Assembly (NCBI GenBank): GCA_900315315.1
Contig: OMYT01000008.1
Coordinates: forward strand, 1 to 64,000
Source: an uncultured Eubacteriales bacterium
GTDB taxonomy: Bacteria > Bacillota > Clostridia > Christensenellales > Aristaeellaceae
DNA length: 64,000 bases
Reading direction: 5' to 3'
Each line of letters opens with the position of its first letter. The stretch's first letter is position 1. The notes beneath the pieces were generated by a model. It saw only the letters and a list, made by a program, of their open reading frames with translations. It made no database searches and had not been told where the DNA came from. Shown here one piece after another: positions 1 to 64,000 of this stretch. The translations under genes and the position numbers were made by a program.

Positions 1-3000
1 CTCATGCTTGTCAGTATCCGCCTGGCCGCTTACCGTGAACTCAGCCTGCGTCAGCTCTGTGCCGTCGTAGTCCTTGTTCGCGTCCTTTGCAGTGATCGTC
101 ACAGCTTTCGGGTTGATGGTGAAGGTACCATTCACATAGTCGACTATGTACTGATCCAGGTCGCTATTGCCGCTGGCGGTGATCGTGTATCCGCCCGCCT
201 TCACATCCTCGCCTTCCTCGCGGCTCAGACTGATGTTCAGCAGTTTACGCAGGGCGGTCTCGTCGTCTTCGTCCGCCGACAGTTTGCCGGTGATTGTCGC
301 CGTCAGGGCAGGATCGGTGGAAGAGTCATTGCTGTAGTCCTTGGATTTGTCATCCGCCGTCACAGTCAGGTTCTTTTTGTAGTATACCTCGATGACGTTT
401 TCGTCTTCCTTGTAACCAATTGTGATTTCACCGCTGTCGCCTACCTGCGTGTATCCGGAGATCGGGAAGCTCGGGGCTGTAATCGTAGTTTTGATATCAG
501 CTTTTTCCCTTGTCGCTGTCGCGATCTCGGTATCCGTGCCGTTCAGGATATAACGGATCGTGTAATAAGCCTTGCTCGCCTTGACGAGGGTTCCCCTATA
601 ATCACGGTGGTAGCCTTGAGCGCTCTTATCATTATAGGTATCGTTCTTCGACGGATCAAGGTACTGAGTCGTACCAAGTCTATCCCTTACGACAACATAT
701 TCGAATCGAGTCGTAAAGTAGGATACGGTATCATCAACAGTTTCATCGTCTGCCTTGTAGACATAGTCAACTTCATCCGTGTGATACACATAACCGGTAA
801 AGTCATAAGGTGCAGCCGGGATGAGTATCTGATCATCTTCTACTTTCGTAATAATGGTATTCTTATCATACTGAGTCGCCGGTCTCTCGTTGATACCGGT
901 CTTGCTCAGACGATACCAATCCTTACTGGGCGGACTTTCCTGGGTCGAGAAGGTAATCATGTTGTACAGCGGCTGATCCTTCTGTCCGTCATACAGCTTG
1001 ATGGCATAGTTACGGTGGAAGCTGCTGGTCTCATTCTCGTCTCTGTAACGATCTGATTCGGGGATCAGCCATTTGGCTTGCTTTGTTTTCGTGTCATAGC
1101 TGCCGCCGATCTTTTTGTAAATCGCTACGAACACATGAGACGGATTACCTGCGCCCAGCGTGGCCGTATAGTAGTTTGTAGTGTCGTTGGTATCCGGTTT
1201 GAACGGTCCGCGTACATTCGTATCCCAGTAGGTATAAGTCGTGCCGTTGAAGATGATATCTTCGAAGGGATACGGATCGGCTTCCCAGTCACCGTCAGCC
1301 ACGTCATGGTTCGTGCTGCTGCTTGTTTCGCCTGCCAGGTAGTAATCCAGATCATAGGCCGTCCTGGCAGTGGTCTTCTTCAGTCTGTACCAGGTCTTAG
1401 TGCCGTTGTAGTCGACTTCAGCCAGGTTGTACAGCGGTTCGGTCGCGTCTTTGATGGTCAGCGTGCCTGGTTCGTACGTGATCGTATAGTTGGTAATCTC
1501 TGCAGGACCCGTAACTGTGATAACATAGTCTGTAGGTTCTTCGCCGGGTGCACGGGACACCGTATAGCCGATCAGGCTCTCAGATTCGCCTTCAATCATA
1601 CCGGTCACAGTGGCAGTCAGCGGATCAGGATCCGTCACATGCAGCCTGTTCGACCGTTCAACATCGTTAGCCTTGACGATCACTGGCAGCTTGTTAACTG
1701 TTTGGTAACCATCTTCCTTCACCGTGAAGATAACGATGAAGTTGTCGCTATTGTTGCTGAACTGGTCAGCATCCAGCTTCATATACGTGGTGCCGGCGTC
1801 AGTTCGTGCCGCGGCAGCTGTTCCGTTGATGCCGATGTACTGATCAACATCATACAGCTTGTTGTCCGCTTTTGCGGTATAGCCGTTCACGCTGTGCTCT
1901 TCACCGTCGTAATCAACGGTACTGTTCGCGCCGGTGATCTCCACGTTCACGTTGATCGCATTAATCTTCTGGTAACCTTCAGTCACATTGAAGGTTACGG
2001 ACTTGAAGTTCGGATTGATGTTCGTGAATGTGCCCTTCAGCAGGTTCATGTCAGTCTGGCCGACATCAGTCCGTTTTGCTGTAGCCTCGCCGTCCGCCTT
2101 GGTAGCAACAGCGTAGGTGAAGTCCTTGGTTACATCGTACAGATCACTGCTCGCTGTCGCTGTATAGCCGCTGACGCTATGTTCTTCACCGTCATAATCA
2201 GCCGTATTGCTCTTTCCGACGATGGTGACAATCGCATCGATCGGGTTGATTACCAACTGACCGTCCACGATCACGAAGGTGACATCCTTGAAGTTGTCGT
2301 TGGTGTTCGTGAAGTCACTGGCCTTCAGTTCCATGTCGTAGCTGTTGGCGTCGGTTCCGCTCACGCTGGCCGTTCCGCTGAAGGTAAAGTCGGCTTCAGT
2401 GTACAGCGGTGTGCCGGTCTCGACCTCGTAGCCGGTCACGGTATGCTCTTTGCCGTCGTAGTCAAGTATGTCACTGTGCTCGGTGATGGTTACCGTCGTG
2501 TTAATCTGATCAATTGTCTGGTAGCCATCCGTCACGTTGAAGATGACCTTGGTAAAGTTTGTATTGGTGTTGGTGAACTGCTCGGCATCCAGACCCATAT
2601 AGGTTGTGCCGGAATCGGTCCGTGCCGCTGTTGCAGTAGCTGTTTCGCTGAAGGTGAAGTCATCTTCAGTATACAGCGGGCTGCTGATCGCAACATCGTA
2701 GCCGCTCACGCTGTGCTCTTTACCGTCGTAAGGCGTGGTGTTCTTGTGTCCGGTAATGGTCACAACCACTTCATCCACCGGAACAATCTCCTGATAGCCA
2801 TCGGTCACCAAGAAGTTGACCTTGGAGAAGTTGTTATTGGTATTAGCAAAGTCGTCAGCAGTAAGCCCCATCGGAGTCTTGCCATTGTTGGTCCGTACTG
2901 CCGCTGCTGTACCGGTGAAGTCGAAATCGTCTTCAGTGTACAGGCTGTTGCTGATCTCAACATTATAGCCGCTCACACTGTGTTCTTTGCCGTCATAGGT

Positions 3001-6000
3001 CGAGTTATCGGCAGCACCGGTAATGGTCACCGTCGCTTCGATCGGCTTGATCACCAACTGACCATCCACGATGGTGAATATCACGTTCGCGAAGTTGTTA
3101 TTGATGTTCGTGAAGTCGGCAGCCTTCAGTTCCATGTCATAGCTGGCGGCATCGGTACCGCTCACGCTGTCATTTCCGCTGAAGGTGAAGTCGTCCTCAG
3201 TGTACAGAGCGTTGTTGAACGCCACATCATAACCGGACACGGTATGCTCTTCGCCGTCATAGTTAGCTTCGCCTTTATGCTCAGTGATGGTCACGGTCAC
3301 ATCGATCGGATTAATCACCAACTGGCCGTCCACGATCTCGAACTCAACGTTTTCAAAATTCGGGTTGGTGTTCGTGAAGTCACTGGCCTTCAGTGCCATG
3401 TCATAACTGGTGGCGTTGGTGCCGCTCACGCTATCAGTTCCGCTGAAGGTGAAATCTGCCTCGGTATACAGCGGATTGTCAATACTAACATCGTAACCGG
3501 TCACGGTATGTTCTGCGCCGTCATAGTCCACTTTAGTGCTGTGTTCGGTGATTGTTACTTTCGCGGTGATCGGGTTGATCTTCTGGTAGCCGTCGGTCAC
3601 ATCGAATGTCACCGTGCCAAAGTTCGTATTGGTGTTGGTAAACAGGTCCTTCGTCAGGCCCATCTCGGTCTTGCCGGCGTCAGTCCTGGTCGCAGAGGCT
3701 GTTCCGTTGAACTTGATGTTCGTATTCACGTCATACAGCTCGTTGCTCGCTGTTGCGGTGTAGCCGCTGACGCTGTGGTCTTCGCCGTTATAGTCGGTAG
3801 TATTGTTCGCGCCGACCACGGTCACGGTCACATCGATCGGTTTGATCTCCTGATAACCGTCGGTCACTTCAAAGGTCACGGTACCAAAATTCTTATTGGT
3901 ATTGGTAAACTGTTCCTTCGTCAGGCCCATTCCGGTCTTGCCGGCGTCAGTCCGTTCCGCTGCGACTGTTCCGTTGAACTTGATATCTTTGTCAACGTTA
4001 TACAGCTCGCTGCTCGCTGTTGCAGTATAGCCGCTGACACTGTGGCCTTTACCGTCATAATCGGTGCTGTTGTTCGCGCCGACCACGGTCACTGTCACAT
4101 CGATTGGATCGATCACTAGCTGACCGTCTTCAATCACGAATTCAACATTCTCGAAGTTCGGGTTGGTATTCGTGAAGTCGTTCGCCGTCAGTTCCATGTC
4201 ATAGCTACCGGCATCGGTGCCGCTGACGCTGGCATTTCCGCTGAAGGTGAAGTCATCCTCGGTGTACAGCGCAGTACTGATATCGACGTCATACCCGGTC
4301 ACGGTATGCTCTTTGCCGTCGTAATCAACTTTATCATCATGCTCAGTGATGGTCACGGTTGCGCTGATCGGGTTGATTACCAGCTGGCCGTCTTTGATCA
4401 CAAAGTCGACCTTCGCGAAGTTCGGGTTGGTGTTCGTGAAGTCGGTAGACTTCAGTTCCATGTCGTAGCTGCCGGCGTTGGTGCCGCTGACACTGGCCGT
4501 TCCGTTGAAGGTGAAGTCAGATTCCTTATACAGCGGGTTGCTGATCGCTACGTCATAGCCGGTCACGGTATGTCCAGTGCCATCATAATTGATCTTATCA
4601 CTATGTTCGGTGATCGTCACCGTCGTGTTGATCGGGGTGATTGTCTGGTAGCCGTCGATCACGTTGAACGTAACATCCTTGAAGTTGCCGTTCGTATTGG
4701 TGAACTGTCCTTCAGCCAGACCCATGTATTCAGTGCCCGCGTCGGTCAGCTTCGCTTCCGTGGAAGTTCCGCTGAAGGTGAAGTAATCTTCAGTGTACAG
4801 CGGATTGCTGATCTCAACCTCATAGCCGCTCACACTATGCTCTTCGCCGTCGTAGGCAATCGTGTTGTTGTGTCCGGTGATAGTTACAACCACTTCTTCC
4901 ACCGGCGTGATAGCCTGGTAACCGTCGGTCACGTTGAAGGTGACCTTAGAGAAGTTGGTATTGTTGTTCGCAAAGTTGTCGGCGGTCAGGCCCATTTCCT
5001 TGGTACCTACTTCAGTCTGTGCCGCCGCAGCCGTTCCGGTGAAGTTGATGTCGCTGCTGACATTGTACAGCGTACTGTCCGCTTCAGCGACATAGCCGCT
5101 GACGCTGTGTTCAGCACCATTATAGATCGTGGTGTTATAATTTCCGGTAATGGTCACCGTCGTTGCGATCGGCTTGATCACCAGCTGCCCATCCTCAATC
5201 GTGAAGGTCACGTTTGCGAAGTTGTTATTGGTGTTTGTGAAGTCTTCAGGCTTCAGCTCCATGTCATAACTGGTAGCATTGGTGCCGCTCACACTGTCAT
5301 TTCCGCTGAAAGTGTAGTCAGCCGTGGTATACAGCGCATTGCTGATGTTCTTCACATCATAGCCGGTCACGGTATGTTCTTCACCGTCGTAATCGACTTC
5401 GTCGCCGTGCTCAGTGATAGTTACTGTCACGTCGATCGGGGTGATCTTCTGGTAACCATCATTGATGATGAAGTTCACTTTGCTGAAGTTCTTGTTATTG
5501 TTGCCGAACAGGCCTTCTTCAGTCAAGCCCATGTAGGTGGTACCGGCATCCTGTTGTGTTGCGGTGGCTTCTTTCTCGCTGCTGAAGGAGATGTCACGAT
5601 CAACATCGTACAGATCGCTATCAGCAGTCGCGGTATAGCCTGTCACAGTATGGGCTTCACCATCATAAGGCAGTGTGCTGTTGTTACCGACGATGGTCAC
5701 CGTCGTTTCGATCGGTTCGATTGTCTGGTAACCATCAGCCACTTCGAAGGTCACCTTCTTGAAGTTCTTGCTCTTGTTGCCAAACTGTTCGGCCTTCAGG
5801 CCCATGTATGTGGTATCTGCGTCAGTCCGTGTGGCGGAAGCCGTTCCGCTGAAGGTGATGTCAGCAACATTGTAGAGATCGCCTTCCGCTTTCGCGGTGT
5901 AGCCGGACACGGTATGGGCTTCACCATCGTAAGGCAGCGTGCTGTTGTTGCCGATGATGGTTACCTTCGCGTCGATCGGTTCGATCGTCATCCAGCCATC

Positions 6001-9000
6001 TTCTGTCACTGTGAAGGTGACATCGAAGTTGGCATTATTGTTGCTGAACTGATCAGCCTTCAGCCCCATCTTGTAGGTACCCGCATCAGTGCCCTTGGCA
6101 ATTGCTTCGCCATTGAAGGAGATGTCGTTCACGGTGTAAAGGCTGTCACTGATATGAGTATCGTAGTCTTCAATTGTCTGCTCAGTTCCGTTGTAAGATT
6201 TGGAATCCGCTTTACCGCTGATTTCAACAGTAACCTTTCTGGTATTGATGGTGAAGTCAGCTTTGTTCACGGTCACCGCATAGTTATCGTTTGCCATGAA
6301 GTCCGCGGTGAGAGCGCTGGGATAACTGCCGGCATTGTTCTCATCCGTATTCGTCCGGACGAAAGAGATTGTGCCGAGATCTGTATCGTTCACCAGGCCA
6401 TCAACCGTGCCGGTGAATTCAGGATCCGCTTCGCCATAGGTCTTGCTGGCAGCTTCCACCGTGATCGTAACAGCCTTCGCGTTGACGGTCAGCGTGCCAT
6501 CCGCTGTCGTGATGTTCGTGAAGTTCGCAGTCTTGTCTTCACCGGCCGCGTTCTTGATCACGTAGCTGTTCACTGCATTGGCACTGCTGCCAGCATTCAG
6601 CTGGTTGCCCGTCGCGGTGCCTTCAATCGTGAAGCCATCTGGCAGGCCTGTCGCGCTCACGCTGTTATTCGTCAGCTCGCTGCCATCATAGTCCTTGCTA
6701 CCGCTGCCTGCGGTCACTACGATCGCTGTAGCGTTCTCATTGACTGTCAGCGTGCCCAGTTCTTCGCTGATTGTGTAGTTGTCCGCATTGGTGGTGCCCC
6801 AGTCAATGCTGTAGGTATTGCTGGTGCTGCCTACTTCCGTGATCGTGCCCGTCGCGATCACTTCCGCGTTCTCGCCATTAATCAGGCCTGTGATGCCCGC
6901 TTCGCTGTTCGTCAGCGGTGCTCCATCATATGCCTTGCTCGCAGATCCGGTCGTGATCGTAACAGCCTTCGCGTTGACGGTCAGATCTCCGGCCGCTACG
7001 CTGATCGCATAGTTCGTCGTGACGTCTTCGCCGTCAGCATTCGTGATTACGACTTCGTCAGCTGCCGTGATTGTTCCGGCGTATGCCGTCGTGCTCGCTT
7101 CCACACCGCTGGCGCTGAAGACCGCATTGTGCGTATGGCCATCCAGCAATCCGCCAACTATTGCCGTCTCGGGCTTCGTTAGTGTACTCTTTCGTCTCGC
7201 TTGTGCCCGCGATCAGTACCGGACGTGCCGTGATGCTCAGCGTCACTTCGCCCGTTACAGGATTATTGTAGTTAGGGTTCGTCGCACGATAACGAATCGT
7301 CGTGTCTCCCGCATTCGTCGCGGTCAGACTGCTCAGATTAGTCGTCCAGTTCTCGCCGTCTGCGCTGTATTCGATTGTCGTCGTTCCCGTTGCGGCATTG
7401 GCTGTCGCTTCGTTCTCCAGGTTATGCGGTTCTCCGTCGTACACGAAGCTGTCGCCATTGAAGGTTACTCCGAACGTCGCATTCGTCTTCGTGATTGTCA
7501 GCGTGATTGTCAGGCTGCCAGGCGTGTATGTTACATCATAATATGTAGGAATTCCGGTGATTCCAGCTTGATCAGCCTCTGTCAGATAGGACTTGGGGCT
7601 CTCAGATACATTTGTGATGGAAGGAGCTGCTCCAAGTGCTGTTTCAATGGTTGCTACATCATCATTCAAAGCTCCAGTAATCGTGTAGCTACCATTCAGC
7701 GGCTGCTCATCATACGTCTTGCTGTCTGTCTTGGCAGTAATTGTCAGAGGCAGTGTATAGTAGATAGTCAGTACATTATCGCCATCAGTTATAGTGATAC
7801 TAGTAGTTGGATTCCTATCTGCGGTTGTCAGGTCCTTTTCGCTGTAAGTTGTTGCCAGTGTGGCAGATACTGTTGAGCCCTCAGATGCATTACCAGTTTC
7901 ATCAGCTTTTACCGGGATCGTAGTATCCTTCAGGTAATGATGAATCGTATATTCTTTGTTTTGCTTCCATGTGCCGGTGATTGTTACATCTTCTTCACCC
8001 ATCGTGAAATTGGCAGCTGCAGCATCTCCGATCTTCCACCCCGTGAAAGTGTAGCCGTCAACTGCAACTGGTGCATCCGCAATCGTGACTGCCTCGTCCT
8101 TTGCGTACTCTGCTTCTGCGGGCGGTGTTATACCTGTGGGTACATCACCAGCATAAACATATGTGACTTTGTGCTTGACTGCATTTATTGGATTAGGTGC
8201 TCCAGCCTCGTTGAGGTAGATTGTTCCATTATCTGTTCCTGTTGTAAAGCTAACTGCCCCATTATTGAGCCTCGATTCCGGAATGCTCTTGGTTGCAATT
8301 GTATTGATAACAAGGCCATTAAACGGATTCACTGTAAAATCGTATTTTTGGTTCGCTTTTAACGTCAGTACTAAAGGATTGTTTATTTCAATATTCTGTG
8401 TCGTTACCTTCTTGTTCCAATCTTTTCCCCACTCATTTACTTCTGTAAAGCTGTGCGGCCCTACTGTTGCCCCTTGTGTGACAGCATTTAATATGATAGT
8501 TACCACTACAGTGGCATTTCCAGTAGGTCTCTGAATCTCTGTTGAACTAAACCGCGCTGTATATGTTGCATTATCATTGGCTGCAACAATGTTTGGCGAC
8601 CATTGTCCATTGAAAGAATAATTGTATTCTGTATCAGAATTTTTGGTCGGTGTGTCACCGGTATAAACCGGTACAGTGCCTTTGTTTACTTTTTCTGTGT
8701 ATAGAGTGTCTCCGTTGCCATCAACCCAGGTTATTGTATACTTTGTTGTTTCCTCTTGCCCTGTTGTCTGGCCATCCTTCGGACCAACCAAATAATAAAG
8801 AACAATATCTCCTGAACCTTGCCAGTAGATATTCATTTTGTTCTCAGTGGTAATATTGGGTATTGTGGTGTTCTGATCAAAACTATATCCATAATAACTA
8901 ATATTATAGTCTACATTCTTAGCTGATTTTATGGTCGATTCAAGACCCGTCATATACTTTTCAGGAAGATAGAATGATAACGCTTTTCTTATATCTTTTC

Positions 9001-9601
9001 CGTTATACTGTTTAAGTTCAATTTTCTCTCCTGGTAAATCATTATTGATTGGTTTAAGAGCCTCCTGCGAATCGAGACTGTCTTTTGTGTCATTATGCTC
9101 ACCATCCCAGAATAGACCTGCAAGTCCATCTGAAATTTCGCCAAATGTTCTTTTTTCAAGTTCTTCGCTATTTCTCTTTGTATAGATCATCATATAGCGA
9201 ATGTGAATGGAAACCCCTTGATTGGGCTGAACAAGGAAAGTCAGTTTTCCTTCTTCCCAGGTTCTCTTCATATCATCATTGCATTCCGGAATGTGTTTCG
9301 GTGAATAACTGGAAGGATTTCCTTTCACTCCCGTTTCACCGTATTTTTCAAGAATGAGGTTCTTTCCGTTATAGGTATAAGTACCCTCTATAACGTACTG
9401 AACATCAAAAGTCTTGTCCTCATTAGGGGGTGTCCCCTCACTCACCGTTTCCAGCTCTTTATAACCTGCTCCAAGCGTAGGAGCCGGTTTATCATTTACT
9501 GGCAGCACTTCCTCGGCAAACACTGGTACTGGTGACAGATTCAGTACCATTACCAGGGTCAGCAACCATGCTACTATTCTGGTCTTGCTCTTGTTCATCA
9601 T
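1..9601 (-). CDS. Giant secreted MBG-repeat surface protein (3' end off window; apparent frameshift)
   Basis: The chosen ATG follows AAAGGAAG at good spacing and opens a type I signal peptide ending VPVFA (about residue 29). Then come about 250 unrecognised residues, an InlB-B/MucBP-like repeat (about 288-355), a second one ending ITGTWKQ (about 475-542), and MBG-type modules with YDG/YDE motifs from about 625. The frame breaks at the GGG run at 7171-7173: removing one base gives EYTNEAETAIVGGLLDG, and that frame then stays open to the window edge. Downstream are more MBG domains, 17 tandem units (listed separately), two copies of a WYRLKKT/YHR module, a MucBP-like domain and further MBG units. 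No sortase signal is visible because the C-terminus is missing. By family analogy it is an extended cell-surface stalk or adhesin; ligand unknown. It is the last of three similar secreted genes on this strand. The frameshift may be a sequencing error, phase variation or true decay. Confidence 0.75.
590..1450 (-). repeat. Two copies of an unnamed surface-protein module (LYN...YRLxKT...HR(N/D)Y)
   Basis: Inside the giant protein two consecutive blocks of roughly 130-150 residues share the same landmarks: LYN, then WYRLKKT or WYRLSKT, a YPFEDIIFNG or YDFTG motif, aromatic pairs (YYT, YFTT), and a closing FHRNYAIKL or YHRDYRGTL. A third copy is in the adjacent surface protein, with LYNFLIINGTYYRLKKT and YHRNYTAML around 10180-10590. 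I do not recognise it as a named family. Confidence 0.65.
1690..6235 (-). repeat. Seventeen tandem ~88-residue YDG/MBG-like units in two sequence classes
   Basis: Translating the minus strand gives 17 consecutive units of roughly 265 bp, each with a YDG-x-EH motif near the start, an LY(T/D/N) motif in the middle and an F-x-N-x-N-x-NF motif near the end. They fall into two classes. Class A has EHTVTGYDV, VSGTDA-SYDMEL and a DGQLVI end. Class B has EHSVSGYTA, TDAGTTYMGL and a DGYQ-I end. Reading from the N-terminal side, the order is three B-like units, A, BB, AA, BB, AA, BB, A, BB. Divergence between units is large at the DNA level, so this is an old array rather than a fresh amplification. 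Confidence 0.85.
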
Positions 9602-9686
9602 GCGGATCTTCCTTTCATCACGCGAGTGGCTCATTTAGGCTCAATCATTGAATCCGTTCTGTATTACAATGCTGGGTTTCTTACCG

Positions 9687-11951
9687 TTATTGTACATCCA
9701 CAGCAATAGCTCTCCAGATGTAATTGGTCGTTTCCGAGTTTAACGTGTACGTATAACGTCTTGCATTTGCACCAGGAATATTTACCCAGTCTTCACGGTC
9801 CGTCGAGTACTGCCACTGAAGTGTATATGATTTACCTTCAAAACCAGTTAGTTTTGCTGTCAATGTTATACGGGCACCTTCATAACCTTCTTGTCCGTCA
9901 GGCCAATCAGATTCAATGTAGATGCTCATTGGGACTGCCGCCGCCTGTTCATTCCACTGCGCATACAAAGTAATATCTTCTTTTATCTCAAACGTATCAT
10001 TCGCAGCGTAAGTAGTTCCTGTACCATCACTCACAGTATTCCAACCCGCAAAGGTGAAACCTTCTTTGGTCGGGGCAGGAAGTGTAATCATTGTGCTTTC
10101 TGCTTCATTGATTTCATCTATTGCTTCCTCTGTTCCCTGGAAACTGACTGTATAATACTCAAGATTCCCTTCATGGAGCATGGCTGTATAATTTCTGTGG
10201 TAAGCATCTGTATTATTCGGAACATCCCAGGCAGGTCCATCCAGCCATCCCTTAGGATCATTATACCAGGATAGGACTTTATTCATCACACGGCTTTTGG
10301 GAATATCAACAGATTCATACGTCACTGTGTAATATGACACAAATTTTTCAGGTGCAACATATGAACTATCCCTGTAAACATACTTCTTCCCATCAAGATT
10401 CAACACAACACCATTGAAGTCATATTCCTCAGGATTGCACTTAAGAACATGTTTCTTCGTAGCAGCTTTGCTATCACTACTATTCATCACCTCATCCAGT
10501 ACATCTTCAAGCGGTGCAGCAACGACTGTCGTTTTCTTAAGTCTATAGTAAGTTCCATTGATTATGAGGAAGTTATAAAGATCCTGTTCTACGGGTTCAA
10601 GGCGTACTTCCTCACGTTTGCCGCGGTAAAGCACGAACTGCTCATTCGATGCCGGATCTCCTTTTGATTCCGCTCCCTGGAATCCATTATTCGCATTATG
10701 TGATTTAAGATTGAGCGCATAATTATCGCTATTCTTTATTCCAATCCTACCATTGGACATCTCCGTTACGATCAACGATTGCGGACTGGTTCTCATTTTC
10801 ACTCTTTTTGTTTTTCCGTCGATAAACAAATACTTACCATTGCTTGATATATAGTATGTGCCATCGCTCTGTTTCTCAAATTTCCAATAATCAACAGACT
10901 CCAGATCCGTCTCGATTAATCCATCGCCGACTTCTTTATACTTTGCACCAGCCAAACGATTGTCGCTTCTTTCGGTGGCAGTCAGTAAAGCATTACCGTT
11001 TACATTCAAAGTACCGAGTACATACGATCCGCTGATGCCATCTACCTCTTCGACCGTCAGTATTCCTTTTGTCACTGTAACACGATAGTTGCCCTTTTCC
11101 GAGATATTCTCATTCGGAACAATATACTTTACGCCATCCTGTTCAAGCGTTGTCAATTCATAATCAATTTTATCTTCACCAAAGAGCCCGGTCACAGTTG
11201 CTGTAAATACGGGCGTCTCGCCCTCTTTAACCGTTACATCATCAATAGTCAAAGTTGCTTCAGCACGATTGATCTTCATCCATCCATTGCTGTATTCAAT
11301 GGTGGCATCATTTTGTCCGTCACCATTGGTATCATAAATGAAGTCGCCATCTTCAAACTTGATCGGATATACTCCGCAGTCCTTTGCTTTGACAGTTCTG
11401 TCATTTATAATGCTCAACTTGTCTTCATCATAAGGTCCATTTGCCGTTATTGAATATCCGGCTGTCTGTTCCTCTCCATTATATGTATATGTCTGATGAT
11501 TACCAGAGATCAGAATATAAACATCTTCATCCGGTTCCTCAGAGGTTTCTTCTGTCCCCTCTGCTTTTTCCGTCCCGGCTATGACACGCAGCTTCACGCT
11601 ATCAGTGTAGGTGGTATCCCTGTTCTGTTCTGCTGCAGTAATAGTAACTGTACCGGTACTCAGCGGTGTAACAACACCATCTTCGTCCACGGTAGCAATT
11701 GTTTCGTCACTACTGGACCACTTCAGAGTATAATCTGAAGAATACTCCATCTCGTAAGTCTCGCCGATCTTAATGAATTTCTGCGGCGACTTAACCTCCA
11801 GTTTCGTGCGGAGTGCATCAGGAGAAGAACCTTCAATAATATTACTGATGTTTTCGCCGTCAGTTTCTCCATCCGCCATCGCCGGGATCATCTGGAAGAC
11901 CAGCAGCAGGGCCAGCATCCAGGCGGCTAATTTCTTCATGTTGATTTTCAT
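9687..11951 (-). CDS. Secreted multidomain Ig-like surface protein
   Basis: 754 residues; the ATG follows GAGGGAGGAAG. There is a signal peptide (LLLVFQMIPAMA). Domains in order: a BIG2-type Ig fold with LKWSSSDETIATVDEDG (about 50-125); one or two MBG-like modules with YTYNGEEQT (about 150-305); a beta-trefoil/RICIN-like stretch with YWKFEKQSDGTYYISSNG and NYALNLKSHN (about 310-440), which could bind carbohydrate; one copy of the YRLKKT/YHRNY module (about 450-600); an InlB-B repeat, GFTFAGWNT...LYAQW (about 610-675); and a C-terminal Ig-like domain with LQWQYSTDREDWVNIPGAN. There is no LPXTG motif or C-terminal anchor, so it is either released or held non-covalently. The last domain is homologous to the C-terminal domain of the next gene upstream, and the YRLKKT module to the giant protein downstream. 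I infer that all three work at one surface structure. Confidence 0.8.
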   Translation of the reverse strand: MKINMKKLAAWMLALLLVFQMIPAMADGETDGENISNIIEGSSPDALRTKLEVKSPQKFIKIGETYEMEYSSDYTLKWSSSDETIATVDEDGVVTPLSTGTVTITAAEQNRDTTYTDSVKLRVIAGTEKAEGTEETSEEPDEDVYILISGNHQTYTYNGEEQTAGYSITANGPYDEDKLSIINDRTVKAKDCGVYPIKFEDGDFIYDTNGDGQNDATIEYSNGWMKINRAEATLTIDDVTVKEGETPVFTATVTGLFGEDKIDYELTTLEQDGVKYIVPNENISEKGNYRVTVTKGILTVEEVDGISGSYVLGTLNVNGNALLTATERSDNRLAGAKYKEVGDGLIETDLESVDYWKFEKQSDGTYYISSNGKYLFIDGKTKRVKMRTSPQSLIVTEMSNGRIGIKNSDNYALNLKSHNANNGFQGAESKGDPASNEQFVLYRGKREEVRLEPVEQDLYNFLIINGTYYRLKKTTVVAAPLEDVLDEVMNSSDSKAATKKHVLKCNPEEYDFNGVVLNLDGKKYVYRDSSYVAPEKFVSYYTVTYESVDIPKSRVMNKVLSWYNDPKGWLDGPAWDVPNNTDAYHRNYTAMLHEGNLEYYTVSFQGTEEAIDEINEAESTMITLPAPTKEGFTFAGWNTVSDGTGTTYAANDTFEIKEDITLYAQWNEQAAAVPMSIYIESDWPDGQEGYEGARITLTAKLTGFEGKSYTLQWQYSTDREDWVNIPGANARRYTYTLNSETTNYIWRAIAVDVQ

Positions 11952-12014
11952 GCTCTCTTCCTCCCTCTCAGTTTGGGGATTATCCTTGGTCGTTTTGGAC
12001 TTCGGTCTGTTTTA

Positions 12015-12614
12015 TCATTCCTCGCCCATGACGGTAACAATCAGCCGCCAGCTGTACTGGATGGTTTCCTTGTCGGCTACAAACATGTGCTTGGAGCGGT
12101 TCGCACCTTCCACATCGACCCAGCCCTGGCCGTCTCCGCGGTCGACCTGCCACTGGTAGGCAATGTCGAGTCCGTCGAATCCTTTCAGCTTGCTGGTGAG
12201 GTAGATGATCTCGCCTTCGGTGACCACATCGCCCTGGGAGGAGCGGATCGTGACGCTGCGCTCGGGAACCTTAGTCTCGGCTTCACCGACTACCTCGCCG
12301 CCTTCACCCTCCTGGCCTTCGGCCGGGGTTTCGCCTTCAGGCTGGCCTTCGAGGTCTTCCTCATCTCGTGGATCCTCATCCGGCCATTCGTCTTCCGGTT
12401 CTCCCTCTTCGGGAGTTCTTTCCTCAGGCTTCACCTCTTCGGGTGTTTCTTCCTCCGGCAGGGCATCAGTCCATTCCTGGATCTTCTCCGCCGGAAGTTT
12501 GAACGTCGGAGACGTATAGATCTTTTCATCTGCCATTGCGCAGGACATCAGGGCCGCGCAGATCAGCAGTGCGATAATGGTCGCAATCATGATCAGTTTC
12601 TTCTGGTTCTTCAT
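12015..12614 (-). CDS. Small secreted or lipid-anchored protein with acidic linker and Ig-like domain
   Basis: 199 residues; the ATG follows GAGGTGAGATCAC. The N-terminus is a signal sequence ending MSCAMA|DEK. The LMSC could be a weak lipobox, so a lipoprotein is possible, but ordinary cleavage after AMA is as likely. Residues about 55-105 are an extreme Glu/Pro-rich linker (EEETPEE-type repeats). The remainder is an Ig-like domain with AYQWQVDRGDGQGWVDVEGAN and YSWRLIV, clearly related to the C-terminal domain of the following gene. This is the first gene of the three-gene surface cluster and lies behind a long leader. Function unknown; perhaps a small partner or anchor for the two larger proteins. 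Confidence 0.75.
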   Translation of the reverse strand: MKNQKKLIMIATIIALLICAALMSCAMADEKIYTSPTFKLPAEKIQEWTDALPEEETPEEVKPEERTPEEGEPEDEWPDEDPRDEEDLEGQPEGETPAEGQEGEGGEVVGEAETKVPERSVTIRSSQGDVVTEGEIIYLTSKLKGFDGLDIAYQWQVDRGDGQGWVDVEGANRSKHMFVADKETIQYSWRLIVTVMGEE

Positions 12615-12890
12615 GTGATCTCACCTCATCTGGTTTCGTTCGTTAGGTCCTTATCCGACATCTATCATTAAAGTTACATGCTGGAATGCCTCTGTTACCC
12701 TGGTTGGTTACACTCAAGAGAAGTCTGTCTTGCATCCCCGTGTCACCGTCGAAGTCTCCCGGCCGGGTCGGATCCTTTTGGAATCTGGGATCCGGATCGT
12801 TTCCCCCCGCCTTGAATTTACCTGCTTCGCGGTCCATCCATGGCATCTCGGCATGCGATTTCCGCATGGTTTGACCTACTATTATTATAC
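12615..12890 (-). promoter_or_regulatory. Possible promoter and ~270-nt structured leader of the surface-protein cluster
   Basis: On the minus strand a TATAAT lies at 12884-12889 with no good -35 box. The 270 nt to the first ATG hold no convincing ORF but several hairpins, for example CATGCG-GAAAT-CGCATG just inside the leader, and a GC-rich block around 12740-12810. GGTCAAACC near the 5' end recalls cyclic-di-GMP-I riboswitches, but the rest of that consensus is not clearly present, so I do not call one. Confidence 0.3.
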
Positions 12891-12899
12891 TCATCCGGG

Positions 12900-13214
12900 G
12901 TTATTTTCAGGTTACATCTTGTTTTTTATTTGTTTGTCTTTTTGTGCCTCACGTCTTCTTTCTTTTTTCGTATTTTACCACAAATACAAATCTGCGGAAA
13001 GTCTTTTGTTTGCTTTCTTTCCGGCTTTTTGCAGTTCACATATATTTATATTGGAAGGAATCGTTTCGGTTCAGATTGACGGCATCCGGAGTTACATGCA
13101 ACCTATATCGCCAGACTCCTTTTTCCGCAATCTGGCATAACATGTTTTTCAGCATGCTTTTCAGTTATGCTTCTCAACGCTGTTTTTGCATTGACTGAAA
13201 AGTCAGTCGGTCGG
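12900..13214. other. A+T-rich intergenic stretch without a recognisable gene
   Basis: This stretch between the surface cluster and the RhuM remnant shows no credible ORF on either strand. It is rich in T on the plus strand. It contains a short inverted repeat, GCATAAC (13135-13141) against GTTATGC (13164-13170), and a weak hairpin TGACT/AGTCA just after the RhuM stop. Either could end transcription, but neither has a clean U-tract. Confidence 0.4.
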
Positions 13215-13619
13215 CTATTCCTTATTGAAAGTGATTTCGCTTTCTTTCAGGAATCGGTCAAAGTCGCTTTGATAAAGCCTGTCCTGAATCGGACGGTACA
13301 GTTCATATTCTTTCTCCGCGAATGCTTTTGCCAGTTCGACTTTTGCGCGGACATTATGTTTCCCGTTATCGGCAACTTGTGCAATTTTTGCACAAGTTGA
13401 TTGCTTGTCCTGTTCTTTTGACGCATATATCTGTCTGATATGCTTTGTAGTAACAGACCGATCAATATGATATAGTTCCGCTATCCCAGCCTGGTTCAGC
13501 CAGACAGTTCCGTCCTGGACCCGGACTTCGATGCCCTGTTCACCTGCTCCCCGCGGATACAGCAGAAAGTCAACTGTTCCGTTTCGAAGGGACAGGAAAA
13601 CCTCTGCGTTTTGTTTCAT
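13215..13619 (-). pseudogene. RhuM-family protein with internal deletion
   Basis: About 134 residues from an ATG preceded by GGGGGAGAAG. The N-terminal part matches the RhuM start: EVRVQDGTVWLNQAGIAELY, DRSVTTKHIRQIYASKEQD and STCAKIAQVADNGK. The C-terminal part matches the very end of the family: AEKEYELYRPIQDRLYQSDF followed by DRFLKE. RhuM proteins are usually about 330 residues, so roughly 200 central residues are missing and the two ends are joined in frame. The product may be a dead remnant or a reduced DNA-binding protein. RhuM-like genes are common in genomic islands and near toxin-antitoxin loci. It faces away from the ATPase gene, next to a pilT fragment, which supports this being a mobile-element insertion site. 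Confidence 0.7.
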
Positions 13620-13749
13620 TCGCTGCTTCTCCCCCGGTCGTCCGGACTCCGGTTTGGACTGCTGGTCCTTTGATACAGAAATTTTAGCATATAGTCTGTC
13701 GGAAGTGAAGGTGAACAAAATATTTTTTTCTTCGCGTGGGGTAAAGAAC

Positions 13750-13817
13750 GATGGCATACAGGGCGGCCTGTTCCTTGTCGATCCGGCCGTCGCGCAGCAA
13801 GCGGGCCAGTTCTGTCC
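13750..13817 (-). pseudogene. Duplicated 3'-end fragment of pilT
   Basis: About 65 bp here are nearly identical (two substitutions plus divergence at the end) to 15117-15185, inside the intact pilT gene downstream. The fragment encodes ARLLRDGRIDKEQAALYAIH on the minus strand and has no rest of the gene around it. It lies on the far side of the ATPase gene from intact pilT, in the same orientation, as a flanking duplication left by insertion or recombination would. Confidence 0.85.
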
Positions 13818-13831
13818 TGAATGGGGTGAGG

Positions 13832-13859
13832 TTGACAAAATTGTGATATGCGATAAAAT
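13832..13859 (+). promoter_or_regulatory. Promoter of the AAA ATPase gene
   Basis: TTGACA, a 16-base spacer and TAAAAT form a near-consensus sigma-A promoter on the plus strand. Transcription would begin in or just before the 29-bp tandem repeat, leaving a leader of about 100 nt ahead of the ATPase start. Confidence 0.75.
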
Positions 13860-13931
13860 AGTAAAGAATAGTAAATCAAATTGGAAATAGTAAAGAATAG
13901 TAAAAGAAATTGGAAATAGTAAAAAAGATTT
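13860..13931 (+). repeat. 29-bp tandem repeat in the ATPase leader
   Basis: Two adjacent 29-bp copies (13860-13888 and 13889-13917) start AGTAAAGAATAGTAAA and end AAATTGGAAAT, differing at two positions. A partial third copy (AGTAAAAAAGATT) follows. They sit between the promoter -10 box and the start codon, so they could be an operator for autoregulation or only a replication-slippage tract. Confidence 0.8.
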
Positions 13932-13965
13932 GAGAAATCGAACAAACAGGGAGATGATTGTGCAG

Positions 13966-15006
13966 ATGGCAAACCCGTTTACAATTCTCTTCGGTCGGAA
14001 ACCGATTGAGATGATTGAGCGTTTCCCGGAGCGGCATGAGATTCTGGAAAACTTTACCTCACAAAACGCAAACCAACAGCTCTATATTATTACAGGCGTT
14101 CGCGGATCGGGAAAAACAGTTCTGATGACTTCTATCGCGGATACCCTGGGGCATGAGAAGGATTGGATCGTGACTGAATTAAATCCGGAGCTGGACCTCC
14201 TGCAGAATCTGGCTTCCAAACTGTCCAGTCATGCTCTCTGTCAGGACTGGTTCCGCCGTGCAAAACTGAATCTGTCTTATCTGGGACTTGGTCTTGAAAT
14301 TTCCGGCGAGCCACCGATTACGGATTTGGAAACAGCCATCATCCGGATGCTTGAAAGCATTCAGAAGCATGGAAAACGGCTGCTGATCACCATTGATGAG
14401 GCAACAAACAGCCAGCAGATGAGAGTATTTGCTGCATCTTTCCAGATTATGATCAGGCGTGAACTTCCTGTCTTTATCCTGATGACCGGGCTCTATGAGA
14501 ACATCTATGAACTGCAGAATGAGAAGAGCCTCACCTTTCTCTATCGTGCGCCAAAGATACAGCTTCCTGCCCTTGAATTAACTGCAATTAAACTTCGATA
14601 CCAATCTGTTTTTCATCTTGACGATGCCGATGCTGTGGAAATGACAAAACTGACAGGCGGATATCCTTTTGCCTTTCAACTTTTGGGATATCTGTCATGG
14701 GAGAACAAAGGCAACTTCCGCGGTATTTTGCCGGATTATAAACTGTCGCTATATGACTTTGTGTATAATAAAATATGGACGGAGCTCTCTGAAAATGACA
14801 AAAAGGTACTGAAAGGGATTGCTGAAACAGATGATCCTTCCGTCAGCGCCATTAAAGCCCATTTACAGATCTCTGACAATGAATGGAATCCCTACCGGCA
14901 GAGACTGATCCGAAAGGGCTTAATCGATGGCAGCCAGCGTGGACTTGTTCGCCTGACACTTCCGCTTTTTGATCAATTCATCAAGGATAAAAGCCAGTTT
15001 GAATAG
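13966..15006 (+). CDS. AAA/STAND-like P-loop ATPase
   Basis: About 346 residues from ATG-GCA-AAC, the start usual for this Clostridial family (MANPFTILFG). An in-frame ATG four codons upstream and a TTG twelve codons upstream are weaker choices. Walker A is GVRGSGKT (about residue 45), Walker B LLITIDEAT (about 145). A sensor-like ILMTGLYENI and GGYPFAFQLLGY follow, then a winged-helix-like C-terminus (LRYQ..., RKGLIDGSQRGLVRLTLPLF). The architecture matches archaeal-type/orphan AAA ATPases, many of which belong to defence or toxin-antitoxin modules; no partner is present, so no function is assigned. It is the only confident plus-strand gene, with its own promoter, and it sits between pilT and a duplicated pilT fragment. 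Confidence 0.8.
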   Translation: MANPFTILFGRKPIEMIERFPERHEILENFTSQNANQQLYIITGVRGSGKTVLMTSIADTLGHEKDWIVTELNPELDLLQNLASKLSSHALCQDWFRRAKLNLSYLGLGLEISGEPPITDLETAIIRMLESIQKHGKRLLITIDEATNSQQMRVFAASFQIMIRRELPVFILMTGLYENIYELQNEKSLTFLYRAPKIQLPALELTAIKLRYQSVFHLDDADAVEMTKLTGGYPFAFQLLGYLSWENKGNFRGILPDYKLSLYDFVYNKIWTELSENDKKVLKGIAETDDPSVSAIKAHLQISDNEWNPYRQRLIRKGLIDGSQRGLVRLTLPLFDQFIKDKSQFE

Positions 15007-15026
15007 ATTGGTTAGATTGATTCGTT

Positions 15027-15058
15027 TAAAAACCGCCATCCGGTCGGATGGCGGTGAA
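15027..15058 (-). terminator. Rho-independent terminator of the pilus-like operon (probably bidirectional)
   Basis: A perfect 10-bp stem, ACCGCCATCC/GGATGGCGGT with loop GGTC, lies between the convergent pilT and ATPase genes. On the minus strand it is followed by TTTTTAAACG. On the plus strand a T-rich stretch follows a little later, so it may serve both genes. Confidence 0.85.
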
Positions 15059-15071
15059 TGTTTTCTGTTTT

Positions 15072-16142
15072 TTAGTCCTTCATGAACCGTGCCTGGCGTT
15101 CCACTGTTTCGGGGTGGATGGCGTACAGGGCGGCCTGTTCCTTGTCGATCCGGCCGTCGCGCAGCAGGCGGGCCAGTTCGGTGTCCATCGAGAGCATGTC
15201 CGCGCCGCCGCCGAAGATGGCGTTGTCGATCTGGTGGGTTTTGCCTTCACGGATCAGGTTCTGGATGGCGGGGTTCACGCACATGACTTCGAAGACCGGG
15301 TGCAGCGTTCCGTCCTTGGTCAGGATCAGGCGCTGGGAGACCACGGCGCGCAGCACCATGGAGAGCTGGGCGCGGATCTGGTTCTGCTGGTTGGCCGGGA
15401 AGGCGTCGATCACACGGTCGATCGTCTTGGCGGCGCCCAGGGTGTGCAGGGAGGACAGGAGCAGGTGTCCGGTCTCGGCTGCGGTGATGGCCGTCGAAAT
15501 GGTCTCGATATCACGCATTTCACCGAGCATGATGACGTCCGGCGCCTGGCGCAGGGCCGCACGCAGGGCGCGGGCAAAGCTGGAGGCGTCGCCGGGCACT
15601 TCGCGCTGGCTGACGATACACTGCTTATGCGGATGCAGGTATTCGATCGGGTCTTCGATCGTGATGATGTGGCCGCTGCGGGTGGTGTTGATCTGGTCCA
15701 CCAGGCAGGCCAGGGTTGTACTCTTACCGTTGCCGGCAGGGCCTGTGACCAGGATCATGCCGCTGCGGTTTCCGGCCAGGCGCATCACGACGTCCGGAAT
15801 GTTGCAGTCCTTGGGATCCGGGATGCCGAACGCAACCGTACGGCAGGTCATGGCCAGGGAGCCGCGCTGACGGTAGGTGTTGCAGCGGAAGCGGCTCAGA
15901 TCGCGCACGGCGAAGGAGAAGTCGTCGTCGCCCTCGATCTGCAGGGTTTCCCGGTCACGCCGGGCCAGTTCGTATGCCCGGTCGACCAGCACGGCGATGT
16001 CCGCCGGCAGGGCTTTCTCCTGCGTGACAGGGATCATCTTTCCGCTCGACTTGGTCATGATCTGGGAACCGGGAACGACAAAGATATCGGAACCGTGATA
16101 CTCAAGCGCTTTTCTCAGGATATCATCAAGTGTCTCTACCAT
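15072..16142 (-). CDS. pilT: PilT-type twitching motility / type IV pilus ATPase
   Basis: 356 residues from an ATG that overlaps the upstream stop codon (ATGGTAG), with GGAGG ahead. GspE/PilT family: Walker A GPAGNGKST (about residue 135), Asp box with IEDPIEYLH, Walker B VIMLGEMRD, His box SLHTLGAAKTIDR, and the AIRNLIRE-like helix as AIQNLIREGKTHQ. Length fits PilT (about 350) rather than the longer PilB, so it should power pilus retraction or disassembly from the cytoplasmic face of the platform protein. It is the last gene of the operon, ended by the adjacent terminator. Its 3' end is partly duplicated 1.4 kb away. No PilB-type extension ATPase is in the window. Confidence 0.9.
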   Translation of the reverse strand: MVETLDDILRKALEYHGSDIFVVPGSQIMTKSSGKMIPVTQEKALPADIAVLVDRAYELARRDRETLQIEGDDDFSFAVRDLSRFRCNTYRQRGSLAMTCRTVAFGIPDPKDCNIPDVVMRLAGNRSGMILVTGPAGNGKSTTLACLVDQINTTRSGHIITIEDPIEYLHPHKQCIVSQREVPGDASSFARALRAALRQAPDVIMLGEMRDIETISTAITAAETGHLLLSSLHTLGAAKTIDRVIDAFPANQQNQIRAQLSMVLRAVVSQRLILTKDGTLHPVFEVMCVNPAIQNLIREGKTHQIDNAIFGGGADMLSMDTELARLLRDGRIDKEQAALYAIHPETVERQARFMKD

Positions 16143-16576
16143 TCCCAATCTTCCTCCGGCTCATCTACTACCAGTTTATGGGAAATCCATTTGGTCCGCT
16201 GTTTCTCTTCAAGCGGAAGCACCTGGACAATGCATTCCAGATTGCGGTTGTCCAGGGGCTCGGTCCACTGGACCTTGTCCTCTTCCAGCGTCATGCCTTC
16301 GGGAAGCGCGGCGCCGACCTTTTTCAGGTAGGCGTCCATGCTGCCCGCGTCTTTCCGGGCTTCCGCCAGCACTTTGTCCAGCTCCGCGAGTTTCTGTTCG
16401 CTCTGGGCATTCAGTTCATACACGCGCTGCACCATTTCGGCGCTGCGGGTGCAGAGGTTGTAATCGCTTCTGGCGCTGATCTGGTTCAGCATGCTCATCA
16501 TACAGAGGGCCAGCACCACGATGATCAGGATCAGGGATGCGGCGCCCGGTCCCAGTGCGATCTTGCGTTTGTTCAC
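16136..16576 (-). CDS. Small membrane-anchored pilus-operon protein
   Basis: 146 residues with one N-terminal transmembrane helix (LILIIVVLALCMMSML), then a largely helical, charged external region (VQRVYELNAQSEQKLAELDK) and an acidic end. It has no type III prepilin motif. It overlaps its upstream neighbour by ATGA and pilT by seven bases, so it is translationally coupled to both. Probably a minor component of the pilus-like machine; I recognise no named family. Confidence 0.7.
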   Translation of the reverse strand: MNKRKIALGPGAASLILIIVVLALCMMSMLNQISARSDYNLCTRSAEMVQRVYELNAQSEQKLAELDKVLAEARKDAGSMDAYLKKVGAALPEGMTLEEDKVQWTEPLDNRNLECIVQVLPLEEKQRTKWISHKLVVDEPEEDWEW

Positions 16577-16974
16577 GGGCTCACCTCCTTCGGGATGAAC
16601 CGCGTGGCGGGCAGGGTAATCAGGGTCTTTTCCCCTTCGATTCCGGACACTTCATACGTGCGAAGCGTACCGGATTCTGTTTCCTCGCTCTTCGGGGTCA
16701 CTTTCAGCGTATAGCCTTTTCTTTCAAGTACCCAGACATCGCCTTCGCTGGTGAAGCCGTATCCGGCCAGCACCGCTTCGGGATCGTCCGTTCCGTACAG
16801 ATCCTCGGCAATGTTCTGTCCTTCCAGCATGGCGGAGTTGGTTGCCGCCGCCGTCCGGCTCTTCAGTTTCGCGTCCGCAAATACCTGCACCAGGATCGCC
16901 GCGGAGATCATGAAGAAAAAGATCACCAGCAGCAGTTCCACCAGCAGGGCGTTTGCGCGGCCTCCTTCTTTCAT
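16573..16974 (-). CDS. Pseudopilin-like minor protein
   Basis: 133 residues beginning MKEGGRANALLVELLLVIFF. The short basic leader, hydrophobic helix and Glu within the helix start resemble a degenerate prepilin N-terminus (consensus G|FTLIE), although the canonical cleavage site is absent. A small beta-rich domain follows (GYTLKVTPK, RTYEVSGI). It overlaps both neighbours by ATGA. The family resemblance is to minor pseudopilins of Clostridial type IV pilus operons. Confidence 0.65.
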   Translation of the reverse strand: MKEGGRANALLVELLLVIFFFMISAAILVQVFADAKLKSRTAAATNSAMLEGQNIAEDLYGTDDPEAVLAGYGFTSEGDVWVLERKGYTLKVTPKSEETESGTLRTYEVSGIEGEKTLITLPATRFIPKEVSP

Positions 16975-17501
16975 TCTTCGGCACCTCCCGCACGCAGATA
17001 CATCCGGATGGTACTCTTGGTGCCGTCCTTGGATTCCACTTCTGCCTTCAGGGTCTTTCCTTCAATTGAAGGAACAAAGCTCTTCAGCTCACACAGCGTT
17101 TCACCGGATTCTACGGTAAATTCCGTATCCTCGCTGGTATAGCTTTCCCACAGATAAGAGCGCGGCTCACCGTCCAGCGGATCCTCGTCCACTGCGCAGT
17201 ACAAGCGCTTGAGATAGGTCTCTCCGTTGTAATCGTTGACAACGCACAGGGCGGTAATCCCCAGGTTGTCGAAATGCTCGATGCGCACCTCGCCGCCGTC
17301 CTCGGCCCATACGGCGCTGCGGAGGACCGCGGTCATCACGCGGGATTCACTGTTATGCTCGGAGCTGTCGATCGTGTTCCGGTAGATCTGTGCGCCCATC
17401 GTCACCAGGAAGGTGCTCAGGCAGGCAAACAGGGCAAGAAGAAGCAGCACGAAAACGCTCTGAATGATCCGGGGCGAATGCCCGACCGCAGGCTTTCTCA
17501 C
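16971..17501 (-). CDS. DUF4860-type pilus-operon protein
   Basis: 176 residues with one N-terminal transmembrane segment (VFVLLLLALFACLSTFLV), the motif GAQIYRNTIDSS, a region rich in AVLRSAV and acidic residues, and a beta-rich C-terminus. This layout (SVFVLLLLALFA, then GAQ-Y-D/N-T-D, then RVMTA-LRS) matches what I know of DUF4860 proteins, found in Clostridial type IV pilus clusters. It overlaps the genes on both sides by a few bases. Exact role unknown. Confidence 0.7.
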   Translation of the reverse strand: MRKPAVGHSPRIIQSVFVLLLLALFACLSTFLVTMGAQIYRNTIDSSEHNSESRVMTAVLRSAVWAEDGGEVRIEHFDNLGITALCVVNDYNGETYLKRLYCAVDEDPLDGEPRSYLWESYTSEDTEFTVESGETLCELKSFVPSIEGKTLKAEVESKDGTKSTIRMYLRAGGAEE

Positions 17502-17812
17502 TTGTCCATCTTCCCTCCCCTCTCAGCGACCTTGATGGAAGGCATCAGATTGGACGCAATCGGTTCATAGAAGACGTGGTATCGCTCCTCGTTGTAAGAA
17601 AGGTTGTAATGCTCGCGCAGATAGGTCAGATCTTCGGGATACATGCCTTCCACGGCATAGCAGGTCAGCGCCGCGTTTTTCACGGCGTCCCGGACGATCT
17701 GGAGCTCGCGCCCGCTGTTCTTCGTGGTGATGTTGTTGATCAGCAGCACAAAAGCCAAAATCAGAGCGACAAAAATGAGGATCGCCGCAACGTCTTTCTT
17801 GTTGATGCTCAT
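17498..17812 (-). CDS. Small pseudopilin-like protein
   Basis: 104 residues, ATG preceded by AAAGGAG. A single N-terminal membrane helix (AAILIFVALILAFVLLI) is followed by a short domain with CYAVEGMYPEDLTYLREHY and YEPIASNLMPSIKV, a pattern found in small proteins of Clostridial pilus operons. It overlaps the DUF4860-like gene by four bases. Probably a minor structural subunit. Confidence 0.7.
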   Translation of the reverse strand: MSINKKDVAAILIFVALILAFVLLINNITTKNSGRELQIVRDAVKNAALTCYAVEGMYPEDLTYLREHYNLSYNEERYHVFYEPIASNLMPSIKVAERGGKMDK

Positions 17813-17850
17813 CTTTTTCGCTCCTTTCTGTTAAAAATCTTTCACTTTAA

Positions 17851-17888
17851 GACCGAAGGGGTGTGGGGACGATCGGAAAGCCCCCTTA
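17851..17888 (-). repeat. Interspersed structured repeat, copy R1 (short form)
   Basis: Reading the minus strand, TAAGGGGGCTTTCCGATC is followed by CCCC and CCCCTTCGG. The central hairpin of the long copies is missing. The TAA is the stop codon of the preceding platform gene, so the element starts exactly at the end of the coding sequence. Related copies are at about 19.9, 20.6, 52.9 and 57.0 kb. Confidence 0.75.
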
Positions 17889-18956
17889 CATTGAACTCAA
17901 TACACCTGCCATCGGCAGCATGACGCTCAGCAGGATCGCACCGATGACGATGGAGAGCAGCGCCACCAGGGTGGGTTCGACGATGGAGATCAGGTGATCC
18001 AGTCCGTCTTCAACCTGCTGCTCGTAGATCTCGGCAATCTTTTCCATGACCTGGGGTTCATGACCCGAGGCGGCGCCGACTTTCAGCATCCGGTTATGGA
18101 AGTCCGCAAACAGTCCGCTTTCGGACATGGCGTCGGAGAATGTCTTGTCCTTCTTCATCTCTTCGCGGATGAAGTTCACTTTGTCGATGGATTCCTGGTC
18201 GGCCAGCGCAGCGGGCGCCATTTCCAGCGCGTTCTCGATGGGGAAGCCGCTCTGGAGCATCAGGCCCAGGATGCCGGCAACGCGGGAGGCGGACAGCTTC
18301 TGCGCCAGTCTGCGCACCGGCGGGAACAGGTTCTTGAGGAAGGTCATGACCTTTTCCTTGTGCTTCGTCTTCAGCAGGATGAAGATCACGATTGCGCAGA
18401 TCACGATCACAGCGATCAGGGCCAGCACGATCCAGCCGACCCAGGAGCCGACGGACATCAGCACGGAGCCGCTGCTCGTCGAATCCACACCCAGGGAAGC
18501 CAGCACCCGGCGGAAAATCGGCAGAACCCGCCAGAGCAGGATGCCGATGATCACAACCAGCATCACGCCCAGCACCAGCGGATAAGTGATGGCGCTGACC
18601 GCGGCGGACCGGATCCGGCCCTCCCGCTGATAGTAAGTCGACAGGCTGACCATGATGTCTTCCAGGCGGCCGGTCTGTTCACCGATGTCCACCATTTCGA
18701 TCATGTAGGACGGCCAGTCCTCTTCGTTCTCCTTCATGGCGACGTAAAGGGAACCGGTCTCATCCACCACCTTGTACAGGTTGGTATAGGGATGATGCTT
18801 GCTCTTGTCGTTCCCCTTCATCTCGTCTTCGGCCAGCATCTCGATGCCGTCCCGGAGCGTCATGCCGGAACTGAGCATCAGCGCGATCTGGTCGCAGAAG
18901 CTGCTCAGCTCTTCAGAGGACATAATCCTTTTTTTCTTTTTCGCTCCGTCTGCCAT
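17886..18956 (-). CDS. Type II secretion / type IV pilus platform protein (GspF/PilC family)
   Basis: 356 residues, ATG preceded by GGAGGG. Two T2SSF cytoplasmic domains are visible: SSGMTLRDGIEMLAEDE with YPSYMIEMVDIGEQTGRLED near the N-terminus, and LMLQSGFPIENALEMA with KVGAASGHEPQVMEKIAEIYE near the C-terminus. They are separated by two membrane helices (YPLVLGVMLVVIIGILLW and VGWIVLALIAVIVICAIVIF), with a third at the C-terminus (LSIVIGAILLSVMLP). This is the inner-membrane platform on which pilus ATPases act, and the natural partner of the PilT protein encoded downstream. Slightly shorter than the usual 400 residues. Confidence 0.9.
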   Translation of the reverse strand: MADGAKKKKRIMSSEELSSFCDQIALMLSSGMTLRDGIEMLAEDEMKGNDKSKHHPYTNLYKVVDETGSLYVAMKENEEDWPSYMIEMVDIGEQTGRLEDIMVSLSTYYQREGRIRSAAVSAITYPLVLGVMLVVIIGILLWRVLPIFRRVLASLGVDSTSSGSVLMSVGSWVGWIVLALIAVIVICAIVIFILLKTKHKEKVMTFLKNLFPPVRRLAQKLSASRVAGILGLMLQSGFPIENALEMAPAALADQESIDKVNFIREEMKKDKTFSDAMSESGLFADFHNRMLKVGAASGHEPQVMEKIAEIYEQQVEDGLDHLISIVEPTLVALLSIVIGAILLSVMLPMAGVLSSM

Positions 18957-19012
18957 TATGCGATCCCTCCATTTGCCGCTTTATGCTTAAAAGGCTTATT
19001 GCTCAGCTTGCT

Positions 19013-19837
19013 TTAATAGTAACGTTCCGTGGTATAGGTGTCCGTCTTGGAACTGGCGTTCAGTTCAGCCGTGGGATCGAAGAACTTCTCTTCCCCGTTC
19101 ACAACGGCAACCACCCAGGCGTGATAGGTATTCGCGCCGACGGTTCCGATCATCAGGCGGGCCGGGACCCCCTGGGACCGCAGCATCGCACAGGTCATGG
19201 CGGACAGATCCTGGCAGATACCCATCTTGGTATTCCAGCACTCGTCGATCTGCGGCAGCTGTCCGGGTTTCACCGTCACGCTCTTGATAAAGTCGTACAC
19301 GAAATTGCTGGTAACGTAATTGCAGACTGCTTTATAGATCTCCGCCTGGTCCGTCATGTCCTTGCACATCTCTGTTGCGTACTGGACGCAGGCGGTATTC
19401 TCGTCATAGTTCACATACTGGTTCGGATAAAGGAAGCAGCTCAGTTCGTCGGGCATCTTGACGTTCAGCTTCACGGTGCCCTCTTTGGCGTATTTCTTGC
19501 CGCTCGCGTTCTCGAACAGGGCAACCTGGTATTTTCCGCTTCCGAACTGGAGCGGGAAAACTTCGTAGTTGCCTTCGCCGTTCAGGTCGTAATTCAGCTT
19601 GGCGCCCGCGGTGGACACCTGAAGCTTCAGCCGCTTGTTGGACTTTTTGCCCTTGACCATGATATAACCCTGGTCCATATGGCTGCAGTCAATGGTCATC
19701 TTCCCGTCTTTCTTGACCGTTTTGCCGCTGGCCTCCGGAAGATTGAGCCCGATCGCGATTGCCATGAAAACCGCACAGGCAGCAAGAATCAGCGCAGCGC
19801 ATATGATAATACGCTTTTTGCCCATTCTCGCGATCAT
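19013..19837 (-). CDS. Secreted transglutaminase-like protein
   Basis: About 274 residues from an ATG with AGGAGG nine bases upstream; longer versions would read through a repeat element and are rejected. The N-terminal membrane segment (IIICAALILAACAVFMAIAI) is a signal anchor. A beta-rich region follows, then a transglutaminase-like cysteine-protease fold with the triad Cys in GICQDLSAM, His in TYHAWVV and Asp in KFFDPTAE. Such extracytoplasmic domains act as peptidases or crosslinking enzymes. It is 56 bp upstream of the pilus platform gene on the same strand, so it may be co-transcribed and process or crosslink pilus-like subunits; that link is inference. Confidence 0.8.
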   Translation of the reverse strand: MIARMGKKRIIICAALILAACAVFMAIAIGLNLPEASGKTVKKDGKMTIDCSHMDQGYIMVKGKKSNKRLKLQVSTAGAKLNYDLNGEGNYEVFPLQFGSGKYQVALFENASGKKYAKEGTVKLNVKMPDELSCFLYPNQYVNYDENTACVQYATEMCKDMTDQAEIYKAVCNYVTSNFVYDFIKSVTVKPGQLPQIDECWNTKMGICQDLSAMTCAMLRSQGVPARLMIGTVGANTYHAWVVAVVNGEEKFFDPTAELNASSKTDTYTTERYY

Positions 19838-19864
19838 AGCTATTCCCTCCTGTAGCACAGTACC

Positions 19865-19975
19865 AAAAACCCCATGTTGCCCGAAGGTCCAGGGGGTTCG
19901 CGCGCCCGGAAAACTGTCCGGTGGACAGTTTTCAGTAAGAAACGGGCGGCAGCCATGGGCACTCGGAAAGCCCAA
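19865..19975 (-). repeat. Interspersed structured repeat, copy R2 (long form)
   Basis: Minus-strand order: GGGCTTTCCGAG, GCCGCCCGTT, a 9-bp hairpin AAACTGTCC-ACC-GGACAGTTT, CCGGGCGC, GAACCCCC, CCTTCGGG, then ATGGGGTTTTTGG. The CGCCCG/CGGGCG stem encloses the hairpin. The final CCCC...GGGGTTTTT could act as a terminator. It lies in the gap between HU and the transglutaminase-like gene. Confidence 0.8.
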
Positions 19976-20059
19976 GCCAGTCTCTGATACCCTATTAGTG
20001 ATATGATTCTATCACATTACCATCCCTTTTGCAACCGTTTTAAAAAATGGCGCAAAAAA

Positions 20060-20093
20060 AACCGCGGCTTGTTGAAACCGCGGCTCTGTGAAT
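20060..20093 (-). terminator. Terminator of the HU gene
   Basis: CCGCGG appears twice, separated by a TTTCAACAAG loop region that extends the pairing (TTT with AAG), and the minus strand continues TTTTTTTT. It lies about 10 bp after the HU stop codon, a textbook intrinsic terminator. Confidence 0.85.
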
Positions 20094-20098
20094 CGGAA

Positions 20099-20374
20099 TT
20101 ACTTGTTTACAGCGTCCTTCAGCGCCTTGCCGGCCTTGAAAGCGGGGGCCTTGCAGGCAGCGATCTTCACGGAATCGCCGGTGCGGGGGTTGCGGGCAAC
20201 GCGCGCGGGACGGGTCTTCGCTTCGAAGGTGCCGAAGCCGATCAGCTGAACTTTTTCACCCTTGGCCATGCTCTCAGCAATCACGTCCAGAACGGCGTTC
20301 AGAGCAGCTTCGGATTCTTTCTTGGTCATTTCGGTTTTGGCTGCCAGAGCAGTAATCAGTTCACCCTTATTCAT
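20099..20374 (-). CDS. hup: HU-family DNA-binding protein
   Basis: 91 residues, the standard HU length, with AAGGAGG before the [23 protein letters not shown] is the HU dimerisation helix pair, [13 protein letters not shown] the strand leading to the DNA-binding arms, and [19 protein letters not shown] the arm and C-terminal region. Acts as a nucleoid-associated, DNA-bending homodimer. Monocistronic: it has its own promoter and terminator and separates the pilus-like operon from the exopolysaccharide locus. Confidence 0.97.
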
Positions 20375-20409
20375 TGATGGGTTCCCTCCTTGATTGATAT
20401 TGCGTTATC

Positions 20410-20437
20410 AGTATATCCAAAGAAATACTCCTGTCAA
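20410..20437 (-). promoter_or_regulatory. Promoter of the HU gene
   Basis: On the minus strand TTGACA, a 16-base spacer and TATACT lie about 35 bases upstream of the HU start codon. Close to the sigma-A consensus, as expected of a highly expressed nucleoid protein. Confidence 0.85.
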
Positions 20438-20556
20438 GTCTTTTTTCGCCGGAATGCCTTATTTTGTGCCATTTGGGGGTTATAATGCACAAAATGTGCC
20501 GTTTCATGCCCGTTTTCACCCATCTATCTTATAAATCCCGAAGGTTTAAAGCAATC

Positions 20557-20659
20557 GGCCGAAGGGGTTCAGGGGTTCGTAGCGCCCGGAAATAAAGCCA
20601 GTGGCTTTATTTCAGCGAAGAACGGGCGGCAGCCCAGGAAGACCGGAAAGCCCCCTTAT
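20557..20659 (-). repeat. Interspersed structured repeat, copy R3 (long form, overlaps a gene end)
   Basis: Same layout as R2 and R4, but the central hairpin is AATAAAGCC-ACT-GGCTTTATT on the minus strand instead of AAACTGTCC/GGACAGTTT. Every base change on one arm is matched on the other. The surrounding CCGCCCG/CGGGCGC and AAGGGG/CCCCTT segments are kept. Half of the element is translated as the last residues of the adjacent epimerase gene. Confidence 0.85.
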
Positions 20660-21716
20660 AATCTGCAAACCATTCACAGAACGCCCTCAAGCCTTCCCTC
20701 ACATCTGTCCTCGGCTCATACCCATAATCCCGGGCGAGCGGTCCCGTATCCGCATACGTCACCGTCACATCCCCCAGCTGCATCCCGACATACTCCCGCA
20801 GAGACTCAAAATCAGTGTCCGCCGGCATAATCCCGGCCCGAACCAGTTCCTCCTGCAGGATCTCCAGAAACTTCATCAGGTTCACCGGGCTTCCCCGCCC
20901 GATATTATAAATTGCGTACGGCGCGGTTTTTCGTCCGTCCGCCATAGGCTCCGCAACAGGAGCCCCCTGCATCACACGGAAAATCCCTTCAATAATATCA
21001 TCTATATAGGTAAAATCTCGTTCACACTCCCCGTGGTTGAAAACCCGGATCCTCTCCCCCGCCACCAGTTTTTTCGCGGCGGAAAAATAAAACATGTCCG
21101 GCCGCCCGGCGGGTCCGTAGACAGTGAAAAAACGCAGCCCAGTCGCCGGGACCCCGTAGATCTTTGCGTAAGCATACGCCAGCAGTTCATCGCACTTCTT
21201 TGTCGCCGCGTAAAGAGACATGGGCTCGTCCGTCCGGTCATCTGTGGAAAACGGAATATGAGGATTCTCCCCATAAATCGAGGAAGAAGAAGCGAAAACC
21301 AGATGCTTGACCGGATGTTTCCTGCACGCTTCCAGAATGTTGCAGAATCCCGTCAGGTTATTCTCGAGGCTTTCTTCTGGATGGTCAATCGAATACCGAA
21401 CTCCTGCCTGCGCCGCCAGATGGACGACAAGATCAAACCGGTACTGTTCGAAAAGCATCTCAATCAGTTTAAGGTTTGCAATCGATTCCTTCACGAATAC
21501 ATGCCTGACCGGTAGTTCCTCTGTCAGCCGCTCAATCTGGTCAAGCCGGTACTCCTTCAGTACCGGATCATAATAATCATTCATATTATCCAGGCTGACA
21601 AGAACACCCGTCCCCATCTCCTTCGCCAGCCGCATAACCAGATTCGCCCCAATAAATCCCGGAGACCCGGTCACCAGGATTCTTTTTCCCAGTAAATCGA
21701 TTGCTTGTTTTTGCAT
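20607..21716 (-). CDS. UDP-glucuronate 4-epimerase-like SDR enzyme
   Basis: About 369 residues from the ATG of MQKQAID; a TTG five codons upstream is less likely. Extended SDR with Rossmann motif TGSPGFIGA, LDNMNDYYDPVLKEYRL (typical of UDP-glucuronate epimerases), HLAAQAGVRYS, the catalytic YAATK (YxxxK), and FTVYGPAGRPDM. It should interconvert UDP-glucuronate and UDP-galacturonate, a precursor for the locus polysaccharide; other UDP-sugar 4-epimerase activity cannot be excluded. It is the last gene of the exopolysaccharide locus. The last 15 residues (GAFRSSWAAARSSLK) and the stop codon come from repeat copy R3, so the native C-terminus has been replaced or extended. Confidence 0.85.
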   Translation of the reverse strand: MQKQAIDLLGKRILVTGSPGFIGANLVMRLAKEMGTGVLVSLDNMNDYYDPVLKEYRLDQIERLTEELPVRHVFVKESIANLKLIEMLFEQYRFDLVVHLAAQAGVRYSIDHPEESLENNLTGFCNILEACRKHPVKHLVFASSSSIYGENPHIPFSTDDRTDEPMSLYAATKKCDELLAYAYAKIYGVPATGLRFFTVYGPAGRPDMFYFSAAKKLVAGERIRVFNHGECERDFTYIDDIIEGIFRVMQGAPVAEPMADGRKTAPYAIYNIGRGSPVNLMKFLEILQEELVRAGIMPADTDFESLREYVGMQLGDVTVTYADTGPLARDYGYEPRTDVREGLRAFCEWFADYKGAFRSSWAAARSSLK

Positions 21717-21749
21717 TCCAAACCTTACCAATCTTCTAATTGCAGACGT

Positions 21750-22850
21750 TCAATTTGGGAAAACACTCTGATGTTGTGTGCAGCCAATACCAGATGCAGA
21801 GTCTGTCAACATTGCACTGATCATCCTTCGCATCATTTCCTGAATCGTCCTGTCACTGTCTCTTCTCGATGGCACCCAGCCTAGCTCTCTTAAGGCACGT
21901 GTGTCAAGGTCCATATATAACGTATCCGGAAACGCCCTCTCTTTTTCTTTCTGTATATCAAATACAACTCCTATACCGTTTTCTTTGGCAACCCTATCAG
22001 CCATATCAGCAATGGAACAGTATGTTTCTTCATCAGCAGCATTGTAAATTCCGTTCTCTTTTCCCTTCAATAAGACGGTAAGAATTGCTGTAACTGCATC
22101 AGTCGTATACAGATAACTCCGTTCTGTTTCTCCCCGGGTCTTCAGTACAATATCCTTTTTCTCAATTACACATCTTGCCATGTATGCAAAAAGACGTTGA
22201 TCCCCGTAATATACGCCGGGACCGAATGTCTGCGTTAGTCTGACGACTTTTGCCGGTACTCCGTATTCGCTTGCATAAGCCTGACACAATGCCTCTCCCG
22301 CAATTTTACTGATTGGGTAACTGTTCCGAAGATTACTGGGTGAAAAACAGCCTATATCCTTTTCTGAAACGCAATGGCCTCTTTCAGGATAACCGTACAC
22401 CTCCATACTGGACAGGAAAACATAAGACTTTACTTTTTTTTCCAGAGCCAGCTTCAAAGTATGATCAGTACCGAAAACTATCGTCTGTATGGTTTCCACC
22501 GCATGCTCAACAAAATCCCGGGAAGCAGTTTGACTCGCGCAGTGGATGATAAAATCAATCGAATCGGCTATATGGAAATCGTCTTCAACATTTCCGACGG
22601 TAAAACTGATCGCATCATCATCGAGAAATCCCTCAAAAACTGACCTTGCTCGATCCAGGTCGCGAACCAGTAAAAGAAGCTTCATCCGCAAACCGCGCAG
22701 CTTATTCGCGCGATGCAATGCCTTGACCAGGGTCTTTCCGATAAGCCCGGTTGCCCCAGTGATAAAAATGGTTCTGCCGCGCAAATCCTCCCAGGGAATA
22801 AAATCCGCTTCGTTTATTCTCTCCAGATCTTCCGTCAGTATGTTCGTCAT
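21750..22850 (-). CDS. NAD-dependent epimerase/dehydratase (SDR)
   Basis: 366 residues with GGATGAG before the ATG. Extended SDR: TGATGLIGK nucleotide motif, FIIHCASQTASRDFV, FLSSMEVYG, catalytic NSYPISK (YxxxK), and TFGPGVYYGDQR. It lies three bases downstream of an IspD/TarI-like cytidylyltransferase and near licD. In Firmicutes surface-glycan loci this trio is common and is thought to make and attach a CDP-activated polyol or similar group; substrate not visible from sequence. The last ~15 residues look unlike the family and may be a variable tail. Confidence 0.8.
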   Translation of the reverse strand: MTNILTEDLERINEADFIPWEDLRGRTIFITGATGLIGKTLVKALHRANKLRGLRMKLLLLVRDLDRARSVFEGFLDDDAISFTVGNVEDDFHIADSIDFIIHCASQTASRDFVEHAVETIQTIVFGTDHTLKLALEKKVKSYVFLSSMEVYGYPERGHCVSEKDIGCFSPSNLRNSYPISKIAGEALCQAYASEYGVPAKVVRLTQTFGPGVYYGDQRLFAYMARCVIEKKDIVLKTRGETERSYLYTTDAVTAILTVLLKGKENGIYNAADEETYCSIADMADRVAKENGIGVVFDIQKEKERAFPDTLYMDLDTRALRELGWVPSRRDSDRTIQEMMRRMISAMLTDSASGIGCTQHQSVFPN

Positions 22851-22853
22851 GCT

Positions 22854-23585
22854 CTACTCATCCAATCCATAGATTTGGGCGTTCTCTTTTGCCTCAAGGA
22901 TAGCCCTCGCAATATAAAAATCTGCCGGCGTTGTGATTTTGATATTCTCGATAGGTCCGTCAATCAGATGAAGGTACATCCCCCAGCTTTGCATCATTGT
23001 GCATGAATCAATAATGTTGTTCTGGCCTTCCGCAAGGAACTTTTCGTGTGCTGCCAGAATATCCCTTAGCCAAAAGCTTTGAGGCGCTTTCGCAACTCTT
23101 GAGCATTCCCTCATTGGTACCTGTTCAATGATTGAATCCGATGAATTCACAACAAGGATAGTTTCGGTAACTAATCCTGTAGTGATAGCGGAACCATAAG
23201 CAAGAACACTATTGATATTATCTGTGATTACTTTCTCGTTAATCAGCGGTCGGACACCGTCATGAATCAGTACGATGCTTTGTTCAGTAGGATCAAGTTC
23301 CCTGGCTGCCTTTAAGCCATTGTATATGGAAAGCTGTCCGGTTTTTCCTCCCGGCACGACTCTTTTGACTTTATCCAGTCTGTATATATACTTCAGTTTC
23401 TGAAAATGATTGATCCATTCCGTGATGCAGACAACCACAATAGCGTCAACCAGCGGATGATTCTCGAAATGTTCAATTGTGTGGACAATAATAGGCTTGT
23501 TAAACAACGTCAGGAATTGCTTTGGCTTTTCCTTGCTGTTCATTCTGCTTCCTGTGCCGCCGGCAAATATTATCGCGATATTCAT
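22854..23585 (-). CDS. IspD/TarI-family cytidylyltransferase
   Basis: 243 residues, ATG after GGGAG. Motifs: FAGGTGSRM (CTP binding), PKQFL, VPGGKTGQLSIYNGL, IHDGVRPLI and the late KITTPADFYIA. It transfers CMP to a sugar- or polyol-phosphate. IspD itself would be in an isoprenoid context; here the neighbours are SDR, LicD and glycosyltransferases, so TarI/Bcs1-like production of a CDP-polyol (for example CDP-ribitol) for glycan decoration is more likely. That substrate is inference from context. Confidence 0.85.
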   Translation of the reverse strand: MNIAIIFAGGTGSRMNSKEKPKQFLTLFNKPIIVHTIEHFENHPLVDAIVVVCITEWINHFQKLKYIYRLDKVKRVVPGGKTGQLSIYNGLKAARELDPTEQSIVLIHDGVRPLINEKVITDNINSVLAYGSAITTGLVTETILVVNSSDSIIEQVPMRECSRVAKAPQSFWLRDILAAHEKFLAEGQNNIIDSCTMMQSWGMYLHLIDGPIENIKITTPADFYIARAILEAKENAQIYGLDE

Positions 23586-23639
23586 TCTGAACTCCCGTAT
23601 TGAACCCGATTGCGTATTTTCACGATCAGATCAGTCATT

Positions 23640-24539
23640 TTAGGTTGATCTGTTTTCATTGGTAAATGTGATTCTCTGTATATAGTGATGTTCCCGCTGT
23701 TCTTCAGGAGGTATGACCATATAATCACCGTAAAGTTTCTTTAAATATGTGTCATATCCTTTGGGCACAGGGAAAGATGTGCACTCAAATCTCATAGGTA
23801 CTGCTTCTGTCACCCATTCTCTGGGATATATTTCGCCGAAATAATGCTTTCTCCCGCTTGGGATCCCGACCATTCGGGAGTTCTCGTCATGATACTGATT
23901 CACACGGTCAACCACATCATACCATTCCTTTGACTTTCGATAAGAAAAAAGGCGGCCTGTGCAAAGGCATATTTTCCTGATCACAGTAACAGGCGGATTG
24001 TTTTCTTTCCTGTTCCTGGCACATTCATATTCGAATACCAAGCCTGCAATGATTCGGCAGATCTCCGCGCGTACACCCCGGAGCAATCTGAAAACAGCGG
24101 AATTCGGCAGGTTCTCAATCTGAAAGACATCAATTTCCAATCCGTGCCTGAAACCGTTTTCATCGCAGACTATAACGTTTTGATTCTCAATTTTCCCGCA
24201 TCGATAGTTGCTGTGCTGTTTATAATTTGGAGCGCGGAAAACATACTTCCCGTGAAAATAATCATCAAACAGGTCTTTCATTCTTTCGAAATCTTTTCTC
24301 GGCATATTGATGTCCATATCATCATCCCATGGAATAAACCCATGATGTCTGACCGCCCCCAGAACAGATCCACCGCCCAATGTAGCGTTTAAGCCATTTG
24401 CGGCAAACATTTCAAACAGATCCATCGCCATTTCCAGATAAACCTGCTGCACCTGTTTCAGTTCGAATTGTGTCATGCATCGCATGTCACTTCTTCGTTT
24501 TATTTCTTCATGAAATCGTTGCTTATGATTTGCAATCAT
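23640..24539 (-). CDS. LicD-family phosphotransferase
   Basis: 299 residues, AGGAGAG before the ATG. LicD signature: TLGGGSVLGAVRHHG, then GFIPWDDDMDINMPR with the metal-binding acidic cluster, and later EIDVFQIENLP. The C-terminus has FPVPKGYDTYLKKLYGDYM, usual for the family. LicD enzymes transfer phosphocholine or another phospho-alcohol from a CDP donor to cell-surface glycans. The adjacent cytidylyltransferase probably supplies the donor. No choline kinase or choline transporter is present, which argues for a non-choline substrate such as a polyol phosphate. Confidence 0.88.
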   Translation of the reverse strand: MIANHKQRFHEEIKRRSDMRCMTQFELKQVQQVYLEMAMDLFEMFAANGLNATLGGGSVLGAVRHHGFIPWDDDMDINMPRKDFERMKDLFDDYFHGKYVFRAPNYKQHSNYRCGKIENQNVIVCDENGFRHGLEIDVFQIENLPNSAVFRLLRGVRAEICRIIAGLVFEYECARNRKENNPPVTVIRKICLCTGRLFSYRKSKEWYDVVDRVNQYHDENSRMVGIPSGRKHYFGEIYPREWVTEAVPMRFECTSFPVPKGYDTYLKKLYGDYMVIPPEEQREHHYIQRITFTNENRST

Positions 24540-24601
24540 ATGCTGATCTCTCCTACCAAATTGACTTGTCGATTATCTTCGTTTTCTCTTGGCATTCTAT
24601 C

Positions 24602-25543
24602 TTATTTTCTTTTGGAACAAATCGTTCTTTTGACCTTGAGAATAGTATTTTGTGTTGTAATTAACATAAGAAGCTTCATGACAAAAAAAACAAACTTCTT
24701 TCTTGGATACTTCCTCACATGGTTGTTAGCGTTGATCAGTTTCAAATACCAGGTCAGGCATTTGCTAAAGTCTGACAAAGAATGAAAAACCTTCTCGTAT
24801 GAGAAGCGATAGTGGAGAGCCAACTCATCGTCTGTCACACTTCCCAGCAACTCCAGTAATAATCTCTTCTGTGTGATTATTGAGCATTGTTTTTGCTTTT
24901 CATAGTTTATATTTGTGATTCGATTCACATGAATACGACGATATAATAAAACTTCCGGTAAAATCTCTATCTTTCCGCCGGTTCTGCTGATTTTCTTGCA
25001 CAAATCATAATCCTGCGCATAAGTTAAGTTTTCGTCATAGGTAATTTTATGTTCCAGCAATGTCTGATGGCGAATAAACATAGTCGGATGAACAGGGCCT
25101 GGATAGTAGAAAAGAGTCTTGATCCGATAATAATCCATATCATTAATCCTGGTTATATGTGATTTGTTGTTTGCGGCAAAATTCTGTACGGTTGCGCCGC
25201 ACATCACAACATCTGGATGGCTTTCCATGAATAAATACTGCCTCTCAAATCGTGTCGGCAGTGAAATATCATCAGCATCCATTCGGGCAATATACTGTCC
25301 GTTTGCATTTTCCAATCCAATATTCAGCGATTTGGTTATTCCAATGTTTTTCTGATTGTGAATGATCTTTATTCGTTTATCCCGGATCGATTTCAAGTAT
25401 GCACCAGTCCCGTTTGTGGACCCATCGTTAATTATAATGAATTCAAAATCCTGAAAAGTTTGATTCAGAATACTGTTCACAGCCTCTTGCAGCATTTGAA
25501 TTTCTGTGTTGTATGTGGGCATGATGACACTGATCTTAACCAA
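24602..25543 (-). CDS. Family 2 glycosyltransferase
   Basis: 313 residues. The start is a TTG with GAGGTGG upstream, giving MVKISVIMPTYNTE, the canonical GT-A beginning. IIINDGST and the DXD-type ARMDADDIS metal site are present, then FERQYLFMESHPDV. It should add one sugar from a nucleotide-sugar donor to the lipid-linked repeat unit on the cytoplasmic side. Specificity cannot be read. Visibly A+T-rich like the genes beside it. Confidence 0.88.
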   Translation of the reverse strand: MVKISVIMPTYNTEIQMLQEAVNSILNQTFQDFEFIIINDGSTNGTGAYLKSIRDKRIKIIHNQKNIGITKSLNIGLENANGQYIARMDADDISLPTRFERQYLFMESHPDVVMCGATVQNFAANNKSHITRINDMDYYRIKTLFYYPGPVHPTMFIRHQTLLEHKITYDENLTYAQDYDLCKKISRTGGKIEILPEVLLYRRIHVNRITNINYEKQKQCSIITQKRLLLELLGSVTDDELALHYRFSYEKVFHSLSDFSKCLTWYLKLINANNHVRKYPRKKFVFFVMKLLMLITTQNTILKVKRTICSKRK

Positions 25544-25683
25544 AGACTCGTACCACCTCTTGTTTTTTGTTTTTCATGGTAAAGCAATTCTCTCCCATCC
25601 ATCTGATGAAAAGATTCTTATTGTCCTTTCCGACACAGGTTAAATTTCTTTCTTCGTTTCTGATACAGATATAACAAAAACGT

Positions 25684-26526
25684 TTATCTTTGGATTTGAT
25701 GTCGTAAATAACATTTTTTGATGCTTTGTGGCATTAAGCCTTTAGCAATCAATATGCAGGCCGGTTTGATGAGCCATCTTCTTGGAAAGCCTAGTCGTTT
25801 ATATCCTGCCGCACGGGTTCTGATGGATCGAATCCTTCTGCGTAATGTCCGTCGATTTAAAGCTGATGCATCCATCCGCACATCATACAGAGCTTCATCA
25901 ATAGTTGCAGCCTTAAAACCTTTCTCAAAGAAGCGGAACCACAAATCTACGTCTTCAACACCCTCAACCATCGGACTTTCTGTATATCCGCCCAGGGTGT
26001 CAAAAACATGCCGCCTGGCCATGATCGTTGCGTGAAAAATCGGAGTTCCGCCACGTAGCATTTCTGGCTTCGGATCCAAAGGTGCCTGTTGAATACCGTG
26101 ATACCCTTTTTCATCGAATTTCCGCATCTGTGTTCCCACCAGATCTATATCCGGGTGCTCCTGCAGATATCGAACCTGTTTTTCAAAACGTTCCGGATGG
26201 GAAATATCATCTCCGTCCATTCTGGCAATCAGATCACCATCTGCATGCTGGAGGCATTGATTCAGTGCGTAAGAAAGTTTACGATTTTGTTCACTGTGAT
26301 AGATCCTGATCCTATCTGGGTATCTCTCCGTGTACTCCCTTGCAATATCATATGTCCCGTCTGTAGAACCGTCATCATACAGAATCAGTTCCCAGAACGT
26401 ATACGTCTGCTGAAAAATGGAATCAACCGCACTTTCTAGCGTTTTTTCGCAATTGTATATCCCCATGATTACAGAGATCTTCGGAAAGTCGGCCGTCTGA
26501 TATGAACGTTTATTAACTGGTTCCAT
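25684..26526 (-). CDS. Family 2 glycosyltransferase
   Basis: 280 residues. ISVIMGIYNCEKTLESAVDS, LYDDGSTDGT and IARMDGDDISHPERFEKQ are the GT-A/GT2 nucleotide-binding and DXD motifs; GVEDVDLWFRFFEKGF holds the usual catalytic ED pair. Its start overlaps the end of the upstream GT32 gene by 14 bases, indicating translational coupling. Acceptor and donor unknown. Confidence 0.88.
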   Translation of the reverse strand: MEPVNKRSYQTADFPKISVIMGIYNCEKTLESAVDSIFQQTYTFWELILYDDGSTDGTYDIAREYTERYPDRIRIYHSEQNRKLSYALNQCLQHADGDLIARMDGDDISHPERFEKQVRYLQEHPDIDLVGTQMRKFDEKGYHGIQQAPLDPKPEMLRGGTPIFHATIMARRHVFDTLGGYTESPMVEGVEDVDLWFRFFEKGFKAATIDEALYDVRMDASALNRRTLRRRIRSIRTRAAGYKRLGFPRRWLIKPACILIAKGLMPQSIKKCYLRHQIQR

Positions 26527-27253
26527 TGTCTTTCCTGTTACTCTGATTATTTTTGAACCTGTTTAAAGCATTGACACCGAAAACTCGGTGAATCGGTCTT
26601 GTAAGATTACTGCGTAGAACGGAGCTTTTCTTCAACCAGCTTTTTCCATACCAATGGATACTGTATGTGTTCTTTGTAATCCGAAGTCGCCCTGTTGGAT
26701 CCTCATATGGATTCAGGTAATCAATGGGTAATATTTCTGCACCAGACACACACTGTCTCTTACCATTAAGAATAAGGCCATGTGAAACGAGAACTGCCGT
26801 ATTGATTTGCGGACATGTAACAATCGGATAGTTTCCTTTTTCATCAGGTTGTAAATCTGAATAATACTTTATCATACTGCTAATAATCGGATTATTTGCA
26901 ATACAGCCGAAACCTAATCCGGTAGCTACATAGTCGTTTGTTTCAAAGCCAAAATAAGCTTCATATTGCAGCAAATTATCTAGTGGCCGGATAATCTCCA
27001 CATCGGTATCCAGATAGATACCGCCATGCTCTTTTAAAATTATGAGCCGTGCAAGGTCGCTGAAAAAAGCCCATTTTTGATGTTCGTAACACCATTTCAG
27101 ATATGGTTGCTGCTGAAAGTCAAAGTTCGTTTCATTCCACTCAATGATTTCATAATCCGGACAATATTGTCCCCAACTAGCAATGCATCTCCTGTACAGC
27201 TTCGGCTTTGGATTCTGGCCAAACCAGCAATAGTGGATTATCTTCGGAATCAT
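26513..27253 (-). CDS. GT32-type glycosyltransferase (DXD sugar-binding family)
   Basis: 246 residues starting MIPKIIHYCWFGQNPKP, the typical start of capsular GT32 enzymes. KWAFFSDLARL and the DXD motif in GGIYLDTDVEII mark the donor-binding site; HWYGKSW closes the catalytic domain. The family uses GDP- or UDP-sugars (mannosyl- or galactosyltransferases are known). It overlaps the next GT2 gene. Confidence 0.9.
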   Translation of the reverse strand: MIPKIIHYCWFGQNPKPKLYRRCIASWGQYCPDYEIIEWNETNFDFQQQPYLKWCYEHQKWAFFSDLARLIILKEHGGIYLDTDVEIIRPLDNLLQYEAYFGFETNDYVATGLGFGCIANNPIISSMIKYYSDLQPDEKGNYPIVTCPQINTAVLVSHGLILNGKRQCVSGAEILPIDYLNPYEDPTGRLRITKNTYSIHWYGKSWLKKSSVLRSNLTRPIHRVFGVNALNRFKNNQSNRKDNGTS

Positions 27254-27342
27254 GATTGATTGTCTCCTATTGAAGGTATACGAAAAGTCGATATTTCATT
27301 TCTTCATTGGAGAAGCCTGGTGGTTTTTTTAAGGCATTGCAA

Positions 27343-28845
27343 TTATTCCGTTTTTCTTCTCTTTAACAGCATAAATCGGAATTGATTATATGCTTCTTTT
27401 TCAAAAACACGAAGAGCTAATGCATATAAAAAAGCAACTATTAACGCTGCTAATATACCTTTCAGAATTAAGATGTCATATTTTTCTGCTGTAAGAGGAT
27501 ACAATCGGTCAAGAATACTGATGATCAGAAAAAGAAATGCATTCCACCCCCATCGTTTGCATGTTATCCAAGGTGATTTATGTAGGATATTCCTGTCTAC
27601 ATACCATATAATAGCTATTGATCGATATATCAGTGCAATAATCGTTCCTATAAGTACCCCATAGATACCCCAATGAATAACGGCAATAAATGTCACAACT
27701 AGATTGATAACCATTTCTAGAATTGATTGTACTTGTGTTTCCCTGAATTTTTGTGCGTATTCTGTCACCAGTTGCATAGGGCCTCTGGCTGCCTGTAATA
27801 AAAATACGAAGGTGAATAAAATGGGAAGGAACCGATCAACATATTGAATGTCAACTATACCAACAGTATAAAGCCGGAGAAATGGAGTTATTAGAAGATA
27901 TAATATGGTATATAATGCAAATGTCATTGTTATATATATTGCTTCGAAAGAATCCTGCATTCTCTTAAAACGTAAGAAATCAGAATGATATGTTTGAGCT
28001 AATTTGTACTGTATTCCATCCAGAAAACTGAATAGTACTGATTTCACCATGTTAAAAAATGATAGATAGATTGTGTATCGACTGACCTCCTTCAGTCCAC
28101 ACATTAATGTCAGAAAAATGATATCAGTATTGCTGAAAACAAGGTTGGATAATTTATGAATTAACACACTTTTTCGGTTTGACAATGCCTCATAATTTGG
28201 GGATACTGACAAATTAATCCAAGGATTTTTCTTCCTGACAAATGATAAAAGACAAAAGATTCGAAGAATTGATACAGTAAAAAGAGATAGTTGAATTACA
28301 ACTATATCATAGCCCAGATAGATCAGCAGAATTTTAGCGGCATTTGAAAGGATATACAGCAACATATTTAGATTATTTAAAACATAATTTCGTCCCTCTG
28401 CTCGTAACAAAATGCTGTATTTTCCATGAAAAAAATAACTTAGTAAACCTTCTAATCCACTGATTAGTACAATCATTGCAACTGTAAATCGCGGAATTGA
28501 TGTCTGAACCACTATAGGATATATACCAGTAAGGCAAAATATCGCTACAAGATAAATCGTCCCTATTCTTTTGTAATAATAATGTGTCGCTGCAAGTATA
28601 GAATTTATATCATTTTGGTCTCCGTGACCAATAGCCTTATAGAGTGCCTGCAATGATGCTGTCCCAATACCTGATTCTAAAAGAGCTAAATAAGCATAGA
28701 TCTGTCCAACAGATGAAATCAAGCCATTTGTTTCTGAACCGTAGTTTAGAATGAACAGACGCGGCAAAATCAATCCAAATCCAATTGTCAACAACTGGAA
28801 AAACAAGCCGGAAGCAACATTCCAGACACCTTTTTTATCTTTCAT
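27343..28845 (-). CDS. Wzx-type oligosaccharide flippase
   Basis: 500 residues, a polytopic membrane protein of the MOP/polysaccharide exporter superfamily with about 12-14 hydrophobic helices. It opens VWNVASGLFFQLLTIGFGLI and has LPRLFILNYGSETNGLISSV, usual for Firmicutes Wzx proteins. It should flip the undecaprenyl-linked repeat unit to the outer face of the membrane, for EpsG-type polymerisation. Strongly A+T-rich, as is common for strain-specific wzx genes. Confidence 0.88.
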   Translation of the reverse strand: MKDKKGVWNVASGLFFQLLTIGFGLILPRLFILNYGSETNGLISSVGQIYAYLALLESGIGTASLQALYKAIGHGDQNDINSILAATHYYYKRIGTIYLVAIFCLTGIYPIVVQTSIPRFTVAMIVLISGLEGLLSYFFHGKYSILLRAEGRNYVLNNLNMLLYILSNAAKILLIYLGYDIVVIQLSLFTVSILRIFCLLSFVRKKNPWINLSVSPNYEALSNRKSVLIHKLSNLVFSNTDIIFLTLMCGLKEVSRYTIYLSFFNMVKSVLFSFLDGIQYKLAQTYHSDFLRFKRMQDSFEAIYITMTFALYTILYLLITPFLRLYTVGIVDIQYVDRFLPILFTFVFLLQAARGPMQLVTEYAQKFRETQVQSILEMVINLVVTFIAVIHWGIYGVLIGTIIALIYRSIAIIWYVDRNILHKSPWITCKRWGWNAFLFLIISILDRLYPLTAEKYDILILKGILAALIVAFLYALALRVFEKEAYNQFRFMLLKRRKTE

Positions 28846-28851
28846 CTTTTA

Positions 28852-29928
28852 TTATGTGTTTGATATTCCGATTGCTTTTGATAGAAATTCCATTGAACTG
28901 CATCTCTCAAATTTGAGTTGTTTATTCACATCCGAAACATTCCAAAGTGGAATATCCTTATCGCGCAAACCGTCCAAAGTATCAATACAGCAGCAATCCA
29001 GTTTGAAATGGCGAAGCAGATCAGCTACCTTGTTGTGATTATGTGGCATAATTAAAGAATAAAATGGTTTCTCATGAAGTATTGAAAAGCACGTCCCGTG
29101 AAACATGTTTGTGATTACCATTTCGCTGTGTTGGAACAGACGAAAGAAAGTGACCGGGGAAGCGGAAGCAAAATGATAATCACACCAAGGACGATAATCG
29201 CCAACAGATACTGTCTTCATCTTGTGCTTTCGAGCAAATGCTTTAACTTGCTCAGCAAATTCAGCGGATACTGTAATTCCTCCCCAAGTATATATAATCA
29301 AATATTGTTCCTGGATAAGTTCTTTATTCCACTGATTCTTCTCCTTGTCGAATCCATATAGGAGAACAGGATCTAGAACGCGTACTGGCCTGTTTCCTGT
29401 CAGATTCTCCAGGAGTTCGACCGTATTATCATCTCTGGCAGAATGTATCTCGAAGCGAGATAATGCCGTTTTTAATTCTTCAATATGATTAAATATAGAC
29501 AGATCGGAATAACTGAATTCGCCAAAGCTCGGCGCATAAGAAATAATATGGTCACAGGATGCCCCAATGGCATACTGATAGTTATTAAACTCATATTTGC
29601 AGTCAAATATCTGATCACTTCCTACAACAATGATGTCCAATCCTTGTGAAATATTGTAGTAGTCTCCAATTGTTAGATTTCTTTCCCTGAATTTACATAT
29701 CAATCTCTCTTTCTTTTTTTCTTCTCTGTTTGCTAAAAGTGTATGAGGAGAATAATTCTTTAGTTTTCTTTTTAGATTGTTCGAGCGGATTGGTGTTTCT
29801 TTCTGTCGTTTATATCTCAGAAAAACAGGTACATGACCCATTTCCTCTAAGGTCTTTTGCATAGCATATGAAAGAAAAACCGATCCATAGTTTGGCACAT
29901 CGAAATATGTAATGATTCCGATTTTCAT
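28852..29928 (-). CDS. Polysaccharide pyruvyl transferase family protein
   Basis: 358 residues. MKIGIITYFDVPNYGSVFLS, VVGSDQIFD, SYAPSFGEF and TNMFHGTCFSILHEKPF are the family landmarks of CsaB/WcaK-like enzymes, including the conserved His-Gly of the nucleotide-binding half. Known members add a pyruvate ketal to a sugar of a surface polysaccharide from phosphoenolpyruvate; some homologues in GT clusters are glycosyltransferase-like instead. Its start overlaps the end of the upstream GT2 gene by ATGA. Confidence 0.85.
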   Translation of the reverse strand: MKIGIITYFDVPNYGSVFLSYAMQKTLEEMGHVPVFLRYKRQKETPIRSNNLKRKLKNYSPHTLLANREEKKKERLICKFRERNLTIGDYYNISQGLDIIVVGSDQIFDCKYEFNNYQYAIGASCDHIISYAPSFGEFSYSDLSIFNHIEELKTALSRFEIHSARDDNTVELLENLTGNRPVRVLDPVLLYGFDKEKNQWNKELIQEQYLIIYTWGGITVSAEFAEQVKAFARKHKMKTVSVGDYRPWCDYHFASASPVTFFRLFQHSEMVITNMFHGTCFSILHEKPFYSLIMPHNHNKVADLLRHFKLDCCCIDTLDGLRDKDIPLWNVSDVNKQLKFERCSSMEFLSKAIGISNT

Positions 29929-30884
29929 GTTTCATTTCTCCTGTGCACTGGATCATCCCACCGAAATTGGGATCGTCTTCGAAAACTCAATAGTATTCCG
30001 TATGGAAATGCAAGAAATGAAATCCAAGGTTTGCTGCTCTGCAAGATGTATTCCGGATGCCCTGCCACAATTGACAAAGCAATATGCTGCGCTGCTGCTT
30101 TATATTTTCTCTTCATTCTCTCTTCCGTCTGTATTTTCAGATTGCTCAACATTGCATAACCCATCTTATTATTCCTTAACAGATTCCAGTTCCCTTTTGT
30201 TTGCCCATCTTCAAGGTATTCACACTTATATATGGGTTTGTTGAACCACCTGATCAGATAACCATCTAGAGCCATCCGATCAAAGCAGAGTTGCTCCGGG
30301 GCATATATCTCATCATCCCATACAGGAAATGGATATCGCCTGATGATATCAGTCTTATAGGCTTCACACATATCTGCATCTAATTGATACTTTTTTCGTT
30401 CAAGGTTTGTACAATCTACATAGCCTTCGCTGTTCGTCAATGGCCATACTCCTTTGATTGGCTGGCCGTTTGGAAGGATCCTAACAAATCCTACACCCGC
30501 ATAAAGATCCATTTGATCCACTTGTTGAATGCCCTTCAGAATCTCCTCCACAGCGTTGGGGAGAAGTTCATCATCCGAGTCCAACATAAAAAAATATCGT
30601 CCCCGGATATGATTGATACCATAGTTTAACGCCCTTGGTATCCCTCTCTCCGGAATTTGATGATAATAAATCTGAAATGAATTCGGTTCTTTTGTCCATT
30701 CTGCAAAAAGCGTCGCAGTGTTATCTGTAGAACCATTATCCGTTACAAACCAGTCAAAATCAAAACAAGTTTGATTCTTCAGGGATTGATAAACTTGGGG
30801 AAGTGTATGCGCTCTGTTATACGTTGCCGTATGGATAGTCAACAAATGCGGCGCTATCAGATCTGTTTGATTATTCATAGCCAT
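29925..30884 (-). CDS. Family 2 glycosyltransferase
   Basis: About 319 residues. The start is uncertain: ATG-GCT and, two codons later, an ATG forming an ATGA overlap with the upstream stop are both possible; a longer form would overlap the neighbour extensively. LLTIHTATYNRAHTLPQVYQ, VTDNGSTDNT and FMLDSDDELLPN (DXD) define a GT-A fold. VWDDEIYAPEQLCFDRMA is the usual acidic catalytic region. Specificity unknown. Confidence 0.85.
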   Translation of the reverse strand: MAMNNQTDLIAPHLLTIHTATYNRAHTLPQVYQSLKNQTCFDFDWFVTDNGSTDNTATLFAEWTKEPNSFQIYYHQIPERGIPRALNYGINHIRGRYFFMLDSDDELLPNAVEEILKGIQQVDQMDLYAGVGFVRILPNGQPIKGVWPLTNSEGYVDCTNLERKKYQLDADMCEAYKTDIIRRYPFPVWDDEIYAPEQLCFDRMALDGYLIRWFNKPIYKCEYLEDGQTKGNWNLLRNNKMGYAMLSNLKIQTEERMKRKYKAAAQHIALSIVAGHPEYILQSSKPWISFLAFPYGILLSFRRRSQFRWDDPVHRRNET

Positions 30885-31909
30885 GTTAACAATCTGGCAC
30901 TCCTCTGTTTCATCAAAAGCAGGATTACTTTGAGTTTCCAATGTACATGTGGCATATCAAACCCCTCAAAAGTATTTCGAAGCTCACTGGAATTTAAAAT
31001 ACGCACTGTTTCTTTTGAGAGCCTGTGTTTATATTTTCTTTTCTCCTGTTGAATACAATTTAATGCGAAGTAAATCAAATGCAGCTTCATTTGCCTGGTA
31101 AAATCATAATCATACACAGAATCAAAGAATTCATGTAAGCGCTGATTCATTTTACAATAAACATCCCATGCTCCTTTACGGTAGGATGTCGTAATTGAGC
31201 CGGGGTTTTCCCAATAATGATACAGAAACACATTCTTCATGTAGTATAAACTGTTACATAAATATACCGCGATGGAACTGAACAGATTGTCTTCTGACCA
31301 TTTGATTTCTTCATCAAAGAAAAGATTATTGCGATCTAGAAATCTTTTTCTGTATAAGCCATTCCACACTGAAATACATGGACCAAATTCAATCGTCTCC
31401 CGCATAATCAATTGTGGAAAAATTACTTGTCGGATTTGTTCTTTACAATAACACCCCGAAGGAATATTTTCACTATGTGTGATATTTCTTCCATCCTTAG
31501 TTTTTCTGATATAGTCTGAGAAAACATAATCTACTCCAGTTTCAATTGCCTTCTGATACAGTAATTCAAACATTGTTGAATCAACTTCATCATCTGAATC
31601 AACAAAACCGACATATTGTCCAGAGGCAACTCTTAATCCAGCGTTTCTGGCACTTGATAGGCCTCCATTTCTCTTGTGAACAACTTCTACGTCAATATAT
31701 TTGTTTGCATACATATTACATATCTCAGCAGTCCGATCTGTAGATCCATCGTCAACCAAGATGATTTCTATTTCCTGTAGTGTCTGCGCCAGCAAGCTTT
31801 CCATGCAGCGAGTCAGATATTTCTCCACATTATATGCTGGAACAATAATACTGACTTTATACAAATCAATCTCCTTAAATTGCAATGAAAAAAATCTCTT
31901 TTTGCTCAT
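30875..31909 (-). CDS. Family 2 glycosyltransferase
   Basis: 344 residues. YKVSIIVPAYNVEKYLTRCM, LVDDGSTDRTAEIC, HKRNGGLSSARNAGL and VGFVDSDDEVD (DXD) are classic EpsJ/CpsI-type GT2 motifs. The C-terminal half is helical and basic, with WSEDNLFSSIAVYLC. Probably adds a hexose or N-acetylhexosamine to the growing repeat unit. Confidence 0.9.
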   Translation of the reverse strand: MSKKRFFSLQFKEIDLYKVSIIVPAYNVEKYLTRCMESLLAQTLQEIEIILVDDGSTDRTAEICNMYANKYIDVEVVHKRNGGLSSARNAGLRVASGQYVGFVDSDDEVDSTMFELLYQKAIETGVDYVFSDYIRKTKDGRNITHSENIPSGCYCKEQIRQVIFPQLIMRETIEFGPCISVWNGLYRKRFLDRNNLFFDEEIKWSEDNLFSSIAVYLCNSLYYMKNVFLYHYWENPGSITTSYRKGAWDVYCKMNQRLHEFFDSVYDYDFTRQMKLHLIYFALNCIQQEKRKYKHRLSKETVRILNSSELRNTFEGFDMPHVHWKLKVILLLMKQRSARLLTWL

Positions 31910-31930
31910 TTCATGCCAGGCAAAAGCCTC

Positions 31931-33127
31931 TTAGCATATCATAAGCTTATATACTTTCTGTACTTCTTCAGAATTGGAATAATCACGTATGGAACAATTT
32001 TTCTCCAGCTCTCTCATTTTCTCGGGATTTCGCAGAAGAGATGCTATTCCCTTTGCGCATCCTTCATTGTCCATGGGCACAATGATACCATCTACATTAT
32101 CCTCTAGCTGACTCCTGGATGTTTCGTAGTTTGTAATCACTACTGGTTTGCACAATACCTGAGCTTCTCTGACACATACACTCTTTCCTTCATATAAAGA
32201 TGGCTGTACATAAACATCGCATTTTGCTATAAAGGGGTATGGGTTTTCCTTTTTGCCCAGAACAATCACATGATCATGCATTTCAAGCTCTTTTATTTTT
32301 TCCCTGATCTTTTCTTCCTCCGATCCAAATCCGATCAAGTACCACTTTACATTCAAGCCCTCTTCTCTAATTCTTTTGCATATGTCCGGTATGTTAATAA
32401 TATTCTTTGGAGGTGAAAACCTACCTACCGTAAGGAGTCGTATGCTTCCATCGTCTGGCATTTCATCTGCTGCAATCAATTCCTTGGATTTTCGAACAAT
32501 ATATGGAACAGATAATATATTTTCAATCGTTACGATTCGATTCTGAAGACTTGGAAAAAGCGAAGCAAAGTTTTCGGCACAAGCTTCACTAACTGCAACA
32601 ATCGCATTCAACCTTGAATAGTCCTTTTCGATCATGTCCAGGTTTTCTTTAGCATTTTTGTAATCAGTATGAATCCAACCTACTTTTTTCTTTGCATGAA
32701 CTTTCTCGATAATCAAATCAAATGGGCGAAAAAAACCGATAGCCAAATCGTAGTTCTTTACGAAAGGTACGATTTTTCTTCTCGTAACTTGAGCCCAAGT
32801 AGCATAATAATCAACCTGCATAAAATGCCTGATTATTTCATCCCTAAGCCTAAGAGCTGCCGCATAAAAGCATCTATGTTTAATTTTCGAAACAAATGAT
32901 TCTTGTAAAAAAGCCAGTTCCTTCACCTCTGGGAGAAGGTTAACCTCCGGATTGATCTGTGAAAGCAAAGGCCCATGATGACCATATAGGAACAAATCTA
33001 CATCATATTCATTATAATTTATTGCATCCATCAACCCAAGAAGACTTCTCTCAATACCGCCTAATTCCATTGGGCCGGTAAACACAATTAATATTGGTTT
33101 TTTCATTTTTATGCTTTCATCCATCAA
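31931..33127 (-). CDS. Family 4 (GT-B) glycosyltransferase
   Basis: Up to 398 residues; MKKPILIVF seven codons later is an equally good start. MELGGIERSLLGLMDA is the glycine-rich acceptor loop, LLTVGRFSPPKNIINIP the start of the nucleotide-binding half, and QPSLYEGKSVCVREAQVLCK the E(x)7E donor-site motif. A retaining GT-B enzyme. It lies between the EpsG-like polymerase gene and the GT2 genes. Confidence 0.9.
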   Translation of the reverse strand: MMDESIKMKKPILIVFTGPMELGGIERSLLGLMDAINYNEYDVDLFLYGHHGPLLSQINPEVNLLPEVKELAFLQESFVSKIKHRCFYAAALRLRDEIIRHFMQVDYYATWAQVTRRKIVPFVKNYDLAIGFFRPFDLIIEKVHAKKKVGWIHTDYKNAKENLDMIEKDYSRLNAIVAVSEACAENFASLFPSLQNRIVTIENILSVPYIVRKSKELIAADEMPDDGSIRLLTVGRFSPPKNIINIPDICKRIREEGLNVKWYLIGFGSEEEKIREKIKELEMHDHVIVLGKKENPYPFIAKCDVYVQPSLYEGKSVCVREAQVLCKPVVITNYETSRSQLEDNVDGIIVPMDNEGCAKGIASLLRNPEKMRELEKNCSIRDYSNSEEVQKVYKLMIC

Positions 33128-33164
33128 ATCATCATTGGATTTTGATTTATGCCTTCTTTTCTCT

Positions 33165-34247
33165 TTATCTGTTAAACACCCAGTAAAAATCCCTCAAACT
33201 ATCTGACTGTAAGGAATAGATCCAATAAAGCAATAAGATTAACAGAACAACTCCGATTACAGCATTTCTGTGCTTGTTTTGGGGAATCATCTGAAACAGG
33301 TGTCCGTATCCGATACAGACCATGGCTCCGGTATGAATACCGATTCGCCCGAAATAAGCGCTTCCCATGCTGGCAAACATGGCAAACGCATTGAAAAAAA
33401 TAGCATTGGTGTAGAACTCCTGTTCGCGGCTCATGTGAGCTCGGTCACAGGAGGTAAAATACAGAATAACCGGGGCAAAGCATACCGCTATTCTCCATGG
33501 ATTGATATTCCTCGTCATATATGGATCCGACCAATTAAAAATAGATCCTTTGTATAACTCGATCAGATCGGATACAATGTCATATGAGAAGCGAACAATA
33601 ATGGCCCCAACTGCCAGAATGACAAACTGAGTCGCATCTGGTTTCCTTATAAACAGGAAATATGGAATGATCATGACGATCGCGGTAGTATGAAACAGCA
33701 TTGCGACCAGAACCGTCAGCAAATAGGGTATAAACTTTCGTTCAAGAATGTATCGGTGACCGGCAAAAAGGATCGCTGCGGCAAGATATTGCCGGATCCC
33801 GTTAAAACTACCCGTCCAGTCTCCAAGAAATAGAAAGGCCAGCATGCTGACCAGATACATGGGACTGTAACGGTAAATCATCAGGCAATATATCCCGACT
33901 ATGATGACTGAACAAATGAATATGAGCACTGCCCCATCGTCTGCGATCATCGTAGATATTCTGCTAATCAGACGAATGCCGGGTTCATGAAAGCTGATCA
34001 GGTGCTCCCATACGGTTTCCCAGTCGGTGACGTTAATCCGGTAATACGCCATGTAGTCTGTGCCAACCTGATATCGAAAGCCGGCAACCGCGATCAGAAT
34101 AGCTGCCAATAAGAAAGCCAGAACAGGATCAGGTCTGGTAATTATCTCTCCTGTACGGGACAATTTTGATTTAGGATTTACCTGAGCTGCATACCCTAAA
34201 GCAAGAGTCGCAAACATAACCAGCAAATAAACGATTGATATACTCAT
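33165..34247 (-). CDS. EpsG-family polysaccharide polymerase (Wzy-like)
   Basis: 360 residues with about nine to ten membrane helices. The EpsG hallmark FRYQVGTDYMAYY sits after the second helix, with GIRQYLAAAILFAG in the middle and FLFLGDWTGSFN. EpsG-family proteins are the Wzy-type polymerases of Firmicutes exopolysaccharides and link flipped repeat units outside the membrane. Its start overlaps the upstream GT14 gene by ATGA, so the two are coupled. Confidence 0.88.
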   Translation of the reverse strand: MSISIVYLLVMFATLALGYAAQVNPKSKLSRTGEIITRPDPVLAFLLAAILIAVAGFRYQVGTDYMAYYRINVTDWETVWEHLISFHEPGIRLISRISTMIADDGAVLIFICSVIIVGIYCLMIYRYSPMYLVSMLAFLFLGDWTGSFNGIRQYLAAAILFAGHRYILERKFIPYLLTVLVAMLFHTTAIVMIIPYFLFIRKPDATQFVILAVGAIIVRFSYDIVSDLIELYKGSIFNWSDPYMTRNINPWRIAVCFAPVILYFTSCDRAHMSREQEFYTNAIFFNAFAMFASMGSAYFGRIGIHTGAMVCIGYGHLFQMIPQNKHRNAVIGVVLLILLLYWIYSLQSDSLRDFYWVFNR

Positions 34248-35176
34248 TGCTCAATAAACCCATTCGGATTGTGTTTTTCATTCATTTGCTGCTCCTGCAT
34301 GATTCTGTTATAGATTCGTTCGACAAGTTCGCTGCTTTTATCCTCACTGAACTTTCTGGCAAACATGTACGGACTGTTCATTAAAAGCTGATAATCGTTT
34401 TCCGTCTCGCTCCCTCCAAAGATATACGGACGTCCTCGATGCCAGTCAATATATCGCGTAGATCCATTTTTCAAATCGGATTCATCATAAAGTGTTTCTC
34501 TGAATTGTTGCTGATTATAGACAAAAGTATGAATAAACAACTCATCGCTGGCAATTGTGGATTGAAAGACTTGACGAATCTCGTCTTCCGCTTTGATCAA
34601 AGCTTGGCAAAGAGTTCTTCGAATTGAGAACCACGTCCATCCGTCAATAATCTTCCATGTAACGCCCTTCAAGCGATTGACACCAACTATGCGCTGGCCG
34701 TATTCCAAAAGCCGGTCCGTTCCTTTCATAAGCCTGCTGGTCCGATAGAATCGATTATGAAGGAAAGGATGATAATATTTTACACGACGAACAGAGTACC
34801 ATGATTCATGTGGAACGATGCCGATAAAATTCCTTTTGCTGTTTTCAAAGAATCGATAACGAACTTCATTTGTCTTCAATGGAAGATCTACTCCACTAAG
34901 TAAGTGATAGTAGGAATAACCGCTCGTAACAGCTGATTTTAACAAACGAAAGGTTGTATCTACTTGCGAATAATCTGCCCAGAAAACTGGTTTAGAGTCA
35001 ATAATCGTTAGTTTCGACTCTTTCATCTTCGGGACTGATTGAATCTTTTTCGATCTTAAGTCTATATGCAAATAGATGTCATGTCTGTAATCATCCAAAA
35101 GATATAACAACTTCTCGAGAATTGAAGGATTGTCATGAGCCATGATCAAGTAGGCATGTTTTGAAACAAACGTCAT
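34244..35176 (-). CDS. GT14 core-2/I-branching-type glycosyltransferase
   Basis: 310 residues. AYLIMAHDNPSILEKLLYLL, DIYLHIDLRS, FWADYSQVDTTFRLLKSA and YYHLLSGVDLPLK match the bacterial branch of the beta-1,6-N-acetylglucosaminyltransferase (GT14) family; GWTWFSIRR and SDELFIHTFV complete the pattern. Metal-independent family, likely adding a branch sugar such as GlcNAc, Gal or Xyl. The upstream gap holds a gene remnant. Confidence 0.88.
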   Translation of the reverse strand: MTFVSKHAYLIMAHDNPSILEKLLYLLDDYRHDIYLHIDLRSKKIQSVPKMKESKLTIIDSKPVFWADYSQVDTTFRLLKSAVTSGYSYYHLLSGVDLPLKTNEVRYRFFENSKRNFIGIVPHESWYSVRRVKYYHPFLHNRFYRTSRLMKGTDRLLEYGQRIVGVNRLKGVTWKIIDGWTWFSIRRTLCQALIKAEDEIRQVFQSTIASDELFIHTFVYNQQQFRETLYDESDLKNGSTRYIDWHRGRPYIFGGSETENDYQLLMNSPYMFARKFSEDKSSELVERIYNRIMQEQQMNEKHNPNGFIEQ

Positions 35177-35316
35177 AGTAGTATCCCTGTTGTTATTGAC
35201 ATGTTCCTATTTTGCATTTGGGCACTGAATCATTGATAGCTTTTGAGGATAAAAATAAAACCTTCTTGCCATTCTGGATCGGATGGTTGCTTTATCATAT
35301 CATTATCTTGCTTTGC

Positions 35317-35620
35317 TTACTCGAGTCGGATATGTCTCGAGTCGGACGAGTTGGATGTTTTTACAATTTTGCATTTTCTCAATTCTTGTTCGCGTTCGAG
35401 TCGGATGCTTTTTTTGCCGTTCACCCTGATGTGTTCAATCACAGTTGTATAGTGAGTTAGAATGACCCCTGCGTCACTGTATGTCATGCCGGTGAGGTAT
35501 TTCTGCCAGTTCTCTTCAACTTCTTCCGGTTCCTGAATCAGTTCTAGAAGGTCCTCGTAGCCGCTTTCCTGATATTTGTTTTTGATTTCGACGAGGATGC
35601 CATTGACCTTTCGTGGTTTT
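35317..35620 (-). pseudogene. Protein-like remnant between two glycosyltransferase genes
   Basis: A reading frame overlapping the end of the GT4 gene encodes protein-like sequence (NGILVEIKNKYQESGYEDLL, then EEVEENWQKYLTG and SDAGVILTHYTTVIEHIR) but has no usable start of its own in the protein-like part. I recognise no family. It ends in a short reiterated sequence in which CGAGTCGGA occurs three times (near 35323, 35338 and 35397). It is either the severed tail of a lost gene or the original C-terminal extension of the GT4 gene after a frameshift. The rest of the 35177-35543 gap shows nothing else. Confidence 0.35.
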
Positions 35621-36743
35621 CCTGCAATAGTTCTTGGATCAGATACAGGATTTCCTGTTTTGTCTTTCCGGTCGTAAATGCTTCCGCGGTTTTCCGGTTG
35701 TTTTCTCCCATTTGCTTTCTGAGTTCCGGATCGTTTTTCAGCCTTTGGATGCTTTCTGCATAGCACCGTTCGTCATCTGTTCCGCATATAAACCCGGATA
35801 TGCCGTCTTTTGTAATGTCCACCAGTCCGCGAATTCCGGAGTTGATAAGCGGCAGACCGCAATACATGGCTTCCAGCGCAGATAGCGGCAAGCCTTCCCT
35901 CTTGGATGGCAAAGCAAACAAATCGCACTGTCTGCAGATATCGGCAATATCTCTACGATAGCCCAGAAAATGAACCTGATCAGACATATTCAGTTCTTTT
36001 GCTAGGCACTCCAGTTTTTCTCTCTGATCCCCCTTGCCGCAAAGAATATAGTGGATCATCCGATCGTTCAATCGGGCAATTGCGCGGATAATGATCTGCT
36101 GGTTTTTGTTTTCGTTAAGTTCCCCGATGGAAAGGATCAGAAAGGAATCTTCCGAGATATTCAGTTCCTTGCGGATTTTGACCGGATTTTTGCCTGGTTG
36201 AAGCCGTTCTGTGTCAATGCCGACTCCGTGGATATAGGCTGCTTTGGGCGTATTCATCTTTTGTGCCCTGGCATAGTCTTCCCGGTTGATCGTACAGATG
36301 CAGTCCGCTTTGGATGCCATGATCCTTTCAATCGGATAGAAAAGCAACCAGTTCAGCAACGGCGCGCCTTTGTAAAAATGGAAGCCATGCACCATGTACA
36401 GAACTTTGGTGCCCTGTTTTCTGGCTTTCTTTGCGGCCAGCCGGGTCATCACGCCCATCACCGGCTCGTTCGTCCAGATGAGATCGAATCTGTTCTCTTT
36501 CAGAAGTTCCTTGAGTTCCTTGTAGCCTTTTGGATTCTTTTTTGACAGCGGGCTGCGCTGAAGGCTCAGCTGATGGATCCTGACATATTGCCCCAGATCC
36601 TTCCTGACTTCCTCCATTCGGTTCAGCACTTCTGAACAGGCGATCTCAACCTCATATCCGTTTTCTGCCAGATGAAGCACATGCGGCTCCAGGAATTGCT
36701 TCATCATGGAGTCGGTACAGGTGATCAGAATTCTTTTTGCCAT
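35544..36743 (-). CDS. EpsD-like family 4 glycosyltransferase
   Basis: 399 residues. GT-B fold: AKRILITCTDSMMKQFLEPH, an acceptor-half WTNEPVMGVMTRL and MVHGFHFYKG (typical of EpsD/CapM-like enzymes), then ILSIGELNENKNQQIIIRAI and LPSKREGLPLSALEAMYCGL with the E(x)7E motif. The start overlaps the end of the aldo/keto reductase gene by 19 bases. The last ~30 residues (SSSKSKTNIRKAATRTF) look unlike a natural family end and overlap a protein-like frame, so the C-terminus may be altered. Confidence 0.88.
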   Translation of the reverse strand: MAKRILITCTDSMMKQFLEPHVLHLAENGYEVEIACSEVLNRMEEVRKDLGQYVRIHQLSLQRSPLSKKNPKGYKELKELLKENRFDLIWTNEPVMGVMTRLAAKKARKQGTKVLYMVHGFHFYKGAPLLNWLLFYPIERIMASKADCICTINREDYARAQKMNTPKAAYIHGVGIDTERLQPGKNPVKIRKELNISEDSFLILSIGELNENKNQQIIIRAIARLNDRMIHYILCGKGDQREKLECLAKELNMSDQVHFLGYRRDIADICRQCDLFALPSKREGLPLSALEAMYCGLPLINSGIRGLVDITKDGISGFICGTDDERCYAESIQRLKNDPELRKQMGENNRKTAEAFTTGKTKQEILYLIQELLQENHERSMASSSKSKTNIRKAATRTF

Positions 36744-37711
36744 GGTTTCTCTTTGACTTCATCGCCTTCGATAGAATGAGAAATCCGATTCAGCCGTGCC
36801 ATTTCGTCAGCATCCAGATGCCAGTCCTGAGACAGTACGTTTTCTTTCAGCTGATCTGAATTCTTAATCCCTACAATCGGTATGGAGTCCGGAAGATAAT
36901 CAAGAATAAAACGAATCGCCGTCGCTGCACAGCTTTGTCCGTGTTTTTTACTGATCTCGCGAAGTGTGTTGACAATCTTCAGATTCTGCTTCAGTTTCTC
37001 GCCATGGAAATTGATGTATTCTTTTCTTCTCCGGCGATCGTTTTCTCCGAATGTGGAATGTTCATCATACTTCCCGGTCAGCATACCCTGCCCGAGACTG
37101 CCCCATGTCATAGGCGTCACGTTCAGAATTATCTCGGTTTGATGAATCTCCGCTTCCCATTTTCTGCAGCAGAGGGAAAACTCATGCTGGGATGTAATAA
37201 ATTTTCCATTATAGGGTTTACATAAGGCAAGAGCGTCCGGTCGTGCGTTGGAAATACCAAAATAACGAATCTTCCCGGCTTGCTGTTGTTTCTCCAGTTC
37301 CTCCACGACCTCTGCGGGCGGCGTTATCTGATCCCAGTAATGGACAACATAGATGTCGATATAGTCAGTTTCCAGTCTCCGAAGTGACGCTTCCAGTGCC
37401 TGCCGGAGATAAGCCGGAGAATTATCGATAACGGTCGGCTTGCCCTTCTGCGCCTTTACGCCGAATTTTGTCTGGATAACAACCTCATGGCGGAGACCGT
37501 TCAGCCCTTTGGCAAGCGTCCTTTCGGATTGTCCAAGGCCGTATGTATCGGCGGTATCAAAGAAATTGACGCCAAGATCCAGTGCCGTATGGATAGCGTC
37601 AATGAAATCCGTTTCCCGGGTTTCACCCCAGCCATATCCGCCCATAGGGCAGCCGCCGATACAAAACCGGGAAACAGTCAGGTCTGAATTCTTGATCGTG
37701 ATTTGTTCCAT
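36725..37711 (-). CDS. Aldo/keto reductase
   Basis: 328 residues. AKR fold with FFDTADTYGLGQSE (catalytic Asp/Tyr), TKFG (Lys) and IYVVHYWDQ (His), and the NADPH site IVGIKNSDQLKENV. In this locus it could make or modify a polyol or sugar aldehyde, for example for the CDP-polyol pathway, but AKRs are promiscuous and I assign no substrate. It overlaps the following GT4 gene, so it is part of the polysaccharide transcription unit. Confidence 0.85.
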   Translation of the reverse strand: MEQITIKNSDLTVSRFCIGGCPMGGYGWGETRETDFIDAIHTALDLGVNFFDTADTYGLGQSERTLAKGLNGLRHEVVIQTKFGVKAQKGKPTVIDNSPAYLRQALEASLRRLETDYIDIYVVHYWDQITPPAEVVEELEKQQQAGKIRYFGISNARPDALALCKPYNGKFITSQHEFSLCCRKWEAEIHQTEIILNVTPMTWGSLGQGMLTGKYDEHSTFGENDRRRRKEYINFHGEKLKQNLKIVNTLREISKKHGQSCAATAIRFILDYLPDSIPIVGIKNSDQLKENVLSQDWHLDADEMARLNRISHSIEGDEVKEKPWQKEF

Positions 37712-37766
37712 AATTTGGCTCTTCCTTATGATGTGTATACTAAGATAATATAAAGCGATGATATTG

Positions 37767-38711
37767 TCATCTTCGTTTTAAAACGGCACAGGTAAGCGTT
37801 GCCTGATTCTGAGGGGCTTCTGCATCCAGTCCGCTTTCAAATGAACGGTTGCCGATGGATTCCGGATATGAACCATCGCTGAATATGAAAGCTTCTGTGC
37901 CCTGAATCATTTCAATAGCGAGTTCCAGGGCCTGTTCTTCCAATTGTCTCATACTCAGTGAGGAGCGGATTGACGGATCATACGGATTTTTCCATTCTTC
38001 ACATCGTTCGTTTTCAATGTCCGCATCCTGATATGCCAGCTCTGCGTAGCTCAGGGAAAGAAGATTGGTATTCTTCGTCAATCTGCTGAGCATTCTGTAG
38101 AAACTGCCAGTCGGGTCCTCGGCCAGATGAACAAACCGCCGTTCATCCTTCAGTGCCTGGTTCATAAGATCCCAGGCGTCATGCCAGCCGAAAGCTTCTG
38201 CATATGCGTCATTCAGCGCGCTGCGGATTCCGGCGGGTAAATCCGATTGCGGGAGAATGCTGCCGGTAATCGGTCGCTCTTTTCCATTGAGCCCGTGTTC
38301 ATCCAGTCGCTTTCTGTCTATGGCATGCTCTATGGAGCGATGGTTTCCGGCGTTTTCTTTCCCCGATCCTGTCCGGTAAATGATATAAGGGTGGCAGATA
38401 CTGTCCAGTGCGTAATGTGTCAGGAACCCGGCCAGATATGAGAAAAGGAGTTCCCTTTGGGCATCTTCGTTTCTTTTTGCTTTTTCGGCAATACTTCTGA
38501 ACAGTTTCCCGCAGCCCTTTGTATGCATCTGGTTGCTCTTCCGATGCTCTGTCCGCCAGCGTGGAAGATTACGGTAATACACAATACCGAGTGGATCCGG
38601 TCCGCGGACACCGATATTCCAGAGTTCAGGATTGATCTGTTCCCTTGTCCCCTCTGGCAGTTGTTCCAGTACGTTCTGCGCAAAATAGTAATGTGTTACA
38701 ATCTCGGGCAT
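37767..38711 (-). CDS. Zinc-dependent phospholipase C-like protein
   Basis: 314 residues starting MPEIVTHYYFAQNVLEQLP, with PELWNIGVRGPDPLGI, LAGFLTHYALDSICHPYI and HRSIEHAIDR. This His/Asp arrangement matches the bacterial zinc-dependent PLC/S1-P1 nuclease-like fold. There is no signal peptide, so it would act in the cytoplasm; Clostridial homologues of this type are uncharacterised. Its place among exopolysaccharide genes is unusual, and a link to lipid-linked intermediates is only a guess. Confidence 0.75.
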   Translation of the reverse strand: MPEIVTHYYFAQNVLEQLPEGTREQINPELWNIGVRGPDPLGIVYYRNLPRWRTEHRKSNQMHTKGCGKLFRSIAEKAKRNEDAQRELLFSYLAGFLTHYALDSICHPYIIYRTGSGKENAGNHRSIEHAIDRKRLDEHGLNGKERPITGSILPQSDLPAGIRSALNDAYAEAFGWHDAWDLMNQALKDERRFVHLAEDPTGSFYRMLSRLTKNTNLLSLSYAELAYQDADIENERCEEWKNPYDPSIRSSLSMRQLEEQALELAIEMIQGTEAFIFSDGSYPESIGNRSFESGLDAEAPQNQATLTCAVLKRR

Positions 38712-38851
38712 ATATCCATTCCTTCATTTTCTTCAGGGCTTTTCAAACTTGTTAACCTCAAAATAAATCATATAGAAAATCGTATGGATTCCTGGGGTCT
38801 GTTTCTAAATTCAATCGGAATGCTTACTCTATGCAAACATAACCCGAATTC

Positions 38852-39943
38852 CTATTCATCCCTATACCTGAGTCGTTTCATATTGCAGGCATGGATCATG
38901 GAGTTATAAGCCTGAAGGATAAAGCTCATCTCGCCGTAAGTGGCGCCGGGGATTTCCTTTTTTTCGTCATCCGGATCCGTTCTTGGTTCTTCAGCCAGTT
39001 TCAAATACTCCTCGCCTTCCACGCCTGAAAAGATCCTTTTGAGTTCAGCAAGAATCTCGTTGATCATCCGGATCTGGATAAGGCTCATAGGAACATACGG
39101 ATTCTTCCCCGCCTGACGGACTACGATATCCCTTTGTCCTTCCAGGATATCGGACAGGAAACTGATTCTGTCCATTTCCGCTGCCTGCAGCTGGACAATC
39201 CGGACCATCCGGATGCTGTCCAGTTCTTCTTTTGCCTTCTGGTTTTCTTCGCTGACCTTCCGAAGATCTTCGTTGAGCCGCTCCTGTTCTGAGATTTTCT
39301 GGTCCAGAATAGCTTTCTTTTGTTTCAGTTCCTCCAGCATCTGTTCCTCCGTGGGTTCTTCCGGTTCAGGCGTTTGTGGGGAGAACTGTGCGGCCGTGTC
39401 GCGGGCTGCCCGGTCTGATCTGTTATCTTGTTCGGCCATATTTCCCGTGTCACTCTTTGACTCCGTTTCTCCTGAACTGTCGGATCCTGGCTTATCCGTT
39501 TGTTCCTGTGTTTTCTTTTTCGGTTTCTTTTCCCTCATGATCATCGGATCATTGAAGAGTTTTCCTTCTTTATCGAAGTATTCGTGATACTTTTCATTGA
39601 TCAGCATCATGCCGGGAAGATGCCATGAAATATCCGTCCCGATCGTGACTTTTTCATTGCGGCCCTGCTTCTTTTCCCTGTCGTAGGTCTGACCGGTGAT
39701 CAGCTGAATGTAATATTCGCTGCTGTTCTCGTTTTTTCTGAATCTGGTGATCCGTCCGGGAATCTTCGGGATCTTTGCAACAACTTGTCCGTTTCCCATG
39801 TCAAATTCGTTCACCTGGAGTTTTTCGACATCGAAAGTTTCCGGGTGTTCCAGATATTTGGTATATTGATTGACTGGTCTGCCAGAATCAACCCGAATCG
39901 AGTTATACCAATTGTTCCGGTCCCGCTTATCAATAATCGGCAT
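38852..39943 (-). CDS. Uncharacterised coiled-coil protein
   Basis: 363 residues, no family recognised. The N-terminal ~130 residues are beta-rich and contain EYYIQLITGQTYDREKKQGR and VTIGTDIS, loosely like the N-terminal domain of IS1634/IS4-type transposases (a strand pair, K/R-rich loop and IG turn). The middle is a low-complexity charged linker (about 135-200), followed by a clear coiled coil (about 200-260: ELKQKKAILDQKISEQERLN). The C-terminus is helical (YGEMSFILQAYNSMIHAC). Cytoplasmic, with no membrane segment. Not an obvious exopolysaccharide enzyme; together with the neighbouring AAA/nuclease gene it looks like accessory cargo. Confidence 0.55.
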   Translation of the reverse strand: MPIIDKRDRNNWYNSIRVDSGRPVNQYTKYLEHPETFDVEKLQVNEFDMGNGQVVAKIPKIPGRITRFRKNENSSEYYIQLITGQTYDREKKQGRNEKVTIGTDISWHLPGMMLINEKYHEYFDKEGKLFNDPMIMREKKPKKKTQEQTDKPGSDSSGETESKSDTGNMAEQDNRSDRAARDTAAQFSPQTPEPEEPTEEQMLEELKQKKAILDQKISEQERLNEDLRKVSEENQKAKEELDSIRMVRIVQLQAAEMDRISFLSDILEGQRDIVVRQAGKNPYVPMSLIQIRMINEILAELKRIFSGVEGEEYLKLAEEPRTDPDDEKKEIPGATYGEMSFILQAYNSMIHACNMKRLRYRDE

Positions 39944-40028
39944 ATTTCCTGTCTCACAAGTTGTACGCTTTTGATAGAACTAGTCTAACCATTTTCTGGA
40001 AAAAAACGGATAACACCTTCGAAAGCAA

Positions 40029-41624
40029 TCAGGGATACTCCATAATCCTGCAGGTATGCTTTCTCTCCCCTGCCGGCGCGTCCTTGTCATAGTTGATCCC
40101 GACCAGCAGGATCCTGCTTCCGTAGTTCTTCAGTACGTCCGGATACTGTTTTTTCAGAATCTGATCAATTGCTCCGTCCTTGTTCTTGTTCCATTTCAAT
40201 TCAATCACCAGCGCCGGCCAGTCTGAATCGCGTTTCGGAAGGTAAACAATATCCGCGTATCCGTCTCCCGAAGGAAGCTCTTCAAATAGCAGGTAATGGT
40301 CCCGGTATGTATAATAGGCCAGCTTGATTACACTGCGAAGGCTGTCTTCTTTGTTGTAGTGCAGCGGTGCTGATTCTTCTCTGTGGATTTTTTCAATTTG
40401 AGCCGCTACTGCTTCCTCTCTCATCTCCAGTGTGTCCTGAAACAGTTGATCGCTTTCATGAAGGCGCTTCATCGTTGCCTCATGATCCACTTCCCGGACC
40501 GCTTTCTGGAATTCCTGCCTGATCTCCTCGTTTGGGATGTGAACTGTCCCGCTTTCTGAGTCATAGGCAAGATAGCCGAGGTGAATCATAAGCGTCAGAA
40601 CATCGTCTTTTCCTCTGAAAGTGACCAGATCATTGGCAAAGCCGGTTGTGGATACCTTAACGTCCACACCGCCGATCAGCTCCGCAATCGTTTTGGTCAG
40701 GCCGTTATAGGGTTTACTGATGTAATCCATCAGGCCCTCTGCCGCGGAAGTCTCTGTCCAGTAGGAGTCGAAATCCTTATAGCGGATAGCCTTCATCACG
40801 GAATTGGGGTTGTATACCGCGCCGACGTCTTTGAATTCATATCCGTCATACCACTGTTTCATAAGCTCGAAGCTGATGTCGTGCTTTGCGCAGAGATCTT
40901 TTACTTCCTGTTCTGTGAAGCCCACATACTTCCCGAACATTCTCGGTTTGACAACCGTAAACTCCTCAAAATCGGACAGTGCCGACTGTGAACCGTCTTT
41001 CTTAATAGGCAGAATTCCCGTCATATAGACCGCCGCGATGGCCTCGGGGGTAAAATTATTATTCTTGAACCAGCCTCTCAGCATGTTCAGAAAAATCTCC
41101 TGATTGGTCGGATCTTCTTTTGCCTCTCTGATCAGAGCATCCCATTCGTCGATCACAAAGATGATCTTTGTCTGGGTACTTCTGACAAGATTCAGCATTT
41201 CTTCATTCAGCGTATTCCCTTGTTTCAGTTCAGGATAGATTGTTCTCAGTTCTTCGGAGATGGATCGGCTGATGGTGAGCGGCAGATCGGAAAAAGACTG
41301 CTTTCCCTGTTTGGCGGTTGAAACAAAGCCTGATATATCGAGGTTAATCACATGATATTTGTTCAGATGCTTCTCATAAGTTTCATCCTGCGCAATCTGA
41401 AGATGGCTGAACAGTTCACGGGAATCGCATGTCCTGTCATAGTAGGCGCACAGCATCTGGGCGGCATAGGATTTTCCGAACCGGCGGGGTCTGCTGATGC
41501 AGGTCAGATTCTTTGTAGTGTCGATCGTATGATTCAGCAAAGCAATCATACCGGTCTTATCGACATAATCACTGTTAAGAATTCGCATAAATCCGCTGTT
41601 GCCCGGATTGAAGTATGTGCCCGT
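40029..41624 (-). CDS. AAA-ATPase-like / PD-(D/E)XK nuclease family protein
   Basis: About 531 residues. N-terminal GTYFNPGNSGF, YVDKTGMIALLNHTI and the Walker-A-like SRPRRFGKSYAAQML, then FVIDEWDAL (Walker B), are the AAA-ATPase_like domain. The C-terminal part ends with GYADIVYLP...ALVIELKWNK, the D and ExK of a PD-(D/E)XK fold. These two-domain proteins are abundant and often multicopy in gut bacteria; role unknown. The family normally starts at the codon before GTYFNPG; here that codon is ACG, eight bases after AAGGAGG. An internal ATG twelve codons later would delete a conserved motif, so I use the ACG and flag it as odd. Confidence 0.75.
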   Translation of the reverse strand, partial: TGTYFNPGNSGFMRILNSDYVDKTGMIALLNHTIDTTKNLTCISRPRRFGKSYAAQMLCAYYDRTCDSRELFSHLQIAQDETYEKHLNKYHVINLDISGFVSTAKQGKQSFSDLPLTISRSISEELRTIYPELKQGNTLNEEMLNLVRSTQTKIIFVIDEWDALIREAKEDPTNQEIFLNMLRGWFKNNNFTPEAIAAVYMTGILPIKKDGSQSALSDFEEFTVVKPRMFGKYVGFTEQEVKDLCAKHDISFELMKQWYDGYEFKDVGAVYNPNSVMKAIRYKDFDSYWTETSAAEGLMDYISKPYNGLTKTIAELIGGVDVKVSTTGFANDLVTFRGKDDVLTLMIHLGYLAYDSESGTVHIPNEEIRQEFQKAVREVDHEATMKRLHESDQLFQDTLEMREEAVAAQIEKIHREESAPLHYNKEDSLRSVIKLAYYTYRDHYLLFEELPSGDGYADIVYLPKRDSDWPALVIELKWNKNKDGAIDQILKKQYPDVLKNYGSRILLVGINYDKDAPAGERKHTCRIMEYP

Positions 41625-41671
41625 GTCCAGCCCCTCCTTTCCGCTCAGTCATGCTTTCGGTGCATCCGTTT

Positions 41672-44164
41672 TTATTCCTTGCTGACAGCAACCAGCGTAA
41701 ATTGTTTTCCGGCCAGCTTGTCCAGCTGTTCTTTGCTCAGGATGACGCTGACGCTGCCGTTCTTCTGAACCTGCCCGGCCTGTACGAACCACCTGGTATG
41801 GCGATTCTCGGTATTGCCGAAAATCAGGTAAACGGTGTCGCCCGGTTTGTATTTGGTCTGGAAAGCAAACTCAACCGTGGCGGATTCGACATTCTGGTAC
41901 TCGCTCAACGAGGCCGTAATAAATTCGTTGATGGTCCGGTACTCCGTAGGAATCTGATCCCGGATCTTCTTCGGGAATGAAGCCAGGGCGCCGGCGTCGG
42001 GATCCGCCTCTTCCTTCACCTTGTGCTTTTCCTTGATCTTCGTCAGATCAACGGAATCCTTTTCGTCGGATATGGTACCAAAATCATCGTCTGAGTCCTC
42101 CGGATCCTCATCTTCATCCTCTTCATAATCGTACATTCGGACCGGGACGATAGCGTCTGCCCAGGTGGACTGATCGGCAATCCAGTACTCGTGAATGTCC
42201 TTGGTGTAGAAGTCAAAGTAGACGTTGATGTATACCGGAAGAATAGGCAGCGTCTCGCTCAGCCTTTCCTGGAAGCTGACCCATTTCTGCATGTAGGTCA
42301 GTACGTCCTCAGGCTCTGTGCGGTCCATATCCTCCGCCATGCTGAAAAGCTCCGAATGAACGGCCGGCAAGCTGTCTTTCGCCATGCTGTCGGTGAGTAT
42401 CCTGGTACCGACGGCGAAAATGGCCGACGGATTGAAGGCGGTGGAGAAGTTGTTTCCGAGATAGAGAAGGTCGCAGTCGGCAGAAGCGGTACCGTCAAAA
42501 ACGTGTTCCAGCTCGCCGATTGTCGACTGGATCAAAGCAACCTGGAAACCTGCCTGGGTCAGATTGTCAATGAAGTATTGGGTCAGCGGCTGCTCGATCT
42601 CCGTTGTTTTGGTATAGGAGATAGTCAGTTGCAGAGGTTGGAGCGTTCCGTCCGTCTCCTTGTACCGTATACTGTCTTTTCCGGAAGTGAATGTTTCGCC
42701 TTTCTCGTTTAGCGTCCAGCCGTCCTCTTCCAGCAGACGGACTGCCTCCTCCGGGTTGAACGGGTATCTGGTCAGGCCGTCAAGGTTGATGGCTTCCCAG
42801 GCTTCCTCCTCCTCCTTGCTGAGCGGTTCCCCGTTGGGCGGCGTATAGATCATAGCTCCGGTGGCAATCTGATACATCCACTGGCTCAGTCCGTACAGGC
42901 CATCAGCTTCTATACCGTATGCCCCTGTATAGTCCCTGATGAATGCTGCCTTGTCCAGGCAGTATGCCATCGCCTTGCGCACTTTCTCACTTTGCGCAAT
43001 CGGACTTGTCGGCAGGAAGTAGAAATAGGTCAGCCCGGTCCGGGGATAGGTGGCCCGGGTATACTGAGGCTGTTCGGCGTTCAGTTTCAGTCCCTGCTGA
43101 ATGGATTCAGCCAGCATGACCTTGTTCAGCAGCGCGAATTTGCCTGTGCCGAGCTCAGTGATCATGGTATCGTTCAGTGCGTGGGTATACGTAATACCGG
43201 CGATTCTCGGCTTTTCACCGGCTTCATTGCCCTTGTACCAGGGATTCACGGCAAATTCGGCGGTGGTTCCGTCAAAGGACTGAATAGTGTACGGCCCGCT
43301 GCCGGGTACCGGATGGAAAAGATAACCGCTTTCAGGAGTCAGGATGGTTTCCCGCAGCAGTTCTTCCGTAAACAGCGGTTCCGTTTCCTTCTTTTTCTCG
43401 TTGCCGATATAGACTCCCGCGCCGTCATCATAGACTTTGCATCCGGGAGCGATTGTCCCGATGGGATACGGCGAAAAATTCAGGCGGGAAAGCTCGTAGA
43501 AATACGGCAGGCTCTCTTTCCTGACAACGAAGACCAGATGAAAGTCATCGATCACACTCAGTCCGGCCAGTGTTTCGGTCCTTCCGGCCGCATAATCCTC
43601 ATAGCCCAGCAGGTAGTCGCAGTTGGCGGGTTTGCCCCCGAGACTGGCGATAACGGGACTGCACTGCAGCAGTACCGAGAAAGCGTAATCCCAGGACCGA
43701 ATCGGTGTTCCGTCCGAATAGTGCAGATCATCGTAGAGGGAGATCAGATAGCGGCGGTTTCCGTCCTCGTCATCGCCGATCGAGCCGCCGCTGACAACGG
43801 AACGGTCGAAACGGAACATGCTGTTCCCGGTATCCCAGGTCACCAGGTTATACCCTGTGACCAGATGGCGGACGTCAATATCACTGGTGTTGGTACCCCA
43901 GAGATCGGTAAAAAACAGTCCGTTCATCTGTGTGGGATTGCCGACGGTCAGATGATCGTAGTCATACTCGACGCGGATGGTCTGTTCCTGCTCGCTGGTA
44001 CCCGGCGCTTCCGACTCAAAAACAGCTGTTTCGTCTTCAGGGAACTCATCGTCGAATGCCTCCGTCCCGACTTCTGATGCATCCGTCTCTTCCGCTTCGC
44101 CGAGCGCGGGCAACGCGTTCAGGGTCAATATACAGACCAGGATGATACTCAGCCACTTCTTCAT
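41672..44164 (-). CDS. Large secreted OppA-like solute-binding protein with C-terminal extension
   Basis: 830 residues. A signal peptide (ILTLNALPALG) without a lipobox cysteine, an acidic linker, then an SBP_bac_5-type fold: YLISLYDDLHYSDGTPIRSW, GSGPYTIQSFDGTTAEF, NPWYKGNE and SEKVRKAMAYCLDKAAFI. After the binding domain come an Asp/Glu-rich spacer (about 690-720) and an extra beta-rich domain of about 100 residues (FAFQTKYKPGDTVYLIFG). Typical OppA proteins are about 550 residues, lipidated and next to permeases; here there is no lipid anchor and no permease. It may have been recruited to bind peptide or glycan fragments at the surface, a role I infer only from context. Confidence 0.75.
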   Translation of the reverse strand: MKKWLSIILVCILTLNALPALGEAEETDASEVGTEAFDDEFPEDETAVFESEAPGTSEQEQTIRVEYDYDHLTVGNPTQMNGLFFTDLWGTNTSDIDVRHLVTGYNLVTWDTGNSMFRFDRSVVSGGSIGDDEDGNRRYLISLYDDLHYSDGTPIRSWDYAFSVLLQCSPVIASLGGKPANCDYLLGYEDYAAGRTETLAGLSVIDDFHLVFVVRKESLPYFYELSRLNFSPYPIGTIAPGCKVYDDGAGVYIGNEKKKETEPLFTEELLRETILTPESGYLFHPVPGSGPYTIQSFDGTTAEFAVNPWYKGNEAGEKPRIAGITYTHALNDTMITELGTGKFALLNKVMLAESIQQGLKLNAEQPQYTRATYPRTGLTYFYFLPTSPIAQSEKVRKAMAYCLDKAAFIRDYTGAYGIEADGLYGLSQWMYQIATGAMIYTPPNGEPLSKEEEEAWEAINLDGLTRYPFNPEEAVRLLEEDGWTLNEKGETFTSGKDSIRYKETDGTLQPLQLTISYTKTTEIEQPLTQYFIDNLTQAGFQVALIQSTIGELEHVFDGTASADCDLLYLGNNFSTAFNPSAIFAVGTRILTDSMAKDSLPAVHSELFSMAEDMDRTEPEDVLTYMQKWVSFQERLSETLPILPVYINVYFDFYTKDIHEYWIADQSTWADAIVPVRMYDYEEDEDEDPEDSDDDFGTISDEKDSVDLTKIKEKHKVKEEADPDAGALASFPKKIRDQIPTEYRTINEFITASLSEYQNVESATVEFAFQTKYKPGDTVYLIFGNTENRHTRWFVQAGQVQKNGSVSVILSKEQLDKLAGKQFTLVAVSKE

Positions 44165-44220
44165 CTTGGAATCTCCCTCTGTCAGTTTTTCTCAAAAATA
44201 CCGTTTCCAGTCAGGATGCT

Positions 44221-44754
44221 TTATTCAAAACTGATGCCGACGTTGACAATGGAAGAACCCAGACCCAGAGGCGTCTCGAAATCTTCGATGGTAAACAGCT
44301 GTAACATCCGGCTGATTGCGAACGCCGGATTCTCCGTTTCTTTGGAAAAATAGATAACGACAAACTGCAGGTTACGGGTAGGCATCGTGCCGCTGACCAG
44401 GCCGGTTGACACGGTATAGCCGTCAATCACGGGAGAAGGAACGCTGTAAGCTGTCCCTGCCTGCAGGGCCGCGCTGTACGTTCCTGCGGCGGTGGATCCG
44501 TCCTCGAATACGTAGCGGATGGTCAGATTGAATATCGTCTGCATCTCTTCCTGAAGCTGGATGGTTTCTTCGCTTTCCTTGACGATTTCTACCTTGGGAG
44601 GGATAACTTCCTGATCTTTGTCCTCTGGCACGGTTTCGATGACCTTCGTCTTGGGGATGTTCTTGTTCTCCTTGGAATCTGCCGCAAGAGCCAGCATCGG
44701 CATAACGGCAATCAAGAGGGCCAGGAGTACGGTAAACAGCTTTTTCATGGTCAT
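44221..44754 (-). CDS. Secreted MucBP-like protein
   Basis: 177 residues. A signal peptide (LLALLIAVMPMLALA), a charged linker (about 27-60), a MucBP-like repeat (IRYVFEDGSTAAGTYSAALQ, then YSVPSPVIDGYT) and a helical end. There is no anchor motif. MucBP domains are found in adhesins and surface proteins. It lies between the OppA-like gene and a small ORF within the polysaccharide locus; a role in the envelope is inferred. Confidence 0.75.
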   Translation of the reverse strand: MTMKKLFTVLLALLIAVMPMLALAADSKENKNIPKTKVIETVPEDKDQEVIPPKVEIVKESEETIQLQEEMQTIFNLTIRYVFEDGSTAAGTYSAALQAGTAYSVPSPVIDGYTVSTGLVSGTMPTRNLQFVVIYFSKETENPAFAISRMLQLFTIEDFETPLGLGSSIVNVGISFE

Positions 44755-44766
44755 ACGTCCTTTCTT

Positions 44767-44886
44767 TTATGATTTTGTAGTGGGTTCTCTTTGGGGCTGG
44801 TTGATGATTTTCTGTGTGTTGGTCAGTACGGTTTCGTGCAGCAGGGGTCCGTAGTCGTTTTTCAGGCGTTCCATCGCCTGGGTCAT
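44767..44886 (-). CDS. Small ORF (39 residues) with a strong ribosome binding site
   Basis: MTQAMERLKNDYGPLLHETV... is encoded in the gap between the LCP gene and the MucBP-like gene. AGAGGAG lies eight bases before the ATG, better than many annotated starts here; an in-frame ATG fifteen codons upstream has poor spacing. The predicted peptide is soluble and helical with a basic tail (QREPTTKS). No family recognised. Could be a real small protein or a coupling leader for the next gene. Confidence 0.45.
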   Translation of the reverse strand: MTQAMERLKNDYGPLLHETVLTNTQKIINQPQREPTTKS

Positions 44887-44939
44887 ATGGGTTTCTCCTC
44901 TGGGAAACGCATGAATTTCCTGTGTAATCATCCTCTCTC

Positions 44940-45950
44940 TCAGCGTTCATTGTACAGGTGTGTCATAACCCAGTTCGTGGTGCTGCCCTCCTCCGGATAG
45001 AATTCCACAAAGCCGTCGTCAGACAGGGTGTATTCGCCGGGAAGATAGTCGATGGGCTGCACTTCATAGTTGTGTGCTTCGTCGATTTCCTGCAGCAGAG
45101 TCTGTTCGCTCAGGTTGGTCGTGGCGATCTGCCGCATCGTTGACAGGAATTCCGAGGCGAACCCCGTATCCCGGGAGAGGCGCTGATTCATCTTTGATAT
45201 AGCACCGCGCATGTAGGTGGCCTGACGGTTCATGCGTTCCGCGTTGGTACCGGCTCCGACGGTTTTCCGGGTGCGGACAAAGGTTTCGGCATCCTTTCCG
45301 CGCAGAGTGATCGTATGGCCCTTATACCATTCCGGATTGACGCTCGTCATATCTTCCGGGATCGTGACAGGCACGCCGTCCAGCGCGTCCGTCAGTGTGG
45401 AAACGGCACTGTAGTCCACCATGTAGTAACCGTCAATTTCCACCCCGTCCAGCAGGCCTTCCACGGCGCGCTGGGTATACTTCGCGTTGTCCTCCGGCCG
45501 GGAACCGTAACTGTGTGCCAGGCAGATCTGAAGCTCCCGCGTGCCCGTCTCATTCCCGTATACGCCCAGTACCGTGACCTCGGTCATCGTATCGCGGTCA
45601 ATCTGAAGCTGATGGATCTTCTTTTCCCCGTGATCGATGGCCAGCAGCAGCAGGAAGTCCGCCTGTCCGCCGTTCCGGTAGTTGTTCGTCCGGGCGGCGG
45701 TTTCTTCACCGGCTTCCTTGTCGATGCCTCCCAGGAGAATCAGGGTCAGGGCGGTTTTTTTCCGGTAGCGCTTCCCCTGCCAGGAAATAACACCTTCATC
45801 AACGAATGCCTGGGTTCCGGTTTCCCGTTTTTCATGGTATTGGGAATCCCACCCCTGTCCGGACAGGTAAAAGACCAGAAACAGACCCAGGAGCAGGATG
45901 CCGGCGATGATCCATTTCAGGACCGGAGAATGATGCCGGTGTCCGCTCAC
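44940..45950 (-). CDS. LytR-CpsA-Psr (LCP) family glycopolymer ligase
   Basis: 336 residues. One N-terminal membrane helix (WIIAGILLLGLFLVFYLSG), then the extracytoplasmic LCP domain with ADFLLLLAIDH, IDRDTMTEV, TDALDGVPVTIPEDM and the active-site Arg cluster RTRKTVGAGTNAERMNRQ. LCP enzymes transfer undecaprenyl-linked polymers to peptidoglycan, so the product may be a wall-attached capsule rather than free slime. Its start overlaps the BY-kinase stop by ATGA. Confidence 0.9.
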   Translation of the reverse strand: MSGHRHHSPVLKWIIAGILLLGLFLVFYLSGQGWDSQYHEKRETGTQAFVDEGVISWQGKRYRKKTALTLILLGGIDKEAGEETAARTNNYRNGGQADFLLLLAIDHGEKKIHQLQIDRDTMTEVTVLGVYGNETGTRELQICLAHSYGSRPEDNAKYTQRAVEGLLDGVEIDGYYMVDYSAVSTLTDALDGVPVTIPEDMTSVNPEWYKGHTITLRGKDAETFVRTRKTVGAGTNAERMNRQATYMRGAISKMNQRLSRDTGFASEFLSTMRQIATTNLSEQTLLQEIDEAHNYEVQPIDYLPGEYTLSDDGFVEFYPEEGSTTNWVMTHLYNER

Positions 45951-47551
45951 GAATCCCGTCCCCTTTTGCGGACTTTGGAGACGATTGCCTGAATGCCGTT
46001 TTTCGGTTCCTCATGCGGCCGGTACCCGTATCCGTAACCGTAGCCGTATTTTCCGCCGTAGTAGCGGTAGGCGTAGCGTCCCTTCCGGATGGAGTTCATC
46101 GTCACTTTGTTGATGATACAGCCGAGAATCGGGGTGCCGGCCTGCCGCAGCAGGGATACCGCTTCCTTCAGGGACTTGCTGTGGGTCTGGTTGTATTCCA
46201 GCACCAGCATGCTGCCGTCGCACCGGCGGGCGATCTCCGCCGCGTCCACCACCGCGCCCAGCGGCGGGGTGTCCACCACAACCAGGTCGAACTCCCCGGT
46301 CACGGATTCCATCAACTGATCGAATTCCGGAGAGGTCAGCAGGGACAGCGGTGTTTTGATGTTGACACCTTCCGGTAGCAGGTAAAGGTTCGGGATGTTG
46401 GTTGTGTAGACGGCGTTCGCCAGTGTGCACTGTCCGCTCAGCAGATGGGCCAGGCCCATCGCCTGCTCCCCCATCTGGATGTTGTACTGGGTTTTCATCA
46501 CGGACATGCGCAGGTCCGCGTCAATCAGTAGCACTTTCTTTCCCCGGCGGGTCATGCCGATGGCGGTCTGCAACGCGATGAAGGATTTACCTTCGTTGGC
46601 GCCGCAGCTGGTGATGAGCACCCGGCGGATGCTTTTGCCGACAAAAGTCATGCTGGAGCAGATGGTGTTGATGGCTTCCTCGCCGGCGTAGTCAAGCGCC
46701 AGGTTCCCGAGGAAGACCGCCCGCTGTTGCCCGTTTCCGGCCTCCGGCACGTCAATTTGGTTCGGCGCGTCCTCTTCGGCGGCATTCTTTTCCATATCCT
46801 GCCGTGTCACCATGCCGAAGGTGGGAAGGCCCACAGCCTTTGTAATATCCTCGCTGTCCCGGATCCGGTCATCCAGCAGGAAAATGAAGATCAGGATCAG
46901 CGCCATGCCCAGGCCGCCGACCAGCACGCCGGTGACCACCGTTCCCCGGACATCGGGATAGACGGGAGAATAGGGTGTCCGGGCCTTTTCCAGGATCTGC
47001 GGCTTGCGCAGTTCCATCTTGTTGACGATGTAGTCCTGCACAACCTCGGCGTAGGTGTCTGCCAGCAGCTTCGCTTCCTCCGGATCGGGAGATTTAATTT
47101 TGATATACAGGAGATGGGAGTTCTTCGGGTTTTCCACGGAAACCATGTTGGCCAGTTGGCTGTAACTGTAGTCCAGGTTCAGCCGCTCGTCCACCATTTC
47201 GTGCACATGCCAGATCCGGAATACTTCCTGATAGTCCGTGGCCAGGGTCGATCCCAGCTGCAGGTCAGACAGGGAGATCGTCGTGTCCGATCCGGCGATA
47301 TAGATCTTTGAGGTTGCCTGATAAATCGGTGTCACCATTTTGGTTACATAAAACCAGGCAATCAGGCCGCCGATCAGCGCCGCCAGCAGGATCCAGTGGA
47401 TCTTTTCCAGCAGTCGGGTCATCAGGGCAATCCAGTCAATGCCGCTGTAATATCTGATCGTGTTATCCTGCTGGATCTCCGCTTCAGGCACGGTATGCGG
47501 CTGGACACCCATTTCCGCTTCGGTTCCGTGAAGTTCGTTACTCTTTGACAT
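45947..47551 (-). CDS. Fused Wzz chain-length regulator and BY-type tyrosine kinase
   Basis: About 534 residues from an ATG that overlaps the upstream TAA by one base, with GGAAGAGG ahead. Two membrane helices (WILLAALIGGLIAWFYV and GVLVGGLGMALILIFIFLL) bracket an external Wzz domain. The cytoplasmic kinase has Walker A TSCGANEGKS, Walker A' VLLIDADLR and Walker B LVVVDTPP. The C-terminus is a tyrosine cluster (YAYRYYGGKYGYGYGYGYR), the autophosphorylation site that tunes polymer length and export. In many Firmicutes these are two proteins (CapA/CapB); the single-chain form is the proteobacterial-style arrangement, also found in Clostridia. No cognate tyrosine phosphatase is in the window. 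Confidence 0.92.
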   Translation of the reverse strand: MSKSNELHGTEAEMGVQPHTVPEAEIQQDNTIRYYSGIDWIALMTRLLEKIHWILLAALIGGLIAWFYVTKMVTPIYQATSKIYIAGSDTTISLSDLQLGSTLATDYQEVFRIWHVHEMVDERLNLDYSYSQLANMVSVENPKNSHLLYIKIKSPDPEEAKLLADTYAEVVQDYIVNKMELRKPQILEKARTPYSPVYPDVRGTVVTGVLVGGLGMALILIFIFLLDDRIRDSEDITKAVGLPTFGMVTRQDMEKNAAEEDAPNQIDVPEAGNGQQRAVFLGNLALDYAGEEAINTICSSMTFVGKSIRRVLITSCGANEGKSFIALQTAIGMTRRGKKVLLIDADLRMSVMKTQYNIQMGEQAMGLAHLLSGQCTLANAVYTTNIPNLYLLPEGVNIKTPLSLLTSPEFDQLMESVTGEFDLVVVDTPPLGAVVDAAEIARRCDGSMLVLEYNQTHSKSLKEAVSLLRQAGTPILGCIINKVTMNSIRKGRYAYRYYGGKYGYGYGYGYRPHEEPKNGIQAIVSKVRKRGRDS

Positions 47552-50500
47552 TACTGATCCTCTTCCGGTTCGTCGTAAACCCAGTGCACTTCCCTGTATC
47601 CGTCCTTGCAGGCCGTCGGCTTTCCGTCCGCGCCATAGTATTTTTCCGAGATCCGGTTCAGCGCATCGTCGTATTCCCATACCACCTTGACATAAACATC
47701 CTTCAGCGGCATGGGTTTGTCCGCCTCGTCAAACCAGGCTTCGCTGGTCTTGTGCTTATCGTCCATCCAGGTCCGTTCGACTTTGTGGTAGCCGTCCGTG
47801 CTCAGAATCGGTTCTTCCCGGGTGCCCAGGTACCATTCCTTTGCGACCAGGCCCTTTTCGTCATATTCCCGCATCCGCACAGCGTAACCGCTTTTGCAGA
47901 GGATCGGTACATCATCCGGGCCGAAATAGCGTTCGCAGATGTTTTGTTTCCTGTCATCGAACTCCCGGGTAACTTTCACGTAGGTATTGTCCTTCGCTTC
48001 AGTCGGAAGTCCCTCCTCGTTGAACCACGCTTCGCTCGTCGCGTGCTTGTCGTCCAGCCAGGTCCGTTCGATCCGGTGGTATCCGTCCGCGTTCCGGACA
48101 GGTTCTTCGTTGATGCCCAGATACCATTCCTTCGCAACCAGGTCCTGCCCGTCATATTCCCGCATTCGCACGGCATAGCCGTCTTTGCTGAGAACAGGAG
48201 CGCCGTCGGGCCCGTAATAGCGTTCGCAGATGTTCTGCTTCCTGTCGTTGAACTCCCGGGTGATCTTCGCGTAAGGATTGTCCTTGATCGTTGTCAGTCG
48301 GTCCTGTTCATCATACCACGCTTCGCTCGTCGCGTGCTTGTCGTCCAGCCAGGTGCGCTCAATGCGATGATATCCGTCTGCATTCCGGACAGGTTCTTCT
48401 GCGGTACCGAGATACCATTCCGCGGCAACATACCCGCCTTCGTCGTAGCTGCGCCGCAGCACCGCGTATCCGGTGTCTCTCAGGATCAGATTTCCGTTGC
48501 CGTCAAGATAGCGTTCCTCGGTCATTCGTCCGTCATCGTCATAGGCGCGCGTCAGGGCGGCGTAACCGTTCTTGCACAGGATCGGCTGATGATCCCCGTC
48601 AAAGTACCGCTCCGCTATGGTTTTACCATTCTCGTCATAATCCCGCTCGATGCGGGCGTAGCTGTCTTTTACAGCCAGCGGGGCTCCGGTTTCGTCGAAC
48701 CAGGCTTCGCAGGTCGCGTGCTTGTCGTCCAGCCAGGTCCGGTCGATTTTGTGGTATCCGTCCTTGCAGCGGACGGGTTCCTCTTTAGTACCGAGATACC
48801 ATTCCGAGGCGGTCCGTCCGTTTTCATCATAGGTGCGCCGCAGGATCGCGTACTGCGAGCTGTTCAGCTTTAGCTGGCCGCTGCCGTCCAGATAGCGCTC
48901 CTCGGTCATCCGTCCGTCCTCGTCATAATCCCGTGTCAGGCCGGCATAGCCGTTTTTGCAGTCCGTCGGCTTCCCTTCCGCATCGAAATAGCGCTCCGCC
49001 ACAGTCTTGCCGTTCCCGGCAAAATCCCGCTCAATCCGGACGTAGATGTCTTTCGTCGCGATCGGAAGGTTCTGCTCGTCAAACCAGGCTTCGCTGGTTG
49101 CGTGCTTGTCGTCCAGCCAGGTACGGTCAATCCGGTGATACCCGTCTTTGCAGCGGACGGGTTCGTCTTCGGTTCCCCAGTAAGCGATCTGAAGGGGATA
49201 ACCCTTTTCGCTGTTTTCCCGGGTGAACTTGTGGTATCCGCCCTTGCATACGGCGTTGCCGCCGTCCGGCAGATAGTAGGCTTCCTCCGTCAGGAATCCC
49301 TGTTCATCCTTCTTCTGGATCCGGAAAGCGTAACCGTCGGAAATGGTCATCAGCTTCCCGTCCGTCCCGTAGTATTCCGTCAGGACACCCTTCGTTTCCT
49401 GTTCCGGTTCAACCCCGGGAGCGGTATACTCCGTAAAAGTCAGATCCTGCAGCGGAATGTTCCGTACATAGGTATATTCCTTTTCAGGGATCTTCATCAG
49501 GTTGCCGTCCGCGTCGTAATAGCGGGTGGAGATGGTTCCACCCTCGCTATCGTACTCGGTCACGGTTTCGGCGTACCCGGCCTTGGTCATAACCCGGTGG
49601 CCCGTCTGATCCAGATAGGTTTTCTTCGTCACCTTGCCGTTGCCGTTGTATTCCATCCGGACTTCGTGGTAGCCGTTCTCCCCGTCAATCGGGTCCCCGT
49701 TGGCCCAGTAGCTTTCGCTGATCTTTTTGTCCCCGTCCCACTCGCTCCGGATCTCGGTCGCGTTTTCCTTTGCGGCCACTGCCCGGCCCTCGCTGTCGAA
49801 CCAGGCTTCGGATGTGACCCTGCCCTCTTTGTTGTATCCGTAAACGGTTTTCGCGTAGCCGTCCTTTCCGTTCACCGGGGTCTTCTGATCCGTCCCGAGA
49901 AACAGTTTTTCAGTCAGGCGCTTCCTGTCATAGGTGTTTTTTTCGGTTGCGTATCCCGCGCTGGCGATAATCGGGTTGTTTTCCGTGTCATAATAGTCGA
50001 TCTGCGCCACCTTGCCCGTCTTGTAAGTGTTCCTGTACCAGGCATAACCGTAATCCGGAACGATCATCGGCTGGTCGTTCACATCGTAATAACGTTCAGA
50101 GGCAATCCAGTTTCTGTTTCCCGCAAAGGTCCGGACAACCTTGCTGTAGCCTTCCTGGCAGTTTCCCCGGACCCCCTCGTCCACGTAGTAGGTCTCCTCA
50201 AGCACGCGGTTCTTGGTAGTGGGAAGCTTGGTGACGCCGCAGTACCCGCGTTTGGTATAGAACAGGCTGCCGTCCGCGTTGTAGTACATCTCGGTCCGGA
50301 CTGTACTGCTGGGGACATAGGTATACAGTGCGTAGGCCCATCCCTCCGGGCCTGCTGTCAGCTGTTCATGTTCGTCATAGTAGCGGGTCGCGTGGTTGCG
50401 TCCTTTCACGATGTCGTTTTTGACCCTGGCATACCCCTTCTTTTTGTTCATGAAGAGGGATCCGTCCGCGTTGTAGTAGGCAATCTCGAGCTCATCCCGC

Positions 50501-51084
50501 CCGTTGAATACGTGTACTTCCTGGGCATAACCGTCCGGTCCCTGGGCAGGCTTGCCTTCCCCGTCAACCCACGACGCCTTGCAAAGCTTCCAATACCTCG
50601 TGTACTCGAATTCCTGATGCGGCTCGATAACGTTTCCCTGATCGTCGTAATAGTACGTGTCCAGGATCATCGCGCTCTTATACTTGCGGGTGATCATGGC
50701 ATAACCATCCGGGCCGTCGACCAGGTTGCCGTCCTTGTCGTACCATTCCCGTTTGACCAGGACTTTTTTGTTGAATTTGCTCTTGATATAGGCATAACCG
50801 TCCCGGTTGTTGACCAGGTTGCCCGCCTTGTCCAGGTACTCTTCCTTCACCACCACGTTATTCGTGCCGTAGGTATACCGTACCGTGGCATAGCCTTTGT
50901 CGTCCGGTACCGTGAGAGCGCCGTTCCGGTCCACATAGGATGTGGAGAGAACAATCTTCCCCCACCGGTCCTTCTCGCTCACCTGTTTCAGGTTGGTGGA
51001 CAGTTCCGCGTGCGCGGCGAAACTTGTCGCCAAAGCCGTTGCCAGCAGCAACAGAATAAAGACACTTACAATTATCTTTTTCAT
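47551..51084 (-). CDS. Secreted protein made of about 34 YD-type repeats
   Basis: 1,177 residues. A signal peptide (LLLLATALATSFAAHA), then almost wholly 32-34-residue units of the form GYA-x-x-x-R-x-YD-x-x-G-x-x-x-x-E-x-Y-(Y/F/L)-D/G-x-x-G/E-x-P. The units resemble RHS/YD repeats, which form wound beta-sheet filaments or shells. Near the C-terminus a higher-order block of three units recurs: RTWLDDKHATSEAWF and close variants occur five times. No C-terminal toxin, protease or anchor domain is visible; the chain ends in an acidic tail (YDEPEEDQ). It is second in the LoaP-led locus and coupled by TAATG to the BY-kinase gene, so it is probably made with the polysaccharide machinery as a surface or matrix component. 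No described exopolysaccharide protein that I know of matches it. Confidence 0.8.
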   Translation of the reverse strand: MKKIIVSVFILLLLATALATSFAAHAELSTNLKQVSEKDRWGKIVLSTSYVDRNGALTVPDDKGYATVRYTYGTNNVVVKEEYLDKAGNLVNNRDGYAYIKSKFNKKVLVKREWYDKDGNLVDGPDGYAMITRKYKSAMILDTYYYDDQGNVIEPHQEFEYTRYWKLCKASWVDGEGKPAQGPDGYAQEVHVFNGRDELEIAYYNADGSLFMNKKKGYARVKNDIVKGRNHATRYYDEHEQLTAGPEGWAYALYTYVPSSTVRTEMYYNADGSLFYTKRGYCGVTKLPTTKNRVLEETYYVDEGVRGNCQEGYSKVVRTFAGNRNWIASERYYDVNDQPMIVPDYGYAWYRNTYKTGKVAQIDYYDTENNPIIASAGYATEKNTYDRKRLTEKLFLGTDQKTPVNGKDGYAKTVYGYNKEGRVTSEAWFDSEGRAVAAKENATEIRSEWDGDKKISESYWANGDPIDGENGYHEVRMEYNGNGKVTKKTYLDQTGHRVMTKAGYAETVTEYDSEGGTISTRYYDADGNLMKIPEKEYTYVRNIPLQDLTFTEYTAPGVEPEQETKGVLTEYYGTDGKLMTISDGYAFRIQKKDEQGFLTEEAYYLPDGGNAVCKGGYHKFTRENSEKGYPLQIAYWGTEDEPVRCKDGYHRIDRTWLDDKHATSEAWFDEQNLPIATKDIYVRIERDFAGNGKTVAERYFDAEGKPTDCKNGYAGLTRDYDEDGRMTEERYLDGSGQLKLNSSQYAILRRTYDENGRTASEWYLGTKEEPVRCKDGYHKIDRTWLDDKHATCEAWFDETGAPLAVKDSYARIERDYDENGKTIAERYFDGDHQPILCKNGYAALTRAYDDDGRMTEERYLDGNGNLILRDTGYAVLRRSYDEGGYVAAEWYLGTAEEPVRNADGYHRIERTWLDDKHATSEAWYDEQDRLTTIKDNPYAKITREFNDRKQNICERYYGPDGAPVLSKDGYAVRMREYDGQDLVAKEWYLGINEEPVRNADGYHRIERTWLDDKHATSEAWFNEEGLPTEAKDNTYVKVTREFDDRKQNICERYFGPDDVPILCKSGYAVRMREYDEKGLVAKEWYLGTREEPILSTDGYHKVERTWMDDKHKTSEAWFDEADKPMPLKDVYVKVVWEYDDALNRISEKYYGADGKPTACKDGYREVHWVYDEPEEDQ

Positions 51085-51160
51085 ATTTCTCCTGTACTCA
51101 GATTATTCTGGTTTGCTCGATCCTGTCAAAGCCGTTACAGTCAGAGCTGTAACTGCCTCC

Positions 51161-51667
51161 TCATTCCTTCAGTTCGACAATCTCATACTCCACCCAGGTT
51201 CTCACAAGCTGTTTTGCGAAAGGAATCTCAATCATCATCCGGGATCCCCGGTGATCGACCTTGACAATCCGTGTTTCCAGGCCCTCGAATGCGCCGTCGC
51301 AGATCCGGATGCGGTCGCCTTCCCGATAAACCTGTGTTTTGCCGATGACACCGTCGCTTTTGAGAAGCGTCAGTGCAAAAGCTTCGTCGTTCCCTTTCAG
51401 TTCATAGTTCCTGTCCGAATCCGACAGACAGCGGATCACTTCGTGCATTCTCCAGAGTTCCGTTATCGTCGGCTTGTCGTCTTCGTCCTCAAAATAGAGA
51501 AACAGATATCCCGGCAGAAGGTCGTGTATGATATCTACGCTTTTTCCTTTGCTCCAGGTATGCTGTACCTGCTTCGGACTGATGGCGCGGCAGCCGAAAC
51601 GTTCCGCCGCGATCTTCGCCAGCGTATTGCATTTCGCTGTCTCACAGAACAGGCAATAGATCACCAT
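51161..51667 (-). CDS. loaP: LoaP-like NusG-family antiterminator
   Basis: About 168 residues from the ATG of MVIYCLFCETAKCN, with GGAG ten bases upstream. An NGN domain (IYCLFCETAKCNTLAKIAAE, LLPGYLFLYFED) and a C-terminal KOW domain (YREGDRIRICDGAFEGLETR). NusG paralogues of the LoaP/RfaH/UpxY group travel with RNA polymerase and suppress termination in long polysaccharide operons. It is the first gene of a co-oriented locus of about 30 kb and has its own promoter, just the position expected. Housekeeping NusG would sit beside secE and ribosomal protein genes, which are absent. Confidence 0.88.
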   Translation of the reverse strand: MVIYCLFCETAKCNTLAKIAAERFGCRAISPKQVQHTWSKGKSVDIIHDLLPGYLFLYFEDEDDKPTITELWRMHEVIRCLSDSDRNYELKGNDEAFALTLLKSDGVIGKTQVYREGDRIRICDGAFEGLETRIVKVDHRGSRMMIEIPFAKQLVRTWVEYEIVELKE

Positions 51668-51850
51668 GCCGCACCACTCCAGAACATAGCTTCGCCGTGA
51701 CAGTATGCTCCGCATCCTGCCCCGGTCTCCGGATACATCTTCGGATGTCTTTCAGCCCGGCAAGTGACATCGGTGCTGCAGTTGCATCCATCCGGAAAAA
51801 GTTACATAGTTATGCAAAGCTATTATAGCACAAAACTTCGTGTAATTCAA
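51668..51850 (-). promoter_or_regulatory. Promoter and leader of the exopolysaccharide operon
   Basis: On the minus strand TTGAAT (51845-51850), a 17-base spacer and TATAAT (51822-51827) form a strong sigma-A promoter. The leader of about 150 nt contains a small hairpin, ACATC-CGAA-GATGT (around 51735-51748). LoaP-type regulators act through an RNA hairpin in the operon leader, so this is a candidate target. I see no intrinsic terminator in the leader. Confidence 0.7.
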
Positions 51851-51889
51851 TTCTTTTGCGATTTGCGGCAGATTTTTTTGCGGTCATAT

Positions 51890-52790
51890 TTAACAGTTTT
51901 CCAGAAAAGCCTCGATATACCCGGCAGCCTCGTTCACGGGGTCGCCCTGCATATCCAGCCAGATGATGCGGGGGTCCCGCCGGAACCAGGTCATCTGCCG
52001 CTTGGCAAACTTCTTGATGGCGTTGCCGAGTTCCTCCACCATCTGCCCGTACCCGATCTTCCCGGTCAGGTACCAGGTCAGGTATTTGTATTCCAGGCCC
52101 AGCTTGACGAGGAATTCTTCGCTGACGCCGTCCTCCAGCATCGCGCGGACTTCGTCCGCCATGCCTTCCTGCAGCCGGCGCTCCAGCCGCTCGTCTATGC
52201 GCTGCTTCAGGATCTCCCGGGGCCAGGTGACGCCGAACTTCAGCAGTTCATACCGCGGGTTCTTTCTCCCCGGATGGTAGTCGTCCGCTTCCAGCCGTTC
52301 CAGCGCCCGCATGACCCGGTGACGGTTTTTCGGATCGATCTCCGTGTCCGGCAGCTTTTCCTTCAGCATCTCATACAGGGCAGGCGTGTCAAAAGTCTCC
52401 AGATGCGCCCGGAGATCATGGTCCGGGGATTTGTCGCTCAGTTCATACCCGTCGGCCACGGCGTCCACATACAGGCCCGTACCGCCGACCAGGAAAGGAA
52501 CCGCGCCGCGGGAAAGGATCCCGTCGATCGCCGTATAGGCAAGGCGCTGGAAGTCGGCCATGGAAAAAAACTCCCCCGGCTCGCATATGTCCAGCAGATG
52601 ATGGGGTACGCCCTTCATCTCCTCCGCCGTCACCTTGCCTGAACCCAGGTCCATCCGACGGTATACCTGCCGCGAATCCGCGGATACGATCTCCCCGCCG
52701 AAGCGCCCCGCAAGTTCAATCCCCAGGGAAGATTTCCCCGAGGCATTGGTCCCCTCAATGACAATCAGTTTCGGTAAAATATTTCATCAT
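51890..52790 (-). CDS. miaA: tRNA dimethylallyltransferase MiaA (apparent frameshift near start)
   Basis: MiaA adds a dimethylallyl group to A37 of tRNAs reading UNN codons. Family motifs: P-loop GTNASGKSS, SADSRQVYRRMDLGSGK, VPHHLLDICEPGEFFSMADF, FLVGGTGLYVDAVADGY, NRHRVMRALERLE and KFAKRQMTWFRRDPRI. The P-loop region has no in-frame ATG. The only ATGs, after AAGGA, are one base out of frame. Removing one base from the four-base run at 52776-52779 gives MMKYLPKLIVIEGTNASGKS, a normal start. So either the sequence has a one-base insertion error or the gene is disrupted. A short product from an internal ATG would lack the P-loop and be inactive. Confidence 0.85.
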
Positions 52791-52805
52791 TCCTTACCCA
52801 TCAAA

Positions 52806-52922
52806 ATAAAACCCCATACAGGCCGAAGGGATTAGGGGTTCGTCGCGCCCGGAAAACTGTCCAGTGGACAGTTTTCAGCAGAGAACGGGCGGTAGCCCAG
52901 GAAGATCGGAAAGCCCCCTTAA
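52806..52922 (-). repeat. Interspersed structured repeat, copy R4 (long form)
   Basis: Minus strand: TAAGGGGGCTTTCCGATC, CTGGGCTACCGCCCG, the hairpin AAAACTGTCC-ACT-GGACAGTTTT, CCGGGCGCG, GAACCCC, CCCTTCGG, then GGGGTTTTATTTT. The TAA is the stop codon of the zinc-ribbon gene. The CCCC...GGGGTTTTATTTT end could terminate transcription before miaA. Confidence 0.85.
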
Positions 52923-53623
52923 GATCCCAGTATCCCGTCCAGATACTCCGTCTTTCCTCCTGTTTTCCCCGCGTAAGCCTGAACCAGGGACTGCACCAGC
53001 AGTTCCTGCTGTTCCGGGAGCAGCTTCCCGTCCTTTTTGATCTCCTTGATCATCTTGGCGATCGGCACCGCCAGCTTCTTGTCCTTGTTCCGCTCCAGCC
53101 GGATCCCGAACCAGTTGCCCATGATCTCGTTGTTCCCTTCCAGGAATATTTCGAGATATTCCCGGCACAGCCGCTGGAGATACTCCCGCTGCTTCTGCTG
53201 CGGATCGTCAAACAGCGCGCAGGTTTCCTGCAGCTGCGGATCGTCAAACAGCTGGGCGCGCATCCTGTCGCGCCGCTCCCCGGAGAAATTGCCCGGCGTC
53301 CGGTATATTTCGAGGATATAGCACTTGATAATGGAGAAATCCAGGGCGATAACGCGCTTCTTTTTCTGCTCCTCCGTACCGACGAACAGCAGCTCCCATT
53401 TGATCTCCCGGCTGTCCGGGCAGGCGTTCAGGCCCTGGTTTAAAATCTTCTTCCGGTCCGGGAAGCTGGTCACGGCCAATGCCTTCCGGATCCACTTTTC
53501 CGCTTCCTCGTCCCGGGGCTCGTCCGGATTCACCGCTTCCGGCAGCTTTGCGCCGCAGTAAGGGCAGAAGGCCATGCCTTCGCCGTCGATCTTCTTTCCG
53601 CACTGAATGCAGGTCATGCTCAT
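52919..53623 (-). CDS. Zinc-ribbon protein of unknown function
   Basis: 234 residues, AAGGAG before the ATG. The N-terminus is a four-cysteine zinc ribbon (CIQCGKK and FCPYCGAKL). The rest is helical and charged, with EAEKWIRKALAVTSFPDRKK reminiscent of TPR-like helices and EYLQRLCREYLEIFLEG. No membrane segment, so cytoplasmic. No partner is evident. The stop codon is formed by the first bases of repeat R4. Confidence 0.75.
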   Translation of the reverse strand: MSMTCIQCGKKIDGEGMAFCPYCGAKLPEAVNPDEPRDEEAEKWIRKALAVTSFPDRKKILNQGLNACPDSREIKWELLFVGTEEQKKKRVIALDFSIIKCYILEIYRTPGNFSGERRDRMRAQLFDDPQLQETCALFDDPQQKQREYLQRLCREYLEIFLEGNNEIMGNWFGIRLERNKDKKLAVPIAKMIKEIKKDGKLLPEQQELLVQSLVQAYAGKTGGKTEYLDGILGS

Positions 53624-53641
53624 TCCGTTTGTCTCCTTCCG

Positions 53642-54637
53642 TCACGCCTGGTCCAGAATCGTGTCGATCTTTTCCAGTTCTTCTTCCGTCAGCTCCGGCG
53701 CGTTCAGCGCCTGCACGTTCTCCCGGATCTGCTCCGGCCGGCTGGCGCCGATCAGGGCGCTGGTCACCACCGGATCCCGCAGCACCCACTGCAGGGCCAG
53801 CTGCGTCAGCGTCTCTCCTCTCGCGTCCGCGATCGTCTTCAGGCTCCGGATCGTCTGCAGCGTCTTTTCGTCCAGCCGGTCCGCCTTCAGGTAGCGGCCG
53901 TCCCGGGCCATCCGGGAATCCTCCGGGATTCCGTTCAGGTATTTCCCGGTCAGCAGGCCGTTGGCCAGCGGTGCGAAAGCGATCGCACCGACGCCTTCCT
54001 CCCGCAGCACCTCCGTCAGGCCCTGCTCGATCCTCCGGTTCAGCATCGAATAGTTCGGCTGGTGAATCAGGCAGGGCGTGCCCAGCCTGCGCAGCTCCCG
54101 GATTGCCCGCCGCGCCTGGTCTGGATCGTAGTAATTGCTGATGCCGGCATACAGGGCTTTCCCGCTCCGGACAATCTGGTCCAGCGCGCCCATGGTCTCC
54201 TCCACGGGCGTCTCCGGGTCCGGCCGGTGATGATAGAACACGTCCACATAGTCAACGTGCATCCGCTTCAGGCTCTGATCGATGCTGGCGATCAGGTACT
54301 TCCTGCTGCCGCGGTCTCCGTAAGGCCCGGCCCACATGTCATACCCGGCCTTGGTGGAAAGGAACAGCTCGTCCCGGTGCGTGTGCCAGTCCGCGTCCAT
54401 GTGGAGGCCGAAGTTCCGCTCCGCTTCCCCGTAGGGCGGGCCGTAGTTGTTGGCCAGGTCAAAGTGGGTAATGCCCAGGTCAAAGGCGGTGCGCAGCAGC
54501 GCCCGCTGGTCCGTGAAGGGCGTAATGTTCCCGAAATTGTGCCACAGGCCCAGGGAAATCCCCGGCAGCAGCACGCCGCTCCTGCCGCAGCGGCGGTAGG
54601 TCATCTTCTCATATCGGTCAGCCGCAGGTTTATACAT
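53642..54637 (-). CDS. Aldo/keto reductase, YghZ/Gpr-like
   Basis: 331 residues, GAGGGAG before the ATG. THFDLANNYGPPYGEAERNF holds the catalytic Asp and Tyr; STKAGYDMWAGPYG and VDVFYHHRPDPETP supply Lys and His. The WHNFG and GPPYG motifs match the YghZ (L-glyceraldehyde 3-phosphate reductase) branch with SALIGASRPEQI at the NADPH site. Probably detoxifies or interconverts small aldehydes. Its start overlaps the end of a second AKR gene by eight bases. Confidence 0.88.
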   Translation of the reverse strand: MYKPAADRYEKMTYRRCGRSGVLLPGISLGLWHNFGNITPFTDQRALLRTAFDLGITHFDLANNYGPPYGEAERNFGLHMDADWHTHRDELFLSTKAGYDMWAGPYGDRGSRKYLIASIDQSLKRMHVDYVDVFYHHRPDPETPVEETMGALDQIVRSGKALYAGISNYYDPDQARRAIRELRRLGTPCLIHQPNYSMLNRRIEQGLTEVLREEGVGAIAFAPLANGLLTGKYLNGIPEDSRMARDGRYLKADRLDEKTLQTIRSLKTIADARGETLTQLALQWVLRDPVVTSALIGASRPEQIRENVQALNAPELTEEELEKIDTILDQA

Positions 54638-55607
54638 GGTCCGTATCTCCCTCTTCCAGCCATTTTGCTTCTTCCGCCGTCAGCGGGTTGGCAGCGGCCC
54701 GGATGCTGCTGTCCAGCCGCTCCGCCTTCGTGGTGCTGACTACGGCAAACAGGTTCATGGGACTGGCAAACGCATAGCGCATCGCAATCTCCGGCACCGT
54801 GATTCCCTTCCGCTGCGCCATCTCTTCCGCCCGCTTCAGCCGCCCCAGGTTCTCCGGATAAAGATATCCCTTCTGCGCGTAGATGTCCAGTACACGTTTT
54901 GCACCTTCCGGATCGTCTGCGCGGAATTTGCCGCTGAAAAAGCCCCGGCCCAGGCTGGAATAGGCAATCACCGGCATCTGTGTCCCCGTATACCAGTCCC
55001 GGTCCGCCTGATGTTCCGGCCCGGAAACGGAAACGCAGCCCCCGCCCCACAGATCGTCCATCTGCAGGGCCAGACCGTAGTTCGGGCTGGAAACGCTGAA
55101 GTCCTCGATCCGGTTCCGCAGCGCGTACAGGTTCGCTTCCCGGATCCGGTCTACCGTCCAGTTGGAAACGCCGAACAGCCGGATTTTTCCTTCACGTTTC
55201 ACGTCGTGCAGCGTTTCCATGATCTCGCTGAGCGGGGTTTCCGGATCGTCCCGGTGCAGCAGGAAAACGTCGATATAATCTGTTTGCAGCGTCTTCAGGC
55301 TGGTTTCCAGCTGTTCCAGGATCACCTGCCGGTTCACCTTCACGATCCCGTTCCGGATATCCCCGCACTTTGTCAGCACGATCACCTTTTCCCGGTTTCC
55401 TCTCCGCCGGATCCAGCCGCCGAGCACTTCCTCCGCCCGGCCGTAGCTGCGGGCGCAGTCGAAGAAATTGATCCCCCGCTCCGCGGCGCCGTCGAGCAGC
55501 GCGTCTGCGTTCTCTCCGGCCGTCATCGGGTCAACCGCCGTCCCGAACACAATCCGCGACGCCGGCTGCGGCAGCATCTCAAGACTTCCGTAGGTCATCT
55601 TTTCCAT
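54630..55607 (-). CDS. Aldo/keto reductase
   Basis: 325 residues. FFDCARSYGRAEEVLGGWI (Asp, Tyr), VLTKCG (Lys) and VFLLHRDDPETP (His) give the AKR catalytic tetrad; FGVSNWTVDRIREAN is the usual cofactor-side loop. Related to plant-type and YdjG-like AKRs; substrate unknown. Translationally coupled to the YghZ-like enzyme, so the pair is co-expressed. Confidence 0.85.
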   Translation of the reverse strand: MEKMTYGSLEMLPQPASRIVFGTAVDPMTAGENADALLDGAAERGINFFDCARSYGRAEEVLGGWIRRRGNREKVIVLTKCGDIRNGIVKVNRQVILEQLETSLKTLQTDYIDVFLLHRDDPETPLSEIMETLHDVKREGKIRLFGVSNWTVDRIREANLYALRNRIEDFSVSSPNYGLALQMDDLWGGGCVSVSGPEHQADRDWYTGTQMPVIAYSSLGRGFFSGKFRADDPEGAKRVLDIYAQKGYLYPENLGRLKRAEEMAQRKGITVPEIAMRYAFASPMNLFAVVSTTKAERLDSSIRAAANPLTAEEAKWLEEGDTDHV

Positions 55608-55637
55608 CTTTTTCCCTCCCTGTCGGGCCGTTTCCGG

Positions 55638-56936
55638 TTATTTGGTCACCTTGACCTTGATTCCCTTGCTTTCCGCCCACTGCTGTGCATAGCTGCCTTC
55701 CGGAGCGGTGATGATCAGCTTCGGCGAGCATCCGTCAAATGCGTTATCGGCAATCTGCTGTACGGATGCGGGCAGCTTCACCTGCGACAGTTTCTGGCAG
55801 TCGCCGAAGGCCTTCTCCCCGATCTCGGCAACGCCTTCCGGAATGGTTACCCGCGAAAGCCGGATGCAGTTCAGAAAAGCGTTTTTTCTGATCTCCGTGA
55901 CCGACGGCGGAATCACGATGTCGGACAACATTTTTGCGTCCCTGCACATACCGGCCGGGATCACTGTCAGCTTTGCAGGCAGTTCGATCTTTCCGTATTT
56001 ACTGTTGCAGAATGCCTGTTCCGGAAGTTTGGTGATAGTCTCCGGCAGTTTCAGATTCCTGATTCCGGTCTCAAAAGCGTTCACGCCAATCCTGGCCACA
56101 GTAGACGGAATTCGGATCTGACTGATTTTTGTTGCATTGACCGCATAGGAACCGATTTCTTCTACCCCTTCCGGAATCTTCAGGGTCGTAAGGCTCTTGA
56201 CAAAAATTGCCCGGTTTCCCAATACCTTCAGCGTCCGCGGCAAATCGATTTGCTTCACCTTGGCGGACCAGATGACCCGGTCGTTGTCCAGTGAATTGAC
56301 TGCAACCACCGTCATCCCGTCGATCTGCTCCGGAATCGCGATCTTCTTGGTTCCTCCGCCCAGATAGGCGCACACACCGATCTCGCTGTCGGAAAGTTTG
56401 TAATACTTGCACCCTTCGCCGATATAGAGTTTGAAATAATCTTTATTCATCAGGCAGTTATGGATTCTGCTGCCGTTGATTGCCACGGGGTACTCATAAT
56501 ACTCCTGTTTCAGCAGTTCGGATTCTCCCCCTTTGAGAACGCGCTGCGCGTCTGTTATTGCGTATTCTCCCGGCTCCACGTCAGTATAGAAATACATAAT
56601 GCTGTCCTGGGTATGGATCATGTCATAGTCCCGGTAACTGTATAAAATGACTTCATGATCCAATTTCTCGGCGTTGTACAGCGTAACACCCGCCGGCAGG
56701 AAAACCTCCGTCACCTTTTCCGGAACGGAAGCCGCGTCAAGGAATTTCACCTCATACTCCCCGATTTTCGGCGGCACCAGCATCGCGTTTTCCCGTTCCG
56801 TCGCCGGAACCGTCAGCACAACCACGCCATCCTCCGTCTGCGTATAAGTACAGCCGTCCTGTTCCGCCGGTTCAGCGAAAACCATTCCCGGCAGAATGAA
56901 CAGAACCGCCAGCAGAATCAGAAGCGTCCGTCTCAT
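55638..56936 (-). CDS. Secreted BspA-type leucine-rich repeat protein
   Basis: 432 residues, AGGAGG before the ATG. A signal peptide (LLAVLFILPGMVFA), a beta-rich N-terminal domain of about 190 residues, then LRR_5 repeats of 23 residues (IPEGVEEIGSYAVNATKISQ, IPSTVARIGVNAFETGIRNL, IPEGVAEIGEKAFGDCQKLS), closing with GCSPKLIITAPEGSYAQQW, the usual cap of these proteins. No anchor motif. BspA-like LRR proteins of gut bacteria and protists mediate adhesion; ligand unknown. Confidence 0.88.
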   Translation of the reverse strand: MRRTLLILLAVLFILPGMVFAEPAEQDGCTYTQTEDGVVVLTVPATERENAMLVPPKIGEYEVKFLDAASVPEKVTEVFLPAGVTLYNAEKLDHEVILYSYRDYDMIHTQDSIMYFYTDVEPGEYAITDAQRVLKGGESELLKQEYYEYPVAINGSRIHNCLMNKDYFKLYIGEGCKYYKLSDSEIGVCAYLGGGTKKIAIPEQIDGMTVVAVNSLDNDRVIWSAKVKQIDLPRTLKVLGNRAIFVKSLTTLKIPEGVEEIGSYAVNATKISQIRIPSTVARIGVNAFETGIRNLKLPETITKLPEQAFCNSKYGKIELPAKLTVIPAGMCRDAKMLSDIVIPPSVTEIRKNAFLNCIRLSRVTIPEGVAEIGEKAFGDCQKLSQVKLPASVQQIADNAFDGCSPKLIITAPEGSYAQQWAESKGIKVKVTK

Positions 56937-56970
56937 TTTCGCTTATCCTCCTGAATCAATTCAATATTCC

Positions 56971-57022
56971 CGCCCGAAGGTCGCGGGTACTTGGAAAGCC
57001 CCTGGACGCGTCCGCAGACGCG
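56971..57022 (-). repeat. Interspersed structured repeat, copy R5 (short, diverged)
   Basis: Minus strand: a small hairpin CGCGTC-TGCG-GACGCG is followed by GGGGCTTTCCAAG, CCCGCG and CCTTCGGG. It keeps the two ends of the family (GGGGCTTTCC and CCTTCGGG) but not the central CCGCCCG/CGGGCG arm. It lies between a sugar-transport operon terminator and the LRR gene. Confidence 0.6.
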
Positions 57023-57087
57023 AAATCCTTTTTTCATGCATTATCTGAAAACAGTATATCATGATATGACGAAGGAAACAATTAAAT

Positions 57088-57125
57088 ACAAAAATCCGGA
57101 AGAGCAATTTCTGCTCTTCCGGATT
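57088..57125 (-). terminator. Terminator of the ChvE-type sugar transport operon
   Basis: A perfect 14-bp stem, AATCCGGAAGAGCA/TGCTCTTCCGGATT with a five-base loop, is followed on the minus strand by TTTTTGTATTT. It sits just after the last permease gene. Confidence 0.9.
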
Positions 57126-57136
57126 CTCGTCATTCT

Positions 57137-58336
57137 TTACTTTTGCTTTTTCTTGCTCAGGATGTCGAACACCACGGCGGCCAGAAGCACGAAGCCCTTG
57201 ACCACACGCTGATAGTTCGCGTCCAGGTTGACCTGGAACATGCCCAGGTTGATGACGCCGATCAGCGTCGCACCGATAACCATGCCCAGCACGGTGCCGG
57301 CGCCGCCGCTGGCGGAAACACCGCCCACGACACAGGCCGAAATGGCGTCCATTTCGAAGTTCTTGCCGGCGTCGGCGTTGGCCGCTGTGTAGCGGGCCAG
57401 CGTTGTCATCGCGGCAATGCTGGTCAGGAAGGCCATGTTCAGATAAGCGATGAACATGATCCGCTTGGTGTTCACGCCGGAGAGGCGCGCGGCTTCAATG
57501 TTGCCGCCAACCACATAGAAGTGACGGCCGACCGTGGTCTTGCTCGTGATGAACGCGTAGACCAGCACGACGCCTGCCACCCACAGCAGCACCGTGGGGA
57601 TGCCGCCGGCCAGGGACAGCTTGTACATCACCAGGATGATGACCGCAGCGCCCAGGACGCTCTTGATTACGTCCATCTTCAGCTCGTCCACTTCGTAGCC
57701 CTTCTTCAGCCGCGTTGCACGGTTCTTGAAGATCACCAGGACGACCAGTGCCGCGGCAACGATGCCGACGACTATGCAGGGGATGTTCATTTCGCCTTCA
57801 GGCGTCTTGAACAGTGTACCGGAGAAGATGTCCAGGAAAGCCTGATTGTCCTTGACGGAAATCGAGTTGGTCACGGACACGCTCAGAATGGATGTGCCCA
57901 GGCCGCGGAAGGCCAGATAGCCGGCCAGTGTTGCGATCCACGGGGGAACGCGCACATACGCGATGATCGCGCCCAGGCCGCAGCCGTAGATCAGGCCAAC
58001 CACCAGCATCAGCAGGATGGAGACGCCGGCGCCCCAGCCCCACATCACCATCATCGTGGCGCCCAGCGCACCCAGCAGACACACGACGGAGCCGCAGCTC
58101 AGGTCGATGTTGCCGCCCGTCAGCATGCACATCAGCATACCGCAGCCGAGGATGAAAACGTAAGCATTCTGGTTAATCAGGGAGTTGAAGCTGTTCGGCC
58201 GGAACATCCGACCGCCGGTCATGATCGTGAAAAAGATATATACCAGCACCAGGACAATGAGCATGGCATTCTGTTTCAGCATGGAAACCGGGTCCGCTTT
58301 CCGGATCGCGGATTGATTAACGACATTCTTTTCCAT
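57137..58336 (-). CDS. Sugar ABC transporter permease (second of two)
   Basis: 399 residues, AAAGGAGG before the ATG, about ten membrane helices. CMLTGGNIDLSCGSVVCLLG and FEMDAISACVVGGVSASGG followed by GTVLGMVIGATLIGVINLG are the BPD_transp_2 family signatures of MglC/RbsC/XylH permeases. The ~400-residue length with a cytoplasmic insert around 200-230 matches the GguB/MmsB multiple-monosaccharide type. It follows another permease of the same subfamily with only 20 bp between them, so the transporter may use a heterodimeric membrane channel. Confidence 0.88.
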   Translation of the reverse strand: MEKNVVNQSAIRKADPVSMLKQNAMLIVLVLVYIFFTIMTGGRMFRPNSFNSLINQNAYVFILGCGMLMCMLTGGNIDLSCGSVVCLLGALGATMMVMWGWGAGVSILLMLVVGLIYGCGLGAIIAYVRVPPWIATLAGYLAFRGLGTSILSVSVTNSISVKDNQAFLDIFSGTLFKTPEGEMNIPCIVVGIVAAALVVLVIFKNRATRLKKGYEVDELKMDVIKSVLGAAVIILVMYKLSLAGGIPTVLLWVAGVVLVYAFITSKTTVGRHFYVVGGNIEAARLSGVNTKRIMFIAYLNMAFLTSIAAMTTLARYTAANADAGKNFEMDAISACVVGGVSASGGAGTVLGMVIGATLIGVINLGMFQVNLDANYQRVVKGFVLLAAVVFDILSKKKQK

Positions 58337-58356
58337 TATTCGCCATCCTCCTTTCC

Positions 58357-59544
58357 TTACCGCTTCTGCCGCTTGGACAGCACGTCGAAGACGACCGCCA
58401 GCAGCAGGACGAGACCCTTAACCACCTTCTGGAAGTTGGAGTCAACGCCGACGATATTCATGCCCTGGTTGATGACGCCCATCAGCACGGCACCGATGAT
58501 CATGCCGCTCACCTTGCCGACGCCGCCGTAGGCGGAAGCGCCGCCGATGAAGCAGGATGCGATGGCGTCCATTTCGTAGCCTTCGCCGTAGGTGGGGTCA
58601 ATACCCTTTGCCCGGGCTGCCGTCAGGATACCGGCCAGACCGGCCATCAGGCCCATGCTTGCGTAGGCGAACCAGTAGACGTTCCGGGTCTTGACACCGG
58701 AGAGCGCCGTAGCCTTTTCATTGCCGCCGACGGCGTACAGATGACGGCCCATGGCGGTCTTGGTGGTGATGTACTGATAGATCCCGAGCACCAGGCCGAT
58801 CCAGATCAACACGGTCGGGAAGCCCTTATGATTTGCCAGTTTGAATGTCAGCCAGATCACCACGGCGGAAATGATCGCGGTAGTCGCGAGCTGCGCCGGG
58901 ATGGACTGGTGGATGTTCAGTTTTTTCTGGATCAGGATCTTCCGGAGCTTCAGCCCGATAAAGATGAGGACCGCAACGAGCCCGATTGCCAGGCAGGTCA
59001 GGTTCGGCTTGCCTTCCGTTCCCATCGCCTGCCGGATGAAGTCCGGGATGTAGCAGTTGGCGCCGCCGCCGAACAGGTTCAGGAAGGTTTCGTTGCTGAT
59101 GGAAACCTGATAGCCGCCCAGCACCACGTTGGAGAATCCGCGGAAGGCGTACATGCCGGACAGCGTCGCGATAAAAGCGGGCACGTGCAGCTTCGCGATC
59201 CAGAAGCCCTGGAAGGCGCCGATCAGCAGGCCGATGGCCAGCATGGCCAGCACGGCAACCCACATGTTCACGTCGTTGTCCATCAGCACGCAGCCGATGG
59301 CTGCAGTAAAGCAGACCACGGAGCCGACGGACAGGTCGATGTTGCCGCCCGTCAGGATACACAGCAGCATGCCGGCCGCCAGCACGAACACGTAAGCGTT
59401 CTGGGCGATCAGGTTGTTGATGTTGCCGGGCAGGAGGTTTTTCCCTCCGGTAATGATCGCGAAGAAGATCACGACCACGACCAGCGCGATGATCATCGTA
59501 TACTTCTGGAAAAAAGCGCTAACGCTCATTTTGTTTTCATTCAT
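58357..59544 (-). CDS. mmsB: Multiple-monosaccharide ABC transporter permease (first of two)
   Basis: 395 residues. LCILTGGNIDLSVGSVVCFT, RGFSNVVLGGYQVSI, MGRHLYAVGGNEKATALSG and GKVSGMIIGAVLMGVINQGM are the GguB/MmsB/XylH permease motifs. Part of an operon with a ChvE-like binding protein and an MmsA-like ATPase, the standard set for importing several monosaccharides. Related along its whole length to the permease encoded next. Confidence 0.88.
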   Translation of the reverse strand: MNENKMSVSAFFQKYTMIIALVVVVIFFAIITGGKNLLPGNINNLIAQNAYVFVLAAGMLLCILTGGNIDLSVGSVVCFTAAIGCVLMDNDVNMWVAVLAMLAIGLLIGAFQGFWIAKLHVPAFIATLSGMYAFRGFSNVVLGGYQVSISNETFLNLFGGGANCYIPDFIRQAMGTEGKPNLTCLAIGLVAVLIFIGLKLRKILIQKKLNIHQSIPAQLATTAIISAVVIWLTFKLANHKGFPTVLIWIGLVLGIYQYITTKTAMGRHLYAVGGNEKATALSGVKTRNVYWFAYASMGLMAGLAGILTAARAKGIDPTYGEGYEMDAIASCFIGGASAYGGVGKVSGMIIGAVLMGVINQGMNIVGVDSNFQKVVKGLVLLLAVVFDVLSKRQKR

Positions 59545-59546
59545 CG

Positions 59547-61091
59547 TCAGTCACCCCTTCCCGACTGAAGGATCAGCGCCATGATGTTTTCCTGTGTGGC
59601 TTCCGATGCCTTCATTTCACCTACGAACTTGCCTTCGTTCATGATGTAGATCCGGTCGCTCATGCCCAGTACCTCCGGCAGTTCGGAGGAGATCATGACC
59701 ACGCACTTGCCGGCTGCCGCCAGGTCGTTGATGATGCAGTAGATCTCGTACTTGGCGCCGACGTCGATACCGCGTGTCGGCTCGTCCAGCAGCATGATAT
59801 CCGGTTCCGCGAACATCCATTTCGCCAGCAGTACCTTCTGCTGGTTACCGCCGGACAGGTTGCCCACCAGCTGTTCCACGCTCGGTGTCTTTGTCTTCAG
59901 CTTGGCGCGGTACTCTTCCGCAACGGCATATTCCTTATCGCCGTCAATGACCATGTGATTGGAAATCGCGTCCAGGTGCGCCAGGGAGGTATTCACCTTG
60001 ATGGACTGGCTCAGCACCAGGCCGTTGCCCTTCCGGTCTTCGGTCACGTAGGCGATCTTGTGCTTGATCGCGTCGTCCGCGCCCTTTTTGATCTTCACCT
60101 CTTTACCGTCGATCTTCATCGTGCCGGTGATGTTCACGCCGTAGGTTTGGCCGAAGATGCTCATGGCCAGTTCCGTCCGGCCGGCGCCCATCAGACCGTA
60201 GATACCGACGACCTCGCCCTTGCGGACGTACATGGACACATTGTCGACCACCTTGCGCTCCGGATAAAGGGGATGATGCACCGTCCAGTTGTCCACTTCC
60301 AGCTGGATATCGCCCACGGTGACGCCTTCACGCTTCGGAAAGCGGTTGGTCATCTCGCGGCCGACCATGCCCTTGATGATGCGCTCTTCACTGACAGGCT
60401 CGGTGCCGTGGTTGTCAATGGTCTCGATCGTGGCGCCGTCACGGACAACGGTTATTTTATCCGCGACGTAGGCGACCTCGTTGAGCTTATGGGAAATGAT
60501 GATCATCGTCATTCCCTGCTTCTTAAACCCAAGCATCAGATCCAGCAGCGCGCGGGAATCTTCTTCGTTCAGGGAGGATGTGGGCTCATCCAGAATCAGC
60601 AGCCTCGCCTGCTTGGCCAGTGCCTTGGCGATTTCGACCAGCTGCTGTTTACCTGTACCGATGTCCTTGACCTGCGTCTTCGAGCTTTCGGAAAGTCCGA
60701 CCATCTTCAGATACTTATCGGCCTCGGAATAGGTGGTGTTCCAGTCGATCGCGAGCTTATGGCCGCGCTCGTTGCCCAAATACATGTTTTCGCCGATCGT
60801 CATCTCCGGTACCAGCGCCAGTTCCTGATGGATGATGACGATACCCAGTTTTTCGGAATCCTTGATATTATGGAATTGGCAGACTTTTCCGTCGTAGATG
60901 ATATCCCCGGTGTAAGTTCCATAGGGATAGATGCCGCTCAGCACGTTCATCAGGGTGGATTTGCCGGCGCCGTTTTCGCCGACCAGGGCGTGGATCTCGC
61001 CCTCCTCCACCTGGAAATTCACGTTGTCAAGCGCTTTGACACCCGGGAAAGTCTTGGTGATGTTTTTCATTTCCAGCAGAATCTTTGCCAT
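59547..61091 (-). CDS. mmsA: Sugar ABC transporter ATP-binding protein (MmsA/GguA type)
   Basis: 514 residues, GGAGG before the ATG. Two fused nucleotide-binding domains: the first with [17 protein letters not shown]-type signature replaced by [15 protein letters not shown], and [11 protein letters not shown]; the second with a degenerate Walker A (GLMGAGRTE), [15 protein letters not shown] and [12 protein letters not shown] degenerate second site is normal for RbsA/MglA/XylG proteins. It powers the two permeases encoded downstream. Confidence 0.92.
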
Positions 61092-61157
61092 GGTCTTCCT
61101 CCGGTTTTCCCCGGGCGGGGAAAATTTTCAGACAGGAAATAGTGACTTTCCTTAAAC

Positions 61158-61187
61158 GATGCAGGCGGGCTGGGGCCCGCCTGCATC
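61158..61187 (-). terminator. Strong hairpin between binding-protein and ATPase genes (attenuator or mRNA stabiliser)
   Basis: GATGCAGGCGGGC and GCCCGCCTGCATC form a perfect 13-bp GC-rich stem with a four-base loop. The following minus-strand bases (GTTTAAGG) are only weakly T-rich, so it probably allows partial read-through. Such hairpins commonly keep binding-protein transcript in excess over permease transcript. Confidence 0.75.
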
Positions 61188-61208
61188 TGAAATACCTTGG
61201 ATTAAGAA

Positions 61209-62252
61209 TTACTTGAGGTCGTCTTCGGTGTAGTAGCCGGAGTCGATCAGCAGTTCTTTGTAGTTGTTGACATCGCCGAATACGGGCTCGCACAGGAAGG
61301 ACGGAACGACCTTCTTGTTGTTGTCGTAGGTGGTGGTGTCGTTGACTTCGACTTCTTCACCCTTCAGGATCTGGTCGATCATCTTCACAACCTGGGCAGC
61401 CAGGGTCCGGGTGTCTTTGAACACGGACATGCTCTGCTTGCCGGCGATCATGAGCTTGACGTTGGGCTTGTCGCAGTCCTGACCGGTGACGATGGGCCAC
61501 TTGCCGGTGTAGTTGGCTTCCAGAGCGTTAATTACGCCGTAAGCGGTGGAGTCGTTGGAGCAAACCCACGCATCCAGGTCGCTGCCATCAGCGTAGTAGG
61601 AGCTCAGGATGTCTTCAGCGCGCTTCTGGGCGGTCTCAGACTTCCAGCCGGGGGTCGCAACATCAGCGAACTCGGTCTTGCCGGACTTCACGACGATCTT
61701 GCCAGCGTCGATGTAGGGCTTCAGGACGTCGAAAGCGCCGTTGAAGAAGAAGCCCGCGTTGTTGTCACCGGGGTCACCGGCGGTGAACTCGATAACGAAG
61801 GGGCCTTCAGCGTTGTCCAGGTCCAGAGCGTCCTTCACATAGGTGCCCTGCACGGTGCCGACCTTGTAGTTGTCGAAGGTGGCATAGTAGTCAACATTCT
61901 CGTTGTCCATCAGCAGACGGTCATAAGCGATGACTTTGCAGCCCTTTTCAGCGGCCTTGTCCAGAGCCTGACCAAGGGAGGAACCTTCGATCGCGGCGAT
62001 AACCACGACTTTGGCGCCGTTGTCGATCATGGTCTCAACCTGAGCCAGCTGGGTGGGCACGTCGTTGGAAGCGAACTGCAGTTCAACATCGTAGCCGGCT
62101 TCTTTCAGCAGCTTCTCCATGTTGTCGCCGTCCTGATTCCATCTCTGCAGGTCTTTGGTGGGCATGGAAACACCAACCAGGTCAGCAGCCAGAGCGGAGG
62201 CACAGGAGATAACCAGTGCCAGAGCGAGTACCAGAGCAAGGATCTTCTTCAT
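61209..62252 (-). CDS. chvE: ChvE-type multiple-sugar-binding protein
   Basis: About 347 residues from MKKILALVLALALVISCASA, with AAAGGAG upstream. The signal sequence has ISCASA, which could be a lipobox (IS-C is imperfect) or simple cleavage at ALA|ADLV. The periplasmic-binding fold has VGVSMPTKDLQRWNQDGDNM, NGAKVVVIAAIEGSSLGQAL, VIAYDRLLMDNENVDYYATF, VEFTAGDPGDNNAGFFFNGA-type hinge and WCSNDSTAYGVINAL, all typical of ChvE/MmsE/XylF-like proteins that bind xylose, glucose, galactose or arabinose. First gene of its operon with its own promoter. Confidence 0.9.
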   Translation of the reverse strand: MKKILALVLALALVISCASALAADLVGVSMPTKDLQRWNQDGDNMEKLLKEAGYDVELQFASNDVPTQLAQVETMIDNGAKVVVIAAIEGSSLGQALDKAAEKGCKVIAYDRLLMDNENVDYYATFDNYKVGTVQGTYVKDALDLDNAEGPFVIEFTAGDPGDNNAGFFFNGAFDVLKPYIDAGKIVVKSGKTEFADVATPGWKSETAQKRAEDILSSYYADGSDLDAWVCSNDSTAYGVINALEANYTGKWPIVTGQDCDKPNVKLMIAGKQSMSVFKDTRTLAAQVVKMIDQILKGEEVEVNDTTTYDNNKKVVPSFLCEPVFGDVNNYKELLIDSGYYTEDDLK

Positions 62253-62283
62253 ATTGGGGTACACTCCTTTTTCTTTTTTTTTC

Positions 62284-62301
62284 CCGGAATTGGTATTCCG
62301 G
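62284..62301. promoter_or_regulatory. Inverted repeat just downstream of the sugar-transport promoter
   Basis: CCGGAAT, a four-base spacer and ATTCCGG form a perfect inverted repeat immediately after the likely transcription start of the ChvE-type operon. The position suits a repressor operator, or a hairpin in the 5' leader. Confidence 0.45.
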
Positions 62302-62316
62302 AAATGAACTGACCAT

Positions 62317-62345
62317 ATTTTACACTTGAGCTTCTCATTTGTAAA
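62317..62345 (-). promoter_or_regulatory. Promoter of the ChvE-type operon
   Basis: On the minus strand TTTACA, a 17-base spacer and TAAAAT. The implied start lies about 60 nt before the binding-protein ATG. Confidence 0.75.
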
Positions 62346-62388
62346 TACTTTTCTCTCATTTTTCACGAAAAAACGCAAAGTGAATACA

Positions 62389-62418
62389 ATCAAAAAAGTG
62401 AGGAAATTCCTCACTTTT
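62389..62418 (-). terminator. Terminator of the upstream RbsAC-type operon
   Basis: A perfect 12-bp palindrome around a single central base (AAAAGTGAGGAA/TTCCTCACTTTT), continued on the minus strand as TTTTTTG. It insulates the RbsAC-type operon from the ChvE-type promoter. Confidence 0.85.
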
Positions 62419-62421
62419 CAG

Positions 62422-62435
62422 AGCAAACGTTTACA
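62422..62435. promoter_or_regulatory. cre-like / LacI-family operator site
   Basis: The minus strand reads TGTAAACGTTTGCT, matching the catabolite-responsive-element consensus (TGWNANCGNTNWCA) except at the last arm. It lies about 80 bp upstream of the ChvE operon -35 box and just before a terminator. A CcpA or LacI/GalR-type site near a sugar transporter is plausible. Confidence 0.4.
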
Positions 62436-62578
62436 CTTTGGGAGGCCTTTCTGCTCACTTTTTGCCCTGCGCTTTATACTTCAACGCGTTCAGGGTTTTA
62501 CAGCATTTCCCCGCAGATTCCCTCCATATCAAAAAGGAGCCTGGACAGGCCAGACCCCTGATTTTGATCATATAGTAA

Positions 62579-63535
62579 TTACGATCCCTTTTTCCGGTTC
62601 CGCAGGAAGTCCGTATAGACAGCCAGCAGAATAACCGCGCCCTTGATGATGTACTGCCAGTCGGAGTTGACGCCCATCAGGTTCAGGCCGTTGTTCAGAA
62701 TACCGATAATCAGCACGCCGATCAGGGTGCCGCCCAGCTTGCCGGAACCGCCGGACATGGAGGTGCCGCCGACGACCACCGCCGCGATGGCGTCCATCTC
62801 CGCGCCGTCACCGGAAGTACAGGTACCGGAGTACAGCCGGGAAGCGATCGTGATACCGGCCAGGCCGGCCATCAGGCCGCTGATGCTGAATACAACGAAC
62901 TTGACCTTCGCCGTATTGATACCGGAGAACTTGGCCGCGGTATCATTGCCGCCCACCGCGTAAATATGCCGGCCGATCTTTGTCCGGTTCAGGAACAGGA
63001 CCGCGGCAATGAAAACAACAAACATTGTGATCACCGGAGTCGGAATGCCGGCCACGTTTCCTGCGCCGAGGAACTTCCACGCGTCCGTCATGCACCGGAT
63101 CGGTTTGCCCTCTGAATATACGTAAGCAATACCTTTCGCGATGTTCATCGACGCCAGCGTCACAATGAAGGGCGGGATCTTCGTCTTTGCAATCACCAGG
63201 CCGTTCAGCAGGCCGAAGATAACGCCGCTCAGAATCGCGATCAGGATGCCGACAATCTCCGGCAGCCCGTGCCAGACCACCGCGGCCGCGCCAAGTACGC
63301 CGGACATGGCGATAATGGAACCGACGGACAGGTCAATGCCGCCCAGGATGATAACCATCGTCATGCCGCAGGCCAGCATCAGGTTGGTGGAACTCTGACG
63401 CAGCACATTGAAGATGTTGTTCTGAGTCAGGAATGTGTTGTGCGTCTTCGGGTAGACGTACAGGAACAGGATCATCGCCAGCAGGGCGATAATGATGCCC
63501 AGATTGTCCTTGAAATAACGCTTTACCTTAATCAT
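62579..63535 (-). CDS. rbsC: Ribose-type sugar ABC transporter permease
   Basis: 318 residues, about eight to ten membrane helices. [60 protein letters not shown] and [20 protein letters not shown] are RbsC landmarks. Its start overlaps the stop of the upstream ATPase gene by ATGA. No binding-protein gene follows it directly: a terminator and then the separate ChvE-type operon come next, so its own binding protein is probably encoded upstream, outside the window. Confidence 0.9.
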
Positions 63536-64000
63536 GCTTCTATTGCCTCCTGACTGTTGGAATTCCCGGCGTCGCCGCTCTTGTGCTGATCAGATTCCAG
63601 CGTCGCGAGTTTCATAATAGCTTCCTGGCTGACATCTTCATAGTCGATGCAGCCCGTGATGCGGCCGTCGTACATAACGTATACCCGGTCCGCCATATTG
63701 ATGATCTCGGGCAGTTCCGAGGAGATCATGATGATGGATACGCCCTGTTTGGTCAGTTCGTTCATGATCTCATAGATCTCCGCTTTGGCGCCGACGTCAA
63801 CGCCGCGGGTCGGTTCATCCAGGATCAGGATCTTCGGCTCTGTGGCCAGCCACCGGCCGATCATAACCTTCTGCTGGTTGCCGCCGGAGAGGTTGGTAAC
63901 CGCCTGATCGAGTGAAGGGGTCTTGGTGTGCATCTTATCCACGAATTCCTGGGTGATCTCCCGCTCTTTCTTCGTGTTGACCATCAGGTTCTTGATAAAC
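63532..64000 (-). CDS. rbsA: Sugar ABC transporter ATP-binding protein, C-terminal part (5' end off window)
   Basis: The visible 156 residues are the end of the second nucleotide-binding domain of an RbsA/MglA-type ATPase: [16 protein letters not shown] signature, [20 protein letters not shown] (Walker B and D-loop) and [19 protein letters not shown] (H-loop region replaced by SSE, as usual in this family). The frame is open at the right edge, so the gene starts beyond it. Coupled to the RbsC-type permease. Confidence 0.9.

Follow-up and report, generated by a model that had tools for sequence, protein, structure and literature searches.

The window, i.e., the whole stretch of 64,000 nucleotides that was analyzed, holds five copies of a short repeat, R1 to R5. 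These copies bring up the old question of how to regard REP-like repeats, i.e., as junk, as DNA sites or as RNA elements. The original prediction described a structured interspersed family that might be a 3′-UTR RNA element, a terminator class or a REP-like mobile element. All five copies exist on the - strand and had been placed correctly to within some bases. The best reading is that they form a mobile, REP-like repeat whose structural type is new and which perhaps acts as a post-stop roadblock on the mRNA.

Copies in the window and turnover of the family

The core of the element is organized as 5′-S1a(7–10)-TTT-S2a(CCGA)-TC-S1b-L3-T-S2b(TCGG), in which TTTCCGATC and TTCGG are the constant parts. 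R1 (17853..17888, - strand) is a short form consisting of S1a, the TTTCCGATC loop, S1b, the third strand (L3) and TTCGG. Its S1 is imperfect, with TAA against ACA. The stop codon of the T2SS-F gene upstream, TAA, supplies the first three bases of R1 (17886–17888). R2 (19881..19979, - strand) is a long form between an HU gene and a transglutaminase-like gene, in which the core carries a loop module with an ACTGTC/GACAGT hairpin. R3 (20559..20659, - strand), also long, belongs to the ATAAAGC/GCTTTAT hairpin class; the ORF of an upstream epimerase enters it and has its stop inside. The long form R4 (52823..52922, - strand) starts at the TAA stop codon of its upstream gene (52919–52921). The exact start of both R1 and R4 at the stop codon of the gene upstream had been overlooked. 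Lastly, R5 (56974..57000, - strand) is a degenerate short form with the core only, preceded by a GC hairpin, H0 (GGATTTCGCGTCTGCGGACGCG; 57001..57030, - strand), which is frequently found ahead of CCAGGG-class copies. R1 also reveals a feature that had escaped attention, i.e., that the long copies combine a short core with an insert. Folded as single RNAs, R2 (z -3.4), R3 (z -1.9) and R4 (z -2.4) perform better than shuffled sequences, and R1 (z -0.4) and R5 (z -0.5) do not.

The pattern GGCTTTCCN{8,38}CTTCGG has 199 matches genome-wide, compared to 4 for a reversed control pattern, and R2 as a BLAST query gives 41 matches; chance origin is therefore excluded. The element is a short palindrome, present in high copy number and intergenic, as is typical of REPs. 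It was detected in 58 of 300 genomes in a survey of the host's family and in 0 of 389 genomes of the class outside that family. Besides in bacterial genomes, it occurs in 10 short human-faecal Bacteriophage sp. records, which carry no annotation; a plasmid search yielded no match. The prediction depended on further copies with paired arms in relatives, and such copies are indeed present. Scanning the window and 20 element-bearing loci against Rfam 15 gave no match at the gathering score, and the R4 region, searched with E up to 1, returned five weak matches to unrelated families. No description of the repeat was found in the open-access papers searched, none of which contains the string ctttccgatcgccc.

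Presence at individual sites changes quickly. Among 26 intervals syntenic with the close relative G112, 23 are empty in G112, two contain a different element-like sequence and one retains a remnant of the tail. The R1 site lacks an element at 28 of 29 other loci in the genus and has an inverted copy at the remaining one (G251). The R2 site is empty in G112, and the R4 site, long in the window, has a short form there; at 14 other genus matches to the R4 site, some of them non-syntenic, the element was not seen. The window copies thus belong to a single interspersed element with high copy number and rapid turnover, which occurs in one Clostridia family and in phage contigs.

Covariation and the fold of the core

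The pairing was assessed in an alignment of 37 long copies, from which one false long-form match (L025:2505) had first been removed (38 to 37). S1 and the central hairpin taken together have 97.5% of their cells paired, a value that none of 500 shuffles reached and that compares with 37–69% in slid controls. The arm change noticed between R2/R4 and R3 is real: the 37 copies fall into five central stem classes. Five of the ten central pairs have changed on both sides, with 99.7% of cells paired. A further point had been overlooked, namely that the 5′ arm belongs to the S1 stem and that the 3′ arm of S1 and the tail covary with it.

The second helix, S2, joins the loop to the tail. A swap to GCG in the loop is accompanied by CGC in the tail in 60 of 61 genome copies. 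In a second DNA set, which overlaps the genome set, the pairing holds for GCG/CGC in 50 of 51 and for CCG/CGG in 361 of 370 copies, and it was seen in 9 of 9 GCG/CGC copies from viral contigs retrieved afterwards. The third strand tracks the stem as well. After 435 TTTCC...TTCGG places with an S1 below 5 bp or without a top C had been dropped, the C-run of L3 is one shorter than the stem's G-run in 97 of 118 classes, and this relation was seen again in three data groups. Register tests covered the 99 of these 118 classes with an S1 of at least 7 bp; G is faced by C in 352 of 365 positions, and none of 5000 permutations scored as high. Beyond the G-run, L3 lacks complementarity (34/135 non-G positions). 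Two crossing helices, S1 and S2, thus each carry compensatory changes. Because S1, S2 and the S1–L3 relation all covary, the comparison of copies shows a core that is predicted to fold as an H-type pseudoknot, in which the strand of the third loop tracks the stem's G-run.

In the long copies, hairpin modules are nested between S2a and S1b. The original prediction offered a swappable cassette as the alternative to selected pairing. This was partly right, because loop modules at the same site differ in the close relative (R4 short or long; locus L035) and modules nest inside other modules. The small number of central stem classes and the nearly constant loop fit an exchange of whole arms too. 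However, exchange of cassettes predicts otherwise than the joint change of S1, S2 and L3 in many small steps on different contigs, and each central pair has 0 or 1 broken cell among the 37 copies. Swapping as the full explanation of the changed arms is hence improbable. Among the matches listed for distant motif halves (up to 25 per class, covering part of each genome), hairpin modules were the sole content, and none was an autonomous copy with a gene in its loop.

Mismatches in S1 are divided equally between G.T (25) and A.C (24). As a result, the covariation leaves both the folded strand and the choice between RNA and DNA unspecified.

Position relative to genes

Genes were called with a simple codon-usage caller of our own. 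The predicted location 3′ of genes in the sense direction applies to many copies, not to all. In the host genome, 60 copies are sense and 16 antisense, and 28 of the 60 lie at -4 to +8 nt from the stop codon; in viral contigs, the numbers are 44 sense and 10 antisense, with 21 of 44 in that range. For H0-bearing copies, 22 nt were subtracted in these counts. When such copies are counted from S1, which works against a peak, 17 of 45 host copies lie within 7 nt of a stop codon compared to 6.6 expected under uniform placement, a value reached in 1 of 20000 simulations. G112 has a slight sense bias (16 to 13) and a stop peak that is not significant (4/10 vs 2.0). In other genera, copies often occur in convergent pairs, and of the 84 sense copies just 5 lie near a stop codon. 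In viral contigs, the antisense orientation prevails among GCG-type copies, as it applies to 9 of the 12 for which a gene was called upstream.

Readthrough or a frameshift pseudoknot was rejected as a candidate function: of 49 stop-proximal cases that have a gene downstream in sense, 5 keep the frame, open, into that gene (host 3/20, G112 1/4, viral contigs 0/20, others 1/5).

Intrinsic transcription terminators, comparable to those after binding-protein genes in cellulolytic Clostridia, would also place a GC-rich stem directly after a stop codon in operons. The parts of PMC9045158 concerned with internal terminators describe them as setting stoichiometry in other Clostridia, and a low U content is compatible with a weak terminator. 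An intrinsic terminator has a hairpin followed immediately by a U-tract, and a run of TTTT in the 20 nt after the element was found in 27% of 77 host copies, 13% of 30 from G112, 22% of 54 from viral contigs and 11% of 245 from other genera. Moreover, the strand 3′ of the stem is rich in C and varies together with the stem. Because so few copies have the run, the terminator class that had been proposed is not supported, and this explanation is very unlikely.

In viral contigs, the element follows 11 of 33 major-capsid genes compared to 27 of 423 other genes (p 1.6e-5), and when each cluster is represented by a single gene, it follows 7 of 20 compared to 19 of 304 (p 4e-4). The enrichment shrinks when wide-gap genes only are considered (p 0.026 at 30 nt, 0.15 at 50 nt). 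Capsid genes were sought by likeness to nine copy-adjacent ones and then with PHROGs on missed genes of 260–520 aa (86 genes in 52 clusters, one representative each); the PHROGs step added ten capsid genes within this size range, none of which was followed by a copy.

Mobility, possible function and known systems

Spread of the element could depend on a transposase. Searches for Y1_Tnp (PF01797) in the host genome and 30 relatives revealed no associated transposase, in line with what had been noted from the window. The host genome has three PF01797 fragments, without GGCTTTCC in the stretches read. Y1_Tnp has no match in the five relatives with the densest copies (G024, G033, G099, G188 and G207, the last being 66% complete). 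Y1 proteins of RAYT size are present in four copy-bearing genus members (G112, G236, G251, G279), and eight members have Y1 without an exact-motif copy (G026, G066, G132, G149, G163, G185, G211, G263). At 12 fetched Y1 loci, a subset, none has a full short element and two have a half motif. A RAYT/IS200 mobilizer was consequently rejected, since Y1 is absent from the five densest relatives and occurs in genus members whether or not they bear copies. Around 85 host copies, no conserved GTAG or CGTC tag was found within 40 nt up- or downstream, and the consensus downstream of TTCGG is weak.

The arrangement of neighboring copies varies as well. Among close neighbors in other genera, 33 of 69 are convergent, and inverted pairs involve two stem classes, often ~80–130 bp apart; the commonest pairs join two different classes. 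In the examined part of the host genome, close neighbors are tandem only (5/5).

These observations make it a real possibility that the element is selfish DNA. Modeled on the recognition of REP hairpins by RAYTs, the pseudoknot would be a single-stranded DNA structure for a putative transposase or nickase, and post-stop positions would be tolerated insertion sites. The patchy, quickly changing presence points in this direction, as do the convergent two-class pairs resembling BIMEs and REPINs, the mismatches without strand preference, the inverted copy that G251 has at the R1 site, the antisense GCG-type copies and the RAYT-sized Y1 proteins in copy-bearing genomes. Yet the densest relatives gave no Y1_Tnp match, Y1-bearing members without exact-motif copies exist and the fetched Y1 loci lack the full element. 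In addition, neutral tolerance predicts a wider spread than the stop-codon peak, and no sense bias.

To the mobile pseudoknot repeat acting in sense RNA we assign a probability of somewhat under one half. The element would act in the sense RNA, both in the host genome and in phage copies of the CCG type, and a knot located where the upstream gene has its stop codon may be a roadblock to the terminating ribosome, to exonucleases or to both. Such a roadblock would set the balance between the yields of the upstream and downstream genes, and the repeat would spread non-autonomously via putative machinery. A more specific, unlikely version is a triple-strand RNA pseudoknot: L3 would lie in the S1 groove with a base code in which C faces G-C and A or U faces A-U, giving a mechanically stable knot. 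Insertion in sense at stop codons would perhaps occur via a route through translated mRNA, and hosts and phages would in this way fix the output of the preceding gene, e.g., the major capsid gene.

For the old question on REP-like repeats, this family from Clostridia and phages offers covariation for both helices of a predicted pseudoknot and a third strand tracking the stem. With its hundreds of natural variants, both a triple-strand base code and the action of a mobile repeat as a roadblock on mRNA could be tested directly. Another question that arises from the family is by which machinery short elements are placed at stop codons.

Exonuclease-resistant and triple-helix pseudoknot RNAs, i.e., xrRNA and ENE, are compact folds in which a third strand serves as a mechanical barrier. 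The likeness is one of idea only, as sequence and topology differ and resistance of the element is hypothetical. The internal terminators of cellulolytic Clostridia are likewise stem-loops directly after the first gene of an operon, as far as described in the relevant parts of PMC9045158, but they are separate hairpins, whereas the element is one interspersed family, most copies of which have no U-tract. The inverted pairs of two ends in other genera recall REPINs, in contrast to the tandem neighbors of the host genome and the mixed stem classes of the commonest pairs elsewhere. In form, the element resembles the REP/BIME sequences of enterobacteria, including CGTC REPs without a dedicated transposase: both are short, GC-rich and palindromic, have hundreds of intergenic copies, form convergent pairs in some genomes and have a share of copies near stop codons. 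In the portions of PMC12306157 and PMC3733652 that treat REPs, a share of these lies within 15 nt of stop codons, a location at which E. coli REPs reportedly stall ribosomes, and protection of mRNA by REPs is reported as well. Unlike these simple hairpins, the element is a predicted pseudoknot with a covarying third strand; it is without the GTAG/CGTC tag or a detected RAYT partner, has nested loop modules and occurs in phage contigs, often after capsid genes.

Distribution and fold of the element

The five copies of the original prediction are present in the window, all on the minus strand, like the genes called around them. R1 (17853..17888) is a short form of 36 nt, i.e., the core alone. 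R2 (19881..19979), R3 (20559..20659) and R4 (52823..52922) are about 100 nt each, and R5 (56974..57000) is a decayed short copy with a GC hairpin before it. The wider spread of the element is demonstrated by genome searches. In the own genome (4.26 Mb in 197 contigs, 89% complete), the pattern GGCTTTCCN{8,38}CTTCGG gives 199 matches vs. 4 for the pattern read backwards, and BLAST with R2 as the query yields at least 41 (40 of the 133 candidates scored). The exact motif occurs in 58 of 300 genomes of the family, in 8 of 50 genera and with 0 to 402 matches per genome; a control pattern occurs in none of the 300. In a class-wide sample of 391 genomes, the own genome alone has a match, 389 of the rest lying outside the family. 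A scan of GTDB contigs gave at least 111 stretches with the repeat; many titles among the matches listed mention Clostridia and samples from goat, sheep, deer or rumen.

The short form has the order S1a-TTTCCGATC-S1b-L3-TTCGG, in which S1a and S1b are the arms of stem S1 and L3 is a third strand. S1 is mostly 7–10 bp long with a variable foot (CCA/TGG, TAA/TTA, GCGA/TCGC, TTG/CAA, CCAAA/TTTGG and others). L3 is four nucleotides shorter than S1 in 237 of 316 copies, and the C-run before TTCGG is one shorter than the G-run of S1a in 97 of 118 distinct classes (viral contigs 37/39, own genome and its close relative G112 34/41, other genera 45/54). When L3 is read parallel to S1a, C faces G at 352 of 365 positions and A or T faces A at 98 of 107. 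The fit in this register is 0.77, vs. 0.43–0.65 when shifted and 0.44 when antiparallel; in 5000 permutations of L3 among equal-size classes, the observed value was never reached. At non-G positions L3 is mostly A, and complementary at just 34 of 135; the code therefore holds strictly for G alone. A mirror-like relation of this kind would not result from strand copying, and suggests that L3 may contact the groove of S1.

The fold of the second helix of the pseudoknot, S2, in which the loop CCGA is able to pair with the tail TCGG, is supported by covariation, because the change of loop and tail is a compensated swap. In a list of 9-nt TTT-loop hairpins with the tail left unfixed, a GCG loop is accompanied by a CGC tail in 8/8 copies. 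With that base free, 62 matches were found in 11 of 37 genomes, 40 of them from the single genome G188. The loop is GCG in 61, with the tail CGC in 60 and CGG in one; the remaining match has a TCG loop with a CGG tail, a wobble. In the collected sequence stretches, a CCG loop has a CGG tail in 361 of 370 cases and a GCG loop a CGC tail in 50 of 51, the latter count overlapping the genome test and including 9/9 from viral contigs fetched later. The GCG/CGC subtype occurs in G188 (40 copies) and further members of its genus g44, and in two other genomes, G008 and G162.

In the long form, an insert sits between S2a (the loop strand of S2) and S1b. For its central hairpin, the original prediction had proposed covariation, caused by selected pairing or by a swappable cassette. 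Among 37 own copies (alignment A1), five classes occur, every one accompanied by its complement: ACTGTC (22), ACGGGC (7), ACGAGC (6), ATAAAGC (1) and ATAGAGC (1). Both sides changed in five of ten pairs and 1 of 370 cells is unpaired. For S1 and the central hairpin together, 97.5% of cells are paired vs. 85.9% in shuffles and 37–69% in slid controls. In G112, with DNA about 87–91% identical to the own genome in several stretches, the R4 site has the short form vs. the long form in the own genome, and another site (L035) has another module. Covariation is therefore right, and so is module exchange. Other inserts occur and nest: the central hairpin is missing from one copy, a second module sits within the first in another, and the terminal loop is CCACTGG in several. 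Big nested hairpin modules within the loop of the element, e.g., GCAAGGAATCGCACGCGCACCGCGG, are found at L065:1968, L076 near 1573 (minus strand), and L027:2392 and 2491.

Placement relative to genes

Genes were called with our own codon-usage caller. In the own genome, the upstream gene is sense for 60 copies and antisense for 16. Of the sense copies, 28 of 60 start -4 to +8 nt from the upstream stop codon, and in many own copies the S1 foot is the TAA stop codon itself. Within 7 nt of a stop lie 17 of 45 own copies vs. 6.6 predicted for uniform placement, a number reached in 1 of 20000 simulations. Viral contigs (50 stretches) have 44 sense vs. 10 antisense copies, with 21/44 stop-proximal; their GCG-type copies are antisense in 9 of 12 cases with a called upstream gene. 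The corresponding numbers are 16 vs. 13 and 6/16 in G112, where the stop peak (4/10 vs. 2.0 expected) is not significant, and 84 vs. 61 and just 5/84 in other genera. The post-stop rule is therefore one of the own genome and CCG-type phage copies, not of the family. Separately, an epimerase ORF (20607-21674, minus strand) has no stop ahead of R3 and ends in its central hairpin; at own copies L011, L020 and L035 the upstream ORF likewise ends within the element.

Scanned against PHROGs, 50 proteins from the neighbourhood of copies in viral contigs matched many families of head, portal, terminase and tail proteins, so many of these contigs are phage. A sense copy follows within 30 nt of 11/33 capsid genes, identified by likeness and by PHROGs, vs. 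27/423 other genes (Fisher p 1.6e-5), and of 7/20 vs. 19/304 with one gene per 80% cluster (p 4e-4), the loci of both groups being selected for carrying the element. When the comparison is limited to genes with gaps of 30 nt or more, p rises to 0.026, and with 50 nt or more to 0.15; space behind capsid genes may therefore explain part of the enrichment.

Turnover of sites

Out of 78 own copies compared with about 0.9 Mb of G112, both flanks are syntenic for 32, in 26 intervals. In G112, the element is absent from 23 of these, two have a different element-like sequence (L014, L035) and one a tail remnant (L012). At the R1 site, 28 of 29 other genus loci have no element, and the copy of G251 runs in the opposite direction; the R4 site is occupied in the own genome and G112 only, among 16 genomes with a match, some non-syntenic. 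The intergenic DNA at the compared sites is too divergent to place the insert ends, and no target duplication was established there. Some genus members have a different, low-complexity repeat of type AATGAAGAATGAAAAATGAA or AATGAACAATGAACA between the genes at the R1 and R4 sites (L272, L273, L275, L305, L308, L310, L311, L312), and in place of R1, G112 and G305 (L265, L269) share an insert in which TCCAAATC precedes GATTTGGGTAACA or a sequence close to it.

In other genera, 33 of 69 close neighbour copies are convergent, the commonest pair joining two stem classes. A 32-kb interval with R3 and R4 at its ends (20515-52904) is missing at the matching place in G112, where the gap is filled by just 1.1 kb or so that carries miaA, oppositely oriented, together with two short elements. 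The interval may have been brought in through exchange between copies.

Relation to known systems

The results above show the spread of the element, its placement and, by covariation, its fold. In sense RNA, the knot would lie in the path of a terminating ribosome or of an exonuclease. Ribosome stalling has been reported for E. coli REPs located no more than 15 nt from a stop codon, and mRNA protection for REPs (both in PMC12306157). For other Clostridia, one report describes stoichiometry set by stem-loops behind first genes, acting there as terminators (PMC9045158). Termination is disfavoured here, because a U-tract is lacking downstream of most copies. Mismatches in S1 are G.T in 25 cases vs. 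A.C in 24, a balance that favours neither strand, nor RNA over DNA, as the folded molecule.

As a REP-type partner, Y1 transposases were considered and rejected, since their presence does not track the element: they are absent from all five densest relatives, RAYT-sized in the copy-bearing genus members G112, G236, G251 and G279, and matched in eight genus members without copies. At 12 Y1 loci examined, no full short element lies near the Y1 genes. Y1 proteins of about 250–340 aa (RAYT size), often several per genome, occur in G066, G132, G163, G185, G211, G263, G112, G251 and others of the genus. The own genome also has an IS605-like element (L188, G000:C49:1484-1767) with a split tnpA frame, followed by what looks by eye like a tnpB gene; the motif GGCTTTCC does not occur in the examined stretch around it.

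The original prediction had considered a REP-like mobile element. The element is REP-like in behaviour, yet by the tag and partner that define REPs it is not one; among small interspersed repeats it represents a new structural variant.
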